Source: Trichococcus shcherbakoviae (GTDB lineage: Bacteria; Bacillota; Bacilli; Lactobacillales; Aerococcaceae). From it: a DNA stretch of 64,000 nucleotides. Made by a program: the position numbers and the translations under genes. Below are positions 1-64,000 of this stretch, in pieces; position 1 is the stretch's first letter; each line of letters starts with the position of its first letter. The notes below the pieces were generated by a model. It was not told where the DNA came from, ran no database searches, and saw nothing but the letters and a program-made list of their open reading frames with translations. The stretch is from NCBI RefSeq assembly GCF_963666195.1, contig NZ_OY762653.1:1302001-1366000 (forward strand). Direction: 5' to 3'.

Positions 1-2
1 GA

Positions 3-197
3 TTCCGCCGTCCCAAAAATACAGACAATATAAATGGGCAGATACTGTCAATAATCTATTTGTTCTTCGTAATGCTCTTGCTGACCGCTTTAGGCGGGAA
101 ATCCGCTTCGGGTATAGGTTTAGGAAACATTGGTGTTTGGGTAACTTTAGGTATTTCTCTTGGAGAAATTTTTACGCAGAAACGTAAATCAGAATGA
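3..197 (+). CDS. C-terminal end of an integral membrane protein (partial)
   Basis: The only open frame running into the window from its left edge; it ends with TGA at 195-197. The 64 visible residues contain two hydrophobic stretches: one rich in Leu, Ile and Phe near residues 17-33, and a Gly-rich one (GKSASGIGLGNIGVWV) after it. A basic tail (QKRKSE) follows. This suits the last two membrane segments of a polytopic protein whose C-terminus is cytoplasmic. A strong terminator follows at once, so it is the last gene of its transcript. The family cannot be named from this fragment. Confidence 0.6.
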   Translation, partial: FRRPKNTDNINGQILSIIYLFFVMLLLTALGGKSASGIGLGNIGVWVTLGISLGEIFTQKRKSE

Positions 198-245
198 AAA
201 GCAAGCAACGTGCGATGCCTTTTCGCAGGTTGCTTGCTTTTCTTT
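196..245 (+). terminator. Rho-independent terminator
   Basis: Perfect 9-bp stem GCAAGCAAC (201-209) with GTTGCTTGC (229-237), flanked by A4 and a T-rich tract. It directly follows the stop codon of the partial membrane protein and could also work in reverse. Confidence 0.9.
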
Positions 246-791
246 TACAAGGTTTTCTTACTGGATTCTCGGAAAATTTTAAACAGAATTTAGGCTGCTG
301 AATAGAAGGTGATCATAACAATCCAACTCCAGATTTCATATTGCAGATTACATCGAAGGCTCACCTTACTCTGTGATCTGAGGCAGCAGGTCTCCTGTAT
401 CGCTCAGATTATATTCCGTTTCGGTAAGGAGACCTCCGTTTTTACGCAAAGCGTAGTCGGAGAAGATAGTACCATCCTATTGAAAATGGACGTTTGCTCC
501 TTGCCTACCTCCTTTTTTCTAATATTTTGAATTCACACAGCAACAAAAAATTGATTCAATGAAAAAAGCGACTGTCACTGATTTTAGTTTAAACTAGTTC
601 TGTCGTTAATAGTAAAAACGTTAACAATACGGAACAAAAATATTGGACTGATAAAAAAGCCGTGCTAATAGGATATGATTGAAAAATCTAAATATTCCAC
701 GAAAAAACGCCAATTCGGGATCATATTCGGTATAATACAGGAGTACACGGCATGCAACGATGCCCAGAATCCGATGTTTAAGGGAGATAAA
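246..791. other. Long non-coding stretch with one structured hairpin
   Basis: About 545 bases without a convincing gene. Positions 376-409 form a two-step hairpin: ATCTGAG (376-382) pairs with CTCAGAT (403-409), and CAGG (387-390) with CCTG (394-397). GGTCTCC (389-395) also pairs perfectly with GGAGACC (428-434), giving a competing fold. A 73-codon open frame at 309-530 has no ribosome binding site and no recognisable protein character. A TATAAT hexamer at 731-736 may serve truA. A structured RNA or leader is possible; no known family is recognised. Confidence 0.4.
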
Positions 792-1532
792 ATGAGAAAT
801 ATAAAAATGACGATCGAGTATGATGGCGGCAGATACCTAGGCTGGCAAAGGCTCGGGGATTCGGACAAAACCATTCAAGGTAAAATAGAGAATATCCTGT
901 CAGCAATGACAGGAGAAGAGATCGAAATCATCGGCTCGGGCCGCACCGATGCCGGCACCCACGCACGGGGGCAAGTCGCCAATTTCAAGACGACATCCAA
1001 AATGGATTTGAAGGCGATGCAGGATCATCTGATCCGTTATCTTCCGCGCGACATTGTCGTCAAAGAGCTGGAAGAAGTTCCGGAAAGGTTCCATGCCCGC
1101 TATCATGCAGCCGGAAAGACATACAGCTACCATGTCTGGAACAATGTCGTGCCTTCCGCATTTGAGCGCCATTACAGCTACCATTACCCTGGCCAGCTTG
1201 ATGTCGATAGAATGAACGAGGCTTGCCAAAAGCTTGTCGGGAAGCATGATTTCCTCGGGTTCTCTTCACTTAAGAAATCGAAAAAATCGACGGTCCGGAT
1301 CATCAATGACATCACGATCCAGCAGGAAGGCAATCTGCTGCACTTTTCGTTCACAGGGGAAGGCTTCCTCTACAACATGGTGCGGATCATGATGGGGACG
1401 ATCCTCGAAATCGGAGCCGGGACGATGGAACCGGAATACATTGACGCCATCTTCAAGAGCGGAATCCGCAGCGAGGCTGGGATGACCGTTCCTTCCCATG
1501 GACTGTTCCTGGATGCCGTTTACTACGATTGA
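792..1532 (+). CDS. truA: tRNA pseudouridine(38-40) synthase TruA
   Basis: TruA isomerises uridines 38, 39 and 40 of the tRNA anticodon arm to pseudouridine. The 246-residue product is of normal family length. It carries the catalytic motif GRTDAGTHARGQ with the nucleophilic aspartate at residue 53, and the C-terminal FLYNMVR segment typical of TruA. The open frame extends to 675, but the ATG at 792 is preferred: it has the ribosome binding site AGGGAG just upstream and begins with the expected IKMTIEYDG strand. The next gene, an rluF-like pseudouridine synthase, follows 46 bases later on the same strand, so the two RNA-modification genes are probably co-transcribed. Confidence 0.95.
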   Translation: MRNIKMTIEYDGGRYLGWQRLGDSDKTIQGKIENILSAMTGEEIEIIGSGRTDAGTHARGQVANFKTTSKMDLKAMQDHLIRYLPRDIVVKELEEVPERFHARYHAAGKTYSYHVWNNVVPSAFERHYSYHYPGQLDVDRMNEACQKLVGKHDFLGFSSLKKSKKSTVRIINDITIQQEGNLLHFSFTGEGFLYNMVRIMMGTILEIGAGTMEPEYIDAIFKSGIRSEAGMTVPSHGLFLDAVYYD

Positions 1533-1578
1533 CGATAGGCGCAAAATCTAAAAAATTTTGGATGAAGGAAGTGTCCAC

Positions 1579-2286
1579 ATGCGTATCAATAAATTTATAA
1601 GTGAGGCAGGCACAGCCTCCCGACGAGGGGCCGACAAGCTGATTACTGAGGGGCGCGTAACGATCAATGGAAAGCGGGCAACAATCGGCAGCCAAGTCGA
1701 GCCGGGGGATGATGTCCGCGTAAACGGTAACCAACTTTTCGTAGCCCGTAACAATGTCTACATTGCCTTGAACAAACCGGTCGGCATCACGAGCACGACC
1801 GAAAAAGGCGTCAAGGGGAATATTGTCGATTTGGTCAACCACCCTTTCCGGGTTTTCCATATCGGGCGCCTCGATAAAGATTCAGAGGGCTTGATCCTGC
1901 TAACGAATGACGGCGATATCGTCAATGAAATCTTACGTTCTGAGAACCAGCATGAGAAGGAATACGTTGTTTCCGTAGACCGCCCGATCACGCCTGAATT
2001 CTTGAAGCAGATGTCAGAAGGGGTCAAAATATTGGATACGATCACCCTGCCTTGCAAAGTGGAACAGCTATCAAAATATGATTTTAAAATCATATTAACC
2101 CAAGGACTCAACCGTCAAATCCGCCGCATGTGCGAAGAATTGGGATACAACGTCTACCGATTGCAAAGAATCCGCATCATGAATATCCAGTTGGACAACC
2201 TTCCAGTGGGACAATGGCGCTACCTGTCAAAAAAAGAAAAAGCGCAGTTATTCCAAGAGTTAAACTATGAGCCCAAAGAATGGTGA
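1579..2286 (+). CDS. rluF: rRNA/tRNA pseudouridine synthase, RluF-like (RsuA family)
   Basis: This 235-residue protein has an N-terminal S4 RNA-binding domain (residues 1-48) followed by an RsuA-type catalytic domain. The active motif GRLDKDSEGL contains the catalytic aspartate at about residue 99. The later segment GLNRQIRRMCE and the RIMNI...G.W ending resemble E. coli RluF, which modifies U2604 of 23S rRNA and U35 of tRNA-Tyr, more than RluB. The ATG at 1579 is chosen because the S4 domain begins exactly there and GGAAG lies upstream; an in-frame start at 1558 would add unconserved residues. A terminator follows at 2315. Confidence 0.85.
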   Translation: MRINKFISEAGTASRRGADKLITEGRVTINGKRATIGSQVEPGDDVRVNGNQLFVARNNVYIALNKPVGITSTTEKGVKGNIVDLVNHPFRVFHIGRLDKDSEGLILLTNDGDIVNEILRSENQHEKEYVVSVDRPITPEFLKQMSEGVKILDTITLPCKVEQLSKYDFKIILTQGLNRQIRRMCEELGYNVYRLQRIRIMNIQLDNLPVGQWRYLSKKEKAQLFQELNYEPKEW

Positions 2287-2314
2287 AACCATAGGCTTGA
2301 TGAATTTGGTAACC

Positions 2315-2363
2315 TAAAAAGCCGGATGCCATGAGATTTTTCGCTGGTGTCCGGCTTTTTTTA
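2315..2363 (+). terminator. Rho-independent terminator after rluF
   Basis: AAAAAGCCGGATGCC pairs with GGTGTCCGGCTTTTT with one G-T pair, and is followed by a T run. It ends the truA-rluF unit. Confidence 0.9.
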
Positions 2364-2428
2364 TTTTCCGATAGTGATTTGTGCAAGGTCAGTTTTTTTG
2401 TGTATTCCTTCTTTTGTTTAACAACATC

Positions 2429-2755
2429 TTACCTAAAATTGGCTTTAATGTATTTTTGCTTAGAACTTTTTGGTTTATCAGGCTTCGTTCGAACAATAAG
2501 CCCTTCTAAAAGCAATGGATTCAATATATTCCTTCTAAAATGACTAATATCTGATAAATTCAAAATTTCCATCAGTTCTCTTGCAGACATTGCTGTATTC
2601 AAACTTTCTAATACAATTTTTTGATTTTCACTCAATGAAACCTTAACAGGCAATTCCTCGCTCACATCGTTTGTTTTCCCTACATTATCTTGTTTTTTTG
2701 GTACATGTACTTTGAATATATCTCTAATTTCAATAAGTGGTATTTCCCCGAACAT
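2429..2755 (-). pseudogene. C-terminal winged-helix remnant of a larger regulator-like protein
   Basis: 108 codons on the minus strand. The last 75 residues look like a winged-helix DNA-binding unit: LSENQKIVLESL, then ARELMEILN, then FRRNILNPLLLEGLI, then a basic tail ending SKQKYIKANFR. Such C-terminal modules occur in AlbA_2/RecG-like and some Fic-family proteins. The ATG at 2755 has no ribosome binding site, and the upstream bases are AT-rich repeats. It is therefore read as the 3' end of a gene whose front has been lost. The exact parent family is not certain. Confidence 0.45.
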
Positions 2756-2790
2756 AATATATATATAACTTGAGGGGTAACTTGAGGGGG

Positions 2791-2875
2791 GACTTGTGCA
2801 GTAAGTAAAATATTAGAACCACTAACTAAATTTAGTGGTTCTAATATTTTTGCGATTAACTGCTAAACACAAGTC
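2791..2875. repeat. 85-bp near-perfect palindrome, MITE-like
   Basis: Outer arms GACTTGTG (2791-2798) and CACAAGTC (2868-2875) match exactly. GCAGTAA and TTAACTGC continue inward with one bulge. The core is a perfect 19-bp stem (2807-2825 with 2832-2850) with a 6-base loop. The element sits between the truncated regulator and fabV. The inner stem followed by T residues can act as a terminator, but terminal inverted arms on an 85-bp unit also suit a small non-autonomous element. Confidence 0.6.
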
Positions 2876-2971
2876 GCTAACTTATTCCCAAAATTTCGGC
2901 AGATAATTTATTCTTGAGTAGCATTTTCTGGTATTATATTCTTATGACATTTTAATGGAGGAAAATCAAAC

Positions 2972-4168
2972 ATGTTGGAATTTAAACAAAATATACGGGG
3001 TAATGTGGCCCTTGGTGTAAACCCGCTTGGATGCAAGCAGGAAGTATTGAATGAAATCGACTATGTCAAAAACAAAGGGACCTTTGCAGGTCCGAAAAAG
3101 GTCTTGATCATTGGTGCGTCATCAAGCTACGGTTTAGCTACCCGAATCAGCCTGGCTTTCGGTGCGGGAGCAGATACGATTGGCGTTTCTTTCGAAAAAG
3201 GACCGAAGAATGAACGGAATCTCGGCACAGCCGGCTGGTACAACAATATCGCGTTCCGTGAGGCTGCCGAAAAAGAAGGCCTGATCGCCAAGAACTTTGT
3301 GCAGGACGCCTTCAGCCACGAAAGCAAGCAAGAAGTCATCGCATACATCAAGAACGAGTTTGGCGGCAAAGTGGACCTGGTCGTCTATAGCCTGGCAAGC
3401 GGCCGAAGAACCGATCCCGATACCGGAGAGACGTACACATCCGCAATCAAATCGCTTGGTGAGCCAGTGGTCGGTCCGAACATCAATATGCAAAATCAGG
3501 ATTTCTACATCGAAACGCTGGAACCTGCAACAGAGGAAGAAATCGCCGGCACCGTAAAAGTCATGGGTGGCGAAGACTGGCAGCTATGGATGGAAGCACT
3601 GAAGGAAGCAGATGTATTGGCTGACGGGGTTCTGACGACCAATTATTCTTATTTGGGAACAGAGCTGAACCGTCCTTACTACGGTGGCGGTACCCTTGGT
3701 CTTGCCAAAGCAGATTGTGATGAAAAAGCGAAGACCATCAATGGATTATTGGCTGACATCAACGGAAAAGCCCAGATTGTGGTAGCTACTGCCGTGACCA
3801 CTAAAGCCAGCTCCGTGATTCCGTTCTTCCCTGTTTATTGTATCGGTCTCTACAAAGTCATGACCGAAAAAGGCACCCACGAAACACCGATCATGCACAT
3901 CGACCGCATTTATCGCGATATGGTTTATGGTACCAAGGCTGAGTATGACGAAGTTGGCCGCCTGAGACCGGATAGCTGGGAACTTGACAGCGACACCCAA
4001 GCCAAAACGAAAGAATTGATCCAGCAATTGAACGAAGAAAATTTCAATACTGAAATAGCAGCATATGACATCCTTTATAAAGAGTTTTCAATTTTAAGTG
4101 GGTTCATGGTTGATGGCTATGTTGAGCAAGACGTTACGATCGAAGAATTGAAGGCATTGGAATATTAA
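2972..4168 (+). CDS. fabV: trans-2-enoyl-ACP/CoA reductase FabV (NADH)
   Basis: FabV reduces the trans-2 double bond of enoyl-ACP or enoyl-CoA with NADH, the last step of a fatty-acid elongation cycle. It is one of several enoyl reductase isozymes and, in characterised members, is not very sensitive to triclosan. At 398 residues the length is normal. The dinucleotide-binding motif IGASSSYGLA is at 48-57. The family's catalytic Tyr-x8-Lys is seen as Tyr237 and Lys246. The ATG has a good ribosome binding site (TGGAGGAAAA). The gene is monocistronic, with a terminator at 4212, and no other fatty-acid genes are nearby. Confidence 0.95.
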   Translation: MLEFKQNIRGNVALGVNPLGCKQEVLNEIDYVKNKGTFAGPKKVLIIGASSSYGLATRISLAFGAGADTIGVSFEKGPKNERNLGTAGWYNNIAFREAAEKEGLIAKNFVQDAFSHESKQEVIAYIKNEFGGKVDLVVYSLASGRRTDPDTGETYTSAIKSLGEPVVGPNINMQNQDFYIETLEPATEEEIAGTVKVMGGEDWQLWMEALKEADVLADGVLTTNYSYLGTELNRPYYGGGTLGLAKADCDEKAKTINGLLADINGKAQIVVATAVTTKASSVIPFFPVYCIGLYKVMTEKGTHETPIMHIDRIYRDMVYGTKAEYDEVGRLRPDSWELDSDTQAKTKELIQQLNEENFNTEIAAYDILYKEFSILSGFMVDGYVEQDVTIEELKALEY

Positions 4169-4211
4169 ATCGTACCGGTGACACCAATCACCTTTTATCC
4201 GCAATAATAAA

Positions 4212-4249
4212 TGAAAAGTCTTGGCTCTGAGAGTCAGGACTTTTCTGCT
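4212..4249 (+). terminator. Terminator after fabV
   Basis: Imperfect stem GAAAAGTCTTGGCT with AGTCAGGACTTTTC, followed by a short T-rich tail. Confidence 0.75.
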
Positions 4250-4307
4250 TCTACGGTTGACAACACAAGCGTTTCTCTTCCATCCGGTTGCCGTTTCCAT
4301 CTAAATA

Positions 4308-4336
4308 TTGGTCGACAATCAAAATAGTGTTATAAT
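4308..4336 (+). promoter_or_regulatory. Promoter of the AIM24-family gene
   Basis: TTGGTC at 4308-4313 and TATAAT at 4331-4336, separated by exactly 17 bases, with a TG pair in the extended -10 position. The gene starts about 85 bases downstream. Confidence 0.7.
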
Positions 4337-4416
4337 GATAGACAATGATACACCAAATTTGAATAAGCCTTTATTGACCAGACACAGCTGTTGCCTCTGC
4401 AAAAGAAAGAAGGAAA

Positions 4417-5184
4417 ATGGATATGTTCAGAATAAAAAATTTCGAAGATAACAATGATGTGAAAATTGTCGAAGAGATGGGCGCATTTAAGGTAGTGGAA
4501 TACTTGAAAGATTTGAGTGTCGATCATCTGACGGCTCAAGCTGCCTACTACGCTTCTGAAATGAACGTCAGAAGAAGACAGCTGGTTTGCGATGTCAGCC
4601 TTTCCGACATCAACGTTCAGTCAGGAGCGATGCAGTGGATGGTGGGAAATGTCAGTGCTACAACCGGGCTTAAAGGCGTGGGCGATTTTTTGGGAAAAGC
4701 GCTTCGAGGGAAAGTCACGAATGAATCGGCAATCAAGCCCGAGTACACCGGAACGGGAAAACTCGTATTGGAGCCAACTTACAAGCATATTTTACTGATC
4801 GATGTCGATGACTGGAATGGCTCAATCGTGATCGAGGACGGATTGTTTTTGGCTTGCGATTCGGAATTGAACCACAAAGCAGTTATGAAGTCCAACCTTT
4901 CTTCTGCTGCGATGGGCGGAGAAGGTCTTTTTAACCTGGGTCTTTCTGGCGGCGGGATTGTCGCACTTGAATCGTATGTACCGAGAGAAGAACTGATAGA
5001 AATAGAATTGGAAAATGATGAATTGAAGATTGATGGGAATATGGCGATTGCTTGGTCCGGCAGCCTGGAATTTACAGTATCAAGATCAGGCCAGACACTT
5101 CTGGGTTCAGCCGCATCCGGCGAAGGTTTGGTCAATGTCTATCGTGGAACAGGCAAAGTTTTGATGGCGCCCGTTCTCCGGTAA
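4417..5184 (+). CDS. AIM24 family protein
   Basis: A 255-residue protein of the AIM24 family (a beta-rich fold related to the yeast mitochondrial biogenesis factor). Bacterial members have no settled function. The sequence shows the family's Gly-rich strands, for example GEGLFNLGLSGGGIVALES near residue 170 and GEGLVNVYRGTGKVLMAP at the C-terminus. No signal peptide or membrane segment is visible. Two starts are possible: the ATG at 4417 lies only 3-4 bases from the AGAAGG site, while the ATG at 4423 (MFRIKNF) has better spacing. The gene has its own promoter and terminator and is probably monocistronic. Confidence 0.85.
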   Translation: MDMFRIKNFEDNNDVKIVEEMGAFKVVEYLKDLSVDHLTAQAAYYASEMNVRRRQLVCDVSLSDINVQSGAMQWMVGNVSATTGLKGVGDFLGKALRGKVTNESAIKPEYTGTGKLVLEPTYKHILLIDVDDWNGSIVIEDGLFLACDSELNHKAVMKSNLSSAAMGGEGLFNLGLSGGGIVALESYVPREELIEIELENDELKIDGNMAIAWSGSLEFTVSRSGQTLLGSAASGEGLVNVYRGTGKVLMAPVLR

Positions 5185-5261
5185 AAAAACATGACCTATC
5201 GATCGCTTGTTTCATTTTTGATACCAAGCGATGCCATTCACTTAAGCAAGTTGACAACTGT

Positions 5262-5302
5262 AAAAAAAGCGAGGATGCCTGATGCATTCTCGCTTTTTTT
5301 TG
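5262..5302 (+). terminator. Terminator after the AIM24 gene
   Basis: AAAAAAAGCGAGGATGC pairs with GCATTCTCGCTTTTTTT with one G-T wobble. A and T runs on both sides allow bidirectional action. Confidence 0.9.
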
Positions 5303-5305
5303 ACT

Positions 5306-5460
5306 GCGGGGCCAAATTGTTGAATGTTCCTCAGATATTCGACAATTTCGATCCAGCAGGATGTCAAATTGTCGAAAGTTTCTCAGCATTCGACAATTTC
5401 GGTCCAATCTGGTGTCAAACTATCGAATCCACCTCACCTATTCGACATTTTTGGCCACCA
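5306..5460. repeat. Intergenic palindromic array A, three units of about 52 bp
   Basis: Three tandem degenerate units (about 5306-5357, 5358-5408, 5409-5460). Each holds the arm AAATTGTCGAA followed about 24 bases later by its complement TTCGACAATTT, so every unit can fold. Arm starts near 5366, 5389, 5417 and 5441 alternate in orientation. The array sits between two convergent genes. It shares its period, not its sequence, with arrays at 42001, 45397, 47050, 57106 and 58615. Confidence 0.8.
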
Positions 5461-5521
5461 CGCTGAGCATTATTCCTCCTGCCGCATATTTGTCACTAGC
5501 CTTAAGTTACTGACAGCATCG

Positions 5522-6694
5522 TTAGTCACTGTGCTTTTTTAACCACTCGATAGCCACAGTCGCAAAAGAACTCGCTCCGATCGGAAGAGCCGCTTCATCA
5601 AATAACACACCCGGATTATGGTGCGAGAAGTTATTTCCTTCAACTTTACAATTAAGCATGATATAGGTTGTCGGCAAATGCCTGGACACAACAGCCATAT
5701 CTTCAGAAGCCATGATCCTCAAATCCGGATAGCCTTTAAAGGCAGGATTCCCGGTTTCCAAAATTTCCGCAATTTCTTCGGTCAAGTCAGGATCATTGTA
5801 TAAAGATGGCACACTCGCAAATATTTCAAAGTCTATTTTTGTCCTTGTCGTTTTCTCTATTCCCGCCAGAATATCCGTTATTCTCCCTTTTACATACTCC
5901 CGCACTTCATCATCGTAGGTGCGTAATGTTCCTTGCATCTCTACAACTTCAGGAATGATGTTGCTGTTCGATCCTCCCGAGAACATTCCGAATGTTAAGG
6001 TAGCTACAGACAACGGACTCACTTCTCTTGAGATCAGTTCACCAAACTCTTGATAAATGATCACGCCTGCATTGATAGGGTCTATGGAAGTATGTGGATA
6101 CGCTCCGTGGGCACCCTTTCCCGTAATTGTGATCTTAAAATTGTCACAAGAGGTGCTTGTATGTCCCTTATAATACTCAAAACTTCCGACACCTTGATTT
6201 AATCCCGTATGCATAGCAAACGCCACATCCGGCTTGGGATTTTCTAAAATGCCGGCTTCAATCATATCTTTCGCTCCAGCAAATATCTCCTCGCCTGGTT
6301 GGAACATAAGCTTGACCCTACCGTGAATGTCCGCTTTATTTTCAAGCAATATTTGTGCAGCAGTCACCAGCATAGCGGTGTGCAAATCATGTCCGCACGT
6401 GTGCGCCATATTGTTCGTCGCTTTGTACTCCAGCTCATTCATTTCCTTCATCGGAAGGGCATCCATGTCAGCACGAAGAAGAATCGTTTTGCCAGGTTTC
6501 TCCCCTTCTATGACGGCACTCAGCCCCATCTTCCCCACTTCTTTGACTTCCAACCCGATCTCTTCCAATCTGTTCCTGACGTAGGCTCTTGTATTGGGCA
6601 ACTCCATGCCTATTTCTGGGTTTTGGTGAAGTGTCCTTCTGTCCTTTACAAGTTGCTCTTCCAGCGCATAGGCTCTTTCATAGTATTTATTCAT
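5522..6694 (-). CDS. M20 family metallo-amidohydrolase
   Basis: A 390-residue enzyme of the M20D branch (hippurate hydrolase/N-acyl-amino-acid amidohydrolase type), which removes acyl groups from amino acids or cleaves small peptides with a metal pair. Expected ligands are visible: His98-x-Cys100-x-His102 in HTCGHDLHTAM, and Glu in FQPGEE. It has a cytoplasmic profile without a signal peptide. The ATG at 6694 follows AAAGGGG. It lies 15 bases after the kdgT-type permease stop codon, so the pair is almost certainly one operon: the permease may supply a substrate the hydrolase splits. The true substrate cannot be read from the sequence. Confidence 0.88.
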   Translation of the reverse strand: MNKYYERAYALEEQLVKDRRTLHQNPEIGMELPNTRAYVRNRLEEIGLEVKEVGKMGLSAVIEGEKPGKTILLRADMDALPMKEMNELEYKATNNMAHTCGHDLHTAMLVTAAQILLENKADIHGRVKLMFQPGEEIFAGAKDMIEAGILENPKPDVAFAMHTGLNQGVGSFEYYKGHTSTSCDNFKITITGKGAHGAYPHTSIDPINAGVIIYQEFGELISREVSPLSVATLTFGMFSGGSNSNIIPEVVEMQGTLRTYDDEVREYVKGRITDILAGIEKTTRTKIDFEIFASVPSLYNDPDLTEEIAEILETGNPAFKGYPDLRIMASEDMAVVSRHLPTTYIMLNCKVEGNNFSHHNPGVLFDEAALPIGASSFATVAIEWLKKHSD

Positions 6695-6709
6695 GCTTCC
6701 TGCCCCTTT

Positions 6710-7648
6710 CTAATGCTTGACGAGATTCTTTTTCTTTGCAATTTTATTTGCGATCATCGGTGTCAGAACACTTGTGATTACCACTGCCATCGCGATTTGA
6801 GATACGACCAAGGGTACAATCGGTTCAAGTTCAGGGTAGGCTTGTGCAATAACACTTGGGGCCGCTAAAGACACGCCGGCTACAGAGGTCAACGCAATCG
6901 CGGATAGTCCATTCGCTTTCAACAGCTTCGTTTCCGTAAAATATAAAGTCGGCAAGAGGATGATATAAAATAGGACGCTTAAGATAATCCCCGCCAGCCC
7001 AGCTTTTGCCGCCTGAAACAGATTGATGCTGTCTCCTAAAACCCATCCAAAAAAGGGCATGATGATGCCGATAGCCGGCAAGCAAAAATCTCTGAATTCA
7101 TGATCCAAATTCCCGATGATCATCCCCGCCAACAGAGGAATCACAACTGAGATAATCGGCGTCCAGACTATATCAGTACCGCTTGATAAGGAATAAACCA
7201 ACAGAGGGACAGCAGGCACACAAAACACACCCGCTAAACCAAATGCCAATGCATCGTCTTTTTCTGACAAGTCTTTAACCAGAGCCATATACAACGCTGG
7301 ATTTGTACTGGTAAGAACGACAATGATCGCCAAAGACGAAAGTCCGAGAATCGTTCCCCCACCCAAATACTTGATCATCAGGAATCCCAAGACATACGCT
7401 ATCATAAATTTGATCACCAGTAACATGCCTTGTTTTTTCATTATTTGAGCCAAGCTTTTAACATCCAAACCCATAGCTGAGACAAAACATAAAAATCCTA
7501 CAATATAGTTGGTTCCCTGAGCGGAGAAAAAAGCTTGGCTAATCGAACCTACATAAAGCCCTTCCGGAAAAGCCGTGTTCAACAGCGCACTTAAAAACAT
7601 CGGGATCAATAAAGTTCCTCCGGGAACTCTTCTCATAAGTTTTAGCAT
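6710..7648 (-). CDS. 2-keto-3-deoxygluconate permease (KdgT) family transporter
   Basis: A 312-residue polytopic membrane protein of the KdgT family. It opens with the characteristic MLKLMRRVPGGTLLIPMFLSALLNT segment and has about ten hydrophobic helices. In enterobacteria KdgT imports 2-keto-3-deoxygluconate by proton symport. Here no KDG kinase or aldolase is adjacent; an M20 amidohydrolase follows instead, so the transported compound may differ. The ATG at 7648 is preferred over the upstream in-frame start at 7672 because AAAGGAG lies 8 bases before it. Confidence 0.85.
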   Translation of the reverse strand: MLKLMRRVPGGTLLIPMFLSALLNTAFPEGLYVGSISQAFFSAQGTNYIVGFLCFVSAMGLDVKSLAQIMKKQGMLLVIKFMIAYVLGFLMIKYLGGGTILGLSSLAIIVVLTSTNPALYMALVKDLSEKDDALAFGLAGVFCVPAVPLLVYSLSSGTDIVWTPIISVVIPLLAGMIIGNLDHEFRDFCLPAIGIIMPFFGWVLGDSINLFQAAKAGLAGIILSVLFYIILLPTLYFTETKLLKANGLSAIALTSVAGVSLAAPSVIAQAYPELEPIVPLVVSQIAMAVVITSVLTPMIANKIAKKKNLVKH

Positions 7649-7815
7649 GACCCTTACTCCTTTGCCTGGCATATTTTTTGCTGTGCTTGAAAGTGTTCAC
7701 TTTTGTTCCTGGAAATCTGTTCAACTTCATTTGGTTCTGATCGTTGTATATGCTTACTTAAATTGTAGCATATCTCCTTTCATTCCTCATTTTTTCCATG
7801 CTTGCGTTCATTCAA

Positions 7816-7866
7816 AAAAAGGATCGGAACAAAGTGTTTTTGATACACTTTGTTTCGATCCTTTTG
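7816..7866 (-). terminator. Terminator of the ilvD/DUF59 unit
   Basis: Long stem AAAAGGATCGGAACAAAGTGT paired with ACACTTTGTTTCGATCCTTTT with one mismatch. Read on the minus strand it ends in seven T residues, just after the DUF59 gene. Confidence 0.9.
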
Positions 7867-7867
7867 C

Positions 7868-8212
7868 TTATCTGCCTGGATTGATTCCAAGCGAAATGCG
7901 GCCGTAGCGGGTGATGCGATCCAGAACCCAGGCCGGACTCCAGACGATTTTGATTTTGACCTCTGTGATGAACCCCAGCGGATCCAGCTGCTCATGGACC
8001 CCCTTCAAAATATGCTCCGAGCAAGAACAGCCGGCGCCCGTGAATGTTAGGCGGATGTTGCAAACCCCTTCATCATCTAAATCGATGCCATAAATCAATC
8101 CGAGATTGACGATATCAAGACCGATTTCGGTATCCATAACGTTCATCAGTTTTTCTTCCAGTTCTTCCTTATACTGGCTCGCCAGACCCGTATACATGAT
8201 GCCCTTTTCCAC
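7868..8212 (-). CDS. DUF59 (MIP18/SufT-like) metal-sulfur cluster assembly factor
   Basis: A 114-residue protein of the MIP18/DUF59 family, whose members help assemble or insert Fe-S clusters. It has the family's Asp-Pro-type region as NLGLIYGID and the cysteine-bearing segment TFTGAGCSCSEH. The chosen start is GTG at 8212, which has AAAGGAGG 10 bases upstream; an ATG at 8242 would overlap ilvD without a good site. It sits directly downstream of ilvD, itself an Fe-S dehydratase. The pairing suggests (inference) that it supports cluster maturation, possibly of IlvD. Confidence 0.85.
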   Translation of the reverse strand: MEKGIMYTGLASQYKEELEEKLMNVMDTEIGLDIVNLGLIYGIDLDDEGVCNIRLTFTGAGCSCSEHILKGVHEQLDPLGFITEVKIKIVWSPAWVLDRITRYGRISLGINPGR

Positions 8213-8228
8213 TATTCGGCACCCTCCT

Positions 8229-9941
8229 TTATTTTTCCTCAAATGGGTTGCGGTTGAAGAAGTCGGTTACGGCACCTTTCGATGCAGAGGATACGATGTG
8301 TGCGTATTTGCCCAGGACACCGCGCGACTTCAAAGGCGGCAACACCAGTTTTTCGCGTCGTTTAGCCAATTCTTCATCAGATACTTTCATCGTCAACTCA
8401 CGCGTATCCTGATCGATGATGACCGTATCATCCGTTTCCAATAACGCGATCGGTCCACCGTCTTGTGCCTCCGGTGCGATATGTCCCACCACGAAACCGT
8501 GGGAACCGCCGGAAAAACGACCATCGGTAATCAGACATACTTTGATGCCTTTTCCTGAAATGATGCTTGATAAGGAGAGCATTTCCGGCATTCCCGGTCC
8601 ACCCTTCGGCCCGACAAAGCGGACAACCACCACATCGCCGTCCACGATTTCTCCGTTCAGGGTCGCTTCGATGGCTGCTTCTTCGGTGTTGAACACCTTC
8701 GCAGGTCCTTCATGGCGTCGTTGCTTCAGTCCGGAAACTTTTACAACAGCGCCATCCGGGGCAAGATTGCCTTTCAGGACAATCAGCGGACCATCTTTGC
8801 GTTTCGGATTCTCAAGCGACATGATCACGTCCTGGCCTTCTGCCAAAGGTGCCACATTTTCAAGATTTTCCGCCAGTGTCTTTCCGGTTACGGTCAAACA
8901 ATCGCCGTGTAGCAAACCGTTGTCAAGCAGGTATTTTTGAACGGCAGGCACCCCGCCGACATTGTATAGATCTTGGAAGACATATTTTCCCGAAGGTTTC
9001 AGGTCAGCCAAATGCGGTACCCGTTTTTGGATTTCATTGAAGTCTTCGATCGCAAAGTCCACCTCAGCGGCATGGGCGATCGCCAACAGATGCAAAATGG
9101 CGTTCGTCGATCCGCCCAATGCCATCGTGATCACTACGGCATTTTCCAGAGCTTTGCGCGTGATGATGTCGCGCGGTCGGATATTTTTTTCGATCAAGCC
9201 GATGATGGCTTCGCCTGCTTCGAAAACATCCTTCAATTTATCACCGGTTGCTGCAGGATTTGACGATGATCCCGGCAAACTCAGCCCCATCGTTTCGATT
9301 GCCGATGCCATCGTGTTGGCTGTATACATCCCTCCGCAAGCCCCTGGTCCAGGACAGGCGTTGCATTCGATTGCCCGAACTTCTTCTTCCGTCATTTCAC
9401 CGTTGTTCCACTTTCCGATGGCTTCAAAAACGGATACGAGATCGATGTCGTTGCCATCTTCATCTTGCCCCGGTGCGATTGTACCCCCATAAACAAAAAT
9501 GGATGGAATGTTCGCATTTGCCATCGCGATGACCGAGCCCGGCATATTCTTGTCACAGCCACCGATGCTGATGAATGCGTCCAGATTCTGGCCGCCCACC
9601 GCAACTTCGATCGAATCGGCAATCAGATCGCGCGAAGGCAATGAATAGTTCATACCCGGCGTACCCATGGCGATACCATCTGAAACGGTCACTGTCGTAA
9701 ACTGGATCGGCCAACCGCGTTGCTTCTTGATGCCGTCTTTTGCGATTGCAGCCAAGTCGTTCAAATGTATATTACAAGGCGTGTTCTCAGCCCAAGTGCT
9801 GATTACCCCTACCATCGGCTTTTTAAAGTCTTCGTCATGCATGCCTGTCGCACGCAACATCGCACGGTTCGGCGATTTCACGACTCCATCATAAACGAAG
9901 CTGTTGATGCGTAAATCTTTTTTGTTCTTTTCGTTTTCCAT
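8229..9941 (-). CDS. ilvD: Dihydroxy-acid dehydratase IlvD
   Basis: IlvD removes water from 2,3-dihydroxy-isovalerate and 2,3-dihydroxy-3-methylvalerate, the third common step of valine/isoleucine synthesis, using an Fe-S cluster. The 570-residue product is full length. Conserved cysteine motifs are present: GGCDKNMPG and [14 protein letters not shown], as are PSRDLIADS and DGRFSGG. The ATG has a GGGAGG site. No other branched-chain genes are in the window, so ilvD stands apart from an ilv operon. No T-box or clear CodY site was found in the 150 bases upstream. Confidence 0.97.
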
Positions 9942-10087
9942 TCCAAAATCCCTCCCGTATTTTCATGCACAAACACTTACTACTAATCAGATTTTAACAT
10001 TTCTGCCCACAAAAAACTATCAGGGGCCCTCCCTAAATCAGGACATGGCGGAAAACGCTCCATATTTACGCGGCAAAAGTTGCGTAC

Positions 10088-10837
10088 TCAATTAATGATT
10101 TCGCCTTTATTATCGGCCAATTTTTCTTGCCACCGACGAAGGTCCTCAGGCGTCTGTCGCAACCACTCCGTTGCTTCGCCGACAATCTTTAAAGGTGCTT
10201 GCGAACGGTAGGAACGGGTCAGATTCCCTGGAAATTTCTTGTCTGTAACATTTGGGTCATTTTCGAAATCCCCTGTCGGCTCCACAATATAAATCCGTTC
10301 CGATCCATCACCTTTCGCCAATGCGGCCGCAAGTCCCGCCCCACTGATCACAGCCGTGAAATAAATGTGGTTCATTTTAAGTCCGGATTTGTAATTCGAT
10401 TCTCCTTTTGCTGTCAGCAGCTCGCCGACCTGCAGATCTGCTCTTGTCCCATGAAAAAAAGGACCTGGATCAGAAGGCGTACCCTTATACGAATGCGATA
10501 ATGCAACATACTTTTTTGCCTTGTCCGGATCGGATAACGCCTCATAGCATTTCGCGATGTTCAAATACAACGATGGGAAAGCGCTCTTAACCGCCTCGTC
10601 ATTCACTTTTAGCGCAAACTGCAAAGAGGTTTCGAACCATTTTAATTTGTCTGATACATTTTTTTGATGCCGGGCCACATAATAAGCTGCAATGAATTTT
10701 TCAAAATCGGCTGTCGCTTCACTCCAGGCCTTAGAAAACAGCAGGCTTGCCTCTTCAGGTTTGCCGCTGTCTTCCATGCCCATCCCCTGAAGAAGCAGTT
10801 GAATGATTTTGTTGTTGGGATCGAATTGGTTATCCAT
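10088..10837 (-). CDS. arr: Rifampin ADP-ribosyltransferase (Arr) fused to a TPR-like N-terminus
   Basis: The C-terminal half (about residues 125-225) is an Arr domain, which inactivates rifamycins by transferring ADP-ribose from NAD+. Typical motifs are PFFHGT (127-131), IYFTA (158-162), IYIVEPTGDFENDPNVTDKK (182-201) and SYRS (209-212). Stand-alone Arr proteins are about 130-150 residues; this one has 249. Its first 120 residues are helical and resemble tetratricopeptide repeats (Tyr/Ala-rich helices ending CYEALSDPDKAKKYVALS). The ATG follows AGAGGTG. Actual rifampin resistance is an inference. Confidence 0.85.
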   Translation of the reverse strand: MDNQFDPNNKIIQLLLQGMGMEDSGKPEEASLLFSKAWSEATADFEKFIAAYYVARHQKNVSDKLKWFETSLQFALKVNDEAVKSAFPSLYLNIAKCYEALSDPDKAKKYVALSHSYKGTPSDPGPFFHGTRADLQVGELLTAKGESNYKSGLKMNHIYFTAVISGAGLAAALAKGDGSERIYIVEPTGDFENDPNVTDKKFPGNLTRSYRSQAPLKIVGEATEWLRQTPEDLRRWQEKLADNKGEIIN

Positions 10838-10969
10838 CTTATTTCACCTCTTAATTATTGAACCGCCAACTGAACTATAATGATACTCTGCTCCTCAAAA
10901 AGCCCCTGCTTTTTGCAGCACATAAATGTAGATTACAAAAGCTTTGAAAGTGAGAATGCTGACTCTTAC

Positions 10970-11689
10970 TCACTTTTTCTTCTCTCTTTTCATGGCCTCT
11001 TGCTTCATTGGCTTTGGCATTTTTTCAATAGCATACCTTAATGCAGTTCTAGGCATTGTGTCCCGCTTGCTTAATACATACTGGTATACCTCATCTTCAT
11101 ATTTGGTGCATAAAGACTTCAGCATCCAGCCATACCCTTTTTGCACTAAATCATCCTTATCCAACAATAAGCTGTCGGCAATTTCAAATATATCATCTTT
11201 AAATAAATCCTTTTTGGCTGGTATGATAAGCGATACAGCTGACGCCCGCCTAAGCCATCTATTTGGGGATCTCGTCCAATCTTTTAATTTTTCTATATAC
11301 AACGGATACATTTCCAAAAATGTTCCAACAGTGTGGTTACAGAAAGTATCACAAGTTGCCCAGTTGGTCACATATTCATTTACCCATTTTTCAAACAGAG
11401 GAAAATCATCTTCAGTGTACTGCTTTTTTATTGCATATGCCCAATTGCAGGCAATGAAAGCTTCCTCCATCATTCCGGAAATCCACAGTTGTTCGCATAA
11501 ACCAAATATTTCTTTTTTGGAAAGCTTCTTGATGCTTTTAAATGCCTCTTTGGAAATTTTCGAGACTGTCATCGTTTTTACGCCATAGAACCTTACTTCT
11601 TCTTTAAAAAATCTTTTGCCACTTTCCTTTGTCGTTTCGTCTGAATTGTTGATTAGTTCCTGCCTTACCTGTTCGATTATGTTAGACAT
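10970..11689 (-). CDS. DNA alkylation repair glycosylase, AlkD-like HEAT-repeat protein
   Basis: A 239-residue all-helical protein of the DNA alkylation repair (AlkD) family. In B. cereus AlkD, which excises bulky or cationic 3- and 7-alkylpurines without base flipping, the key residues are Trp109, Asp113 and Arg148. Here Trp110, Asp114 (NWATCDTF) and Arg148 (NRWLRRAS) fall at matching positions, so activity is expected. The ATG at 11689 with GAGGGGGTGG upstream is preferred to the longer open frame starting at 11719. It stands alone, next to the IS-rich region. Confidence 0.85.
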   Translation of the reverse strand: MSNIIEQVRQELINNSDETTKESGKRFFKEEVRFYGVKTMTVSKISKEAFKSIKKLSKKEIFGLCEQLWISGMMEEAFIACNWAYAIKKQYTEDDFPLFEKWVNEYVTNWATCDTFCNHTVGTFLEMYPLYIEKLKDWTRSPNRWLRRASAVSLIIPAKKDLFKDDIFEIADSLLLDKDDLVQKGYGWMLKSLCTKYEDEVYQYVLSKRDTMPRTALRYAIEKMPKPMKQEAMKREKKK

Positions 11690-11849
11690 AGCCCACCACC
11701 CCCTCAAACTTTTACCCAATCTTTTTTATCAGTACGTTGAAGTAAGTTCATTTCGCTTCATTATCTCAACACCGGTGAATTTAATCAACTTGTTGTGATT
11801 TTGCCAAAAAGAATAGCCCAATGGTACATGGACATGACCACATTTTTGT

Positions 11850-11901
11850 GAAAGCGCTTTATAAATATCGAAAATTTATGTTATAATTAAAATTATTATA
11901 G
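11850..11901 (+). promoter_or_regulatory. Promoter-like palindromic repeat, copy 1
   Basis: The core at 11875-11901 contains TGTTATAAT (an extended -10) merged with the palindrome ATAATT-AA-AATTAT. A cre-like GAAAGCGCTTTATAAA precedes it at 11850-11864. The same block recurs at 13717-13766 and 24704-24745. Copy 1 abuts the end of the IS1380 remnant. Confidence 0.6.
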
Positions 11902-11902
11902 C

Positions 11903-12780
11903 TACCTGAATAATTAATAACTATACAAAAAATGATCCATTGTTGAAAATTTTAATGAAATCAGTACTTTTTTTACGTTTCACATTCCATCTGCTTTAGA
12001 AATCTTAAGTGCTTAGTTTAAGCATGGCCATTCAGCCAAATTTGGACGCAATCAATCCTTGAAAAGAAATCCGATTTTAAATTCGGGCCATTTCATTTGC
12101 CAGTAGAGTTGCTGGATATTTCCAAGGACTTTATAAAACAGTTCTAGATGGACATTATAAGAGCTGAGTTTCAGCAGTAGTCTAAGTCCTGTTCGAATTA
12201 GTTTGTCTGCGACCTTAAAGAGGTGCAATCGGATTGTGTCCACCTGTATGTTGGGCAATCTGCTTGTAAAACAAAGTGTATGCATAAAGATAACCATCTT
12301 GTAAGCAACAGGCAACCCATCATGCGGGCGCGGATTTCTAAAAATGAGAAGCTATCGGTCTTATCCAAATAGAAGCCATTCTTCGCCTCTATGATGAAAT
12401 TTTCCATTGGGCCGCATTTGCAGTAAGTCCGAAAGACTGTTTTCGCAGAGATATTATTTGAGTAGTTGATGATGATGTATTCATGTCGGATTAGAAACTC
12501 ATTTGCTTCGCGTGTCAATTTGATTCAAACACGGCGTTTTTTTCTTGGTAGGATGTTGAAGAATAAACGTCTTCTTTTTTATCCCAAGGATGGTTGTCGT
12601 CAATCTGAATAAAGCTCTCCGCCAGTTTCGAAAGATTGCGGTTTGCTTTTAAACGGATCACAAAGAAACTATCATAAGCTTCGCAGAGATTGTAAAGTTC
12701 CGGAGTAGCGAACCCGCTATCTCCGCGGACGAGAATACTGCTCACAGGAACCACTTGGTTATAATGATAGAGAACAATAG
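11903..12780 (-). pseudogene. IS1380-family transposase remnant
   Basis: Three minus-strand reading frames in succession (12780 to about 12515, then to about 12300, then to about 12052) carry IS1380-type DDE transposase sequence: VPVSSILVRGDSGFATPELY with the catalytic Asp, then EYIIINYS and RTYCKCGPMENFIIEAKNGF with the late catalytic Glu, then LLLKLSSYNVHLELFYKVL. At least two frameshifts and loss of the N-terminal third make it non-functional. The 3' end of the element, with CTGAATAATTAATAAC, lies near 11905. Confidence 0.8.
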
Positions 12781-12798
12781 GAGAAAGGAGCAAGACAC

Positions 12799-13395
12799 AT
12801 GGCAAAGAAGAGATTATTTGACGAGCAAGGCAACGAGGTGAAGTGGGCAAAGCTGAAGAAACCCTTTTACAAGAAGGTATGGTTCTGGGTCATCCTGTTT
12901 CTTTTGTATACCTTAAGCACCATGGGAGGCGAGGATGAGGCCACTCCGGAAACTGCGAACCCGGCCGTAGCTACGGAGCAAGTAGTTTCCAAGCCAGCCG
13001 AGGCTGCCGAATCCATAGAATCCGTAGAATCGACCAAACCGGTTGAGGCGGCCGCTCCGGCCATCGCTACCCTGACGCCCGACGAGCAATACCAGGCTAT
13101 CTTGGATGAGTACACGGTCCTGATGCAGGAAGCCGCGCTCCGCTTGACAGAGGAGTACAACGCGGAATACCCTTCCAACACGGGTGGGCTGGAAGGGTTG
13201 GCCCAACTGTCGAACGATAAGATTGGTGAACTGGCGAAAATTTCAAATGATGGAGTCGGCGAGATGGCCAACGTTTACTTCAAGAGTGGCTCCGGCGTCT
13301 ACGAGGAATACGAAGTATGGGCAGGGAAACTGATGGACATCTACATGACCGAAGCCACGCTGATAACCGATGCGTATATGCTGTCGGCACAATAA
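12799..13395 (+). CDS. Membrane-anchored protein of unknown function
   Basis: 198 residues. The N-terminus is basic and cytoplasmic (residues 1-26), followed by one membrane segment (about 27-42, VWFWVILFLLYTL). Next comes an Ala/Glu/Pro-rich linker of about 60 residues (ATPETANPAVATEQVV and similar) and a helical C-terminal domain (about 95-198) rich in Ala, Glu and Tyr. It therefore looks like a single-pass protein with an extracellular helical domain on a flexible stalk. It has a strong ribosome binding site (GGAGAAAGGAGC). Its likely -10 box, TATAAT at 12760-12765, lies inside the IS1380 remnant. No family is recognised. Confidence 0.75.
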   Translation: MAKKRLFDEQGNEVKWAKLKKPFYKKVWFWVILFLLYTLSTMGGEDEATPETANPAVATEQVVSKPAEAAESIESVESTKPVEAAAPAIATLTPDEQYQAILDEYTVLMQEAALRLTEEYNAEYPSNTGGLEGLAQLSNDKIGELAKISNDGVGEMANVYFKSGSGVYEEYEVWAGKLMDIYMTEATLITDAYMLSAQ

Positions 13396-13414
13396 TGGAA
13401 TAAAAGGAGACATG

Positions 13415-13467
13415 AAAAAAACAAGCTATCAAAATGCATGGTGCGTTTGAATAGCTTGTTTTTTTTC
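13415..13467 (+). terminator. Terminator after the membrane-anchored protein
   Basis: AAAAAACAAGCTAT (13415-13428) pairs with ATAGCTTGTTTTTT (13451-13464), followed by a T run. Confidence 0.85.
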
Positions 13468-13622
13468 GTTATAATCTTCTCTATATTAGATGACTCCATC
13501 AAAGTACAATTCAATAATAAAATCTTCCTATGGGACACACTTTCGTTAGCATAAACAAATTCCAAAAAAGCATCTTCGGGAGATGACCATAATCCCAATT
13601 TCATCACAAACGCCCCCTTTTC

Positions 13623-13649
13623 ACTTTTATTACTTTTATTACTTTTATT
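13623..13649. repeat. 9-bp tandem repeat, three copies
   Basis: ACTTTTATT three times in a row. On the minus strand it is followed by GAAAAGGGGGCG and a possible GTG start at 13607, but the downstream frame runs into the opposite gene and its terminator. Confidence 0.7.
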
Positions 13650-13716
13650 ATACTGCGAAAAGGATTCAAGTACTCTCCACCAAATTTGCGTAAGAGCCAA
13701 TTCTACTTGATGCTGA

Positions 13717-13766
13717 TAGCGCTTTATAAACAACCGGAAGTTTATGTTATAATTAAAATTATTATA
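13717..13766 (+). promoter_or_regulatory. Promoter-like palindromic repeat, copy 2
   Basis: Same block as at 11850: AGCGCTTTATAAA upstream, then at 13741-13766 TTTATG, an extended -10 TGTTATAAT and the ATAATT-AA-AATTAT palindrome. The IS630 element begins immediately after it, at a TA-rich site, so anything this promoter once read is now separated from it. Confidence 0.6.
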
Positions 13767-13770
13767 TATA

Positions 13771-14900
13771 GGTTGAATTAAATACTTTACATCCGCACGC
13801 ACAGTCGGTCAATCACCTCAAGGGGACGCTCGTTTACATCGGCTAAGAAACCGCGGACCGCCTGTTTGATTTTCTGGACGTGGTCAAAAAAACATTGTTG
13901 ATGACCGATTCCTTGAGCCACTTCCATACGCCTTCCATTAGGTTCAACTGAGGGCTGTAGGGAGGGAGGAAGATGAGTGCCAAGCTGATCCAGCGTTTTC
14001 TTTAAGAAAAGGCTGGATCAGCTTGGCGTGGTGGATACGGGCATTATCCAATACCATCACGATTTTTCCGGTGGGGTATTCCCGCAACGTCCGCTCCAAA
14101 AAACGGAGGAAGGCCGCTGCGTCGTATGCCCCTTCTTCCGTACAAATGATCCGACCGGTTTCATAATCCAAGGTGCCGATCAATTTCACCCCTTTGTGTT
14201 GTCCGTAAGTGGGGATTTTCCGCTGGTGGCCGCGGAGAAACCAGGTGCAGCCAATGGCTTGGTAATCCCGGATCATGGTTTCGTCCTCGAATAGGAGGTG
14301 GTCAATATCGCTATTCAGCAATTTTTTTTTAGGCTCGGGAAGGTTTCTTCCAAAAATACCTGTTGTTTCTTGGAATCCGCTTTTTTGAGGGTATACGTCG
14401 GACGGGTCCAGCTTAGTCCTAGCCGGTGAAGGAGGTCCGCCACGCCTTTTTGCGTATATCCATAACTCCATTCCCGGAGAATCAGGTCACACACAATCGC
14501 CAATGTCCAATTGGCACGGGATTTGAAACCTACTTCCTCCGGAGTGTGGTAGGCGACGATTTGGACCAGTCCCGCTTCCTGTTCATCTGTCAGCCGTGAA
14601 GGTCGTCCGCTTTGTTTTTTGGAGACTAAACCTTGGATTCCATTATGGCAGTAATTTTTCACATAGTGGCTGACAGTATGCTCGTCGCGGCCGATGGTGT
14701 GCCCGGCTTCTTTCCGGGTGTGGCCTTCAAGAACCAACTTGACTGCCAGGAAACGCTCGTACAACCGGCGGTTGTCTGTCGTATTCATCGCTTTTTCCAA
14801 TTCACGGATTTGGCGTTCTGTTTCCATGTTCCCCACTCCTCAAGTGTTTTCTTTAGTATACGCCTATAGGAGGAAAAACGAATACAATTTAACTCAATTT
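13771..14900 (-). mobile_element. Decayed IS630-family insertion sequence
   Basis: The ends are inverted copies. The left reads GGTTGAATTAAAT from 13771; the right, on the opposite strand, reads AATTGAGTTAAAT inward from 14900. Both are bordered by TATATA, fitting the TA target of IS630/Tc1-type elements. The element separates promoter-like repeat copy 2 from a truncated TetR gene. Confidence 0.75.
13806..14836 (-). pseudogene. IS630-family transposase, frameshifted
   Basis: ORF A (14315-14836, 173 residues) holds the helix-turn-helix region. ORF B (from about 14330 down to 13944) holds the DDE domain: LLFEDETMIRDYQ, then GTLDYETGRI, then IVMVLDNARIHHAK. The two overlap at a run of nine A residues (minus strand, at 14322-14330), a normal slippery site for -1 frameshifting in this family. 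Further down two extra shifts break the frame: one near 13990 just before LALIFLPPYSPQLN, and one at a T run near 13896. The C-terminal Glu region is therefore out of frame and the copy is probably dead. Confidence 0.8.
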
Positions 14901-14905
14901 ATATA

Positions 14906-15039
14906 TTGGGTGTCCCCGCGCTTTTCGCTATATCTTCTGTAGATGCTTTTTTGTATTCAAATCTTGCAAAATATTCAATGCCTGCATTAATTATATCCAT
15001 CTGCTTTTGTGATTCTAACTGATAAAATTTATTATTCAT
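14906..15039 (-). pseudogene. N-terminal fragment of a TetR-family regulator cut by IS630
   Basis: From an ATG at 15039 with GGGAGGAAG upstream, the minus strand encodes about 44 residues: MNNKFYQLESQK, then DIINAGIEYFARFEYKKAS, then TEDIAKSAGT. This is the start of a TetR helix-turn-helix, with AGIEYF and TEDIAK positions as in the family. The frame is lost exactly at the IS630 border (14905). The rest of the gene is not seen on the other side of the element. Confidence 0.75.
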
Positions 15040-15144
15040 ACTTCCTCCCATTGACCAAATCGGTTAGTCTATTAATATAAGTATAGATCGTTGACTATTT
15101 TTTTCAAGGTAGCCCGAAATATAAAAAAAGCAGAAATCAGATAG

Positions 15145-15699
15145 ATGGTGGAACAGGCGAGGGAAAGGGCGATTGAAGAAGGCCTAGAGGAGAAAGTCGC
15201 GTTTCAAATAGCGGATGCGCTGGAACTGCCCTTTGAAGAATCCACTTTCGATGCTGTAATTGGGGAATCCGTACTGGCCTTCATTGAGGATAAGTCACGT
15301 GCCTTAAGTGAGCTAGTGCGGGTGACGAAATCGCAGGGCTATGTCGGATTCAATGAATGCTCTTGGATCAAGACGCCCCCGTCTAGTTTGGCCAAGTATA
15401 TCTTCGACGTGTTGGGAGCTGTTTTCTTGACTCCGGATGAATGGCATGGCATATGGAAAAGAACGGGGTTGAAAGAAGTTACAATGAAGAGCTATAAGGT
15501 GCGGGCTTTGGAACAGTGGGGCTACGAATTCAGGGGGCTGGAACTCAGGGAGTATTTTGGTGCCTGGTACAGATTTGTGAGATTGCTGTTCACAAGCCCG
15601 GAGTGCAGGCGATGGGCCAGGAAGACACTTAGTATGCCCCGCAATATTTTCGCTGCATTTAAATATTTTGGTTATGGAATTTATGTCGGAAAGAAGTAA
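15145..15699 (+). pseudogene. Class I SAM methyltransferase lacking its N-terminus
   Basis: 184 codons that begin in the middle of a methyltransferase fold. MVEQARERA is the strand/helix that normally follows motif I and the acidic residue, and IADALELPFEESTFDAV is motif II/III. The glycine-rich SAM motif I is missing, and a stop codon lies directly before the ATG. The C-terminal part (about 80-184) is intact, with aromatic and basic residues. Without motif I it should not bind SAM normally. It lies beside the cut TetR gene, so a former regulator/methyltransferase pair has decayed. Confidence 0.7.
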
Positions 15700-15786
15700 A
15701 TGGCCAACGTAGAAGACCCAAATATCTAGGTGAACAATTATTTCGTGTTCACGGTTGTTCTGTTAGAAAAAAATAAAGTGAAAATT

Positions 15787-15830
15787 CCTAGAGAATGTAC
15801 GGACACATTACATTTTCTAGGGCCTTTTTT
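15787..15830 (+). terminator. Terminator after the methyltransferase remnant
   Basis: CCTAGAGAATGT pairs with ACATTTTCTAGG (one mismatch), followed by a T7 run. Confidence 0.8.
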
Positions 15831-15832
15831 TA

Positions 15833-16262
15833 TGTTCTCGGAGTAGCGCCACCCCGCTCTTGTTCCTTCCGACGTGAGTAGTTGACCAATTATCATAAAA
15901 GCACTCTTTTTTATTGTTTCTATATTAGCAAAATATATTTAAAACTATCTATTTATCCCTGAATAGTTCATACCAATACAAAAATGATCTGTTACTCAAA
16001 ACTTTACCGAAATTTGTATTTTTTATGACTACTGCTATAAATCGATGACTGGGATAACAATCATTAAATAGCCAAGAGGCTGGGACAAACGTCCCAGCCT
16101 CTCTGATATATACGAATGTTTGCTTCGCAGGCGTGCTCCAAAAGGCAGCCCCGAACCACTTCACGAATAATGCTCTGAATACTCAAAATATCTCTGCATT
16201 CATTTAATCTCATACTTAATAACTTGATTTTATTTTCATAATTATGTACATGACCAGTCTTT
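15833..16262. repeat. Gene-free stretch with a second IS1380 end fragment
   Basis: Positions 15955-16035 resemble 11903-11990 (shared GAATAGTTCATA/GAATAATTAATA, CAAAAATGATC and TTTGTATTTTTT-like blocks) and look like another relic of an IS1380 3' end. The remainder, up to the ABC permease stop at 16263, holds a terminator at 16072-16103 and no supportable gene. Confidence 0.5.
16072..16103 (-). terminator. Hairpin terminator downstream of the ABC operon
   Basis: Perfect 12-bp stem AGAGGCTGGGAC (16075-16086) with GTCCCAGCCTCT (16091-16102) and an AAAC loop. It lacks a long T run on the minus strand but is the first strong hairpin after the operon. Confidence 0.6.
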
Positions 16263-17774
16263 CTATAGTGGCAAATCTTTCTTGGTAAAAATGACATTAG
16301 AGGCTGCATACAAGACGAAGGTAATGCCTCCTAAAGCCACCAATCCCCAACCAAAATCTCCACCTGTTAGAATTGCTTCAGTATCAAATAGAGTCGTTAT
16401 AGTCAGATACTCGAGATTTTCTGATGTATCCATCAATTGTTGTACCATGGTAATAATAAAGAATGTAAATGGAATTCCGCCACCAATAGCTAAAGCTAAA
16501 CCTGTACGGTTGAATAGCGTTGATGCAAAAAAGGAAATCGAACTAAGAGCCAATATCAACAACAAAAGTCCGACACTTAACCAAATATACGCTTCAGCAT
16601 CAAATTCCAACGCTTCATCGACCGCTTTGGCAGAGCTGACCATGCCATTATTAGCCATTGTAATGATTTGTTGCTCGGTTAAATCCGTTGCTACCATCGC
16701 CGCTTCTAGTGCCACTGGATCTTTAATCAAGGCAATCTTATCCGCAACTTGATCAGTCTCCATATTCAAAGCTTTCGCTGAAGACTCAATCACTAATTGC
16801 ATTAAGATATCGGCATTATCTTCGGATACCATGACAGTCGGTTGTGTAGCCGGTTGTGCAGTCGCTTCTGTACCCTCTTCATTTGGTGTTTTTTCCTCTT
16901 TAACGGCGACTTCAGTTTCCTGTTCAAGTGAAACTATTTCATTATTGATAAATTGTTGGTATTCATTCACTGACAAGCCTGTTACTTTTGCGCCAGTAAC
17001 AAGGGCATCGTTACTTAACAGAAGCATGGTGGGGTCGGCGGCCAATTCCTCCGCAGTGATTTCAATATCTTCGTCTTCCATGTCTTCATCATCTTTGTAG
17101 ATATCCCAGCGTTCATCGGTGATGACTGCTGCGGCTTCCTCATAGGAGCGGTCATTGATGACACTCTCAAGATAGATCGTATAGGCTTCGGTATCCATAT
17201 TTCTGACTGCAGCTGCTTCCCGCATGGCATGATCGTTTTCCAAAATTAGATACATACGCTCGGATATATAGCCCTCATCTTGATTCAATGCCTCAGCGGC
17301 TGCCCGCACATCATCGGTAATGGTATAGCCGGTGACGTTTTGATACTTAAGTTGGGCTGCAACCAGACCGGTGGATCCAATGATTCCATACATCAAAACA
17401 ATGGAAAGGACCAAAAAGATCGATTTAGTAAAAATAACACTGGACCGTTTAATCGGAGTGGATAAGGTATAGGCCATTGAGCCAGAATCCACTTCATTAA
17501 CCACCAGGTTGTTTGCGGTGAACACGACGTAGACAATTCCCAGGATAACGGCAATCAGTTTATAGAAGTTTTCCAGACTTCCCAATAAGCTTGTCATCGT
17601 TGATAAGATATTAGAAAATCTTGTCCCTTCAGCAGCAGATGCGATTGCCGCAAAGCCTTCTGCATCAAAAGTTACCGTAAAGGCCGATAGGATCATCGCT
17701 GCAACGAAAGTAATAATAACCCAGAGCTTCCAATTGGCTTGAATACTTTGCTTAAAAATTGGTTTTGAGAACAT
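16263..17774 (-). CDS. ABC-2 type exporter permease subunit
   Basis: 503 residues. Predicted order: a membrane helix near residue 20-40 (LWVIITFVAAMILSAF), two helices around 75-145, a long hydrophilic Asp/Glu/Ala/Thr-rich insertion (about 150-385) with acidic runs such as KDDEDMEDEDIE, then three or four C-terminal helices. The large insert is unusual for a single ABC-2 permease and is probably extracellular. The ATG at 17774 (MFSKPIF) has GGGGG upstream and lies next to the stop of the preceding ATPase gene, giving translational coupling. It is the last gene of a three-gene operon regulated by the divergent TetR. Confidence 0.85.
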   Translation of the reverse strand: MFSKPIFKQSIQANWKLWVIITFVAAMILSAFTVTFDAEGFAAIASAAEGTRFSNILSTMTSLLGSLENFYKLIAVILGIVYVVFTANNLVVNEVDSGSMAYTLSTPIKRSSVIFTKSIFLVLSIVLMYGIIGSTGLVAAQLKYQNVTGYTITDDVRAAAEALNQDEGYISERMYLILENDHAMREAAAVRNMDTEAYTIYLESVINDRSYEEAAAVITDERWDIYKDDEDMEDEDIEITAEELAADPTMLLLSNDALVTGAKVTGLSVNEYQQFINNEIVSLEQETEVAVKEEKTPNEEGTEATAQPATQPTVMVSEDNADILMQLVIESSAKALNMETDQVADKIALIKDPVALEAAMVATDLTEQQIITMANNGMVSSAKAVDEALEFDAEAYIWLSVGLLLLILALSSISFFASTLFNRTGLALAIGGGIPFTFFIITMVQQLMDTSENLEYLTITTLFDTEAILTGGDFGWGLVALGGITFVLYAASNVIFTKKDLPL

Positions 17775-17775
17775 G

Positions 17776-18669
17776 TTATTTTTCCCCCTTGAACACTTGC
17801 GTGACATAATCTTCGAATGTGACTTTAATTTCCTTGAAATACACTAAGTTAAAATTCTTTAAATCTTGGATCAAACGATTAATATCTTGATCATGAATCA
17901 TGATGTTTAATTGCAGGTCGTCCACCTTAACCCGATGTAGGTCATAACCGAGACTGCGGAAGTGCTCGAAATCTTCAATCGATTTAAACTCCATTTTATA
18001 AGTTTTCATCTTGTTATAGCGGATGTCCTTCATATCAATCACATCAATGATCATCCCATCACGAATGATTGCGACGCGGTCACAGACCTCTTCCACTTCT
18101 TGGAAAATATGACTGGACATAAAAATGGTTTTCCCTTTGGCTTTTTCTTCTTTCAATAGCTCGATAAAGATATCCCGCATCAAAGGATCCAGTCCTGTCG
18201 TTGGCTCGTCCATTATCAAAATATCGGCATCAGAGGCAAAAGCTGAGACGATAGCGGTTTTCTGCTTCATTCCTTTGCTCATGGCTCGGACATTCGCTTT
18301 CGCGTCTAATTGGAGCTGGTCAATAACATTCTCTGCATATTCCCAATCACCTCGACCTGATAAATAAATCTGATTTTTGATAAAATCCTCTCCGGTCGAA
18401 TTACCTGGAAAATTAATTTCACCAGGTATATACGATACATAGCGCTTTACCTCTGCACTACTTTTGTTCGCATCAAGCCCATTAATGGTGACCGTTCCTT
18501 CATCCGGTGTTAAAAAGCCCATCATGTGTCGGATCGTCGTGGTCTTGCCTGCACCGTTTACACCAACAAAACCATATATCTCACCTTTTTCAACTTCTAA
18601 TGACATATCGAAAATACCGCGTTTCTTTCCATAGTCCTTTGTCAGATGCTTAATTTCAATGTACGCCAT
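17776..18669 (-). CDS. ABC exporter ATP-binding subunit (second)
   Basis: 297 residues with the full set of ABC ATPase motifs: Walker A GVNGAGKTTT (36-45), a variant signature MSKGMKQK in place of LSGGQ, Walker B ILIMDEPTTGLDP, and the switch His in SSHIF. The C-terminal 80 residues form an accessory domain shared with the neighbouring ATPase. It overlaps the upstream ATPase gene by 14 bases and its stop nearly touches the permease start. Two related but non-identical ATPases with one permease suggest a heterodimeric ATPase pair. Confidence 0.9.
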   Translation of the reverse strand: MAYIEIKHLTKDYGKKRGIFDMSLEVEKGEIYGFVGVNGAGKTTTIRHMMGFLTPDEGTVTINGLDANKSSAEVKRYVSYIPGEINFPGNSTGEDFIKNQIYLSGRGDWEYAENVIDQLQLDAKANVRAMSKGMKQKTAIVSAFASDADILIMDEPTTGLDPLMRDIFIELLKEEKAKGKTIFMSSHIFQEVEEVCDRVAIIRDGMIIDVIDMKDIRYNKMKTYKMEFKSIEDFEHFRSLGYDLHRVKVDDLQLNIMIHDQDINRLIQDLKNFNLVYFKEIKVTFEDYVTQVFKGEK

Positions 18670-19594
18670 GTTCTAGGTTCTCCTCTCCGGCTGCTATAGA
18701 TTTCTTACGATCATAGAAGTCCATAAAGTAATCTTCCAGTGTAAATTTAATTTCTGAGATAAAACGAATACTTACTTCACTTAGTTCAGTAAACAACCGT
18801 TGCATCGTCTCATCTGTCAGATTTAACTTAACTTGATTCTGATCGGGCCGTTCGACCGGAATTTTAAATTTCGTTCGGGCTAGGAACTGTTGGTAATCTT
18901 TTTCTGTCGCAAACTCTATTTTGAAAGTTTTGTTTGTATTATGTTTAAGTTTGGCTGCTTCAATAGTTGAGACAACCACTCCATCCTTGATGATGGCAAT
19001 CCGGTCACACGTTGCATCCACTTCACTGAAGATGTGGCTAGAGAGCAGAATGGTCTTTCCTTCTTTTTTTTCTTCCAAAATAAATTGAATGAAACGTTCT
19101 TGCATGACCGGGTCCAATCCTGAGGTTGGCTCATCCAGAATTAATACCTTGGGATTATGCATGAAGGCTGTCACTAATGCCAGCTTTCGTTTAGAGCCAA
19201 GACTCATTGCTTCAATTTCCATTGCTGAATCCAATTCAAACATTTCCTTCAGATAATCTGTTCGGGACATATCGCTGATTTGTCTTTCTTCAGCCATGAA
19301 TTTGATAAAGCCCTCTCCGGTCATCCCCTTCGGAAAGGCCAACTCTCCAGGTAAGTACCCAACATCATGTTTAATGATAGCTGCTGATTTCCAACAGTCT
19401 TTACCATTGATATATAGTTCCCCTTCTTGAGGCTTGGAAAATCCCATCAAGTGGCGGATAGTAGTGGTCTTCCCGGCACCGTTAGGCCCAAGAAAGCCAA
19501 AGACTTCTCCTTCTGCTATCTCAAAGGAAACATCGAATATTCCCCGTCCATGCCCATAATCTTTGGTTACGTGTCTTACTTCGATAACTGACAT
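18656..19594 (-). CDS. ABC exporter ATP-binding subunit (first)
   Basis: 312 residues, a paralogue of the next gene: Walker A GPNGAGKTTT, degenerate signature MSLGSKRK, Walker B VLILDEPTSGLDP, and SSHIF. First gene of the operon. Its promoter and a palindromic operator lie within the 185-base divergent region shared with the tetR gene. The family is close to Gram-positive multidrug or peptide-resistance exporters; the substrate is unknown. Confidence 0.9.
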   Translation of the reverse strand: MSVIEVRHVTKDYGHGRGIFDVSFEIAEGEVFGFLGPNGAGKTTTIRHLMGFSKPQEGELYINGKDCWKSAAIIKHDVGYLPGELAFPKGMTGEGFIKFMAEERQISDMSRTDYLKEMFELDSAMEIEAMSLGSKRKLALVTAFMHNPKVLILDEPTSGLDPVMQERFIQFILEEKKEGKTILLSSHIFSEVDATCDRIAIIKDGVVVSTIEAAKLKHNTNKTFKIEFATEKDYQQFLARTKFKIPVERPDQNQVKLNLTDETMQRLFTELSEVSIRFISEIKFTLEDYFMDFYDRKKSIAAGEENLEHGVH

Positions 19595-19623
19595 AGTGTC
19601 ACTGCCTTTCTTTTAATTTGCTT

Positions 19624-19641
19624 ATGTAAGATAAATTACAT
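19624..19641. promoter_or_regulatory. Palindromic operator in the ABC/tetR intergenic region
   Basis: Perfect inverted repeat ATGTAA-N6-TTACAT located between the ABC promoter and its start codon. Size and symmetry suit a TetR-family dimer site. A second, weaker palindrome (GTATTTGATAC, about 19718-19728) lies nearer tetR. Confidence 0.6.
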
Positions 19642-19673
19642 TCGTTTCTTTATTTACATTTGTTACAATTTCT

Positions 19674-19701
19674 ATTATACTAATATCGAAAAGCAGAACA
19701 A
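19674..19701 (-). promoter_or_regulatory. Promoter of the ABC exporter operon
   Basis: On the minus strand TTGTTC (19701-19696) and TATAAT (19679-19674) with a 16-base spacer. The operator at 19624-19641 falls in the transcribed leader, where a bound repressor would block elongation or clearance. Confidence 0.7.
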
Positions 19702-19779
19702 GATACATATAATTGGTATTTGATACTTAACTTACATTCTTTTGATAATTGATAGTTTTCCTTAAGGAGGAAACCCAGG

Positions 19780-20340
19780 ATGGAGCAATTAGATTTAAGG
19801 GTTCAAAAGACGTATAAAGCCCTAGTTGAAGCATTTGAACGCTTACTACTAGAAAAAGAATTTGAGAGTATATCCGTAACCGAAATATGTGATGCTGCCA
19901 TGATTCGTCGCCCCACTTTCTACAAGCATTTCTTGGATAAATATGACTTCATAACTTTTTTCATTAAACACAAGATGAATAAAATATTTGATTTTGCCAT
20001 TCAAAAGTCAAACGATGAAGGTGTTGATTTTTTCATTGTTGTTTTCGAGCAGCTTTTGGATCAATTCGACAATCTCTTACACCTCATTTTCAGTATTCAA
20101 ACGAATGGGAACAGCATCTTTGAACTTGAAAGTGTACGGGAATACGGAAAGAGTATGTTAAACAATTACGTAAAAAAAGAGGACACTGACAAGGAACTGC
20201 CTCTGCAACTAAGTTATAAAGGACAGATTATTATGGGCATCACGATTCAATCTGTTTTTTGGTACAAAGATAAGAAAAGTCAAATTAGTCGTAAAGAGGT
20301 TATTGAACTCTATACGCAAACACTGGATAGACTTCGTTGA
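19780..20340 (+). CDS. TetR/AcrR family regulator, divergent from the ABC exporter
   Basis: 186 residues. An N-terminal TetR helix-turn-helix (about 10-55) reads KTYKALVEAFERLL, then ISVTEICDAAMIRRPTFYKHF. The C-terminal ligand domain is helical with several aromatic residues. The ribosome binding site TAAGGAGGAAA is excellent. Its divergent placement and the shared palindrome make it the likely repressor of the exporter operon and of itself; the inducer is unknown. Confidence 0.88.
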   Translation: MEQLDLRVQKTYKALVEAFERLLLEKEFESISVTEICDAAMIRRPTFYKHFLDKYDFITFFIKHKMNKIFDFAIQKSNDEGVDFFIVVFEQLLDQFDNLLHLIFSIQTNGNSIFELESVREYGKSMLNNYVKKEDTDKELPLQLSYKGQIIMGITIQSVFWYKDKKSQISRKEVIELYTQTLDRLR

Positions 20341-20474
20341 CAGCATTAACAATTTTGCGTAAATGGCTTGTTCCCACTGCAGATTATTCCTCATTTTGTA
20401 ACTATTCTAAAAGACTATGACAGACCCGTAAGGAATAGCAAATTTCTTAAGTTACGAACGCGATAAGCTTAAAA

Positions 20475-20517
20475 AACTAAGATGCTAACCCTTTCTTACA
20501 GGATTAGCGTCTTAGTT
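20475..20517 (-). terminator. Terminator, mainly for the minus-strand island
   Basis: AACTAAGATGCTAA (20475-20488) pairs with TTAGCGTCTTAGTT (20504-20517) with one G-T pair. On the minus strand a T6 run follows. It marks the left end of the small island and also backs up the tetR gene. Confidence 0.85.
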
Positions 20518-20572
20518 CCGTAGGTTAATTGGAAGGTAAAAAAAAGCGGAAAGCCCGTCGTCTTCTCCTCCT

Positions 20573-20860
20573 TTAAACAAACGCTTTATGAAAAGTAAGC
20601 TTATTGTCTTTGAGCACACCCAGTAGCTTCCATTCTCTGTTAGTTGCATCAGTAATGATGTATACAATATATTCGTCGACGGCGTAGTAATGTACGAGAA
20701 CTTCCTTTTCGATATTGATTTCATCGAAAAAATCCGGCAAAAGATTCCTATCCAGCTCATTTCTGAACAGCAAAATGCTTTCAGTAGCGTAGTCAGCACT
20801 GTTTGTGGAACAACCGAAATCCCTGTGCATCAGATCCATTACATACTGTAATTTGTCCAT
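20573..20860 (-). CDS. Small hypothetical protein
   Basis: 95 residues, acidic, with alternating hydrophobic strands (EVLVHYYAVDEYIVYIITD) that suggest a small alpha/beta fold. It has a strong AAAAGGAGG site before the ATG. No family is recognised. It is last in a minus-strand island of short genes that includes a RadC-like protein and a Mor-like activator. Confidence 0.65.
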   Translation of the reverse strand: MDKLQYVMDLMHRDFGCSTNSADYATESILLFRNELDRNLLPDFFDEINIEKEVLVHYYAVDEYIVYIITDATNREWKLLGVLKDNKLTFHKAFV

Positions 20861-20971
20861 TCGTTATCCTCCTTTTTGCTTGCCATCAGACACGCTGGAC
20901 CCCAAAACGGCACACAGTGTCTTTAAAAAAACCAGATTGTATCTATCGGAATTTTTATCCCCGACCACTTT

Positions 20972-21472
20972 TTACATGTATCCGCCCGTTTTAAGTGAAA
21001 CGAAATCATCATCGCCTAATATGATGTGGTCCAGCACATCGATGCCCAAGATTTCACCTGCTTCAGTCAATCTTGCTGTCATCACAAGATCCGCTTCAGA
21101 TGGTTCAGGGTTCCCGCTTGGGTGCGTGTGACCAACCATGATGCGGGCTGAATTGGAGAGTATAGCAGTCTTAAATATTTCGCGTGGATGCGCAATGGAT
21201 GAGTTGATGCTACCGATGTGACAGCAATTAATGTTTGTAGGCTCATTTTTAGTATTCAAACACAGCACGATCAGGTATTCCCGATCGACATCCCCCAAAA
21301 ACTGGCGCATCAATTGGTAGGCATCGTTCGGGCAGCTGATGGCACGGTACTTGTACAGTAAGGATTTGTCTTTCACCATCTGAATTTTCACAATGTCCAC
21401 ACGTTTGGCTGCTGTATTAGCTAATTCATCATCTGTATGTTGTTTTGATTGATTGGTGTATTGGTTTTTCAT
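20972..21472 (-). CDS. RadC-like JAB-domain protein (short form)
   Basis: 166 residues of the RadC/JAMM (MPN) fold. The metal motif HTHPSGNPEPSEAD is complete, with the second His and distal Asp. It lacks the N-terminal helix-hairpin-helix of chromosomal RadC (about 225 residues). Such short forms are commonly carried by plasmids, conjugative elements and prophages. Biochemical role unsettled. A spacing of only 16 bases from the DUF960 gene indicates an operon. Confidence 0.85.
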   Translation of the reverse strand: MKNQYTNQSKQHTDDELANTAAKRVDIVKIQMVKDKSLLYKYRAISCPNDAYQLMRQFLGDVDREYLIVLCLNTKNEPTNINCCHIGSINSSIAHPREIFKTAILSNSARIMVGHTHPSGNPEPSEADLVMTARLTEAGEILGIDVLDHIILGDDDFVSLKTGGYM

Positions 21473-21488
21473 TTCAAAACTCCCCTTT

Positions 21489-21794
21489 TTAATAGTCTTC
21501 TGGAAAAAGCATCGTTTGGTAGTCTTCGTTGTCGATCACCCAGATGGTTTTAGTGATGCAGCAATCATTGGGCACCTTCAGAAGTGTCTCCTGGCTCCAT
21601 TTAGGTTCTTCTTGGCTATGCACAACATGCTGACCATCCTCAGTGGCCTTTAACTCAAATTGCTGAAAGTAATCCATCTCATTCCCGTTCTGCACTTGAT
21701 CATCGATCAGGGACCACAAAAAGAATTGCGTTTCTTGAGGCACTGCTTCATTGATACCTCTAGTGGCGTAGCGGTTATTCTTTGATTTGAACAT
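21489..21794 (-). CDS. DUF960 family protein
   Basis: 101 residues matching the DUF960 pattern seen in Firmicute mobile elements: RYATRGINEAVPQETQFFLWSLID at the N-terminus and a QFELKATEDGQHVVHSQEEP segment. Function unknown. It is followed directly by the RadC-like gene. Confidence 0.8.
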   Translation of the reverse strand: MFKSKNNRYATRGINEAVPQETQFFLWSLIDDQVQNGNEMDYFQQFELKATEDGQHVVHSQEEPKWSQETLLKVPNDCCITKTIWVIDNEDYQTMLFPEDY

Positions 21795-21832
21795 GTTTTA
21801 TCCTTCTCTCATCATCGTTTTAGGCAAAAAGA

Positions 21833-21862
21833 AAAAGACCAAGCACAGTCGCTTAGTCTTTT
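21833..21862 (-). terminator. Terminator inside the island
   Basis: AAAAGACCAAGC with GCTTAGTCTTTT (one G-T pair) around a 6-base loop. On the minus strand the tail is T-rich. It separates the zinc-ribbon gene from DUF960. Confidence 0.7.
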
Positions 21863-21883
21863 CTATCTTTCGTTTAGTTGTAA

Positions 21884-22057
21884 TTATCCAATCACTCTAT
21901 TTTTCACCCATGAATGCGGCTTCATCTTGCCATCTTTACTTTTCGCTTTCGCGCGACAACTTCCAGGTAGGGGACGCCCTGCCGTAGCAGGCTTAATTTG
22001 CTTTGTTCCGCAATAACTACACATATATTCAACTTTTTTATTTGGACCCATTCCCAT
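21884..22057 (-). CDS. 57-residue zinc-ribbon-like miniprotein
   Basis: Reading from ATG 22057 (an alternative ATG at 22051 has better spacing to GAAGGA), the protein has the pair CSYC at residues 13-16 and a third Cys at about 34. A basic segment (RAKAKSKDGK) and the ending KPHSWVKNRVIG follow. The pattern CxxC, Pro-rich loop, Cys and PHxWV is common in tiny Firmicute proteins on prophages and conjugative elements. Probably a one-metal fold; function unknown. Confidence 0.7.
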   Translation of the reverse strand: MGMGPNKKVEYMCSYCGTKQIKPATAGRPLPGSCRAKAKSKDGKMKPHSWVKNRVIG

Positions 22058-22067
22058 TCCTTCTTTC

Positions 22068-22430
22068 CTAGTTGATTTCTTTGTCCTTAATGATGCCGCG
22101 TTCTTTCGCTACTTGAATCAGGCCTTTGTCAGCTATAGTGAAGGAATCTTCCTGCTTTTTCCGCTTAAGTTCACGAATGATTTCTTCATCACTTTTTCTT
22201 GAGCTTGTTTCATATTTCTGTTGTATTTTTTCTTCATTTTCTCTGCCTTTTTCTATTCCAGAGCTAACGAGGGATTTTATAGCCTCGATTAGAAAGCTGA
22301 TGAGTATTCTAATCGCAGCGATTATGTATCCATCGCCTGAATTATCCTGTTCCTCACCTACTTTTTTATGGAATAGATACAGAACAAACCCTAACACGCA
22401 AAAACCAAAAAATGTCGCCAAACACATCAC
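22068..22430 (-). CDS. Small membrane protein of unknown function
   Basis: 120 residues: an N-terminal hydrophobic helix (MCLATFFGFCVLGFVLYLF), a second hydrophobic stretch near 36-55 (IIAAIRILISFLIEAI), then a long charged coil (EKGRENEEKIQQKYE and KRKKQED). It probably spans the membrane twice with a cytoplasmic C-terminus. It follows the Mor-like gene by 14 bases, so the two are co-transcribed. Confidence 0.65.
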   Translation of the reverse strand: MMCLATFFGFCVLGFVLYLFHKKVGEEQDNSGDGYIIAAIRILISFLIEAIKSLVSSGIEKGRENEEKIQQKYETSSRKSDEEIIRELKRKKQEDSFTIADKGLIQVAKERGIIKDKEIN

Positions 22431-22444
22431 TCCCTCAAAAGAAA

Positions 22445-22693
22445 TTATTTATCTTTTATTAAATTTGAACCCCATCGTTGTGAATAGCCATAGCGCTTTG
22501 TCAGCTCAGTCAAATTAGTGCCATCATACTCTTGCCGGATTTTTTCTGCTGCAAGATTTCGATCGTACAGCTTCATCGGCACTGAAATTTGCATGCCTCG
22601 ATATTCATCGTAAATCTTGAGCATATTTTCCTCACCAACTAGATCATACAGCGTTTTGTAGAATGGATGCAGTACATTATAATCAATATCCAT
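22445..22693 (-). CDS. Mor-type transcription activator family protein
   Basis: 82 residues that match the Mor/C activator fold: YDLVGEENMLKIYDEYRGMQISVPMKLYDRN, then AEKIRQEYDGTNLTELTKRYGYSQRWGSNLI, a C-terminal helix-turn-helix. Mu Mor activates middle promoters; small relatives control integrated elements in Firmicutes. AGGAG lies 5 bases before the ATG. The IS element now ends 26 bases upstream, so the native promoter has been split from the gene. Confidence 0.8.
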   Translation of the reverse strand: MDIDYNVLHPFYKTLYDLVGEENMLKIYDEYRGMQISVPMKLYDRNLAAEKIRQEYDGTNLTELTKRYGYSQRWGSNLIKDK

Positions 22694-22719
22694 AGCGGCT
22701 CCTATCAGTAATATATGTA

Positions 22720-24312
22720 ATGTCTACTGAATAATTAACAAACCTTATCGCAACAGCGTTTTTAGCTGTTTTTTGGTATAATAGATGCATGGATTCCAGA
22801 GGGAAATACCAAAAACCCGTGCACTTTTTTCAAAAATGATACAAAGAGGCGATGAAAATGTACAAAAAGCAGACGAATCGGCAATTAACCATTTATGACT
22901 TCGATCAGCCATTGGGCCTTACGATGAACCCAGAAAACCGTTGGGTCAAAAAAGCAGATTCGATTCCCTGGTCAGTCATTGAAGATAAGTACGCTGCTCT
23001 GTTCAGCAGTGACAGAGGCAACATCGCCAAACCGGTAAGGATGGCACTAGGTGCCTTGATTATTCAAAGTGAATTTCAGTATGCAGATACCGAAGTCGTC
23101 AATCAGATTCGCGAAAATCCCTATCTGCAGTACTTTGTCGGACTACCTTCCTATAAGGATGAAAAGCCGTTCGATGCTTCTTCGATGGTGCACTTCCGCA
23201 AACGTCTCTCCTCCGAAATTCTGATTGAAATCAATGAATTGATCCTCAAACCTATAGAGGATGGAGCAGATGATTCCCAAGCTGACGATAATGACAATAG
23301 TGATGACAATGATGCATCGGGATCTAAGAATGAAGGGACGCTCATTCTAGATGCCACTTGCGCGCCTTCAGAAATCAAGTTCCCGCAAGACACGGAACTG
23401 TTGAACGAATGTCGGGAAAAGTTGGAAGGCATCATCGACGAAATCTGCGAAGCAAACCACCTTTCCAAACCGCGTACCTATCGGAAAATAGCCCGAAGGG
23501 ATTATCTCAACATCGCACGCAAGAAAAAGAAAAGCGGCAAACAAATTCGCAAAGCCATCGGCAAGCAACTGAACTACATCCGGCGGGATTTAGGATACAT
23601 CGACGCATTTATGGAGCAAGGTTATACGCTAAGAGCGAAGCAAGTCGACCTGTTGGGAACTTTGCGGAAATTGTATGAACAGCAGCTCTACATGCACACA
23701 AGTAGGACGCACAAAGTGCAGGATCGCATCGTCAGTATCAGCCAGCCATTTATCCGCCCGATTGTCCGCGGAAAAGCCAAGAACCCGGTGGAGTTCGGAG
23801 CCAAACTGGACATGAGCATAACCAATGGGTACGCCCGAATCGAGAAAATTTCTTTCGATGCCTACAACGAGAGCGAATGCCTCATAGTTGCGGTGGAACG
23901 CTACAAAGAACGGATGGGAGTGTATCCTGAACGAGTTTTGGCGGATAAAATATACCGAAATCGCACAAACTTAAGCTACTGCAAAGAACTCGGAATCCGA
24001 TTATCCGGCCCGTCGCTCGGCAGGCCCAAGAAGGATCAGAAGATTGACAAAAAACAAGAATACAGCGACAACTGCGATCGAGTAGAGGTCGAGAGAGGCT
24101 TCAGCCTGGCGAAAAGAAAGTTCGGGCTCAGGCTTATTCGAACACGCCTTGAAGAGACCAGTCTCTGTGTGATTGCTTTATCCATCCTTACAATGAACCT
24201 GTCCAAGGTTTCATTGCGCATTTTTTTGACTTTCATCCAATGGATGAGCTCCCCTAGAATTGAACCTCTAATGAAGCCGTAAGCTAAAAATAGGGATTTA
24301 TTCAGCAGGCAT
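22720..24312 (+). mobile_element. Intact IS5/IS1182-type insertion sequence with target duplication
   Basis: The left end ATGTCTACTGAATAA (22720-22734) and right end ATGCCTGCTGAATAA (opposite strand, from 24312) match at 13 of 15 positions. The 6-bp sequence TATGTA lies on both sides (22714-22719 and 24313-24318) as a target duplication. The 1.6-kb element holds one full transposase gene and appears recently inserted. Confidence 0.85.
22852..24282 (+). CDS. Transposase, IS5/IS1182 type
   Basis: 476 residues. An N-terminal DUF772 region (about 40-130: VRMALGALIIQ, then FDASSMVHFRKRL) is followed by a very acidic linker (ADDSQADDNDNSDDND, about 140-155) and a DDE core: LILDATCAP (first Asp), RVLADKIYRNRTN (second Asp), RVEVERGFSLAKRKFGL (Glu). 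The frame is open from end to end, so the enzyme may be active. A TATAAT lies about 75 bases upstream inside the element. Confidence 0.9.
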   Translation: MKMYKKQTNRQLTIYDFDQPLGLTMNPENRWVKKADSIPWSVIEDKYAALFSSDRGNIAKPVRMALGALIIQSEFQYADTEVVNQIRENPYLQYFVGLPSYKDEKPFDASSMVHFRKRLSSEILIEINELILKPIEDGADDSQADDNDNSDDNDASGSKNEGTLILDATCAPSEIKFPQDTELLNECREKLEGIIDEICEANHLSKPRTYRKIARRDYLNIARKKKKSGKQIRKAIGKQLNYIRRDLGYIDAFMEQGYTLRAKQVDLLGTLRKLYEQQLYMHTSRTHKVQDRIVSISQPFIRPIVRGKAKNPVEFGAKLDMSITNGYARIEKISFDAYNESECLIVAVERYKERMGVYPERVLADKIYRNRTNLSYCKELGIRLSGPSLGRPKKDQKIDKKQEYSDNCDRVEVERGFSLAKRKFGLRLIRTRLEETSLCVIALSILTMNLSKVSLRIFLTFIQWMSSPRIEPLMKP

Positions 24313-24781
24313 TATGTAAATATTGTAACAAACTTTAAAAACCATTAGTAATGAACCTTTCATTGCATACTGCTTGTCGTTATTACTGTATTTTTCAAAA
24401 AATAAGCCTTTGAAGTGACTATTCATATTCCAAATCATGAAGATCAGCCCTCATTTGTCCATGCTACAATCGAATCACTCACCTTTCCTATTTTTTATTC
24501 AAGCAAACGTTCAAGATGATAATATATATTTCAAAACTAAGTTGTTACTCTATGCAGATGCGGTTCTGAGTGGTCAAATGCTATGCACTTATATCGGGTT
24601 TTCATTTTCAGGCACAAAGAAAGTCCAAGATTCATGTACGGAATCTTGGACTACTTATTTATCAGTGATTCATGGGAAATACATCCTTGTGTAGAGCACT
24701 TCATCAAAGCCTAAAGAGTTTATGTTATAATTAAAATTATTATAGGTACTTATTTTGTAATTCTGAAAAAGGCGGGATTCT
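24313..24781. other. Gene-free stretch with hairpin and promoter repeat
   Basis: Between the IS element and ecsC. It contains a perfect 12-bp hairpin, AGTCCAAGATTC (24622-24633) with GAATCTTGGACT (24641-24652), and copy 3 of the promoter-like repeat. An 85-codon frame at 24437-24694 runs through the hairpin and has no ribosome binding site; not called. Confidence 0.5.
24704..24745 (+). promoter_or_regulatory. Promoter-like palindromic repeat, copy 3 (probable ecsC promoter)
   Basis: Core 24719-24745 is identical over 26 bases to copies 1 and 2: TTTATG, extended -10 TGTTATAAT, and ATAATT-AA-AATTAT. The upstream part (AGCACTTCATCAAAG) is a diverged version of AGCGCTTTATAAA. It lies 37 bases before the ecsC start, a normal promoter distance. 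Confidence 0.65.
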
Positions 24782-25405
24782 ATGTCAAAGAATGAGCTGA
24801 CGACAGAGAAGATGACACAAGCATTAGGCTGGGCTTATGAGAAGGCACTAAATGGTATTCCAGGTGATTTGAGTTCTGAGAGTCTCGCAAAAAGTTATAT
24901 GAAAAGGTTCAGTTCTACTGACGAAGCAATTCACAGTCTTATCAAATGGCAAACGGCAAAAAGTTCCACAAGTGGCTTTGTTACGGGTTTAGGAGGTATC
25001 GTCACACTACCTGTCGCAGTTCCAGTAAATATTGCATCTGTACTCTACGTTCAAATGCGGATGATTGCTGCCATAGCGTATATGAGAGGCTACGATTTGA
25101 AAGATGATCAAGTCCAAACTTTTGTATTCATCTGTCTTACAGGGCAAGCTGCATCAGATATACTGAAACAGTCTGGAATCACAGTTGGAACCAAACTGAC
25201 AGTTCAACTAATCAAAAAAGTACCCGGAGCGACTCTCACTAAAATCAACCAAAAAGTTGCATTTAGGCTTGTTACTAAATTTGGTGAAAAAGGAGTCATT
25301 AATTTAGGTAAACTGGTTCCTGTCGTTGGCGGTGTTATTGGGGGATCTGTAGATGGTGTTGGCACCAAAATCATTGGAAACCAAGCTCAAAAATTATTCG
25401 TTTAA
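24782..25405 (+). CDS. EcsC family protein
   Basis: 207 residues of the EcsC family, named for the third gene of the B. subtilis ecs locus; function unknown. A hydrophobic Gly/Val-rich hairpin sits near 66-90 (TGLGGIVTLPVAVPVNIASVL), and a second Gly-rich stretch lies near 177-195 (LVPVVGGVIGGSVDGVGT). This pattern is typical of the family and suggests membrane association. It has its own promoter (repeat copy 3) and terminator. Confidence 0.8.
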   Translation: MSKNELTTEKMTQALGWAYEKALNGIPGDLSSESLAKSYMKRFSSTDEAIHSLIKWQTAKSSTSGFVTGLGGIVTLPVAVPVNIASVLYVQMRMIAAIAYMRGYDLKDDQVQTFVFICLTGQAASDILKQSGITVGTKLTVQLIKKVPGATLTKINQKVAFRLVTKFGEKGVINLGKLVPVVGGVIGGSVDGVGTKIIGNQAQKLFV

Positions 25406-25438
25406 TTGGATTCACCACTTATTTAATCCAGTTTTTTC
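25404..25438 (+). terminator. Terminator of ecsC
   Basis: AATTGGATT pairs with AATCCAGTT (one G-T), followed by T6, starting within the stop codon. Confidence 0.8.
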
Positions 25439-25499
25439 TGTATCCACATTCAAACTTACCTAGGTTTTTGCAGCATTAGTAGATCCGGAAGGCAAAAAC

Positions 25500-25541
25500 A
25501 AAGCGGCAATCCTGTCACACTACAGGATTGCCGCTTTTTCG
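25500..25541. terminator. Bidirectional terminator between ecsC and rlmH
   Basis: AAAGCGGCAATCCTGT pairs perfectly with ACAGGATTGCCGCTTT around a 6-base loop. T-rich sequence lies on both sides. It ends rlmH on the minus strand. Confidence 0.9.
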
Positions 25542-25620
25542 GTTCTACTCTCTTTTCAAGTCATTTCTGTAGCTCACTAAGGAATGCCGTTACAACGCCA
25601 TTCCCATCAAAAAAATGACC

Positions 25621-26100
25621 TCATTTATGATAAGCATGCCCATGGATAATCCGGAACGCTCTGTAGATCTGTTCGACGAGCACGAGGCGCATGAGTTGGT
25701 GCGGGTAGGTCAGTTTGCCGAAGGAGATGTGTTGGTTGGCGCGGGACAGGACGGCTTGGCTGAGGCCGAGCGAGCCGCCGATGATGAAGACGATGTCGCT
25801 TTTGCCGGAGGTGCCGAGTTTGTCGATTTCGTTGGCGAATTCCACCGAATCGTACTGTTTGCCCTGGATCGCCATCGCGAAGACGTAGCTCTGTTCCGGG
25901 ATTTTGGCGAGGATTTTTTCGCCCTCTTTGTCCTTGATCATTTCCATCTCTTTATCGCTCAGGTTTTCGGGCGCTTTTTCGTCCCCGACTTCGATGATCT
26001 GCAGCTTGCAGTAGCTGCCGAGCCGCTTTGTGTATTCGGCGATGCCCTCCTTCAGATATTTCTCCTTCAGTTTTCCCACCGTAATGATTTTTATGTTCAT
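25621..26100 (-). CDS. rlmH: 23S rRNA (pseudouridine1915-N3)-methyltransferase RlmH
   Basis: RlmH methylates pseudouridine 1915 in helix 69 of 23S rRNA as a SPOUT dimer. The 159-residue product matches the standard length. It has the family start [16 protein letters not shown], the SAM-knot motif [11 protein letters not shown] and the C-terminal [23 protein letters not shown] signature. The ATG at 26100 has AAAAAGGAGCG upstream; the open frame extends 20 codons further without support. In many relatives rlmH lies beside htrA. Here ktrBA separates them. Confidence 0.97.
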
Positions 26101-26343
26101 TGCTTTTCGCTCCTTTTTCTTCTCAACTACTATCCTATGGGAACAAGTGCGATTTCGCAACCGTCTTTTTTTAACGGCTTTTTGACAGAAATATATCTAT
26201 GATTTTCTGTTTATCTTATTATTAACCAAACTGGTTGTACAGTCTTATTATAATATGAAGGAAAGTGCAATTTTTGTCTGAAAAAGGCATGAAAACCAGT
26301 TGCTTTTTTCCGTAAATGATTTAAGATACATTTATGCTTTTGA

Positions 26344-26371
26344 GTTGCTTAATCATGCGATAGTCTTATAA
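26344..26371 (+). promoter_or_regulatory. Promoter of ktrBA
   Basis: TTGCTT at 26344-26349 and TATAAT at 26366-26371 with a 16-base spacer. The start codon of ktrB lies about 50 bases downstream. Confidence 0.7.
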
Positions 26372-26423
26372 TGAAGTAACAAATCCTATCCGCATGCTAT
26401 TTGAGAGGAGAATTGGAACCATT

Positions 26424-27803
26424 GTGTTAAAGAAATTTTCGAGTTGGTCTGTTTCGCAAAAGATCGCAACGAGCTTTGCCTTTGTCATCTTTACCGGATC
26501 GATTTTACTTACGCTGCCGATCAGTCAGCTACCCACTTCGAATGCAACCTATTTCGACAACCTATTCACTGCTATATCGATGGTTTGTGTGACCGGCCTG
26601 TTCACCGAATCTGTACACGACTCGTACACTATCTTCGGACAGGTCGTCGGGATGGCCTTGATGCAGATCGGTGGCTTGGGATTGATGACCCTGATTGCTT
26701 CCGTCATTACGCGCCTGAAAGGCAGGATTGGTCTTCGGAACCGTTTGGCCGTACAGGAAGGGATCAACCGTGGTGATGCGCGTGGATTCAGGGAATACCT
26801 TTCGGATATCCTGAAATATACCGCTGTCATCGAATTGACCGGTTTCGTTTTGCTTTCGATCCGCTTTGTGCCGGAAATGGGTTGGCCGCTTGGTCTTTTT
26901 ACTTCCCTGTTCTTGGCGATTTCAGCATTTTGTAATGCCGGATTCGATCCAATGGGAAATGTCAGCCTCGTGGATTATGTCCATGACCCATTGGTGAACT
27001 ATGTCATCACTTCGCTTATCATTTTGGGCGGTATCGGCTTTTCGGTCTGGTTCGACGTATCGAAAAGCGTAAAATGCTATTTTGCCAAAAAATGCAGACC
27101 TAGCTTGAAAGTCTTTTTCCGTGGCCTGTCGTTGCATAGCCGCCTTGCTGTCAGCGTATCGCTTGTGCTCATCCTTGTTGGTCTTGTCTTCTTTGTTGCG
27201 GTTGAATACAATAACCCGAACTCAATCGGAACATTCACCTTCCCGCAAAAACTTATGGCCGGTTATTTCCAGACCGTCACCATGCGTACAGCCGGTTTCG
27301 CGACAATCGACTATACGACCGTTTATCCTTTTACACTCTTCTGGTTTGTGTTGACCATGTTTGTCGGTGGTTCTCCAGGGGGTACCGCGGGCGGTCTGAA
27401 AACTACGACATTCGCAATCATCTTCCTGACACTCTACAACGAGTTGCGCGGACAGAGCAATGTGAATATCGCGAACCATACAATCAGTCGCCAGCAAGTC
27501 CGTCAGGCTTTCGTCATCTTTATGGCGCTGCTGGCAACTTTGATTCTCGGTACAAGCGTATTGAGTATCCTGAATCCTGAAGTGGATTTCATTTACATTC
27601 TTTTTGAAGCAGTCTCTGCGCTTGCGACGGTGGGCGTCAGCGCCAATCTTACCCCTACTCTAGGGGAATTGAGCCAATCCGTGATTATGGTACTGATGTT
27701 CGCAGGGCGTATCGGACCGATCACAATGTTGGACAGCCTAGTCAGACGCACGCAGAAAGTCCATGATGTTGAATTTTCTAAAGGAACTATCCTAATCGGA
27801 TAA
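26424..27803 (+). CDS. ktrB: K+ uptake channel subunit KtrB
   Basis: KtrB is the membrane channel of a Na+-dependent potassium transporter; KtrA is its cytoplasmic gate. The 459-residue protein has four pore repeats, seen through selectivity-filter segments such as MVCVTGLFTE, AFCNAGFDP, TMRTAGFATID and ALATVGVSANL. The Gly-rich GGSPGGTAGGLKTTT is the D3M2 gate region. The start is uncertain: an upstream ATG at 26394 precedes the ribosome binding site AGAGGAG, so GTG at 26424 is preferred. ktrA follows 24 bases later. Confidence 0.93.
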   Translation: MLKKFSSWSVSQKIATSFAFVIFTGSILLTLPISQLPTSNATYFDNLFTAISMVCVTGLFTESVHDSYTIFGQVVGMALMQIGGLGLMTLIASVITRLKGRIGLRNRLAVQEGINRGDARGFREYLSDILKYTAVIELTGFVLLSIRFVPEMGWPLGLFTSLFLAISAFCNAGFDPMGNVSLVDYVHDPLVNYVITSLIILGGIGFSVWFDVSKSVKCYFAKKCRPSLKVFFRGLSLHSRLAVSVSLVLILVGLVFFVAVEYNNPNSIGTFTFPQKLMAGYFQTVTMRTAGFATIDYTTVYPFTLFWFVLTMFVGGSPGGTAGGLKTTTFAIIFLTLYNELRGQSNVNIANHTISRQQVRQAFVIFMALLATLILGTSVLSILNPEVDFIYILFEAVSALATVGVSANLTPTLGELSQSVIMVLMFAGRIGPITMLDSLVRRTQKVHDVEFSKGTILIG

Positions 27804-27827
27804 TAGCAAAGAGGAGCGTATCTACAT

Positions 27828-28496
27828 ATGAGTAAATTGGTTGGAATTTTGGGGCTTGGTATTTTCGGATCGACGATCGCAAAAACATTGAGTGAATTCG
27901 ATTCGGATGTTATCGCTGTCGACAAGGATCCTGAGAACGTGAACCGTCTGGAACCCTTCATCACAAAAGGCATCATCGGGGACGTAACCGATCTCGCCTT
28001 GTTGGAATCGATCGGACTTGCCGACTGCGATGTGGTCGTGATCGCTACCGGTACCGTATTGGAAGCAAGCGTGCTGGCCGTCATGAACTGCAAAAAACTT
28101 GGCATCAAGCATATCATCGCAAAAGCCAAAAACAAAAATTATCGTGAGGTTTTGGAGGCTATCGGTGCCGACACTGTCATCCTGCCTGAAAAAGAAACCG
28201 GGATGCGCGTCGCCAAAAACATCCTCCGTACAAACATTGAAGATGTGGTGAACTTGGATGACCAGACTTCCATCATCGAATTCTATCCTCCAGCCAAATG
28301 GGTGGGCAGAACATTGGGTGATTTGGACCTGCGCAACAAGTACGACATCAACATCATCGGCCTCCGCAAACACCGCGGTGAGCACCTGAACGTATCCTTC
28401 TCGGGCGATTATATTGTGGACAAAGATATCGTGCTTGTGGGCATCACTGAATCTGATGTTTTTGAACGTTATGACTATTTGAACCAACTGACTTGA
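27828..28496 (+). CDS. ktrA: K+ uptake regulatory subunit KtrA (RCK protein)
   Basis: 222 residues. The N-terminal RCK (TrkA-N) domain has GLGIFGSTIAKTL (10-22) and an acidic strand end (AVDKDP). It binds ATP/ADP or NAD(H) and gates KtrB. The C-terminal TrkA-C domain (about 135-222) is the c-di-AMP site in characterised KtrA proteins. Good ribosome binding site (AGAGGAG). Since CbpA, another c-di-AMP binder, lies in the same window, potassium control by c-di-AMP is likely in this organism (inference). Confidence 0.95.
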   Translation: MSKLVGILGLGIFGSTIAKTLSEFDSDVIAVDKDPENVNRLEPFITKGIIGDVTDLALLESIGLADCDVVVIATGTVLEASVLAVMNCKKLGIKHIIAKAKNKNYREVLEAIGADTVILPEKETGMRVAKNILRTNIEDVVNLDDQTSIIEFYPPAKWVGRTLGDLDLRNKYDINIIGLRKHRGEHLNVSFSGDYIVDKDIVLVGITESDVFERYDYLNQLT

Positions 28497-28502
28497 TTTA
28501 TC

Positions 28503-28536
28503 ACAGCATCCCGTTTTCGGGATGCTGTTTTTTTTG
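28503..28536 (+). terminator. Terminator of ktrBA
   Basis: ACAGCATCCCG pairs perfectly with CGGGATGCTGT, followed by T8. Confidence 0.93.
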
Positions 28537-28589
28537 GTTTTATGATCGGAATCAGCTTTTTGGTACATAGGTTTTGGATTTCGGCTTTG

Positions 28590-28955
28590 GTTATACCCAC
28601 TTCACACACCCAACTCACACCTTATCCACAAAAGTTATGCACATGTACACACGTTCCCCCGTTATCTAGTGGTAGCAATATTTTTGGACACATCATCTTG
28701 ATTATCCTTAAAACGAATTATCCTCCTACCAGCACAGTTATGCACATGCCCTGTTGAGCAAGCGAATCGTTAAAAATTCCTTATTCACCAACGATTAATC
28801 ACTACTTTTCACATGTAGGCACATTTTTATGCACAGGTTTATCCGTTTTCTGTGGATAACTCCCATTTTCAGAAAGCACCGCTCCCATCATCATTTACGC
28901 GTTTTGCACACAAAAACTTTTTTTCCACAGAAATTATCCACACTCATGTGGATTT
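28590..28955. other. DnaA-box cluster between convergent ktrA and htrA
   Basis: Six exact TTATNCACA boxes: 28622-28630, 28635-28643, 28738-28746, 28827-28835, 28934-28942, and 28851-28859 on the minus strand. Three of them are the perfect TTATCCACA (28622, 28851, 28934). Near-boxes are TTTTGCACA at 28902, TTTTCCACA at 28921 and TTATTCACC at 28781. No coding sequence is present in this 560-base gap, which is closed on both sides by terminators. Confidence 0.75.
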
Positions 28956-29019
28956 CTGCTCTTTCCGGATCCAATCCCCTTCCTAGCCTCCTGTCACCAA
29001 CAACTACAGATCACAAATC

Positions 29020-29067
29020 CAAAACACCCCGCGCAGCTGCTCTCAAGAGCAGCCATGCGGGGTGTTC
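29020..29067 (-). terminator. Terminator of htrA
   Basis: AACACCCCGC pairs with GCGGGGTGTT, with an inner stem GCTGCTCT/AGAGCAGC. On the minus strand TTTT follows. Confidence 0.85.
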
Positions 29068-29094
29068 AACATTACATTCATTTATCTTTTCAGC

Positions 29095-30594
29095 TTATTC
29101 GGCTGAAGTCTGTCCTTCAGTCAGGGTCACGGTCGTTGACTGCAGCGTGCCGGCACGGTAGTAGGAGATTTCCACATCGGTTCCCACTTCCAGTGCATAC
29201 AGGATTTTGCGCAAGTCGACGATGCTCGTTACCGCTTCGCCGTTCATTTCCGTGATGACGTCGTATTGTTCCAATCCGCCCAATTCGGCTGCGGATAAAG
29301 ACTGGACCTCGGCGATGACGACGCCTGCCGTCACATCCTCAGGCAGAGTCAGTACCGAACTTTGTTGGGACGCGGAGATCTGGGAGAGATCCAGCATGGA
29401 TACGCCCAGGATTGGTCGGATGATTTCGCCGTTTTGTTCCAGTTCATTAATGATGGTCAGGACGTCATTACTCGGGATCGCGAAGCCCATCCCCTCAACA
29501 TTCGAATCGGATATCTTCATCGAGTTGATGCCGATGACCTGACCGGCGATATTGATCAGGGCGCCGCCGGAATTACCCGGGTTGATAGCAGCATCCGTCT
29601 GCAGCGCCGTCACATCCCAGTCGACGATGCTGTCCCCATCCACATCTGTGGATACGGAACGGTTTTTGGCTGAAATGATGCCTTGCGTGACCGAAGTCGC
29701 AAACTCGGTTCCAAGCGGAGAGCCGATTGCGATGGCAGGTTCACCGACATTCACGGCGTCCGAATCACCGAAGGAAGCCACGGCGGTGACACTTGTTGCA
29801 GGGATCGTCAAGACGGCCAAATCGGTCCATACATCACTGCCGACGACAGTCGCCACTTCTTTGGTGCCGTCCTTCATCAGGATCTCCAGCTCATCCGCCC
29901 CGTCGATGACATGGTTGTTCGTCACGATATAGGCAAGGTCATCTTCGATCTTATAGATGACACCGCTGCCCTCACTCGATGTCTCCAAAGTTCCGTTTGT
30001 GGTATCGGAAGAGTTCTGCGGCAAGTCGAAGCCGAACATGTTCGTGTTGCCTGCCTGCATATTGATGATGGAAACAACCGCATCCTGCACCTTCTCCACA
30101 GCGGCAGTCGTATCGGTCGTCACATTGACGGCGACATCCGTCACGGTTTCGTTTACGGTGGGGTTTCCGGTATCGCCTGTCCCGGATCCGTTGCCGAGGA
30201 TGCCTGAACCGAAGAGCAAACCCGCTCCGATCAGGGCGACCATACCGCCGCCTATCAATCCGCCGACGATGCCGTTCCTGATCGGCGAATTTTTGCGGTC
30301 TTTCGGGCGCCTCGAGATTTCTTCGGTTTCACTTACGCTGTTGTATACGCGCGCGCGTTCCTCTTTGTTCATCGTCGGCCTTGTGCTTGCGGTTGGTTCC
30401 ACAACCGACTCTTCTTCGCTGGCCGTTTCTTCGACCTCAGTGTATTCGGCTTCTATTTCTGTTGCTTCGGATAAGTCTTCTTGCATGTGATCAGCAGATG
30501 AAGCGTCGGTGACAGTCGATTCAATTTCAGTTTCCGTTTCATTGTATACTTCTTGATCGATCGGATTTTTTTTATTTTCTTCGTCCCTGTCCAT
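29095..30594 (-). CDS. htrA: Membrane-anchored serine protease HtrA/DegP-like
   Basis: 499 residues. A long acidic cytoplasmic N-terminus (1-105; rich in Glu, Thr, Ser) precedes one membrane helix (about 107-134, Gly-rich). The trypsin-like domain follows with catalytic His228 (TNNHVID), Asp258 (WTDLAV) and Ser342 (NPGNSGGAL), and one C-terminal PDZ domain (about 390-490). HtrA degrades misfolded exported proteins at the cell surface. The acidic tail is longer than in many homologues. Strong AAGGAGG site. It is the last member of the wal neighbourhood, as in many Firmicutes. Confidence 0.95.
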   Translation of the reverse strand: MDRDEENKKNPIDQEVYNETETEIESTVTDASSADHMQEDLSEATEIEAEYTEVEETASEEESVVEPTASTRPTMNKEERARVYNSVSETEEISRRPKDRKNSPIRNGIVGGLIGGGMVALIGAGLLFGSGILGNGSGTGDTGNPTVNETVTDVAVNVTTDTTAAVEKVQDAVVSIINMQAGNTNMFGFDLPQNSSDTTNGTLETSSEGSGVIYKIEDDLAYIVTNNHVIDGADELEILMKDGTKEVATVVGSDVWTDLAVLTIPATSVTAVASFGDSDAVNVGEPAIAIGSPLGTEFATSVTQGIISAKNRSVSTDVDGDSIVDWDVTALQTDAAINPGNSGGALINIAGQVIGINSMKISDSNVEGMGFAIPSNDVLTIINELEQNGEIIRPILGVSMLDLSQISASQQSSVLTLPEDVTAGVVIAEVQSLSAAELGGLEQYDVITEMNGEAVTSIVDLRKILYALEVGTDVEISYYRAGTLQSTTVTLTEGQTSAE

Positions 30595-30778
30595 GATGAT
30601 TCCTCCTTGTCGTTCTACAAGATCAGTATAGTTCCTTATTTTGAATATATTATGAAGATAGTAAGAGAATATTTCGGAAAATGGATTCTCGGTGAGCTTA
30701 TTGTATCATATCCGCGTATGCAAAAAGGAGCGGAATCACTCGATCCACCCCTCCTGTGCTTGCAATCCCGCCTGTCGA

Positions 30779-31567
30779 CTAAACTCTGAAAAGTTCGGTC
30801 GGCTCGTCCGGATCGGTATCATATACAAAAAAATCTTCATTGACGCCCATGCCTTTTTGCATCAAGATGCTTTCGGCCGTATGGTGTGCCAAGGTCTTGA
30901 TGTTGTTGTCCTTGCTCAAATGCCCGAGATAGATGCGCTTCGTCCGGTCGCCCAGCATTTCGGCGATGGCGGCAGCCCCATCTTCATTGGAAAGATGGCC
31001 TTCATCCCCCAAAATACGCTGCTTGAGTGACCATGGATACCCGCCCATGCGCAGCAATTCCAGATCGTGGTTGCTTTCGATAAGGTACGCATCCGCATCC
31101 CGCAAAAGGCCACGTAAGCGATCGCTGACATAGCCGGTATCGGTCAACATGACCATTTGCTTGCCTTCATGATGGAAGGAGTAGAACTGCGGCTCGGCAG
31201 CATCATGGGAAACGCCGAAGCTTTGGATGTCGACATCGCCCAAGGTCAGCACCTGGCCCATCTCGAAGATGTGCTTCTGCTCGGTCTTGACGTTGCCGAT
31301 GATGTGGTCCATCGCCTTCCAGGTCGCTTCGTTCGCATACAGATCCATGTGGTACTTGCGCGCCAGGACGCCCAATCCGTGCACGTGATCGCGGTGTTCA
31401 TGCGTGACGAGGATCGTGTCCACATCCGCAAGGTTGCGGTCGATTTTCGCCATCAATCCGGCGATTTTCTTGCCGCTCAGTCCGCAGTCCACCAATATTT
31501 TCCGTTTGGGTGTCTCGATATAGGTGCAGTTGCCGGAACTGCCGCTCGCCAGATAGCTGACATGCAT
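30779..31567 (-). CDS. walJ: MBL-fold hydrolase WalJ (YycJ)
   Basis: WalJ/YycJ is a metallo-beta-lactamase-fold exonuclease-like protein encoded with WalRK; it is linked to coordination of replication with the cell wall and to mismatch repair. Motifs: THEHRDH (metal site), DTGYVS, and ESNHD. The ATG at 31567 gives the usual beginning MHVSYLASGSSGN (262 residues), but its spacing to AGAGGG is short. A TTG at 31594 with GGAGGGG upstream would add nine residues. In this window it is separated from yycI by a DUF2207 gene and a pyruvate-kinase-like gene. Confidence 0.93.
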   Translation of the reverse strand: MHVSYLASGSSGNCTYIETPKRKILVDCGLSGKKIAGLMAKIDRNLADVDTILVTHEHRDHVHGLGVLARKYHMDLYANEATWKAMDHIIGNVKTEQKHIFEMGQVLTLGDVDIQSFGVSHDAAEPQFYSFHHEGKQMVMLTDTGYVSDRLRGLLRDADAYLIESNHDLELLRMGGYPWSLKQRILGDEGHLSNEDGAAAIAEMLGDRTKRIYLGHLSKDNNIKTLAHHTAESILMQKGMGVNEDFFVYDTDPDEPTELFRV

Positions 31568-31715
31568 ACCCTCTTTTTCTATTGTTTCGATCAAAATTAG
31601 CCCCTCCAATACACCCATAAGTGTAACTTATTTTTTGGGAAATGCCAGTAATTTTTCTCCATGTTAGGAAAAGTTAATCTTCGGCACTGCATGGGGAGGC
31701 CAAGCCGAAATCCGC

Positions 31716-33245
31716 TTATTTTTTTGTTTTGCGCCAAGCCTTCTTGGCGATTTTGAGCGCACGCAGCTGGGCTGTCTTCTTCGATCGGTTCTGTTGGCTC
31801 TGCACCAGGATCGCATCCAACAAGGTGATCCCATCTTCCACGAAATCGCCCTTATTCAACATGACGCACTCCGCTTGTCCGGCCATCGTCGCATCCGACA
31901 TCTCCGCCCGCGTCGGCACGCCGTTCTTCACCATGTTCTCGAGTACCTGCGTGCTCCAGATGACAGGAATGTGAGCAGCCTCGCAGATCCAAAGTATTTC
32001 CTCCTGCAGTTCCGAAAGCCTAAGGAAACCGGCCTCGGCAGCCAAGTCCCCGCGGGCAATCATGATCGCCAGAGGATTTTTGCTGGCAGCTGCAACAATC
32101 AGTTCCGGCAGATGATTCACGGCTTCCACCGTTTCGATTTTGATCACAAGCGGGATGGCTGCAGCCGCTTCACCTCCGACCTGCTCCGCCAAAGTTTTTT
32201 GGATGGCCAAGATGTCCTTGCTTCCGCGGACAAAAGAGAAACCCAGGATATCGGCTTCCTTCACTGCAACCAACAGGTCTTCCAGATCCTTTTCGGTCAG
32301 GATCGGCATCTTAAAAGTCGATTCCGGGAAATTGAGCCCTTTCTGCGGCTTCACTCTGATCCCTTTAGCCTTGGCCACTTTCCCTACCTGCACGACGACG
32401 CCTTGCGGTTTTTGCTCTACAACACGCCCTTCCAGGACGCCATCATCCAAAATGACCGGACTGTCGATCTTTAGCTCATCAAAGAGGTTCAGGCTTTCGC
32501 TGAACACAATGATCGGATATTGTTTCAGATCATTAAAGGAAGCATCCGCCGTCAAGAAGAAAAAGTCCCCGACCTTGAGGCGCGGTTTAACCTTTTCGCT
32601 GCTGACGGCATCCACCCGGATCTTCGGCCCGGCGATGTCAAAATAGATGCGGCAACTTTTTCCGGCAGTTTTTTGGGCTTCCTTCAGGTTTTCGACCATC
32701 TTCAGCCAGACAACACTGTCGTCATGGGCGCAGTTGATGCGGGCGATATCCATGCCGCGCTCCAGCAGGCGGACAAGGAAGTCTTTATCCTCTGCGGCCT
32801 GTTCCGGGAGGGTGACCATGATCCGGGTCGCCCGGTGGTTCGGAGCATCACCCATCAAGGCGTTCGCCTCGGTAGCCAGTTTTTTCCGGCCCGGGAATTT
32901 CTCGCTTGTCTTAGGATAGTCTTCCAATTGCTTGATTTCGCCTGACATCAGCGCCAAGTTGCGGACAATCGCATCCAGTTGTTGCAGCACTTTCGATTCC
33001 GTTCGTCCCAGTGAGGATAAGCCCCATTTGGACAGACGTCCCTGCAACGGTCGGATATCCCTGCGCCGCAACGCCAGATAGTAGGCCAGGTTTTTGCCGC
33101 TGAGCTGGAAGGAAGCCCGGGAAATGCCCGGCTTCCATTCCGCATAAAGGGCATTGCCTTCCTCATGGACAGCCTGACGGAGCGCCCGCATCTCCTCATA
33201 TAACGCCTGCAATTCATTCCGTTCTTTCTCTTTCACTTTATTCAC
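31716..33245 (-). CDS. Pyruvate-kinase-like TIM-barrel protein with extra N-terminal domain
   Basis: About 509 residues. Residues 1-135 form a helical extension without PK similarity. The rest follows the pyruvate kinase barrel: ARINCAHDD (for ARLNFSHGD), FDIAGPKIR (for LDTKGPEIR), IKIET with the catalytic Lys and Mg2+-binding Glu, MIARGDLAAEAG, WSTQVLE with the conserved Thr, and PTRAEMSDA. The Lys of DTKGP is replaced by Ala, the usual VMLSGETA is VMLNKGDF, and the allosteric C-terminal domain is absent. It is therefore probably not the glycolytic enzyme. A GTG start at 33245 behind AAAGGT is preferred to an ATG at 33263. Confidence 0.75.
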   Translation of the reverse strand: MNKVKEKERNELQALYEEMRALRQAVHEEGNALYAEWKPGISRASFQLSGKNLAYYLALRRRDIRPLQGRLSKWGLSSLGRTESKVLQQLDAIVRNLALMSGEIKQLEDYPKTSEKFPGRKKLATEANALMGDAPNHRATRIMVTLPEQAAEDKDFLVRLLERGMDIARINCAHDDSVVWLKMVENLKEAQKTAGKSCRIYFDIAGPKIRVDAVSSEKVKPRLKVGDFFFLTADASFNDLKQYPIIVFSESLNLFDELKIDSPVILDDGVLEGRVVEQKPQGVVVQVGKVAKAKGIRVKPQKGLNFPESTFKMPILTEKDLEDLLVAVKEADILGFSFVRGSKDILAIQKTLAEQVGGEAAAAIPLVIKIETVEAVNHLPELIVAAASKNPLAIMIARGDLAAEAGFLRLSELQEEILWICEAAHIPVIWSTQVLENMVKNGVPTRAEMSDATMAGQAECVMLNKGDFVEDGITLLDAILVQSQQNRSKKTAQLRALKIAKKAWRKTKK

Positions 33246-33312
33246 ACCCTGACCTTTCATCATTTATAAAACGAAGGATTGTCTTCTGGAAAATAGCTTG
33301 GTATCTGAAACA

Positions 33313-33348
33313 AAAACACCCTGCTCTGCTTCAGAATAGGGTGTTTTC
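33313..33348 (-). terminator. Terminator between the DUF2207 and PK-like genes
   Basis: AAAACACCCT pairs with AGGGTGTTTT, followed on the minus strand by TTTG. Confidence 0.75.
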
Positions 33349-33368
33349 GAAAGTATGGACGGCGCTCG

Positions 33369-35234
33369 TCAGAACGCCCCGCCGCCGGAACCGCCACCCG
33401 AACCGCCGGATGAACCCCCACCGAAACCGCCGCCGAAGCCGCTGCTGTTCGAGGAAGTCGGCATCGATTTGGTCACGCCTGTGTTGATGCTGTTGTTCAG
33501 CGACGACAGGAAGATGGCGTTGTTCATATAGTAATAGCTGCCGAAAGCTGAAGCCTGGATCTCATTCACCGGGAACTCGACCTGCATCTGCTTCATTACC
33601 TTGTCGGCCACTCCCAGCGAAACGGCATAGACCAGGAAATGATCCCATAAAGCGATGGATCCGACTTCGCGCATCGGGAAATCACCCACGTCCTTCAGCA
33701 TATTGCGGAAGCCTGCCCATTCCTGTTTCGTCCGTTCCCCTTCGGCAGTCATGATCGGCTTGACAGCCACTGCCATAAGCTGGATGAAACTGAAAGCCGC
33801 ACCCAAAACTGCGAGGACAATCGCCCAAGCGGTAAAGTTTCCGCTCATGATACCGAAGAACACGACAGCGAACAAAAGGAAAATGTTTGCGACCAAAGCC
33901 AGGGCGGCGAAGGCTACAGCTTTTTTGTTGTCCTTCGAACGATAGTTCTGGCGTTTCGGCGAGGCTACATCCATTACGCGCTCTTGCCATTTGACCCGAT
34001 TCTCATTGAAGCGTTTGGCTTCAGCCGAATTGTCGGCGATGTTCTCGATATCATCGAGCGTGACGCTTTCCCCATCCCCGACATCGCTGATGAACCAATC
34101 CAAAAGCAGCTTTTCATGGCTCAGGAGCGGGGCATTTTTTGTGTCCTTGATCTGCGTCAGGCGGAAGGAGTCTTCCGGCGCTTTTTCCCGCCCGAAAATC
34201 CCTTTTTGGGGAATCTGTACCGGCAGAATCGTCAGATAGCCTTTCCGCACCAGATCCAGGATAGTCGCCGAAATGTCGGCAGCCTGCACATTTCCGGTGA
34301 AGACAGCACCATTCATGACGGCAGGAGTCATGTCCTCAGGCAATTCGTAGATATGATCCGGCAGATGGATTTCCTGCGGAATCTCTTTTCGCCTTGCTTT
34401 CCTTACCCACAAGAACACCAGAATCGGCAGAACCGGAGCGATTACAGCTAAGACCGCGCTTAGAATTCCGAAAAGCCATGCATTGCGTTGCTCCTCTTCA
34501 GCCAATGCGGCTTCCTGCGCCAATATTTCATCAAATTTATCCTCGTTCACCACATTCGAATTGTCTGCGGTGATGCTGGTCGGGAAGATCACATGGGCCT
34601 CCACGAACTGATTGGCCGGATTCTGCGGGACATACAGCAGGACTTTTTGATTGTCTTGCAGCGTCACTGTGCTGTTTTCATCGCCACCATGGCCCCAAGC
34701 GCGCAATTCCTCTTCCCCCGTTGCTTCCGGCAAGAGAACGGTGACGTCCACATCGTTCAACGGATCCTCCCAGGCAGAACCGATGACTTTGCGGTTGAAC
34801 TCAGCGATATCGTTGTAATTCGTGACGATTTCGGGGATGCGGTATTGATAGATGACCGTCTGGATCTCATCGGTCATTTTGTTGTAGACGGTGAAGTTCA
34901 GGAAATCGCCGGTGTTTTCCAGTTTGAACGTCCCCGATTCCTCCGTATCGCTCAAAGCAAAAGGGAAGGGATTTTCCGACAGATAGCCTTGCATCGAAAC
35001 TTTGACGTCTGTCGGATCCGTTACCTCTGAAATATCCAAATCGTACAGCACCCCGTTGAATTCCCCTTCAAAATCGTAAGTGATGCTCTCGGTGAAAAAA
35101 GCGCTACCATCCCGCTGTATTTCGACCAACACATCATAATTCGTAATTTCATAGGAACGGGCCTGGACTTCCTTCTGTCCAAATCCGATCAAAAAAAAGA
35201 ACATGAACAGCACAATCGAGCCTATCCGTTTCAT
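33369..35234 (-). CDS. DUF2207 domain-containing secreted/membrane protein
   Basis: 621 residues. A signal peptide (1-25) is followed by the DUF2207 extracellular region (about 25-230; YDVLVEIQRDGSAFFTESITYDFEG at its start). Next come a membrane helix near 255-275 and a cytoplasmic region (ADISATILDLVRKGYL). Two close helices near 435-485 follow, and the tail is Gly/Ser-rich (SSGFGGGFGGGSSGG...). This is the standard layout of DUF2207 (YciQ/TPM-tail-like) proteins; their role is unknown. The gene has terminators on both sides and is probably transcribed alone. Confidence 0.88.
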   Translation of the reverse strand: MKRIGSIVLFMFFFLIGFGQKEVQARSYEITNYDVLVEIQRDGSAFFTESITYDFEGEFNGVLYDLDISEVTDPTDVKVSMQGYLSENPFPFALSDTEESGTFKLENTGDFLNFTVYNKMTDEIQTVIYQYRIPEIVTNYNDIAEFNRKVIGSAWEDPLNDVDVTVLLPEATGEEELRAWGHGGDENSTVTLQDNQKVLLYVPQNPANQFVEAHVIFPTSITADNSNVVNEDKFDEILAQEAALAEEEQRNAWLFGILSAVLAVIAPVLPILVFLWVRKARRKEIPQEIHLPDHIYELPEDMTPAVMNGAVFTGNVQAADISATILDLVRKGYLTILPVQIPQKGIFGREKAPEDSFRLTQIKDTKNAPLLSHEKLLLDWFISDVGDGESVTLDDIENIADNSAEAKRFNENRVKWQERVMDVASPKRQNYRSKDNKKAVAFAALALVANIFLLFAVVFFGIMSGNFTAWAIVLAVLGAAFSFIQLMAVAVKPIMTAEGERTKQEWAGFRNMLKDVGDFPMREVGSIALWDHFLVYAVSLGVADKVMKQMQVEFPVNEIQASAFGSYYYMNNAIFLSSLNNSINTGVTKSMPTSSNSSGFGGGFGGGSSGGSGGGSGGGAF

Positions 35235-35306
35235 TGTTACCTTCCCCTTCCAATACCCTCCATCAAGCTTCTCGCTTCTGATACCCCCATTTTAACAAAC
35301 TTAACC

Positions 35307-35357
35307 AAGTTAAAAAAGGAAGAACCTCATTTCGGAGGTCCTTCCTTTTTTAACTTT
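35307..35357 (-). terminator. Terminator of the walRK-yycHI operon
   Basis: Long perfect stem: AAGTTAAAAAAGGAAG and following bases pair with the mirrored CTTCCTTTTTTAACTT. T residues lie on both sides. It closes the operon right after yycI. Confidence 0.93.
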
Positions 35358-35378
35358 ATCTGAAACCCAATTTCCGCT

Positions 35379-36290
35379 TCAATCCACTGCGTTGTCTGTT
35401 TCCGAAGACTCCTCTTCCACCAGCAGCAAAGCACTGCTGGTGGCTGTCTTGGCCTGGATTTGCGCTTCGACTGACGGAAGCGACACACTGGACGTTGTGA
35501 TGATGCTGCCGGTCAAGGCGTCCACCCGTCTGATTTCCACAGGCGCGTTTTCGATTTTGATCTCGATGTACCACATTGGGCTATAGATATCCATATCCGA
35601 CAGACTCAACGTGCGGTAATACGTCAACTGCACCGTCCGCACTGTGGAATTCGCGGGGATCTGGTTGTTGAGGTACAGCGCTTCGACAGCCCGCTTCTGC
35701 GAAATCACGGCCCTGCTGCTGCCTTGTACTTCAGCCGCACCCGCAAAAGTCTGTTCATAGGAAATGACCTCATAATCGGGATCCAAGTTGAACGTGATGC
35801 TGCCCGTATCGTCGCCAATGGGGATATTGTTTGCAACTTGTGCATACACAAGTTGTCTCTTGAGCGGCAAATACGTAAGGAAACTGTATTCAGCTCCGTA
35901 AAGTACATTGCCTTGCAAGATGAAATCCGTAATCGGCGTTCTGTCGACAATCGTCAAATCTTCCGCATCGATCTCAAGCGGGATCGGATTGGACAGGATG
36001 CTGGACAAAACCCCATCTTCAAAGACAGTCGTCTGATTCACGAGCTTTGACTGATCGGCTTCCAGCGAGGCGCCTTTATCCGTCTTCAGCAAAGGGATCT
36101 TTTCCTGATTGGTCGCCAGAGTCGGAAACGCGATGTCATCAGCTCTCATCGCCTCTTCGATGTTCAGCGTGGTGCTCTCGCTGCCGAAGCTCAAGGTTGT
36201 CGCGTTTTTTTCCAACAGCACACTGAGCAGATAGATGTTCAAGGCTGCGAAGGTGAGGATAAAAATGATTTTGATACGTCTAAAGTCCAC
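35379..36290 (-). CDS. yycI: WalRK regulatory protein YycI (WalI)
   Basis: 303 residues: a short cytoplasmic start MDFRRIKIIFI, one membrane helix (about 6-27), then an extracellular YycI domain. With YycH it forms a membrane complex that modulates the WalK kinase (an inhibitor in B. subtilis, an activator in S. aureus). It overlaps the end of yycH by 11 bases. The last 40 residues (Ser/Glu-rich, VEEESSETDN) appear to be a loose tail. Confidence 0.92.
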   Translation of the reverse strand: MDFRRIKIIFILTFAALNIYLLSVLLEKNATTLSFGSESTTLNIEEAMRADDIAFPTLATNQEKIPLLKTDKGASLEADQSKLVNQTTVFEDGVLSSILSNPIPLEIDAEDLTIVDRTPITDFILQGNVLYGAEYSFLTYLPLKRQLVYAQVANNIPIGDDTGSITFNLDPDYEVISYEQTFAGAAEVQGSSRAVISQKRAVEALYLNNQIPANSTVRTVQLTYYRTLSLSDMDIYSPMWYIEIKIENAPVEIRRVDALTGSIITTSSVSLPSVEAQIQAKTATSSALLLVEEESSETDNAVD

Positions 36291-37602
36291 TGTCAGCCGC
36301 CTCCGTTTCCGTTGCGCCGATCCATCGGTCCAACGAATTCCAGACTCCGTCGATCTGAATGAACCATTTCGGCGTCAGATTGACGAGCCGGTTGGATTCT
36401 TCACTGAAGGTCCAATCATACCCCAAGGCGATCATCTGAATCTCCTGGCTGCTGTAGCCACCGGAATCCAGCGCGGCCAAAAGATCTTTCCCGCTCAACA
36501 AGGTGACATCCTCTCCGCGATCCGTCAACGGTGTCTGGATGACTTGCGTCAGGAATTGCAGTTCCGTCAAAGAGGATCCGGACATATGGATCCGCGTCAG
36601 GCCGTAATCGACTTCCCCGAAAATCGGGTAGCCGTTCACGTATCTGCGGTAGTACACATTGTCCGTTTCCTCATCAAACCCATAGAAGTAAAAAGGATTC
36701 GTCCAATTGTCCAACATTTTGATTTCATGGAAACTGTCGCGTATCAGGCGGTAATCAGGCAGCTCTTCGGGATCAAGGATGTTCCGGTAATAGCTCAACT
36801 GCCCGGTTGCCTTCTCGATGCTCAATTCGGAAATGTTATCACTGTAACTCACGAATTCATCGTTTCCGTTATCCTTCAGGTCGGTTGTGTCATTGAAAAG
36901 CAGATCGATGAAATAGCTGTTCGATGGCTTTTCCACCAGATAGACCAATTTTTGAATCGTGATTGCCTCTTTCGGAAGGTAGGAGATGGCTGATTCGGAT
37001 TCATACGATTCCACTTCCATATACCCATCCTTTTGTCCTTCGTAAAGGTCCACCAACGGCTGCAGCAGATTATCCGGCCGCGCTGCGGTGAACACTTGCT
37101 TTGTCTCATCATTCAGCAGATAGATCGGATCTTCCTCCTTCGAATTGAAGATGATCCGGTCGATCCGAGCATCGTAGTAGTCCTCCTCGAGATTCGTGAA
37201 ATAACGCGAAAGCAACTCCAGCGGAACCTCCTCGGCAAAGCGGATCTCCACCTGCGTAGGGGAAAGGATTAGCGCGTCAAACTCCTCTTGCGTGTAGGTC
37301 GAGACAGCTTCGATTCCATCAAGCAAACTCTCGCCCAACAGGTCATTCACCTTTTTCATGATTTCCGGCATTTGCGTCAAGTAGGTGCGCTTATCCGTAT
37401 GGACGATCATCCTGACCGGCGCAAAGACATCCTCTATTTTTTTCGTGTTGGTCAAGTTAGCTGACACCGATGTCGTCGAATTCTGGCCTAAACCGATCGC
37501 ACTCGGAGTGGAAAGGATCCTGACAGTCAGGAACAGGCTGATTGCGACCAACGTGTATAATAATGCGCTCAGCATCGGTGATTCTTTTTGTCTCATCCCC
37601 AC
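36280..37602 (-). CDS. yycH: WalRK regulatory protein YycH (WalH)
   Basis: 440 residues: cytoplasmic start, one membrane helix (about 10-32, SALLYTLVAISLFLTVRIL), then a large extracellular region typical of YycH. It acts with YycI on WalK. The start overlaps the end of walK by 10 bases, which implies translational coupling. Confidence 0.93.
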   Translation of the reverse strand: MGMRQKESPMLSALLYTLVAISLFLTVRILSTPSAIGLGQNSTTSVSANLTNTKKIEDVFAPVRMIVHTDKRTYLTQMPEIMKKVNDLLGESLLDGIEAVSTYTQEEFDALILSPTQVEIRFAEEVPLELLSRYFTNLEEDYYDARIDRIIFNSKEEDPIYLLNDETKQVFTAARPDNLLQPLVDLYEGQKDGYMEVESYESESAISYLPKEAITIQKLVYLVEKPSNSYFIDLLFNDTTDLKDNGNDEFVSYSDNISELSIEKATGQLSYYRNILDPEELPDYRLIRDSFHEIKMLDNWTNPFYFYGFDEETDNVYYRRYVNGYPIFGEVDYGLTRIHMSGSSLTELQFLTQVIQTPLTDRGEDVTLLSGKDLLAALDSGGYSSQEIQMIALGYDWTFSEESNRLVNLTPKWFIQIDGVWNSLDRWIGATETEAADSGL

Positions 37603-39440
37603 TCATCCTCCTCGTCCATCGGAATGTAAGGCAAGGAAATAAAGAAAGTGGACCCTTTATTTTCCACACTGGTCACCCAGATTTTACCGCCGTGCAATTG
37701 GACGACCTCTTTGGAAATCGCCAATCCCAGCCCGGTGCCGCCCATCGAGCGGGCACGCGCCTTGTCGACCCGATAGAACCGGTCAAAGACATGGCCGATG
37801 TCCTTGCGCGGAATGCCCAAGCCTTCATCCGTGATGCTGATGACGACACTGTTATGCGTTTCCATCAGTCTGCAGGTGATTTTCCCGCCGTCCGGAGAAT
37901 ATTTGATGGCATTGTTCATGATGTTGTCGATCACTTGGATAAATTTATCCTGATCGATTTCGACCCACAGCGTCCGCTGCGTAAAGTCCCGCTCGACCTT
38001 ATATTTTTTGTTGCGGTACTGTTCCGATTTCAACACCACTTCGAAGCGGTCGATGATGTGTGAGACCAGCTCATTGATACTGACGAACTCCAGGTTCAAT
38101 TCCTGTTTGCCTTGGTCCATCCGCGACAAGTTCAGCAGATCGGTAATCATCCGGATCATCCGATCGGTCTCGGTGGAGATGACCTTCAGGAATTCCGGGG
38201 CGATGTCCTTATCTTCCCAAGCGCCGTCGATCAGCGACTCCGTATAACTTTTGACGCTCGTCAACGGTGTCCGCAATTCATGGGACACATTGGAAACGAA
38301 GCTGCGGCGTTCCTGTTCGACTTTTTCCTGCTCCGTGATGTCGGAAAGCACGCAGACCAATCCGCTGATGAAGCCGGATTCCCGCTGGATGACGGAAAAT
38401 TCTCCGCGCAGGATCGTATCCTGATCTTCTGTCGGGATGTTCAGGATCAATTCATCCTGCGTCTCCAACAACTGGCGGAAAGTGAATTTTTCGCCCAGCT
38501 TCAGAATCTTCATGATTGATTGCCCGATCGCTTTGTCTTGTGAAATCGAGAGCAGATCCATCGCCCTACTGTTGATGATGATGATTTTGCCGCGGCGATC
38601 GGTGGCCAATACGCCATCCGTCATGTGCCGCAGGACACTGTCCAACCTTTGGCGCTCCGATTCCGTCGTTTCCTGGGCGTCCTTGACTTTATAGGACAGA
38701 TCATTGATGGTCTCAGCCAATTCGCCCAATTCATCCGCCCCATAGACGGTCACTTTGCCGGAATAATCCCCATCGGCAATGTTGGCTGTCTGCCGGCGCA
38801 TCTCGGAAATGGGACGCGTGATGCCGCGGGAGATGATCACAGCCAGCACAATTGTAATGATGATCGCCACAACCGAAGCATTCAGAAAAATGCTCACCGT
38901 CTGGCTCATCTGCGAATAGACCGATTCGATATTCGATTCCATCACCAACACCCCGATAAGGGTACCGGTATTGTCCGTCGAATAGATCGGACTGATGTTC
39001 TTCAGCACGCGACTGTTCGTGTCTTCCTTCACATATTGATAGGACGAGGGTGCATCCAGAAGAATGACTTGTTGGACATCCCGATCGGTCGACTTCGTTC
39101 CGATCAAAGACTGCAGCGTTTGGTCATTGATTCCGAGAATATAACCCTGCTCATCCAAAACCTGCGTTTCCAGGATATTGGCGCCCGTAAAATCGCTGAG
39201 GATGGTCTGTACCGACTCCTCCAATTTTTCCGTATCATCGGCCATCAGGATCGGCTGCAGCGTTTTCTCCAGAAAGCCCGCATTCAGGGTCATCTGGCTA
39301 TCGAAGTTGCTGATCATTTTCGTTTCCAGTTCACGGATAAAATAAGCTCCGATCAGTTGCAGGGATACCAACAAGAGGAGAATGAACAGCATCGGTATCT
39401 TGAAATGAATGGAGTGAACCAAACGTATCTTTTTGTTCAT
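37593..39440 (-). CDS. walK: Sensor histidine kinase WalK
   Basis: 615 residues in the order: TM1 (about 14-34), extracellular PAS-like sensor (about 38-180), TM2 (about 185-207), HAMP (208-260), PAS (about 265-370), HisKA with the phosphoacceptor His387 in SHELRTPL, and HATPase with N-box NNAIKYS, DEGLGIP and GGTGLGLAIS. WalK adjusts cell-wall hydrolase expression through WalR. The two-TM extracellular form is the one seen in Bacillus and Enterococcus, unlike the single-TM form of streptococci. The gap to walR is 6 bases. Confidence 0.96.
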   Translation of the reverse strand: MNKKIRLVHSIHFKIPMLFILLLLVSLQLIGAYFIRELETKMISNFDSQMTLNAGFLEKTLQPILMADDTEKLEESVQTILSDFTGANILETQVLDEQGYILGINDQTLQSLIGTKSTDRDVQQVILLDAPSSYQYVKEDTNSRVLKNISPIYSTDNTGTLIGVLVMESNIESVYSQMSQTVSIFLNASVVAIIITIVLAVIISRGITRPISEMRRQTANIADGDYSGKVTVYGADELGELAETINDLSYKVKDAQETTESERQRLDSVLRHMTDGVLATDRRGKIIIINSRAMDLLSISQDKAIGQSIMKILKLGEKFTFRQLLETQDELILNIPTEDQDTILRGEFSVIQRESGFISGLVCVLSDITEQEKVEQERRSFVSNVSHELRTPLTSVKSYTESLIDGAWEDKDIAPEFLKVISTETDRMIRMITDLLNLSRMDQGKQELNLEFVSINELVSHIIDRFEVVLKSEQYRNKKYKVERDFTQRTLWVEIDQDKFIQVIDNIMNNAIKYSPDGGKITCRLMETHNSVVISITDEGLGIPRKDIGHVFDRFYRVDKARARSMGGTGLGLAISKEVVQLHGGKIWVTSVENKGSTFFISLPYIPMDEEDEWG

Positions 39441-39446
39441 ATATGC

Positions 39447-40154
39447 TTACTCCTGATCCGGATTCTTCAAGAAGTAGCCTACTCCTCTTCGCGTGATCAA
39501 CCAAGTCGGATGGCTCGGTGTATCTTCGATTTTTTCGCGCAGTCTGCGGACCGTCACATCGACAGTGCGGACATCTCCGAAATAATCATATCCCCATACA
39601 GTCTGCAGCAGATGCTCCCGCGTCATTACTTGGCCGATATGTTTCGCCAAATAATGCAATAATTCGAATTCGCGGTGGGTCAACTCGATCTCCACCCCGC
39701 GCTTCGACACGATGTAGGCATCTTCATGGATGATCAGTGCTCCAATTTTGATTTCATTTGTATCGTCCTCTTCAGGCGGTGCCGCGACTGGCGAGGCTTG
39801 TCTCCTCAAGTTGGCTTTTACGCGCGCTACCAATTCCCGGTTCGAAAATGGCTTCGTGACATAGTCATCCGCACCCAATTCAAGCCCAAGCACTTTGTCG
39901 ATTTCGGAGTCTTTTGCCGTCAGCATGATGATCGGCACATCGCTCGTCTTGCGGATTTCCCGGCAGACTTCCAAGCCGTCCATCTTTGGCAGCATCAGAT
40001 CCAGCAGGATGATATCCGGGCCTACTTCCGCAAACTGCGCCAAGGCTTCTTCACCATCAAATGCAGTGAAGACCTCATAACCTTCTTTGGTCAGATTAAA
40101 CTTGATTATATCTGAGATTGGCTTTTCATCGTCTACCACTAATACCTTTTTCAT
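39447..40154 (-). CDS. walR: Response regulator WalR
   Basis: 235 residues: receiver domain with the acidic pair Asp8-Asp9, phosphoacceptor Asp52 ([10 protein letters not shown]), and Lys in MLTAKDSE; then an OmpR-type winged helix ([26 protein letters not shown]). The ATG at 40154 ([10 protein letters not shown]) follows AAGGAGG; the longer open frame to 40184 is not supported. WalR is generally essential in low-GC Gram-positive bacteria and controls autolysins. Confidence 0.97.
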
Positions 40155-40210
40155 CTTCAAACCTCCTTGTTTCTTGCAACTCACTGTCCCTTTCGGAACG
40201 TCTACTCTTT

Positions 40211-40239
40211 ATTATACAATTGCAACCGGTTATGTGCAA
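40211..40239 (-). promoter_or_regulatory. Promoter of the walRK operon
   Basis: On the minus strand TTGCAC (40239-40234) and TATAAT (40216-40211) with exactly 17 bases between them. Confidence 0.8.
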
Positions 40240-40284
40240 AGCGTTCCTGATTTGCCGCATGGTCAGCACCCGCACAACTGTACA

Positions 40285-40332
40285 AAAAAGGACGAGTCAT
40301 CAATCGTATTCCTGACTGATGGCTCCTCCCCC
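40285..40332 (-). terminator. Terminator of the L,D-transpeptidase gene
   Basis: GGACGAGTCATCA pairs with TGATGGCTCCTCC (mismatch and G-T tolerated). On the minus strand TTTTTT follows. It separates this gene from walR. Confidence 0.75.
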
Positions 40333-40365
40333 TATTTGACGTTATGGCATTCGTTCATTGATTCA

Positions 40366-41742
40366 TCAGCTGTGGATGACGACCGGAACCCCGATACCGA
40401 TCATCCCGAACAATTCAGCCATTACCCCTGGCGGCGTATTGACACAACCATTCGAGCCGGCAGTCAGCCAATATTCACCGCCGTAAGCAGGCTGCCAAGG
40501 TGAATCGTGGATACCGACCCCAGTCCAATCGACTGGCATCCAGTATTCGACAGGCGATTCGTAATCCTTTTCGGTTCTCGGATTGTAGCCTTTCAGAACG
40601 GCATCCTCTTCTTTGTTCCATATGTAGAAGACCCCTGTCGGAGTCGGCGACAGCGGATGACCGGAAACGATATCCGTCTCGAGCACAACAGCGCCATCTT
40701 GGTAATACCACATGTGTTGGCTTGAAAGGTCCACTTCGACATAGCTGGTGCCGATGTCCGCGCCATCCGCATGATAGCCGGTGCCGTTGTAATTCGGCGT
40801 TACCGTCACGTCTTCACCTGCCAAAACATAGTCGATCAGATTTTCCGTTTCGGCTGCGACAGCCAGTGTCCATCCATACGTGCCGGATGGGACTTGCACC
40901 GTTTCGCCGTCCGTTGCCAAGAAATCGCGCGTACGGGAGAAGGTGCTGTACTTGTCGCTCAGTCCTTGCAGATAGGCTGCAACGCCTTCGCGATTGACGG
41001 ACACTTCGCCGTTCTCGTCAATGCCCAACCATTCGACGATGGCTGTTTGCGGCACAGTCTCTGTCTGTCCGGAAATGGTGTATTGGATAACCGTATCAGT
41101 CAAATCATCCAATTTTTGCAACGTTTCCGCCAGAATTGGATCATCCGCCGTTAATGTTGGCTGTTGATAGGCTTGTGCCAGATCGATTTCGGTTTCTCCG
41201 GCAAGGACTGCTTTCAGCATCGTTGCCTTCAACAATTCCAGATCGACCCTATTCCCTGCCGTTTCAGGCGAAATTTCGTAACCGTTTGTCCCTTTGACGA
41301 CTGTAGCGTTCACAGGGGCCGTGCGACTGTCGTTCTCCAACGGCATCGCCGCCAAAATATTCCCTAAAGCCGTTTCGTCAACGGATACGCCGCTAAGGTC
41401 GGTTTCTTCCTGTTTTTCTTGGAACAGTAGAATCGGCCAATTCCAACCACTTTGTTCTGCTTTCATCGTTTCCAATTTCTCGGTGTTGTCGATGGAAACA
41501 CCTAGGTCAGCAGGTGTGAACGCATGGATAGTCTCTCCATTTTCGACGATTTGGATCTGCGCTTGGGCAATTGCTGCGGTTGTTTCTTCTTTTGCTTGGG
41601 CTACGGTATCATTCGATATGTCAATGCCATCCAGCATCGTATTCGGTAAGAATTTATTCTCATAATAGCTACCTGCACCAAAGTATCCGGCTGCGATCAA
41701 TACGACCGCTGTAGCGCCAATGATGATGGGTTTCTTTTTCAC
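40366..41742 (-). CDS. L,D-transpeptidase (YkuD) with peptidoglycan-binding-4 domain
   Basis: About 458 residues. An N-terminal membrane anchor (IIIGATAVVLIAAGYFGAG) leads to a middle region of the PG_binding_4 type, and a C-terminal YkuD domain follows (about 330-458). The catalytic region reads IHDSPW, then SNGCVNTPP with the nucleophilic Cys; the usual Arg after GC[VI] is Asn here. Such enzymes make 3-3 peptidoglycan cross-links or attach proteins. GTG at 41742 behind GAAGGTGG is chosen over a GTG at 41754. A WalR-type site in its leader suggests WalRK control. Confidence 0.88.
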   Translation of the reverse strand: MKKKPIIIGATAVVLIAAGYFGAGSYYENKFLPNTMLDGIDISNDTVAQAKEETTAAIAQAQIQIVENGETIHAFTPADLGVSIDNTEKLETMKAEQSGWNWPILLFQEKQEETDLSGVSVDETALGNILAAMPLENDSRTAPVNATVVKGTNGYEISPETAGNRVDLELLKATMLKAVLAGETEIDLAQAYQQPTLTADDPILAETLQKLDDLTDTVIQYTISGQTETVPQTAIVEWLGIDENGEVSVNREGVAAYLQGLSDKYSTFSRTRDFLATDGETVQVPSGTYGWTLAVAAETENLIDYVLAGEDVTVTPNYNGTGYHADGADIGTSYVEVDLSSQHMWYYQDGAVVLETDIVSGHPLSPTPTGVFYIWNKEEDAVLKGYNPRTEKDYESPVEYWMPVDWTGVGIHDSPWQPAYGGEYWLTAGSNGCVNTPPGVMAELFGMIGIGVPVVIHS

Positions 41743-41765
41743 TGTCCAGACCACCTTCTCGTTTT

Positions 41766-41793
41766 GTTACAAAAAGATTGCATTTGTGTTACA
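41766..41793 (-). promoter_or_regulatory. Triple WalR-type half-site upstream of the L,D-transpeptidase
   Basis: On the minus strand TGTAAC-N5-TGCAAT-N5-TGTAAC: three half-sites at exact 11-bp steps. The WalR box is TGTWAH-N5-TGTWAH, so both overlapping pairs match with a single substitution. The site lies 25-50 bases downstream of the -10 box, a position typical of repression. Confidence 0.6.
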
Positions 41794-41817
41794 AAAATTC
41801 GCAACTTACTTTTTATT

Positions 41818-41845
41818 ACTTTACCATGTTTCCCTCGAAAAGCAA
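41818..41845 (-). promoter_or_regulatory. Putative promoter of the L,D-transpeptidase gene
   Basis: TTGCTT (41845-41840) and TAAAGT (41823-41818) on the minus strand, 16 bases apart; the -10 is imperfect. Confidence 0.5.
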
Positions 41846-42000
41846 CCTATTTTATCTTAATTTTTTTATAATAGCCCGCTTCTTAGACACTTATCATAAT
41901 ACCAATGCGGAAGAAATGCAAACAGACACGCCCGCATTTTCATAAGTTGTGGCTAGCAAAAAGGTTGCATCCGGAAATTAAATATGTGCTCAAAAATAAC

Positions 42001-42160
42001 CCGCCAAAACCACGTTGGCGGGCAAACTCAGTTCAAATTACCGGCAGAAAACCCGCCAAAACAGCCTTGGCGGGGAATAACATCAGCGGACAACACGAGA
42101 TTCCCCGCGAAAGCAGTTTTGGCGGTGAATCTCGCCACAATCGCGACCCGCGGAACGGAT
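42001..42160. repeat. Intergenic palindromic array B, three units of about 51 bp
   Basis: Copies of CCCGCCAAAA...TTGGCGGG begin near 42001 and 42052. A third, inverted and imperfect (CCCCGCGAAAGCAGTTTTGGCGG), begins near 42104. Each arm pair can form a hairpin. Spacing is 51-52 bp, as in the other arrays of this window. Confidence 0.8.
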
Positions 42161-42173
42161 AATCATACCGTCA

Positions 42174-42219
42174 AACCACAAAGAAGGGCCATCCCATTTT
42201 CGAGACGGCCCCTGTGGTT
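42174..42219 (-). terminator. Terminator of trmR
   Basis: Outer arms AACCACA/TGTGGTT and inner GGGCCATC/GACGGCCC (one mismatch) form a long hairpin right after the stop codon. Confidence 0.75.
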
Positions 42220-42220
42220 C

Positions 42221-42949
42221 TTATGCGCGATTTTGGGTCTCTGCTTTGATTTCATCGAGGATGTAGCCGAAATCAAAGTCTTCTTTTTTGACGATCAGCA
42301 AGAGGCCATCACCAAGAGGCACGAGGGAGGTTTCCAATGCCGGGTGGTCCAATACGGTATCCATCAGTTTGTTCAGACGGCGGTGAATTTTGCGGACCCT
42401 TTTGGGAACATCGGCTTCATCATCCAGGATGGTTCCGCCTTGGAAAACATCATCGATGACTAGCATGCCGTCTTTCTTCAGAAGCCGGATGCAGTGGGGC
42501 AAAAATTCATAATATTTTGATTTCGCGCTGTCCATAAAGATGAAATCATACGGTCCTTCCAAAGTAGGCAGGACTTCCGCCGCATCGCCTTCCAGCAGCG
42601 TCACTTTGTCCGCGATGCCGAGTTTTTCAAAATTCGCTTTGGCGTGGTTGATCATGACTTCAAAACGATCGATGGTCGTGACGTGGCCTTGCGGTCCGAC
42701 ATGCTGCGCCATCAGGCTGCCTGAGAAGCCGATCGCCGCTCCTATTTCCAATATTTGTTTCGGTTTGATCTGGCCCAGCAGCATATTCAGGAAAACAGCT
42801 GTTTCATGCGGGATGATCGGCACGCCTCTTTCATTCGCGGTCTTTTCCAGTTCCCCCAATTCTCCAGGGAAACGCTTCAGTCTGTCGCGCATAAAAGCGA
42901 CCAGTTCTTTCTTTACGACGGGTCTGTCCATCATTTCGTTCAATGCCAT
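42221..42949 (-). CDS. trmR: tRNA 5-hydroxyuridine methyltransferase TrmR (YrrM-like O-methyltransferase)
   Basis: 242 residues of the class I O-methyltransferase family 3. Motif I is EIGAAIGFSG, followed by TTIDRFEVM, LEGDAAEVLP, and DFIFMDSAKSKY with metal/SAM contacts. B. subtilis TrmR (YrrM) methylates 5-hydroxyuridine at tRNA position 34 to form mo5U; the match of length and the start (RPVVKKELVAFMRDRL) fits. The site AAGGAG precedes the ATG. It has terminators on both sides and stands alone. Confidence 0.82.
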   Translation of the reverse strand: MALNEMMDRPVVKKELVAFMRDRLKRFPGELGELEKTANERGVPIIPHETAVFLNMLLGQIKPKQILEIGAAIGFSGSLMAQHVGPQGHVTTIDRFEVMINHAKANFEKLGIADKVTLLEGDAAEVLPTLEGPYDFIFMDSAKSKYYEFLPHCIRLLKKDGMLVIDDVFQGGTILDDEADVPKRVRKIHRRLNKLMDTVLDHPALETSLVPLGDGLLLIVKKEDFDFGYILDEIKAETQNRA

Positions 42950-42989
42950 ACTTTTTTTCTCCTTATCAGATACTCTTTTATCAATGGCA

Positions 42990-43019
42990 ACAAGGCTGGG
43001 AAGGGATCCCAGCCTTGCG
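42990..43019 (-). terminator. Hairpin after the CNNM-family gene
   Basis: Perfect stem CAAGGCTGGGA (42991-43001) with TCCCAGCCTTG (43007-43017); the T tail is weak. It lies between the CNNM stop and the trmR start. Confidence 0.65.
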
Positions 43020-43020
43020 C

Positions 43021-44355
43021 TTATTCATCTTCAACAACCACTGTTTGGACGGGCTCTCTCGTGACACGGATGCCACGGATCCGGCCGCTTTCGACCTGAG
43101 TAGTCGTCAGCAGGTACTCTCCAGTCTGAATCGTCGCATGCTCATCATCTTTCGGAAAATAGCCGAGTTCCTCGATCATATAGCCGGCGATCGTATCCAC
43201 TTCTTCGGAAGCGAGCGCTGTTTTGAACAATTGATTGAACTTGTCCAACGGCATGCGTCCATTCACGACATAGTGATTGTCATCGATTTTTTTCGACAGG
43301 CGGTAAATTTCATCATATTCATCTTCAATGTCCCCAACGATTTCCTCCAGAAGGTCCTCAAGGGTGATGATCCCCTCCACGCCGCCGTATTCATCCTTGA
43401 TGATGGCCATATGCGTGTGGGTCTTGCGGAACTCGACCAAGAGATCATCGATATAAATAGTGGAAGGGACAAACAAAGGCGTATTGACCAACTCACGGAA
43501 AGCGATCCGCTCGAAACCGACTTCCTTTGACGCCTTCAAAACATTTTTCATATGCAGAACGCCGATGATATTATCCTTATCTTCCTCATAGACCGGAATC
43601 CGGGAATATTGGCTGTTCAGGACCAGTGCAATGTTGTATTCCAGATCATCATCCAGATCCATCATCAAGGTGTCGGTACGCGGCACCATCAATTCGCGGG
43701 CAAGCTTCGTGTCCAACGAAAGCACCCCCTGCATCATCGTGAACTCGGATGGGTCGATGACCCCTTCGCCTCGGCTCTGTGCCAGGATGGCCTTCATTTC
43801 ATCACGGGTGAGCTTCTCTTCCTCATTCGTGAATTCGATCGGCGTCAGCTTCTTCAGGATACCGGTCGAAAATGACAAAAGCCAAACAAACGGCTTGAAG
43901 AGGGTCTTGACGACAACGATTGGGCCAGCAGTGTGGCGCGCAATCGTTTCAGGCATCTGCAAGGCGATCTGTTTAGGGTACAGTTCGCCGAACACGAGCG
44001 TGATGTAGGAAAGGACAACGGTGATGATGATCATCGCTATCGTCTTGCCGCCGGTGATGCTTCCCAACAACGGTTCGATATAGCCGACGAAATTGGATGA
44101 AGCCGATGCACTGCTGAAGAATCCGGCAAACGTGATGGCAACTTGGATAGTGGCCAAGAAATCATCCGGATTCTCTAAGAGACGCAAAACTTTCTGTGAT
44201 TTCTTGTCGCCGTCTTTGGCCAGCTTCTCGATTTTGGAACGGTTGATGGAAACAAATGCCAATTCGGCTGAGGCGAAATAAGCATTCAGTAAAGTCAGGG
44301 TTAGGATCAATGCTATTTTTGATAGTAACGACTGGCCTTCGGGGTCTGGGTTCAT
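43021..44355 (-). CDS. CNNM/CorC-type (HlyC-like) membrane transporter
   Basis: 444 residues. A DUF21/CNNM transmembrane domain (about 1-200) has four hydrophobic segments and the signature FGELYPKQIALQMPE. A CBS pair follows (about 215-345: VMVPRTD-like LMVPRTDTLMMD, and DEYGGVEGIITLEDLLEEIVGDIEDE). A C-terminal CorC_HlyC domain completes it. Family members take part in Mg2+ or Co2+ export; older names call them haemolysins. The ATG at 44355 behind AAAAGGAGA is preferred to the upstream start at 44388. Confidence 0.93.
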   Translation of the reverse strand: MNPDPEGQSLLSKIALILTLTLLNAYFASAELAFVSINRSKIEKLAKDGDKKSQKVLRLLENPDDFLATIQVAITFAGFFSSASASSNFVGYIEPLLGSITGGKTIAMIIITVVLSYITLVFGELYPKQIALQMPETIARHTAGPIVVVKTLFKPFVWLLSFSTGILKKLTPIEFTNEEEKLTRDEMKAILAQSRGEGVIDPSEFTMMQGVLSLDTKLARELMVPRTDTLMMDLDDDLEYNIALVLNSQYSRIPVYEEDKDNIIGVLHMKNVLKASKEVGFERIAFRELVNTPLFVPSTIYIDDLLVEFRKTHTHMAIIKDEYGGVEGIITLEDLLEEIVGDIEDEYDEIYRLSKKIDDNHYVVNGRMPLDKFNQLFKTALASEEVDTIAGYMIEELGYFPKDDEHATIQTGEYLLTTTQVESGRIRGIRVTREPVQTVVVEDE

Positions 44356-44740
44356 ATGATTTTTTTCTCCTTTTTTATGGTGAATCACGCAACTGGGTCA
44401 TGCCCTGAAACAAGGCTTTGTGCAGTTGCATAAAAATATATAGATTCTGTTCAATTATATACTACTAAATATAGTGAACTCCGTTCGAAAAATCAAGAGA
44501 TTTTTCATACGGTGCCTGCTGGAGCTTTCCGGCTCTTCTTCCTTCAGCCTTCCGGTACCGACAAGTGTTCTCATTCCAATCTAATGTTTAGCGGAGGCTA
44601 CCATGATCTTGGAAGGGCTTTACTGCTTGATTTATCAAATGTTTAAGAATTTCCAACTATGCGTTTATAACCGTTGCTTTTTTTTATTTTAATGTTATTA
44701 TCACATTAGACAACCGCGTTTTTAGGAGGATTTTAATAAT
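44356..44740. other. Divergent intergenic region of the CNNM and cbpA genes
   Basis: 385 bases without a gene. It holds the cbpA promoter: TTGCTT 44674-44679, a 16-base spacer and TATTAT 44696-44701 with an extended TG. The middle (44510-44620) is GC-richer and contains short complementary stretches, but no riboswitch consensus was recognised. Confidence 0.5.
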
Positions 44741-45382
44741 ATGCTTATCCGCTCACTTGCCATCCCCAAAAGGGAGTTGACCATCGTCAAAGAGTCAGCC
44801 ACACTTCGGGATGCACTGGATATCCTTGAAGATTCCGGCTACCGTTGCGTTCCGATCTTGGACGAAACAGAAACCATTTTTCGTGGAAATATCTACAAAA
44901 TGCATATCTATCGGCACAAAGCGAACGGCGGGGACATGAACCTGCCCGTCACGCATCTGCTGAAGAATGCCACAAAATTCATTTCGATAGACAGCTCATT
45001 CTTTAAGGTATTTTTTACCATCAAAGAATTGCCCTACATTTCCGTTTTGAATAAGGACATGACCTTCTACGGCATTCTGACCCATAACGCCTTGTTGAAC
45101 ATGTTGGCCCAATCATGGAGCATTGATGTCGGCAGCTATGTGCTGACGGTCATCGCGCCCGGCCAGAAAGGCGATCTATACCATATCACCAAAATCATCA
45201 ACCGCTACTCCTCCATCGCCAGCTGCATTTCCTTGGACATAAACCGGGAAGACGCGTTGCGCAGGGTATTGGTCACTTTACCAGCTGGCACGCCCAAACA
45301 GGTGCTGGACTCCATCGTAAAAGCGCTGGAGCGTAAGGATTTCCGCGTGACGGAAATCGAAAATCTGCAAGTCGATTTTTGA
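44741..45382 (+). CDS. cbpA: Cyclic di-AMP-binding CBS protein CbpA
   Basis: 213 residues with two CBS motifs (about 5-120) followed by an ACT-like domain (130-213). Sequence blocks such as LEDSGYRCVPILDE, FRGNIYKMHIYRHKA, GGDMNLPVTHLLKNATKFI and IDVGSYVLTV coincide with Listeria CbpA, which binds c-di-AMP and affects (p)ppGpp metabolism through Rel. AGGAGG lies 10 bases before the ATG. One of the few plus-strand genes in this half of the window. Confidence 0.9.
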   Translation: MLIRSLAIPKRELTIVKESATLRDALDILEDSGYRCVPILDETETIFRGNIYKMHIYRHKANGGDMNLPVTHLLKNATKFISIDSSFFKVFFTIKELPYISVLNKDMTFYGILTHNALLNMLAQSWSIDVGSYVLTVIAPGQKGDLYHITKIINRYSSIASCISLDINREDALRRVLVTLPAGTPKQVLDSIVKALERKDFRVTEIENLQVDF

Positions 45383-45396
45383 AATCCAACCCGTCA

Positions 45397-45528
45397 CATC
45401 AGGTGTCCGGAGCGGCGTTTCCCGGTGTGGAAACCTTCATCGGGAATTCCACTCCGGACGGGTGGCATTTTCCCGGCGAGGCGGCCTTCATCGGGAATTC
45501 CGCTCCGGCTCCAGACGCCCGCTCGATC
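45397..45528. repeat. Intergenic palindromic array C1
   Basis: Two-plus GC-rich units: CCTTCATCGGGAATTCC starts at 45434 and again at 45485, 51 bp apart. Each is preceded by CCCGGYG and followed by CTCCGG. The arms CTCCGG/CCGGAG can pair. It lies between convergent cbpA and the hydrolase gene. Confidence 0.8.
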
Positions 45529-45540
45529 TAATGATTAATA

Positions 45541-45582
45541 AAAAAAAGTCGGACAAAGCCTTGTGCTTGTCCGACTTTTTTC
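45541..45582. terminator. Bidirectional terminator
   Basis: AAAAAGTCGGACAAAGC pairs with GCTTGTCCGACTTTTT (one G-T). It serves cbpA and the hydrolase on the other strand. Confidence 0.92.
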
Positions 45583-45595
45583 GCGTGTACTCGGA

Positions 45596-46243
45596 TCAGC
45601 GAGTAGCGCCATTCAAATAGGGGTTTGAATAGATTTCTTCCCTCACTGTCGTAGGATCGCCGTGTCCCGGGAACAGGACCGTTTCCCCTGGAAGAGGTAC
45701 GATATATTTCTGGATTCCTTCGATCAAAGTTTCATGGCTGCCGCCCGGCAAATCGCTGCGTCCGACGCTGCCTTTAAAGATGACGTCCCCAACGATTGCG
45801 AACCCGTTCTCGCGGAAAATGAAGACGGTGCTTCCTGGCGAATGTCCGGGAATGTGTTGCATCTCAAAACGGAATTCGCCGATTTCGTAAGGCCCCATCT
45901 CCTCGAAGAAGACATCCGCTTCCTTCGCCAGTCGGACATCCGGAACGTTCGGATTGCGTGCTGATCCGTTCAGTTCCGGATCCAACAGCCATTCCCGTTC
46001 GATAGGATTTTGATAGACGGGAACGTCGTATTTTTCCCGGATTGTTTCGAGGGCCCCTATGTGATCATAGTGCGCATGGGTCAACACGATCGCTATCGGA
46101 TGCAACTCATTCTCTTCGATGGCTGCGATGATGTCCTCCGCTTGCTCACCTGGATCAAAGATGATTGTGTCATTCTCATGGTCGCCGATCAAAAAATAAC
46201 AGTTTTCCTGGATAGGACCGACTGTAATTGCGTACATTTCCAT
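45596..46243 (-). CDS. Metallo-beta-lactamase-fold hydrolase (glyoxalase II-like)
   Basis: 215 residues. Metal motif THAHYDH, then a distal His in HIPGHSPGS, Asp in IVGDVIF, and His in FPGHGDPT complete the binuclear site. The family includes hydroxyacylglutathione hydrolases and YqgX of B. subtilis (bacillithiol-linked glyoxalase II type). It starts at ATG 46243 behind GGAGG. No partner glyoxalase gene is nearby. Confidence 0.9.
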   Translation of the reverse strand: MEMYAITVGPIQENCYFLIGDHENDTIIFDPGEQAEDIIAAIEENELHPIAIVLTHAHYDHIGALETIREKYDVPVYQNPIEREWLLDPELNGSARNPNVPDVRLAKEADVFFEEMGPYEIGEFRFEMQHIPGHSPGSTVFIFRENGFAIVGDVIFKGSVGRSDLPGGSHETLIEGIQKYIVPLPGETVLFPGHGDPTTVREEIYSNPYLNGATR

Positions 46244-46385
46244 ATATTATTTCCTCCCTCTTTTTCGATTACCTCTCTATTATAAGAGAACGATGAGAAA
46301 TATCCTAGCAAAAAAACAAGAGTCTGTGCTGTTCATCCAGCAAAAGCCCCCGTTCTCCAGTTTTTTCATATGAAATTTTAATGGA

Positions 46386-46874
46386 TCAGGCCATTTTCTC
46401 GGCAAAACCGATGATTTTGTTCATGTATTTCATGAGCGGTGCTGAGACAACCAGTACGACGGCTTCACCGAATGCCGCTGTCACAAAGCTGAACCAGAAA
46501 GGCAAATCAAGAACGATGTAGAGTTCGATCGCTACAAGGACCATCGTCATCGTGAAGACGAACGCGGTCATCATCATTCGTTTCATTTCAGAATCGTTGG
46601 GTTTGAATAATTTTTCCAGAATAAGGAAAGAGATCAACGTCTGACCAAATCCGAACACCAAGTCCCAAGCCCCTAATGTTGAAAAGATCAGATTGGCGAT
46701 AAAAACACCCGCCAAAACACCGTATTTATAATCTTTGTGGTAGCCCACCAAATGATTCAGCATTTCTGAAACGCGGAATTGGACGGCACCGAACGACATA
46801 AAAGCAAAAATCCCTGTCAACGCAACATAAAGCGCTGCGATAATTGTATTGATAACCATTTTTCTTGTACTCAA
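46386..46874 (-). CDS. queT: Queuosine precursor transporter QueT
   Basis: 162 residues with five or six hydrophobic helices. QueT is the substrate (S) subunit of an ECF-type importer of queuosine precursors such as preQ1. The sequence keeps the FRVSEMLNHLVGY and GxWDLVFGFGQT-like motifs. The start is TTG at 46874, fixed by GGAGG eight bases before it. A preQ1-I riboswitch covers that ribosome binding site, which both supports the function and sets the start. Confidence 0.93.
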   Translation of the reverse strand: MSTRKMVINTIIAALYVALTGIFAFMSFGAVQFRVSEMLNHLVGYHKDYKYGVLAGVFIANLIFSTLGAWDLVFGFGQTLISFLILEKLFKPNDSEMKRMMMTAFVFTMTMVLVAIELYIVLDLPFWFSFVTAAFGEAVVLVVSAPLMKYMNKIIGFAEKMA

Positions 46875-46880
46875 CCTAAT

Positions 46881-46922
46881 AACCTCCTAGTTTTTTTTCG
46901 TGGGATGGTAGACGAACCACGC
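46881..46922 (-). promoter_or_regulatory. preQ1-I riboswitch in front of queT
   Basis: On the minus strand the hairpin CGTGG/CCACG (46921-46917 with 46903-46899) has a loop beginning TTC and containing TAC, closed by CCC. It is followed by an A-rich stretch and CTA directly before GGAGG. This is the class I preQ1 layout (stem, C-rich closing side, A-rich tail forming a pseudoknot). Because the aptamer overlaps the ribosome binding site, translational control is expected. Confidence 0.85.
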
Positions 46923-47049
46923 ACTCCTTCGAGAGCTCAAACAGTTTACCATACATGTTCTCTTTTGAAAACGACTAATGGCGCATTTTCATCTGATTTT
47001 CATTACCTAAAGGAAAGAGCGGCAGAGATGCGGATTCCCCGTATGACTG

Positions 47050-47215
47050 TTCTTCTCCGGTGAAGCGCTTCTGGACGGAGGTGGGATTCCGTTCGGCAGC
47101 GCTCCTCCGGCGAAGGGATGCTGGCCGGAGTTAGGATCCCATTCGGGCAACTCACCTCCGGCGAACCTGCTTCTGGCAGGAGGTGACGCTCTCAGGTGAC
47201 TTCGCTCCGTCTTTC
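47050..47215. repeat. Intergenic palindromic array C2
   Basis: CTCCGGYGAA occurs at 47055, 47105 and 47156 (steps of 50 and 51 bp). Between them are GGACGGAG, GGCCGGAG and GGCAGGAG, about 25 bases after each, so each unit can fold back. It lies between the queT leader and the alr terminator. Confidence 0.8.
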
Positions 47216-47221
47216 GCGCAG

Positions 47222-47273
47222 CAAAAAATCTGTGGAATGCCTTCCCTTGTCAGGCACCCCACAGATTTCCCAT
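47222..47273 (-). terminator. Terminator of acpS-alr
   Basis: AAATCTGTGG...TGCCT pairs with AGGCA...CCACAGATTT; on the minus strand T6 follows. Confidence 0.9.
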
Positions 47274-47277
47274 TTTT

Positions 47278-48399
47278 CTATTTGTAGACGCGCGGAACGC
47301 GGGCGTTGATTCCCGTCAAGAGTTCATAGCCAATCGTATCGATCGTTACCGCCATTTCGGAGGGATTGTTGACGAGTCCGCCGTTTTCCCCCAAGAGCGT
47401 CACTTTTGTTCCGACCGGATATTCTTTCGGCAGGCTGATCATGCATTGATCCATGCAGATGACTCCCCGGATCGGACAACGCTGGCCATCCACAATGACT
47501 GTCTGATGGCGAAGATCCCGTCTCCACCCGTCGGCATAGCCGATCGGAAGCGTAGCGATCCATTCTCCCTCAAAAGCACGGTAGCGGGCGCCGTATGCGA
47601 TTGTGTCGCCTTCATGCATCTGTTTGACGTAGCTGATCTGGGTATCCAACTGTACGGATGGCTTCAGTTCATAAGGAAGCTCCAACACGGTGTCGGAAGG
47701 GTTGTAGCCGTACATTGCGATTCCGACGCGGACCGCATCCGTCCGAAACGCTTCATGCCAAAGCGAAATCGCGGAATTCGCCAGATGCACAATCGGCGGT
47801 CGTTGCGCCATCGCCTGCAAAATCTCTTCAAACAAAGTCAGCTGGTGCTCCACCAATGTCGGATCTTCACCGTCGGCCGTTGCGAAGTGGGTAAAGATAC
47901 CTTCGAAAACAAAGCCATCCAATTCGGCAATACGCGCTTCGAAGGCCTGGACCTCCTCGACCGTACGCAGACCAATGCGGCCCATACCGGTGTCGATCGC
48001 CAAATGCACACGGACCGGCAGCTCCGTTTTCCGTTCCTGCAGATATGGCAAAGCCGCTTCCAGCCATTCCGCTGCCGTGACGGCCACGCTGATTCCGTTA
48101 TCCGCTATAAGCGCAGCGTCTTCTGCCTCCGTTGGGCCAACAACCATGATGAAATCATCGGACAGACCATTCTCCCGCAGCTCCATTGCCTCATCCAACA
48201 GCGCGACACAAAAACCGTCCACACCAGCTTCCTTCGCCTTTTTCGCAACCGGGACGGCTCCCAGTCCATAGGCATCCGCCTTTACGACCGCGAAAAATTT
48301 CTTTCCAGGCGACAGACCCTTCCTGATTTGTTGGATGTTCCACGAAATAGCTTCCAAATCGACAGTTTCTATTGTGGGACGGTGCTTTCCTACTACCAT
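47278..48399 (-). CDS. alr: Alanine racemase
   Basis: 373 residues. Alr interconverts L- and D-alanine with PLP for peptidoglycan and teichoic-acid D-alanylation. The PLP lysine is Lys40 in VVKADAYGLG; the second catalytic Tyr is in DTIAYGARY; the GYADGWRR and CMDQCMI motifs are present. It follows acpS by 15 bases, the usual acpS-alr order of Gram-positive bacteria. Ddl and MurF, which use the product, lie 3-5 kb away. Confidence 0.97.
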   Translation of the reverse strand: MVVGKHRPTIETVDLEAISWNIQQIRKGLSPGKKFFAVVKADAYGLGAVPVAKKAKEAGVDGFCVALLDEAMELRENGLSDDFIMVVGPTEAEDAALIADNGISVAVTAAEWLEAALPYLQERKTELPVRVHLAIDTGMGRIGLRTVEEVQAFEARIAELDGFVFEGIFTHFATADGEDPTLVEHQLTLFEEILQAMAQRPPIVHLANSAISLWHEAFRTDAVRVGIAMYGYNPSDTVLELPYELKPSVQLDTQISYVKQMHEGDTIAYGARYRAFEGEWIATLPIGYADGWRRDLRHQTVIVDGQRCPIRGVICMDQCMISLPKEYPVGTKVTLLGENGGLVNNPSEMAVTIDTIGYELLTGINARVPRVYK

Positions 48400-48414
48400 T
48401 TGTAAAAGACCCCT

Positions 48415-48765
48415 TTACTTTTCTAATACCACTTGCGCGGCAATGATGTTCCCCGAATGGGTGATGGAAACGAATCCTGTCCCATCAAACGGAGATTTGG
48501 TTATTTCAGGCTTCCGGTTCTCTCCGGGCAAAATTTCGATATCTTGGAAAGACAGCTTGCCGATGCCTGTGCCATAAGCCTTCGAGAAAGCTTCCTTAGC
48601 GGCATAGCGACCGGCCAAAAATTCCATTTGGCGTGATCCGCTCAGAGCCAGGAACAACTTCAGTTCCGCTTCGGTCAGAACCCGTTCCGCAAAATCCGAA
48701 CGCCGATTGTAGGCTTTCGTGATGCGGTCCAGCTCGGTTACGTCCAATCCTATTCCATAAATCAT
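48415..48765 (-). CDS. acpS: Holo-[acyl-carrier-protein] synthase AcpS
   Basis: 116 residues. AcpS transfers the 4'-phosphopantetheine arm of CoA to acyl carrier protein. Signature blocks MIYGIGLDVTELDRI and RYAAKEAFSKAYGTGIG hold the Mg2+-binding Asp and Glu and the catalytic Lys. ATG 48765 is chosen since it begins the known N-terminus; a GTG three codons upstream is possible. It shares a transcript with alr. Confidence 0.95.
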   Translation of the reverse strand: MIYGIGLDVTELDRITKAYNRRSDFAERVLTEAELKLFLALSGSRQMEFLAGRYAAKEAFSKAYGTGIGKLSFQDIEILPGENRKPEITKSPFDGTGFVSITHSGNIIAAQVVLEK

Positions 48766-48834
48766 TCCAATCACCGCCTATTCTGCATGCATTGTTCTCA
48801 TTTTACCAAAAACAACATAAATTTTCACCATAAG

Positions 48835-48880
48835 AAAAACCTCTTCTCCAATTGGCCTACGCCAGGGGAAGAGGTTTTGA
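48835..48880 (-). terminator. Terminator of cshA
   Basis: AAAACCTCTTC pairs with GAAGAGGTTTT around a loop of about 20 bases; on the minus strand it ends TTTTTC. Confidence 0.85.
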
Positions 48881-48887
48881 TCACGAA

Positions 48888-50456
48888 TTAGTCGTTGTTG
48901 CTGCGGATAGTGAAGCTATGGCTGCTTTTTTTAGGTGCGCCGGCACTGCCGCCGCCACGTTTGTCATCATAGCGTTTGCCGCCGGAGCGTGGTTTGCTGT
49001 CGCTTGAGCGATTTTTGTTGCCACTGCGTTCTCCGCTGCGTTCGCCGCTTCCGCGTCTTTCTGATGAACCGCGGTTACCTTTGTAGCCGCCGCCTGTGCT
49101 CTTACCTTTGTAACCACCGCCGCCTTTACCTTTTCTTGAAGGCAATGGGCGTTCTGGTGTGATCTTAACAGGAACATCAGTAGCATCTTTAGAAAGACTC
49201 TTCAAGAATGCTGCTACCAAATCTTCAGCTGTGTGCTCTTCAAGCAAACGAACAGCAGCACGTTGATATTTGTCTGTTTCTGTTTCTTTAACCAATGTTT
49301 CCACTTCATCCATAGCTGTTTTCACTTGGCCACGGAAAGCTTCTTCGTCACTTGGTGGTTGTAATGGAGTGATCGGTTTTTTGGTTAAGTTTTCGATTGT
49401 ACGCAAGTAATCCATTTCGTTTGGTGTAACGAAAGTCACTGACATACCTTCTTTACCGGCACGACCAGTACGGCCGATACGGTGAACATAGCTTTCTGGA
49501 TCTTGAGGGATATCGTAGTTGTACACGTGTGTAACACCTGTAACATCCAATCCACGAGCAGCAACGTCAGTCGCTACTAAGAAATCCAATTCGCCAGTCT
49601 TGAAAGCATTCAAAACACTCATACGTTTTTGTTGTGTCAAATCGCCATGGATTCCTTCTGCACGGTAACCGCGTAGTTCCAAACCTTTAGACAATTCATC
49701 AACACGACGTTTTGTACGGCCGAAAACGATAGCCAATTCCGGATTTTGAACATCGAACAAACGAGTCATTGTATCGAATTTTTCGAAATCTTTACATTTG
49801 ACGAAATATTGATCAATTAAGTTAGCTGAAGCGTGAGATGCCTTAATTTTTACGTGTTCTGGAGCATGCATGAATTTAACACCGATTTTTTTGATCTGGT
49901 CAGGCATCGTTGCTGAGAACAACAATGTTTGACGCTCAGACGGTGTTTCACTAAGGATGCTTTCGATGTCTTCCAAGAAGCCCATGTTCAACATTTCATC
50001 TGCTTCATCCAAAACTAGCGTTTCAATATGATCCAAACGAATTGTTTTGCGTTTGATGTGGTCCAAAAGACGACCAGGTGTTCCAACAATAATTTGCGGT
50101 TTGTTTTTTAAAGCGCGAATTTGACGGCTGATATCTGCTCCACCATAAACAACTTGTACGGATACACGTTTGTCTTTGCCTAAGCGATAAAGCTCTTCTT
50201 GTGTTTGAATCGCTAATTCACGTGTTGGCGCGATAACAATCCCTTGGATAGCTTTGTTTTCTGTGTTGATTTTTTGCAACATCGGCAATCCAAAAGCAGC
50301 TGTTTTACCAGTACCTGTTTGTGCTTGGCCGATAACGTCTAGTCCTTTGAGCGCCAAAGGAATAGTTTCCGTTTGGATGGGTGTTGCTTCCTCGAAGCCC
50401 ATTGTCTCAATCGACTGTAATAATACTGCATCTAAACCTAATTCTGAAAATTTCAT
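48888..50456 (-). CDS. cshA: DEAD-box RNA helicase CshA
   Basis: 522 residues. Motifs in order: Q motif (about 15-30), Walker A AQTGTGKT (45-52), PTREL, GG, TPGR, DEAD (150-153), SAT, and [13 protein letters not shown] in the second RecA domain. The C-terminus is low-complexity, Arg/Gly/Ser-rich (about 430-515; [15 protein letters not shown]...), an RNA-binding tail. CshA works with RNases in mRNA turnover and cold adaptation. Codon choice is notably A/T-ending in the core, as in highly expressed genes. AGGAGG precedes the ATG. Confidence 0.95.
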
Positions 50457-50860
50457 GTTTCCTCCTAATTTTGAGAAACTAAAATTTAGAGAGTCTTTTC
50501 TTTTACCCGTATTTAAATACGGTTCATAATCTTATAAATAAAAGATAAACCTTTTTTACTTAATCCCTTGAATAGAAAGCTTGATAAATCAAACATTCTG
50601 CACTTCGCAGAAAAAACCCTCTTATTTCTCTATTCTTACCATCAGCAATAATAACACGTTCCGCAGAGTATTACAAATCATTTCCTCTTAAAATAATGAA
50701 ATTTCTTACAAAAAAACCTTGTTGTAAGGATATTTCTAATGAAAATGACAAGTAGTTCTACAATTTACCGACAATCGACTCTTACGCTCCAAATTGGCTG
50801 AAAAGGGGATAACCTTGCTTATGCGACGACACGACCCATCCAAATCCTTTACATTTCCTA
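50457..50860. other. 404-base region upstream of cshA and downstream of murF
   Basis: No gene. Position 50507-50522 is a perfect 16-bp palindrome CCGTATTTAAATACGG in the likely cshA leader. The rest is AT-rich, with TTACAAAAAAACCTTGTTGTAA-like partial pairing near 50706-50727. A long 5' leader is common for CshA-type cold-regulated helicases, so post-transcriptional control is plausible. No clear terminator for murF was found here. Confidence 0.45.
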
Positions 50861-52237
50861 TTATACACGCAAAGCTGCCACAACCGCCAATAAATCGGTG
50901 CCGAAACTGGATTTGATCAGCACTTGATCGGCTTGCTGAAGCTCTGCCTTCAGCTTATCGATCAATGGCGCCTTCTCCCCAACATAATGATAAAGTATTC
51001 CTTCCGGAAAGGCAGACTTTAAGTTTTCATAAAGAGCGGCCATTTCCGTTCCGTAAAGATAGACCTGATCGAAGTCTGCAGGGGAAATTTCAGCCGCCAA
51101 GGCAGCGTGCATTTCAGCAGAACGTTCACCCAATTCCCGGATATCCCCGAGCACCGCAATTTTCTTGCCCTCACGCGGCAGATGTGCGAATGAACGCAAT
51201 ACGGCCGTCATCGAAGTCGGGCTGGCATTGTAGGCATCGTTCAACAGTTGCGAGCCATTTACGCCATCCAACCACTGCGTGCGGTTGGCGGTCAGCTGAA
51301 AGGTCGCCAAGGCTTCCTTCACTTCGGCGACCGTCATGCCCAACACCTGTGCAGCTGCTAATGCGGCCAAGGCATTCCGGACATTGTAAACACCCAATAC
51401 AGGGATCTCCAGATCGACATTCGGATCCAGATTCACATGGAAAGTTGTTCTGGTTTTACCGGGAACGATGGCAAAGGCATAGACCGTATCCGTTTCGTCC
51501 GTGCCGAAAGTCAGCTGACGGAAGTTGCTTCCCTGAGGCAGCTCTTCGGCGATCAACGGCTCATCACCAGGATAAATGAGCGTCCCTTCCGGCTTCAGCC
51601 CCTCCAAAATTTCCAACTTGGCTTTGGCGATGCCGCGGCGGCTCCCGAGGAACTCCAGATGGCTGTCCCCTATCAACGTGATGATAGCCACATCCGGTTT
51701 GGCCAATCGGCTCAACAAGCTGATTTCACCGAAGTTGCTCATGCCCATTTCAAGCACCAACACTTCAGTGTCTTCCGGCATATCCAGGATGGTCATCGGC
51801 ATGCCGATTTCATTATTGTAATTGCCCTCCGTTTTGTGGACACGGAACCTCGAGGACAGGACGGCCGCCGTCATGTCTTTGGTGGTCGTTTTCCCGTTGC
51901 TGCCCGTGATCGCGACCACTTTTGGTTGGATCATATTCAGGTAGGCTTCCGCCAGTTTTTGCAAAGCCTCCAGCGTGTCATCAACGAGAATGACGGCAAT
52001 ATCTTCAGGCGCTTCCCCTGCTTCACGGCTCCATAAAGTTGCTGCCGCGCCGTTCTTGATTGCCGATTGGACATAATCATGACCATCCGTTTCCCCCTGC
52101 AAAGGCACAAACAAACTGTCGGGCGTTGCTTTGCGGGAGTCGAAGACAACAGCAGTTATTTCAGCGAAGCGATTAGCGGACGTATAGTCGATCGCTCCGA
52201 CAGCTTTCACAACATCGATGATGCGTAATGGTTTCAT
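50861..52237 (-). CDS. murF: UDP-MurNAc-tripeptide:D-Ala-D-Ala ligase MurF
   Basis: 458 residues. MurF adds D-Ala-D-Ala to the peptidoglycan precursor. Nucleotide-binding loop ITGSNGKTTTKDM (about 112-124), EMGMSNFGEI, and NDAYNASPTSM are the expected motifs. It lies downstream of ddl on the same strand, but a strong hairpin separates them, so murF may have its own promoter. The site TGAGGAA precedes the ATG. Confidence 0.96.
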   Translation of the reverse strand: MKPLRIIDVVKAVGAIDYTSANRFAEITAVVFDSRKATPDSLFVPLQGETDGHDYVQSAIKNGAAATLWSREAGEAPEDIAVILVDDTLEALQKLAEAYLNMIQPKVVAITGSNGKTTTKDMTAAVLSSRFRVHKTEGNYNNEIGMPMTILDMPEDTEVLVLEMGMSNFGEISLLSRLAKPDVAIITLIGDSHLEFLGSRRGIAKAKLEILEGLKPEGTLIYPGDEPLIAEELPQGSNFRQLTFGTDETDTVYAFAIVPGKTRTTFHVNLDPNVDLEIPVLGVYNVRNALAALAAAQVLGMTVAEVKEALATFQLTANRTQWLDGVNGSQLLNDAYNASPTSMTAVLRSFAHLPREGKKIAVLGDIRELGERSAEMHAALAAEISPADFDQVYLYGTEMAALYENLKSAFPEGILYHYVGEKAPLIDKLKAELQQADQVLIKSSFGTDLLAVVAALRV

Positions 52238-52284
52238 ATTTGGTTCCTCATTTCCAATTATTTCTCAGAAGCCCGATCTAAAAA

Positions 52285-52362
52285 AGGCCGTCCTTCCCTG
52301 GGTTCGCAGCAAGCATTCCATGCTTTTGGTGCTGCTGGCGATCAGGGAAATCACGGCCTTTC
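52285..52362 (-). terminator. Long hairpin terminator between ddl and murF
   Basis: GGCCGT, TCCCTG and GCAGCAAGCA segments pair with TGCT...TGCTGC, CAGGGA and ACGGCC across a 70-base hairpin. On the minus strand T6 follows. Confidence 0.85.
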
Positions 52363-52367
52363 ATTCA

Positions 52368-53453
52368 TCATTCTACAAATTGATAAGATAGTTTTTCTTC
52401 ATGGCGTTTTAAAGCCAATTGGATCAATTCTTCCACCAGATCACTGTACTTCAACCCAGTTTGTTCCCAAAGCAACGGATACATGCTGCGGGAAGTGAAG
52501 CCAGGCAAAGTATTGACTTCATTGATGTAGATTTCATTGTTTTTGGTCACAAAGAAATCACAACGGCTCAACCCGCTGCCGTCAAGCGCTCGGAAAGCGA
52601 TCGTTGCATAATTCTGCAATTTGGCAGTGATTTCTTCCGGTAATTCAGCCGGAATCTGCAGCAGCACTTCTTCATTGCCGTACTTCTCTTCGTAGTCATA
52701 GAAATCTTTGGTTTTAACGATTTCACCGGGTACGGAGGTATGAACATCGTCATTACCCAATACCGCGATTTCGATTTCACGGGCTTCGATGCCTTGTTCA
52801 ACGACCACGCGACGGTCATAGCGGAAAGCCGTTTCGATCGCTGCAGTCAACTCTTCAAGATTCGTAGCTTTAGAAATGCCGACGCTTGAGCCCATATTGG
52901 CTGGCTTGATGTACATCGGATAAATCAGGCTGCCTTCGCATTGGATAAAGATCTTCTCGCGGTCATTTTTCCAGTCGTTACGGGTAACGGCCACGTAAGG
53001 CACTTGCGGCAACCCTGCTTGTTGGAAAAGATGCTTGCTGACGATTTTGTCCATTCCGCTGGCGCTGGCAAGGACACCACAGCCGACATACGGCATATTA
53101 AGGACTTCAAAAAGCCCTTGCACCGTTCCATCTTCTCCGTTGGGGCCATGCAATACGGGGAAAATGACAGCATCCTCAGACTGGATGTCTGCAGGGGAAA
53201 TAAGTTCGCCGTAGGATTTGCCATCTTGCGAATCAGCAAAACGCTTCTCGGAACCCGGCTCTAAATAAAGGTTCTCAGAGAATGCCACCGGTTCAGAAAG
53301 GGATTGCCCTTGAATCCATGCGCCTGCCTTGGTGATGTAGACGGGCACAACTTCATAATAGTTGAAATAAATCGCCTTTATGATTGAATGTGCTGTCAGG
53401 ATCGAGATATCGTGCTCAGCGCTCTTTCCGCCGTAAATCAAATAAATTTTCAT
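52368..53453 (-). CDS. ddl: D-alanine--D-alanine ligase
   Basis: 361 residues with an ATP-grasp fold. The start MKIYLIYGGKSAEHDIS, HGPNGEDGT, the Ser loop GSSVGISKA, and the metal-binding end FVTKNNEIYINEVNTLPGFTSRSMYP are diagnostic. The residue before the ligand pocket determines D-Ala versus D-lactate use; the YCDFF/FF region here reads RCDFFV and was not assigned with certainty. GGAGG precedes the ATG. Confidence 0.96.
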   Translation of the reverse strand: MKIYLIYGGKSAEHDISILTAHSIIKAIYFNYYEVVPVYITKAGAWIQGQSLSEPVAFSENLYLEPGSEKRFADSQDGKSYGELISPADIQSEDAVIFPVLHGPNGEDGTVQGLFEVLNMPYVGCGVLASASGMDKIVSKHLFQQAGLPQVPYVAVTRNDWKNDREKIFIQCEGSLIYPMYIKPANMGSSVGISKATNLEELTAAIETAFRYDRRVVVEQGIEAREIEIAVLGNDDVHTSVPGEIVKTKDFYDYEEKYGNEEVLLQIPAELPEEITAKLQNYATIAFRALDGSGLSRCDFFVTKNNEIYINEVNTLPGFTSRSMYPLLWEQTGLKYSDLVEELIQLALKRHEEKLSYQFVE

Positions 53454-53603
53454 CGAGAAATCCTCCGAATTTTTTGATAACTACCTTAATCAAGAAACAT
53501 TGTACCATATTTATTTTTTACCTAAAACGATTTTTGTGAAAAGTGGCTTGGCCGCCCTCTTGCTGGGGCCAAGATGGCTTATTCCGGCTCAATGGATACA
53601 GAA

Positions 53604-53630
53604 AAAGCCTAAGTTCCGGCTTAGGCTTTC
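53604..53630 (-). terminator. Terminator overlapping the stop of the next gene
   Basis: AAAGCCTAAG (53604-53613) pairs with CTTAGGCTTT (53620-53629). On the minus strand TTTTTC follows; the stem starts inside the stop codon. Confidence 0.88.
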
Positions 53631-54378
53631 AATCAAAGTCTATGTCAATTTTCCACTCATTGCGTTCCATGTCATAACAGATGGTGCCCACCGAATCCTT
53701 TTCGTTGAAACGGCCGCCGATGCTGGCGTAACGGTCTTCCGCGATGAACAAGGGGATGCAGTATGTATTTTCTTCGATGCTCATCTGCCTGAAGGAGATT
53801 ACGGCCCCTTCTTTGAAGATCGGAATGAATTCCTTCACGCGTTCGATCGGGAATGGCGCAATTTCTTTGTCTTTCTGATAAAAGCGCTTCTTCTCATTCA
53901 CTTTTTCCTTCAACTTGACGGTGATGGCTTCGGCGAACAGCTCATGGAATTGTTCCAGGTAGCGATAGTACATTTTTATGAAGCCATTCGGCAACGTGAG
54001 GTAGATGTAGTTGTTTTGTAATTTATAATAGAACGGTGAGTGCAGGTGCGTATGCGCATGGGCGATATACAGGATCTCGGATATTTCGATTGGGGTGAGG
54101 AGATGCAACATATCCACATTCACAAAATCAATCCATTTTCCCATAGCGGTTTGATTGTCCGTCCCTTTTTGGAAGAACGCTTTTACGTTTTCTTGGCCTT
54201 TGATCACCTGAAAACCGGTATGATTATCATATGTTCCAATACTTTTTCTTCCATCCACCAACAATAAGTTTTCCGGAAGCTTCCGGGCTAACTTTGTGTA
54301 ATCCTTCACCGCTATCCCTTTGCTCAAAACATAATTGCTGACTGTTTCATAATGAACATATAACATATCTTCGCTCAT
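53629..54378 (-). CDS. Conserved protein of unknown function
   Basis: 249 residues, soluble, rich in aromatic and charged residues. It has no signal peptide. The middle contains HAHTHLHSPFYYKLQNNYIYLTLPNG. The triple His-x-His pattern (HAHTHLH) is reminiscent of a metal or phosphoesterase site but no known family could be assigned. The ATG at 54378 with AAAGGGGGGG upstream is preferred to 54417. It is monocistronic between ddl and htpX. Confidence 0.7.
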   Translation of the reverse strand: MSEDMLYVHYETVSNYVLSKGIAVKDYTKLARKLPENLLLVDGRKSIGTYDNHTGFQVIKGQENVKAFFQKGTDNQTAMGKWIDFVNVDMLHLLTPIEISEILYIAHAHTHLHSPFYYKLQNNYIYLTLPNGFIKMYYRYLEQFHELFAEAITVKLKEKVNEKKRFYQKDKEIAPFPIERVKEFIPIFKEGAVISFRQMSIEENTYCIPLFIAEDRYASIGGRFNEKDSVGTICYDMERNEWKIDIDFD

Positions 54379-54597
54379 GAATGTTCCCCCCCTTTCCGAA
54401 ATATCCCTTATTATCATTCTACTACGTGCAAATCCGATTAAGGTATCAGTACCATGTTAATATTATTACAAATCCGTATCTTTTACAAAGATAATTTGCC
54501 TTTTTCCCCTATTTTTTTTCATAGCAACAAATTGAAAGGGTTTTCACATCAGAAACCGAACTTTATTTGTACAATTTGCATAAAATGTCCGAAAAAA

Positions 54598-54618
54598 GAA
54601 GCTATTTACATAGCTTCT
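54598..54618 (-). terminator. Terminator hairpin overlapping the htpX stop codon
   Basis: AGAAGCTAT/ATAGCTTCT perfect 9-bp stem with T6 on the minus strand; the stop codon of htpX is in the loop. Confidence 0.88.
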
Positions 54619-55511
54619 AATCGTTTGATTCGGTTTGCCGTTGAAGGGTGGGTCGAAAACAAGCCATCATTTTCTGCTTCGCCCTCCTTCATCCGTTTGA
54701 AAGGATTCACAATATAGAGCGAGGCACTGGCTGCATTCGCTGCCTCCATCGGGTCGCTTGTCGCTATTTTGATTAAAGCGGATTTCAGTCCTTCCGGATT
54801 GCGTGTGAACTCAATCGCACTCGCATCAGCCAGATACTCCCGGTTGCGGGAGAGTGCCAAGCGGATGATGGTGGCCACAAAGGGCGAAAGAACCAGGATC
54901 AGCAAGGAAAGGATCAGCAATATGATGCCCGCCCCTCCGCTGTTATCGCTTCTGCGTCGGCGACCGCCACCCCAAAACATCATCCGGGTGCTGAACTGGG
55001 CCAAAAACGCGATCAGCCCCGCTATCGCCAAAGCGACAGTGGATAAGCGGATGTCATAGTTGCGGATATGCGCGAATTCGTGCGCCAAGACCCCAGTCAG
55101 CTCTTCCCGGTTCAGTTTCTTCAACAATCCCGTCGTCACGGCGACAGATGCTTTTTCCGGCGAATTTCCGGCCGCAAACGCATTCGGGCTTTCATCCTCG
55201 ATGATGAAGATTCTCGGAAAAGGCAACCGTGTCACGATAGTCATTTCCTCGACGATATTCCAGAGCATCGGGTATTGCGCCTTATCCGTTATTTCCTTGG
55301 CATTGTTCAGGCTCATGACCACTTGTGTGGATTGTGCAACCATGATGACGACGTAGGCCAATCCGATGATCAAAGCAAGCGCAACACCGGACAAAGCGTT
55401 GTCCCAATTCAGATAGCCGATGGCCGCCCCCAATGCCGCAAACAGGAGAAAGAATAAGAATACGATCAGCACGGTGCGCCGTTTATTCTGCTCAATTTGT
55501 TGATGGAGCAA
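54606..55511 (-). CDS. htpX: Membrane metalloprotease HtpX (M48)
   Basis: 301 residues. Two N-terminal membrane helices (about 13-34 and 40-60), then the zinc motif HEFAH (144-148). The third ligand Glu is in SRNREYLADASAIE, followed by a further pair of hydrophobic segments. HtpX degrades damaged membrane proteins. lemA lies 36 bases upstream and is its usual partner in Lactobacillales, so they form a lemA-htpX operon. Confidence 0.95.
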   Translation of the reverse strand: MLHQQIEQNKRRTVLIVFLFFLLFAALGAAIGYLNWDNALSGVALALIIGLAYVVIMVAQSTQVVMSLNNAKEITDKAQYPMLWNIVEEMTIVTRLPFPRIFIIEDESPNAFAAGNSPEKASVAVTTGLLKKLNREELTGVLAHEFAHIRNYDIRLSTVALAIAGLIAFLAQFSTRMMFWGGGRRRRSDNSGGAGIILLILSLLILVLSPFVATIIRLALSRNREYLADASAIEFTRNPEGLKSALIKIATSDPMEAANAASASLYIVNPFKRMKEGEAENDGLFSTHPSTANRIKRLEAM

Positions 55512-55547
55512 AGGTACTCACCAACTTTCCGTCTAAATCATATTTTC

Positions 55548-56105
55548 TCAGAACGATACTTTCGGTACATTTTTTTCTTCTTCCGGGGTAGCCAAAACGA
55601 CTTCCGGACGGAAACCATGGACGTTTGCCACAACATTGCTCGGGAATGTCCCTAATTTGATGTTGTATTGCGTAACACTTGAATTGTACAATTGGCGGGC
55701 ATAAGCGATCTTATTTTCAGTTGCGGACAATTCTTCCTGTAATGCCAAGAAATTTTGGTTCGCCTTCAGATCGGGATACGCTTCCGCCAAAGCAAAAACA
55801 GTCCGCAATTGGCTCGAAAGTTGATTGGACAGTTCCATCTTCTTGGCCGGATCTTCGGTTCCCATATCCGAAATCATGTTCCGCAAATTGATGACTTTTG
55901 TCAAAGTTTCCTGCTCATGTTTTGCATAGCCTTTGACTGTCTCAACGATGTTCGGTATCAGATCGTTCCTGCGTTTCAACTGGACATCGATCTGGCTCCA
56001 AGCTTCCGTTACCCACAATTTATTTTTCACAAGACTGTTATACAACGAGATCCATACTGCCCCGATGATCGCTGCCACTACAATGATTCCTATTATCCAC
56101 TCCAT
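55548..56105 (-). CDS. lemA: LemA family protein
   Basis: 185 residues. An N-terminal signal anchor (IIGIIVVAAIIGAVWISLYNSL) is followed by the LemA helical bundle (WSQIDVQLKRRNDLIPNIVETVKGYAKHE and later FPSNVVANVHGFRPEV). The ATG at 56105 has AAAAGGAG about 10 bases upstream; a GTG three codons before is too close to that site. It forms an operon with htpX. The role of LemA is not well defined. Confidence 0.93.
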   Translation of the reverse strand: MEWIIGIIVVAAIIGAVWISLYNSLVKNKLWVTEAWSQIDVQLKRRNDLIPNIVETVKGYAKHEQETLTKVINLRNMISDMGTEDPAKKMELSNQLSSQLRTVFALAEAYPDLKANQNFLALQEELSATENKIAYARQLYNSSVTQYNIKLGTFPSNVVANVHGFRPEVVLATPEEEKNVPKVSF

Positions 56106-56287
56106 TTTGCTCACAGCTCCTTTTCTCTCTCACCGACCTAACGGCTAACCTAGACAAATTTCCGTCTACACCTTTCATTATAGAAGAGTCTATTCATTTT
56201 GTAAAAAAATAGACTAACTGCCTCTTCGCCGAAAAGTGTTGGCTTATGTGATATTATGAAGGAAAGAAAATCAGATGAGGTGTAATT

Positions 56288-57067
56288 ATGTATTTCATCC
56301 CGCAACACACTTTCAAAAATCTGCCCATCCTATTCAAAGCCGATCCGCTGTACAAAGACATCACCGCAGCCGAACTGCCTCGGGCCTATCTTGACCTGTT
56401 GGCGGAACAGAACGGCGGCTACCTGTTAAGTTCCCGCATCCAGACCAAAGAGCCGACATCGGATGGAATCGATTATGCAGCTGTCCATGCCATCCTGGGA
56501 CTTCACGACGATCCCAAGAATAGCCTGTATGCCCAACAAGAAATTGCCCGTTCAGCGGGTCTGCCGGACTATTTTGTGCTTTTCAGCAGCAACGGCAACC
56601 AGCTATTTGCCTTCGATTATTCAAAACTGTCCCCGTCCGGCGAGCCGAGCATCCGGCACATCGACATCGAAACGGACAATTGGCAGACTGTCGCTGCCGA
56701 TTTTGGTCAATTTCTGAACAACCTGACACCGGGACCGCTGACTGTTCCAGAGGAAATCCGGCTCACGCACACGGAAGGTGCGCACGCCTTTTTATTGGCC
56801 GATGCCGCGGAATTGCCTGAGCTGTTTCTGCATTTTGAGGATGACCCGGACAAACAATGGTATCTCCAATGGATAGCGCATTTTTCCGACCATCCCGATG
56901 CGGCCTGCCGGACAGTCGCTTGCGAAGCGCTGGAAACGCAGATCCTCTACTTCAGGAACGAATTGCCGGATACGGTCCACGTTGTGCTGGCGAACTTTCT
57001 TGCCGATGCTGACCCCACAATCCAAGCGCTGGCGAGAACGCTGGAAAAAGAACTCGCGGATGAGTGA
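56288..57067 (+). CDS. SMI1/KNR4 (SUKH) family protein
   Basis: 259 residues. The first 150 residues have the SUKH fold pattern: LPRAYLDLLAEQNGGYL at the start, then PDYFVLFSSNGNQLFAFDYSK. Asp/Glu-rich strands follow, and a C-terminal extension (about 155-259) looks like HEAT-type helices (HPDAACRTVACEALETQIL). SUKH proteins are often immunity proteins against polymorphic toxins, but no toxin gene is adjacent. GATGAGGTG precedes the ATG, with a TATTAT -10-like box nearby. Confidence 0.75.
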   Translation: MYFIPQHTFKNLPILFKADPLYKDITAAELPRAYLDLLAEQNGGYLLSSRIQTKEPTSDGIDYAAVHAILGLHDDPKNSLYAQQEIARSAGLPDYFVLFSSNGNQLFAFDYSKLSPSGEPSIRHIDIETDNWQTVAADFGQFLNNLTPGPLTVPEEIRLTHTEGAHAFLLADAAELPELFLHFEDDPDKQWYLQWIAHFSDHPDAACRTVACEALETQILYFRNELPDTVHVVLANFLADADPTIQALARTLEKELADE

Positions 57068-57105
57068 ATGCGTGCGGGTGCGCGCGGACAGTACCCACTC
57101 GTCCC

Positions 57106-57310
57106 GCTCGCCGGAGAAGGGCTCACAGAATCGGCACCAGCTCCGATGAGGAATCGCTCGCCGAAGCTGGTGCCGCGAAAATGCCGTCACTTCCGACGGG
57201 GAAGGGCTCGTCGGAGGTGGACCCGAAAAAGAAGTCGGAACTCCGGCGAAGCCTCCGTTCACCGGAGAAGTGATGTACTTTCGGTGAAGCGATCTTTCAC
57301 CGGAGAAGAC
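57106..57310. repeat. Intergenic palindromic array C3, four to five units
   Basis: The word GCTCG (later GTTCA) starts units at 57106, 57156, 57206 and 57257: steps of 50, 50 and 51 bp. Units contain CCGGAGAAG and CTCCGGCGAAG-type arms in alternating orientation. It lies between convergent genes. Confidence 0.8.
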
Positions 57311-57331
57311 AGGGACCTTATAACAAAAGCT

Positions 57332-57373
57332 AAAAGCAGGGGGTTGCCGCAATGCGGCACTCTCCTGCTTTTG
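57332..57373. terminator. Terminator of the DUF1801/OmdA gene
   Basis: AAAAGCAGG...GCCGC pairs with GCGGC...CCTGCTTTT; usable on both strands. Confidence 0.88.
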
Positions 57374-57379
57374 TTATTA

Positions 57380-58510
57380 CTATTGTTCCTTCAGCCACCG
57401 TTGATAAAGGTTCTTCGTCTTGTGTCCTTTGCCGAGGATATCGAGCATCTCCGTTCTGCGTTTCTCTTGCGTAGCAGGTTGTTTGGCACTGTAGATGTAG
57501 CGGGCCCAATCCCGCTGATAGCCCGGCGTCAGTTCCGCATACAGCTTCGCGGCATCACGATGCTCCACTTCCAGATATCCCTGCAAATCCGGAATGAATT
57601 GCTCATAGTCGGCCACATTGCCGCTGCTTGCTTTGGTTGGCTTGCCTTTTCCTTTGACATCATTTTTCATCCCGACGAGCGTGAACGTATCATCCAGCTT
57701 GACCATCCTCGCAAATTTCAGGGTGCTGTCGCCGACATAACCGCTGCCGTCGTCCACGCCCAGGCTCGGAAAGATGGCATCGCGGTGCACCGAAGTGTCA
57801 TAGGTCTTGTTCCCAATTTTCGGATAAGCGATATAAAGGTATCCTTCCGGATTCAGGCGCTCCGCTTTGATCGTATCCCATACGCGTTCATTCAGTTCCT
57901 CCAGCGTCAGGACGTAGGAAAAAATCAGATCGTATTTCCCGGAATCCAGATCCGTATCGTAGGCTTCCAGATCAGCAAAATCATCAGTCACAGCGCGCTC
58001 TTCCCCCAGAACGGCGCACTTTTGGAATTTTTCGAATCCCAGCCGCTTCGTGAGGGAAGTCGAAGACGGGAGCGGTTTGTCAGCAGCTTGTTCACCGTAA
58101 AGTTTGTGCGCATGAGCGATGTCTTCCCGGATCATCTCCTCCAGCACAGCCGTATCGATATCGGAAAGTTTATTGACGTACACGCAGCCCTTTCCGATTT
58201 TGTGTTTTCCGAGCTTCACAAGCAATTCTTCCCGTTTTTCCTCCGGTAGCATAAAATAAAACGTCAACGCCGTCTTGCGCGGCGAAAAGGCAGCCAGCGG
58301 GGCATCGCCTTCATGGCCGCTCGCGTACCGATAATGATATTTCCCGAATCCGATGATGCTCGGCCCCCACATTTTGGCTTTCTCTCCGGTCACTTCCGCA
58401 AACAACTTCAGCAGCGCATATGCATCCTCTTTCTTTTGCCGCTGCTGGATTTCCTCGATGAAATCCTGTACGGATACTTCCGTGGGTTTGGTCTTAGGTT
58501 CGTATGCCAT
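57380..58510 (-). CDS. Multi-domain protein: DUF1801 domain, unassigned middle domain, OmdA/YdeI-type C-terminus
   Basis: 376 residues. Residues 15-125 are a DUF1801 (YdhG-like) domain: KMWGPSIIGFGKYHYRYASG, then FSPRKTALTFYFM, then KIGKGCVYVNKLSDID. Residues about 140-280 form a second domain that resembles DUF3052-type small proteins in outline (KYDLIFSYVLTLEEL, GYLYIAYPKIGNK). The last 60 residues match the OmdA/YdeI pattern (LTPGYQRDWARYIYSAKQPATQEKRR). ATG 58510 behind GAGGGG is chosen; the open frame continues to 58669 through repeat DNA. Separate small proteins are the norm; function unknown. Confidence 0.75.
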   Translation of the reverse strand: MAYEPKTKPTEVSVQDFIEEIQQRQKKEDAYALLKLFAEVTGEKAKMWGPSIIGFGKYHYRYASGHEGDAPLAAFSPRKTALTFYFMLPEEKREELLVKLGKHKIGKGCVYVNKLSDIDTAVLEEMIREDIAHAHKLYGEQAADKPLPSSTSLTKRLGFEKFQKCAVLGEERAVTDDFADLEAYDTDLDSGKYDLIFSYVLTLEELNERVWDTIKAERLNPEGYLYIAYPKIGNKTYDTSVHRDAIFPSLGVDDGSGYVGDSTLKFARMVKLDDTFTLVGMKNDVKGKGKPTKASSGNVADYEQFIPDLQGYLEVEHRDAAKLYAELTPGYQRDWARYIYSAKQPATQEKRRTEMLDILGKGHKTKNLYQRWLKEQ

Positions 58511-58614
58511 CTCTCCGCTTCCCCTCTCGTTCCTTGTTAAAGCTATCATAGCAAACCCAACGACCACCCGCAAAATCCAAGCCTGGATAACAGCCGATAC
58601 ACGGGAAAGATACC

Positions 58615-58755
58615 GTTTCTCCGGGGAACAAAGGCTTCGCCGGAGTTCGGCCACATCTATAGACTTCAACTACGACGAGGCGGTGCTCATCGGAGCTGGG
58701 CCCATCAAATTACCGGCGTCCTCCGGGGAGCGGGCTCTCACCGGAGGACGCAACC
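58615..58755. repeat. Intergenic palindromic array C4
   Basis: CTCCGGGG at 58619 and 58721 lie 102 bp apart (two periods). CCGGAG follows each about 21 bases later (58640 and 58741), and a diverged copy lies in between (CTCATCGGAG at 58686). It lies upstream of the DUF1801 gene and before the rpmE2 terminator. Confidence 0.75.
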
Positions 58756-58785
58756 ACCAAGGGAAACCCAAAATAAAATGCAAAC

Positions 58786-58818
58786 AAAAAAAGAGCCCTC
58801 CCGAAACCGGGAAAGCTC
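58786..58818 (-). terminator. Terminator of rpmE2
   Basis: GAGCCCTCCCG pairs with CGGGAAAGCTC (one mismatch); on the minus strand T7 follows. Confidence 0.9.
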
Positions 58819-58827
58819 TCACGAAGA

Positions 58828-59091
58828 TTATGCTTGTTCTTCGTTGTTTTTGAAACCATATTTTTTGTTGAAGCGGTCCACACGGCCATCGGCTTGCGTG
58901 AATTTTTGACGTCCAGTATAGAATGGGTGTGAATCAGAAGAAATTTCTACACGGATCATTGGGTAAGTGTTGCCATCTTCCCATTCAACTTTTTCGCTTG
59001 AACCTTTAGTTGAACCTGATAAAAATTTGAATCCTGTAGTTGTATCCATGAACACAACTGTTTGGTAATTTGGATGGATTTCTTGTTTCAT
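58828..59091 (-). CDS. rpmE2: 50S ribosomal protein L31 type B
   Basis: 87 residues. Start [10 protein letters not shown], then [14 protein letters not shown], and the end KKYGFKN are the type B (zinc-free) form; the CxxC pairs of type A are absent. AAAAGGAGCG precedes the ATG. Such paralogues often replace the zinc form when zinc is scarce, but no Zur box was seen upstream. Confidence 0.96.
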
Positions 59092-59167
59092 GTCTCTTTC
59101 GCTCCTTTTTGCCCTGGATTATTTACTAAGCCAGAGTTGTCTTTTTGTAATAAAAGGTATACCGCAG

Positions 59168-59197
59168 GGTAATCCTTTTTAACGTTAAAAGGATACC
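59168..59197. other. 30-bp palindrome in the rpmE2 leader
   Basis: GGTAATCCTTTTTAACG and its near mirror image CGTTAAAAGGATACC form an almost continuous palindrome about 80 bases before the rpmE2 start. It could be an operator or an autoregulatory RNA hairpin. Confidence 0.45.
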
Positions 59198-59280
59198 ACG
59201 CAAACCGCAAGAATGCAATGGTAAATTTAAATAATGCGTTTTTCTCCTGCAGCCCGTGCCGAGAAAGAAGCACCTTTCAA

Positions 59281-59646
59281 TTATTTATCCAGAATGGCTG
59301 CAATCTCTTCTTCGGAAAGGCTGCTGTCGGCATTCAGATTCGTGAATTGACCTGGGCCATCGATCGTCACAAGCGCAGGCACTGTACGGACGCCCATTCT
59401 GTCGCGCAGACTTTGGATCGCAGGGTCTGTCGGTGTGTTCAGGCTGTCCAGATAATGGATCGTCAGGTTCTTTTCTTTGCGGACTTTGTCTAATTTAGGG
59501 ACAAATTTCCGGCAATACGGGCAAACGGCTTTCCCAAGATAAACGACCGTTTTTTCGCCGGCAGCCAGTTTTTCTTCAAACTCTTCAGCCGTGATCTCTA
59601 TAAATTCTTTTGTGTCTTCTTCGTAATTCCCTTTATTGAAAAACAT
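59281..59646 (-). CDS. Thioredoxin-like protein (bacteriocin transport accessory type)
   Basis: 121 residues with a thioredoxin fold. The redox motif CPYC is at residues 42-45 (GKAVCPYCRKF), and cis-Pro is in RTVPALVTI. The family includes the short Bta-type proteins of Lactobacillales. No signal peptide; cytoplasmic. The ATG at 59646 (ACTGGAGG upstream) is preferred over 59682. Confidence 0.88.
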   Translation of the reverse strand: MFFNKGNYEEDTKEFIEITAEEFEEKLAAGEKTVVYLGKAVCPYCRKFVPKLDKVRKEKNLTIHYLDSLNTPTDPAIQSLRDRMGVRTVPALVTIDGPGQFTNLNADSSLSEEEIAAILDK

Positions 59647-59740
59647 TTTAAAACCTCCAGTTTTGCGATTTGATAGTCCCACTATACCGGGAAGCTTTAA
59701 AAAATGCTCATGATTTGCTCACTTGCCGTATGGCACGCTT

Positions 59741-60991
59741 CTATTTCATCAACGCAATCCGGGTCAGCAAAGCTTCATTATTTTCGGTCGTGTTCATTTG
59801 TTTCAGGAAGCTCTCAGTGTATTCCAAAGCATCTCCGCGCATGCCGCGGCGGACTTTGTAGATATTCTCCATCGTTTTTGCATCCAGCAGGAGGTCTTCT
59901 CTGCGGGTGCCCGATTTTTTGATGTCGATGGCCGGGAAGATGCGTCGTTCCGCCAATTCACGGGAAAGCACAAGCTCCATGTTCCCTGTTCCCTTGAATT
60001 CTTCGTAGATGACTTCATCCATCCGGCTGCCGGTGTCGACAAGCGCAGTTGCGATGATCGTCAGACTGCCGCCGTCCTCGATATTCCGGGCTGCACCAAA
60101 GAAACGTTTCGGACGATAAAAGGCTGCCGGATCGATACCGCCGCTTAAAGTACGGCCGCTTGGCGGTATGACCAAGTTATAGGCACGGGCCAAACGCGTC
60201 AGGCTGTCCATCAGGATGACCACATCACGCTTGTCTTCGACAAGGCGCATGGCTCTTTCCAGGACGAGTTCCGCCACCCGGACATGGTTTGCCGGTTGTT
60301 GGTCGAAAGTCGAGGAGACGACATCCCCCTTCACACTGCGTTCGATATCCGTCACTTCTTCCGGACGCTCATCGATGAGCAGCATGATCAGTTCGACATC
60401 GGGATGATTAGTGGTGATGCCGTTCGCGATTTCTTTCAGCAGGGTCGTTTTCCCTGCTTTCGGAGGCGCAACGATCATCCCACGTTGACCGAAGCCGATG
60501 GGCGAGAACAAATCGACCATCCGAGCGGTTACGTTTGTCCGGGTATTTTCCAATTTCATCTGATGGTTCGGATATATGGGCGTCAACCCAGGGAAATGCG
60601 AGCGTTCTTTGGCTTGATCAGGCCGTTTTCCGTTCACTGTGCTGACTTGCATCAGGCCGTAATAACGTTCGGATGCTTTCGGAGGTCGGGCTTTTCCGGC
60701 TACTTTGTCTCCATTGCGCAGATCGAAGCGTCTGATTTGCGATGTCGATATATAAATGTCTTCTTGGCTCGGCGAATAGTTGATCGGCCTTAAAAAACCG
60801 AAGCCTTCCTGAGCAACGATATCTAAAATGCCCTCTGTCATGAAGAACCCTTGTTTTTCCTCTTGGGCACGGATGACCGCCAAGGACAGCTCTTTTTTGT
60901 TCATTTGGCTGTAATAGGGAATCTTCAATTCTCTGGCATAGGTGTATATTTCTTTCAGCGTCTTACTTTCCAACTCATGCAAGGTAAGCAT
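59741..60991 (-). CDS. rho: Transcription termination factor Rho
   Basis: 416 residues. N-terminal Rho domain, then the cold-shock-like RNA-binding domain ([32 protein letters not shown]), then the ATPase with Walker [11 protein letters not shown] and RPEEVTD. Q-loop and R-loop regions ([26 protein letters not shown]) follow. The start is uncertain: ATG 60991 (MLTLHELES) or TTG 61000, which has better spacing to GGTGGAG. It is followed by the thioredoxin-like gene. Confidence 0.96.
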
Positions 60992-61072
60992 ATCTTCCAA
61001 ACAGCTCCACCTTCCTCTCTTATCATTCTGATGATGCTTGTTTCTGGCAAAGGCAATATACAAAATATTCAA

Positions 61073-61109
61073 AACACCTCCAAAGTCGGTTGCTGCTTTG
61101 AAGGTGTTC
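61073..61109 (-). terminator. Terminator of murA
   Basis: AACACCTCCAAAG pairs with CTTTGAAGGTGTT (one mismatch); on the minus strand TTTTG follows. Confidence 0.85.
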
Positions 61110-61135
61110 CTTATTATCGTGTTGCGCGAAGAAGT

Positions 61136-62407
61136 TTATTCTTCGTCTTCGATCATTTTGATGTCCGCACCCAAAGCAGTCAGTTTTTCGACGATATGAT
61201 CATACCCGCGCAGGATATTCTCGATACCGGAAATTGTGGTTGTGCCTTCCGCCATCAATCCGGCGATGACAAGACAGGCTCCAGCACGCAGATCGCTGGC
61301 AGTAACTTCCGCACCGGTCAATTTGTTGGGGCCTTGCATGAAGATCATGTCACTTTCCACCTTGGCCTTCGCACCCATCCTGCGGAGTTCCGGGATATGG
61401 TTGACGCGCTTCGGATAGATTGTATCGATGATAGTGCCGTCACCACTCGCTTTCAACAAGAGCGGAGTCAGTGGTTGCTGAAGGTCCGTCGCAAAACCAG
61501 GATAAGGCAACGTCTTGATATGAACCATCTTCAGGTTTTCGGATTTTTTGACCAGGATGCTGTCCTCGCCGATTTCCATATCTACGCCCATTTCTTCCAT
61601 TTTTGCGATAAGGCTTTCGATATGCTCGACGATCACATTTTTCACCAACACACGCTCGCCCATTGCAGCGGCAGCGGCCAAGTATGTCCCTGCTTCGATG
61701 CGATCAGGTATCACGGTGTGTCTGCAGCCATGCAAGCTTTCCACGCCTTCGATTCGGATGATATCCGTACCGGCTCCGCGGATTTTCGCTCCCATGTTAT
61801 TCAACAAGATACAGACATCAATGATTTCCGGCTCTTTAGCCACATTTTCAATGATTGTCCGTCCTTTAGCTTTGACCGCCGCCAAGATGATGTTGATGGT
61901 CGCTCCGATCGAAACCACGTCAAGATAAATGCGGTCGCCTTTCAGCCCTTCTTCTGGTGTAGTCAGGTAGATGGCACCCATTTCATTGCGCACTGTCGCA
62001 CCCAACGCCTCGAAACCTTTGATGTGCTGATCGATCGGTCTTGGGCCTAAGAAACAGCCACCAGGCAGCCCGATGACGCCTTCACCAAATTTCGAAAGGA
62101 TGGCTCCCATGAAATAATACGACGCACGTAAGCTTTTGATTTTTCCGGTAGGCATCGGAATGGAAATCATGTTGGTTGGATCGATCGTGACGATGCCCTC
62201 ATCCTCATCAAAAGACACTTCTACGTTGAAGTCCTCAAGGATATCAATAAGGGAGTGCACATCCTGAATGTTAGGGATGCCTTCCAAGATGACTGGGGAG
62301 TCCGCCAAAATGGCAGCCGGAATCAGCGCAACCGTACTGTTTTTCGCTCCGCTGATGGTGATTTCACCGTTCAACGGTTTATTCCCCTCTATAACTAATT
62401 TTTTCAT
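61136..62407 (-). CDS. murA: UDP-N-acetylglucosamine 1-carboxyvinyltransferase MurA
   Basis: 423 residues. MurA commits UDP-GlcNAc to peptidoglycan with PEP. Lys22-Asn23 (SGAKNS) and the fosfomycin-target Cys118 ([11 protein letters not shown]) are present. Placement beside rho and fba is that of the second Firmicute paralogue (MurZ/MurA2). GTGAGG precedes the ATG. Confidence 0.95.
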
Positions 62408-62818
62408 AAAAAAGCCTCACTTCATGTGTAGTTGCCGAACGACAAATCGCCCGGAAATAAATGGAATCGTTCGCACGTTTTTCTTGCCACAAGAAAAACG
62501 GTGCTACGATACCTAAATAACATTATTTTTTAGTTTCATTTGATTGTCGGTTGATCACCTACAATTCTAACAAAAATACAGGGTCCATTACTAGTTTTTT
62601 TATGCAAACGTCTGCTTTCCGCTATATTTCTCAATTTGATACGGCCAAACAGCGCAATAAGATGACAACGGTCCTTATCTTATGGTCTTATGGTAACACA
62701 AACTCAGGAATATATGGAAAACGACGCGCCAGTGTATACATGCGTAGGGGAAAAATAAGTACAAAAAAGGAGATCTGGAACATAGGCCCCAGACCTCCTC
62801 AAAGATCGTTTGATTAAA
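62408..62818. other. Region upstream of murA with hairpin and fba terminator
   Basis: 411 bases. CGTTTTTCTTG (62476-62486) and CAAGAAAAACG (62490-62500) form a perfect 11-bp hairpin in the probable murA leader. An fba terminator (AGGAGATCTGG 62769-62779 with CCAGACCTCCT 62790-62800, T6 on the minus strand) ends the region. An 88-codon frame at 62551-62817 overlaps that terminator and is not accepted. Confidence 0.65.
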
Positions 62819-63676
62819 TTAAGCTTTGTTGCTTGAACCGAAAACTTGCATTCTTTCTTTAACGACAGCAACGATTGCTTCTTTACCAGGTCCGATAACT
62901 TTACGAGGATCGTAAACGTTAGCGTCTGTAGCTAATTTTTCTCTTACAGCAGCTGTAAAGACTTGTTGGCATTCAGTGTTCACGTTGATTTTTGAATGTC
63001 CGAACTCGATAGCTTTTTTGACTTGGTGTTCTGGAATTCCTGAACCACCGTGTAATACTAATGGTTTGTGAGTCAATTCAGAAATTTCTTTCATTTCGTC
63101 GAAACCAAGTACAGGTTCGCCAGAGTAAGGTCCGTGTACAGAACCTAAAGCAGCAGCCAATGCATCGATACCTGCCTCAGTTGTCATGCGTAAGCATTCA
63201 GCTGGGTTAGCGTATTGAATTCCGCCAGTGATTCCGTCTTCAGTTCCGCCGACAGTTCCAACTTCAGCTTCAACAGAAGCGCCTTTAGATTTAGCATATT
63301 CAACTACTAATTTAGTTTGAGCAATGTTTTCATCGATAGGGTAATGTGATTTGTCGATCATTACAGACGAGTAACCAGCATCGATAGCGGATTTGCAGCT
63401 TTCAAAGCTTGTACCGTGGTCAAGATGCAATGCTACAGGAACAGTGATGTCCATAGTTTCTAGTAAAGCATTAGTCATAGCTGCAACAACTAAATGTCCG
63501 CCCATGTATTTTGCTGCGCCTTCAGAAACACCCAAAATAACTGGAGATTTTTCTTCTTGTGCAGCTTGCAATACAGCTTGCGTCCATTCAAGGTTGTTGA
63601 TATTGAATTGTCCTACGGCATACTTTCCTTCTAACGCTTTGTTTAACATATCTGTCATACTTACTAAACGACTCAT
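62819..63676 (-). CDS. fba: Class II fructose-1,6-bisphosphate aldolase
   Basis: 285 residues. Fba splits fructose-1,6-bisphosphate into DHAP and GAP. HLDHG holds a zinc ligand and the catalytic Asp (residues 84-88). [26 protein letters not shown] and KINVNTE are conserved. AAGGAGG precedes ATG 63676; the open frame to 63724 lacks a site. The A/T-ending codon choice is typical of a highly expressed gene. Confidence 0.97.
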
Positions 63677-63819
63677 TCTTGTTGCCTCCTTGGAATCCAT
63701 TGGTCTATATTTCTTACAACACACCTATTTTAGCAGAAACTGAAAATATTTACTACCTTTTCAGTCAAACCTGCTCATTAAAATACAATATCAGTCAAAT
63801 CGGGAGAGGAATGTCCCGC

Positions 63820-64000
63820 TTATTTGCCTGCGTTTTCCAAAGAAGCAGCGATAAAGCCGTCAAAGATCGGCTGCGGTCTGTTCGGGCGTGAGATGAACTC
63901 AGGATGGAACTGGGCAGCAATATAGAACGGATGGTTTTTCAATTCCACAATTTCCACCAAGCGTTGATCCGGGGATACGCCTGAGAAGACCATGCCTTTT
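63820..64000 (-). CDS. pyrG: CTP synthase PyrG, C-terminal end (partial)
   Basis: The last 60 residues of a glutamine amidotransferase domain: [31 protein letters not shown] with a His-x-Glu catalytic pair, and [14 protein letters not shown]. This is the end of CTP synthase, which makes CTP from UTP. The gene runs out of the window. pyrG next to fba, murA and rho is an order seen in many Firmicutes. A GC hairpin (CGGGA/TCCCG, about 63800-63818) follows the stop. Confidence 0.93.

What the first reader, a model, noticed from the sequence alone, without database searches (positions are those of the whole stretch)
42001..58755. Intergenic palindromic arrays with a common ~51-bp period but different sequences
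Arrays occur at 5306-5460, 42001-42160, 45397-45528, 47050-47215, 57106-57310 and 58615-58755. In each, arms that can fold back alternate about every 23-28 bases, so full units repeat every 50-52 bp (measured steps 51, 51-52, 51, 50/51, 50/50/51, 102=2x51). The consensus differs: TTCGACAATTT in one, CCCGCCAAAA/TTTTGGCGG in another, CTCCGGYGAA/CCGGAG in four. All are intergenic, three between convergent genes. A conserved period without a conserved sequence suggests selection on geometry: five helical turns, or stacked RNA/DNA hairpins. It may be a DNA-bridging or nucleoid element, transcript-end protection, or a replicating repeat with private copies.
Basis: seen in the sequence. Interest (0 to 1): 0.78.

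Follow-up and report, generated by a model that had tools for sequence, protein, structure and literature searches.

The report
Helically spaced palindromic intergenic repeat arrays
Between its genes this bacterium carries many small arrays of mirror-image DNA modules that differ in sequence but nearly all repeat every 50-52 letters, and some related bacteria have unrelated arrays at 31, 41, 51 or 62 letters, close to whole turns of the DNA helix, which hints that DNA geometry rather than sequence is being kept.

Summary
The genome is a Trichococcus. In sampled intergenic DNA, self-similarity peaks most strongly at 50-52 bp (875 hits at lag 52; about 4 in shuffles). At least six palindromic families share it: 237 of 242 adjacent modules lie 49.5-52.5 bp apart, including 105 of 109 pairs whose flanks no longer match. 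Arrays gain and lose whole modules within one species. Family periods favour multiples of about 10.4 bp, but significance depends on counting (1 of 3000 nulls with every family; 181 of 3000 when equal periods in a genome count once). RNA roles find little support: no consistent G-U bias, and 13 of 23 arrays lie beyond predicted terminators. Covariation at orthologous loci is no better than shuffles. The sequences are not private. Best reading: DNA-level repeats of the BIME/BOX/STAR kind whose module length is held near whole helical turns. What sets the length is unknown.

The parts
5314..5451 (.). Array F4: AAATTGTYGAATG / CATTCGACAATTT arms, steps 52 and 51 bp, between convergent genes AIM24-like (4417-5184 +) and M20 amidohydrolase (5522-6694 -)
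   Evidence: genes
42000..42125 (.). Array F3: three CCCGCCAAAA / TTTTGGCGGG palindromes (42000-42022, 42052-42074, 42103-42125); part of a dispersed three-palindrome element whose other copies match roughly 41973-42138
42184..42213 (-). Intrinsic-terminator-like hairpin after the O-methyltransferase gene (42221-42949 -), reached before the F3 array in the direction of transcription
45419..45497 (.). Array F5: two modules TTCCCGG..CATCGGGAA (45419-45446, 45470-45497), 51 bp apart; four modules in the same-species genome G068
47055..47182 (.). Array F1: three modules CTCCGGYGAA..GGAG (47055-47080, 47105-47130, 47156-47182); absent in five sister species
57135..57305 (.). Array F1: modules 57135-57172, 57188-57219, 57241-57267 (50 and 50.5 bp) and an extra module 57279-57305 at a 38-bp step that G068 lacks
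58619..58746 (.). Array F1: modules 58619-58645, 58670-58695, 58721-58746 (50.5 and 51 bp); orthologue recovered in seven other Trichococcus genomes in alignment A1 (partly deleted in G063)

Best explanation
These are DNA-level modular repeats. Each module is an imperfect palindrome (23-41 bp, family-specific) plus a spacer, and the sum is 50-52 bp, about five turns of B-DNA, so that successive palindromes face roughly the same side of the helix. SHOWN: several unrelated families share the module length; the length is kept where flanking spacer sequences are not; whole modules are gained and lost within a species; arrays are over-represented between convergent genes and rare in divergent (promoter) regions; another genus uses lengths of 31, 40-42, 52 and 62 bp. 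INFERRED: local copy number changes by replication slippage or unequal recombination; multi-module blocks were dispersed in the past by an unknown mobilisation; and something that reads DNA geometry (a protein contacting successive palindromes or extruded hairpins on one face, or the copying machinery itself) keeps modules near helical register without demanding a particular sequence.
For: Period line at 50-52 and multiples. 237 of 242 adjacent modules at 49.5-52.5 bp, 105 of 109 among pairs with flank identity of at most 0.45. F2 loop exactly 11 nt in 117 of 119 distinct units with variable loop sequence. Arms, loops and spacers differ among families while the sum does not. Same-species changes in whole modules: 2 v 4 (regions differ by 102 bp), 7 v 3 (by 205 bp), 2 v 1 (by 54 bp), and a two-module F6 array absent from G068; 38 of 53 orthologous intergenic regions have the same length. 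Exact F1 arm 40-363 per Trichococcus genome (13 genomes) against at most 11 in 63 other genomes of the family; F2 hairpin in 10 of 13 against 0 of 63. G036: 77 non-coding tandem segments at 31-32 (5), 40-42 (51), 52 (1), 62-63 (15), 78 (1), 82-83 (4); 156 of 174 neighbour distances of ten motifs within 2 bp of a multiple of 10.33, where 39% of lengths would be. Jeotgalibaca 51, 51; Granulicatella 53; G050 51, 51. Rayleigh test with every palindromic family: R 0.74 at 10.35 bp, 1 of 3000 nulls; without the CRISPR, R 0.81, 0 of 3000. 13 of 23 non-divergent arrays shielded by predicted terminators. Convergent 7 of 34, tandem 7 of 191, divergent 0 of 46 regions. Arms diverge less than loops and spacers at two orthologous arrays: 0.11 v 0.18-0.19.
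Against: Covariation at two orthologous arrays is not above shuffles. When each period counts once per genome group, the Rayleigh result is 285 of 4000 or, with all outside genera, 181 of 3000: not significant unless the CRISPR period (66) is removed (14 of 3000). One search had added Jeotgalibaca (51) and Granulicatella (53) but not two other outside segments (48 in L082, 81 in L049); one search puts them in. Which stretches to sample further was chosen. Most G036 segments are at 40-42, so much of the signal is one class, and neighbour distances from one family are not independent. Only 34 of the 77 G036 segments, and of nine in G007 only three at 82, pass the palindrome filter. Steps of 38 (F1), 40 (F6) and 47, 45 and others (G036) break the rule. 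Neighbours of different families share no common lattice: 28.5, 53, 57, 74, 74, 103 bp. Arm-to-arm distances differ among families, so no single protein geometry fits. Length between orthologues is only weakly better kept than in flanks (indel events to substitutions 3:145 v 16:254 and 9:131 v 18:178). F2 leans towards sense-strand G-U (10 v 3, p 0.09). No binding protein, mobilising enzyme or target-site duplication was established.
Confidence: 0.48

Rival explanations
1. Ordinary selfish or neutral intergenic repeats of the BOX, STAR or EFAR kind. The module length was fixed in one ancestor and inherited; families look unrelated only because sequence turns over fast and homogenises locally. 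No selection on geometry is needed.
For: Convergent enrichment as reported for BOX; local expansion of locus-specific modules as described for STAR; F3 copies share their inner spacers and F1 copies match over about 130 bp at 70-77%, so spacing within them can be inherited as a block; the 47050 array is missing from five species spread over the tree.
Against: Consensus units share no detectable similarity apart from a weak F1-F5 likeness; length is kept where flanks are at low identity; G036 holds several discrete lengths, and one family there uses both 40 and 62 bp.
Confidence: 0.35
2. RNA hairpin arrays in 3' UTRs that protect or terminate transcripts.
For: Many arrays lie between a stop codon and a terminator or between convergent genes; 10 of 23 could be entered by a neighbour's transcript; F2 sense-strand G-U 10 v A-C 3 (p 0.09).
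Against: F1, F5 and F3 show no excess of G-U over A-C on the sense strand (25 v 33, 7 v 12, 15 v 17); 13 of 23 non-divergent arrays lie beyond predicted terminators of their neighbours (crude predictor); no Rfam family matches the arrays in the window or in seven array-bearing stretches; RNA gives no evident reason for a fixed spacer length.
Confidence: 0.07
3. Family-specific operator arrays: each palindrome family is bound by its own dimeric protein, and arrays act as cooperative or titrating sites.
For: F2 has 9-bp half-sites exactly 20 bp apart centre to centre (loop 11 in 117 of 119); arms are conserved more than loops and spacers.
Against: At least six families in one genome and 12 clusters in another would each need a protein, yet they use the same few module lengths; arrays sit near gene ends rather than in divergent promoter regions.
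Confidence: 0.08
4. CRISPR-like acquisition of spacers of fixed length between palindromic repeats.
For: Spacers are often dissimilar and of constant length.
Against: Repeats are diverged rather than identical; extra modules carry copied spacers (L102 7 v 3); CRISPR arrays in the same genome look different (L104 and L108).
Confidence: 0.02

Closest known systems
STAR elements of Staphylococcus (PMC3532100, passages seen)
   Same: Short conserved motif separated by 40-44 bp spacers, giving tandem repeats of about 50 nt; spacers distinct at each locus; copy number changes within a locus; intergenic; function unknown.
   Different: One direct-repeat motif, not palindromes; the STAR motif is not clearly enriched in the window (6 hits at up to 2 mismatches, 3.0 expected, 10 of 100 shuffles as many); no mention seen of several unrelated families sharing one period.
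BOX elements of Streptococcus pneumoniae (PMC3049150, abstract and passages)
   Same: Modular, with a central module present in variable tandem number; stem-loops; over-represented between convergent genes; same order, Lactobacillales (recalled).
   Different: Defined boxA and boxC ends, terminal inverted repeats and target duplications, none established here; several families instead of one.
REP/BIME elements with RAYT transposases (PMC2817692 and PMC3733652, abstracts and passages)
   Same: Palindromes of 20-40 bp in alternating arms, clustered, intergenic, genome-specific, with complementary stem variants.
   Different: No RAYT found: the four Y1_Tnp matches look like IS605 TnpA, each with a TnpB-like reading frame in the downstream sequence shown (TnpB named by eye); inter-REP lengths vary in the Stenotrophomonas BIMEs described there, whereas here they are nearly fixed.
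NIME/dRS3 arrays of Neisseria (PMC3898611, passages)
   Same: 20-bp inverted repeats ATTCCC(N8)GGGAAT together with other repeat units in intergenic arrays.
   Different: RS units of 30-160 bp; linked there to a phage integrase; no fixed period mentioned in the passages seen.
EFAR of Enterococcus (one mention seen in PMC3733652; details recalled)
   Same: Intergenic palindromic repeats of variable modular assembly in the same order.
   Different: Not compared at sequence level; no shared period known to me.

Membership tests
REP/BIME (RAYT-associated) | cognate RAYT gene flanked by the repeats | tested here: not met
   Y1_Tnp hits in the own genome: four, 117-152 aa, IS605-like with a TnpB-like frame downstream; the flanks were read by eye
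REP/BIME (RAYT-associated) | short palindromes in alternating orientation, clustered, extragenic | tested here: met
REP/BIME (RAYT-associated) | GTAG or CGTC tag at one end | not tested
   no tag search was made
BOX | boxA-boxBn-boxC modular order | tested here: inconclusive
   F3 copies share left and right ends around three palindromes, judged by eye; BOX sequences were not compared
BOX or MITE | terminal inverted repeats and target-site duplication | tested here: inconclusive
   empty sites at 47050 in five species; an A-tract direct repeat in K1Tr only, seen by eye
STAR | 14-bp motif T(G/A/T)TGTTG(G/T)GGCCC(C/A) | tested here: not met
   window only: no match with fewer than 2 mismatches and none of the six hits lies in an array
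STAR | locus-specific spacers with local copy-number change | tested here: met
CRISPR | identical repeats, unique spacers | tested here: not met
Known structured RNA | match to an Rfam model at gathering score | tested here: not met
   (window and seven stretches): the four matches lie elsewhere

The most novel reading that the evidence does not exclude
Trichococcus and some related Lactobacillales carry a sequence-blind system of palindromic intergenic arrays whose module length is a whole number of DNA turns characteristic of the genome (51 bp in Trichococcus, Jeotgalibaca and G050; 41 and 62 in G036; 41 in G007). Unrelated sequence families within one genome obey the same length, as if a genome-encoded, structure-reading ruler (an architectural protein or a copying enzyme) made or kept them.
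Probability: 0.28. Interest if true: 0.87.

Novelty: new variant of a known kind. Interest (0 to 1): 0.71.

Why it matters
Families of bacterial intergenic repeats are usually described one sequence at a time. Here the common property across unrelated sequences is module length, and across genera the lengths fall near multiples of the helical repeat. If that survives a wide survey, it turns the old question of what REP/BIME/BOX-like repeats do into a testable one about DNA geometry: which protein or copying step counts turns. It also offers a simple alignment-free way of finding such elements. If it fails, the arrays are still a set of intergenic repeat families in Trichococcus, not described in the papers I could search, with clear copy-number change within a species.

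Tried and rejected
RNA function: tested by G-U/A-C strand asymmetry and terminator positions, little support. Selection on pairing at orthologous loci: not above shuffle. A common lattice across neighbouring families: six cases, none agreeing. REP transposase: IS605-like only. Private copies: rejected. Hairpin scans over whole sequences with loose arms were too noisy and were replaced. Dissimilar-hairpin spacing: 12 pairs at 50-54 bp against 1-10 in other 5-bp bins, mostly diverged members of one family, not used as evidence. A quick chance figure for families sharing one bin rests on an arbitrary model and is not used. Literature: nine searches listed no paper on Trichococcus intergenic repeats or on helical quantisation of such repeats; lists were capped (10 of 4,465, 8 of 11) and only open-licence papers are held, so this is weak evidence of absence.

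Limits: gene calls were made by a simple codon-score script, so intergenic counts differ slightly between calls (14 arrays, CRISPR left out; 16, CRISPR included). Many loci were fetched because they match F1, F2 or F3, and related copies are not independent. One search had suggested that other genera lack the period (lag 51 had 87 hits, median 31); searches corrected that.
Full report
WHAT WAS CHECKED. The window lies at 1302001-1366000 of a 2,925,055-bp single-contig genome that belongs to Trichococcus: the CbpA protein of the window is 92-100% identical to that of seven Trichococcus genomes and 78% to that of Jeotgalibaca caeni. All six arrays were read and their inverted and direct repeats measured. 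Three arrays lie between convergent genes and three between genes in tandem (gene names; the start of the gene left of 58615 was judged by eye).

IS IT MORE THAN CHANCE? I sampled 38 evenly spaced 20-kb stretches plus two stretches chosen because they hold hits. In 316 intergenic regions of this sample and the window, the number of 12-mers repeated with at most two differences at a given distance shows a sharp line at 50, 51 and 52 bp (59, 165, 875 hits; shuffles 8.7, 2.7, 3.7; coding segments 2, 12, 1) and again at 100-104 (22, 28, 61, 52, 533). Smaller excesses at 73 (100) and 76 (37) were also seen. In the 38 even stretches alone, 16 of 274 regions pass the threshold at lag 49-53, against 0-3 in 13 control bins; G071 6 of 41, T. 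patagoniensis (G067) 12 of 66, G063 4 of 19. T. palustris, with two stretches, gives 1 of 22, no better than controls, although its genome holds 87 exact F1 arms.

WHAT THE MODULES ARE. Seven arm families were recognised: F1 CTCCGGYGAA/TTCRCCGGAG, F2 TTGTCCGAT-N11-ATCGGACAA, F3 CCCGCCAAAA/TTTTGGCGGG, F4 AATTGTCGAATG/CATTCGACAATT, F5 TTCCCGGYGAG/CTCRCCGGGAA, F6 ACATGAATAACT/GAATTCATGTTT, F7 TGTCGGYTGTT/AACARCCGACA. In one search, F1 (92 units, 0 in shuffles), F2 (46, 3), F5 (34, 2) and F6 (7, 0) are far above shuffles; F3 (46, 14) and F4 (30, 16) are less clean with those settings. With undetermined positions dropped, the consensus units of F1-F6 are unrelated by alignment except a weak F1-F5 resemblance (27 of 300 shuffles as good). 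Arms are conserved between loci while loops and spacers mostly are not.

THE INVARIANT. Over the Trichococcus sequence in hand at that point, 242 distinct adjacent pairs of one family lie 30-75 bp apart; 237 of them are 49.5-52.5 bp apart. Among 109 pairs whose flanks agree at no more than 45% of positions, 105 keep that length. The exceptions are 37.5-38 bp in F1 (four pairs) and 40 bp in F6 (one). Arms, loops and spacers differ among families (loop 11 in F2, 6 in F5, mostly 3 in F3, 19 in F7) while the sum does not. Two cautions: F3, and probably F1, are partly multi-module elements dispersed as blocks, so many of their pairs share ancestry; and neighbouring modules of different families follow no common lattice.

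EVOLUTION. Compared with a second genome of the same species (G068), 38 of 53 orthologous intergenic regions have equal length. The differing ones include whole-module changes: 2 v 4 modules at 45397 (102 bp), 7 v 3 in L102 (205 bp between regions that also differ by small indels), 2 v 1 in L101 (54 bp), one 38-bp step at 57106, and a two-module F6 array in L094 that G068 lacks; some other length differences involve no array of this kind. Across up to eleven relatives, the site at 42001 can hold F3 (this species), F1 (T. flocculiformis, K1Tr, G066, G071), F1 plus F2 (G063, and T. patagoniensis with eight complete F2 hairpins), or nothing (T. alkaliphilus, T. collinsii, T. paludicola). The 47050 array is absent from five species spread over the tree, perhaps by repeated loss. 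The exact F1 arm occurs 40-363 times in each of 13 Trichococcus genomes and at most 11 times in 63 other genomes of the family, mostly at the level of the reversed control (G003, 11 v 0, is an exception). The F2 hairpin occurs in 10 of 13 and 0 of 63.

DNA OR RNA? If the hairpins worked as RNA, G-U pairs should outnumber A-C on the transcribed strand. Counts on the sense strand of tandem regions are 25 v 33 (F1), 7 v 12 (F5), 15 v 17 (F3) and 10 v 3 (F2, p 0.09). With a simple terminator finder, 13 of 23 non-divergent arrays cannot be reached by either neighbour's transcript and 10 can. No Rfam family fits the arrays in the window or in seven stretches. In the even stretches, arrays occur in 7 of 34 convergent, 7 of 191 tandem and 0 of 46 divergent regions (Fisher p 0.0005 for convergent against the rest); two arrays in divergent regions were seen in the chosen stretch L132. 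At two orthologous arrays the arms diverge less than loops and spacers (0.11 v 0.18-0.19), but paired changes are no more frequent than in shuffles (99 of 500 and 56 of 500). So there is moderate conservation of arms, and no proof of selection on base pairing.

OTHER GENERA. A first comparison with 73 loci of other Lactobacillales showed no outstanding line at 50-52. A second, with one stretch from each of 20 genomes of other genera of the family, turned up unrelated arrays: AGAGGTTCA/TGAACCTCT at exactly 51 bp in G050, and several at 40-41 bp in G036 and G007. With 20 more stretches of G036 there are, in 62 kb of non-coding DNA, 77 tandem segments with periods 31 (4), 32 (1), 40 (17), 41 (32), 42 (2), 52 (1), 62 (14), 63 (1), 78 (1), 82 (3), 83 (1). 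Of these 34 pass a palindrome filter (31: 2, 40: 5, 41: 15, 42: 1, 52: 1, 62: 7, 82: 2, 83: 1), in 12 clusters. For ten motifs, 156 of 174 next-neighbour distances lie within 2 bp of a multiple of 10.33, where 39% of lengths would be; 47 bp (five times) is the main exception. In G007 the filter passes only three segments, at 82 bp; five at 41 do not pass. Among the 73 other loci, five of 24 non-coding tandem segments pass: two in Jeotgalibaca caeni at 51 bp, one in Granulicatella elegans at 53, and single ones at 48 (L082) and 81 (L049).

HELICAL TEST. Clustering the palindromic segments of Trichococcus, G036, G007 and G050 into 19 families gave a best Rayleigh period of 10.40 bp (R 0.80, none of 4000 uniform nulls); counting only distinct genus-period values gave 285 of 4000. 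The 66-bp segment is a CRISPR (36-bp repeat with unique spacers). One search removed it and added Jeotgalibaca and Granulicatella (R 0.88, 0 of 4000; strict set 7 of 4000; strict without the doubled periods 22 of 4000, best at 10.75), but left out the 48- and 81-bp segments. With all of them: every family and the CRISPR, R 0.74 at 10.35, 1 of 3000; without the CRISPR, R 0.81, 0 of 3000; strict set with the CRISPR 181 of 3000, without it 14 of 3000; strict, family only, 9 of 3000. So a preference near 10.4 bp is likely but rests on how families are counted and on a sample chosen in part after seeing the data.

INTERPRETATION. In kind these resemble BIME, BOX, STAR and NIME repeats. They are not members of the RAYT-REP family by the test made (no RAYT found) nor of STAR (motif absent from the arrays). 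What is new, as far as the searched papers go, is that unrelated families in one genome share a module length, and that the lengths used in different genera sit near whole helical turns. The reading I favour is an intergenic repeat class, locally expanded by slippage, in which a geometric requirement of double-stranded DNA keeps palindromes on one face. The chief rival is inheritance of one ancestral length with rapid sequence turnover. The discrete 31/41/62 classes within G036, and one family there that uses both 40 and 62, speak against simple inheritance but do not settle it.

Noticed in passing
L104 1-7496 and L108 1949-2127, 13732-14064 (own genome about 825-832 kb and 1127, 1139 kb): Two CRISPR-like arrays: 66-bp period with a GCTATAGTTTCCTTACAAAATCGGCTAAAATAAAAC repeat, and 71-73-bp period with a GGTTTCCGACCCCTCATTGGGGAGATGTTTCTTAAC-like repeat. 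cas genes were not sought.
   Followed up: no
window 46881-46926 (-): PreQ1 riboswitch just upstream of the queT-like gene 46386-46874.
   Followed up: no
window 48775-48887 against L133: G068 carries 217 extra bases in this intergenic region, by eye partly inverted: a different insertion-like element.
   Followed up: no
L132 (own genome 2440001-2460000): Dense cluster of F1 arrays with a higher-order repeat near 189 bp made of several modules; G071 has a similar series at steps of about 180 bp near 1562000.
   Followed up: partly
L126 2117-2841: A longer unit beginning GTGCCTAAGCTGA and containing CTCTTAGTGCGCGATTTCTACCCGGGATTCATCACGCTCTGCGTAGACGCGTTC occurs twice beside an F2 array: another repeat.
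   Followed up: no
copies aligned: Several F3 copies are preceded by a long hairpin of the type GGGGCTGTAT..AACCAGAA..TTCTGGTT..ATACAGCCCC, possibly a second dispersed terminator-like element.
   Followed up: no
F1 units, pair 7: One arm tends to carry C and the other T at the Y position (CA 26 and TG 23 against CG 22 and TA 9), fewer standard pairs than independence: an unexplained asymmetry of the module.
   Followed up: partly
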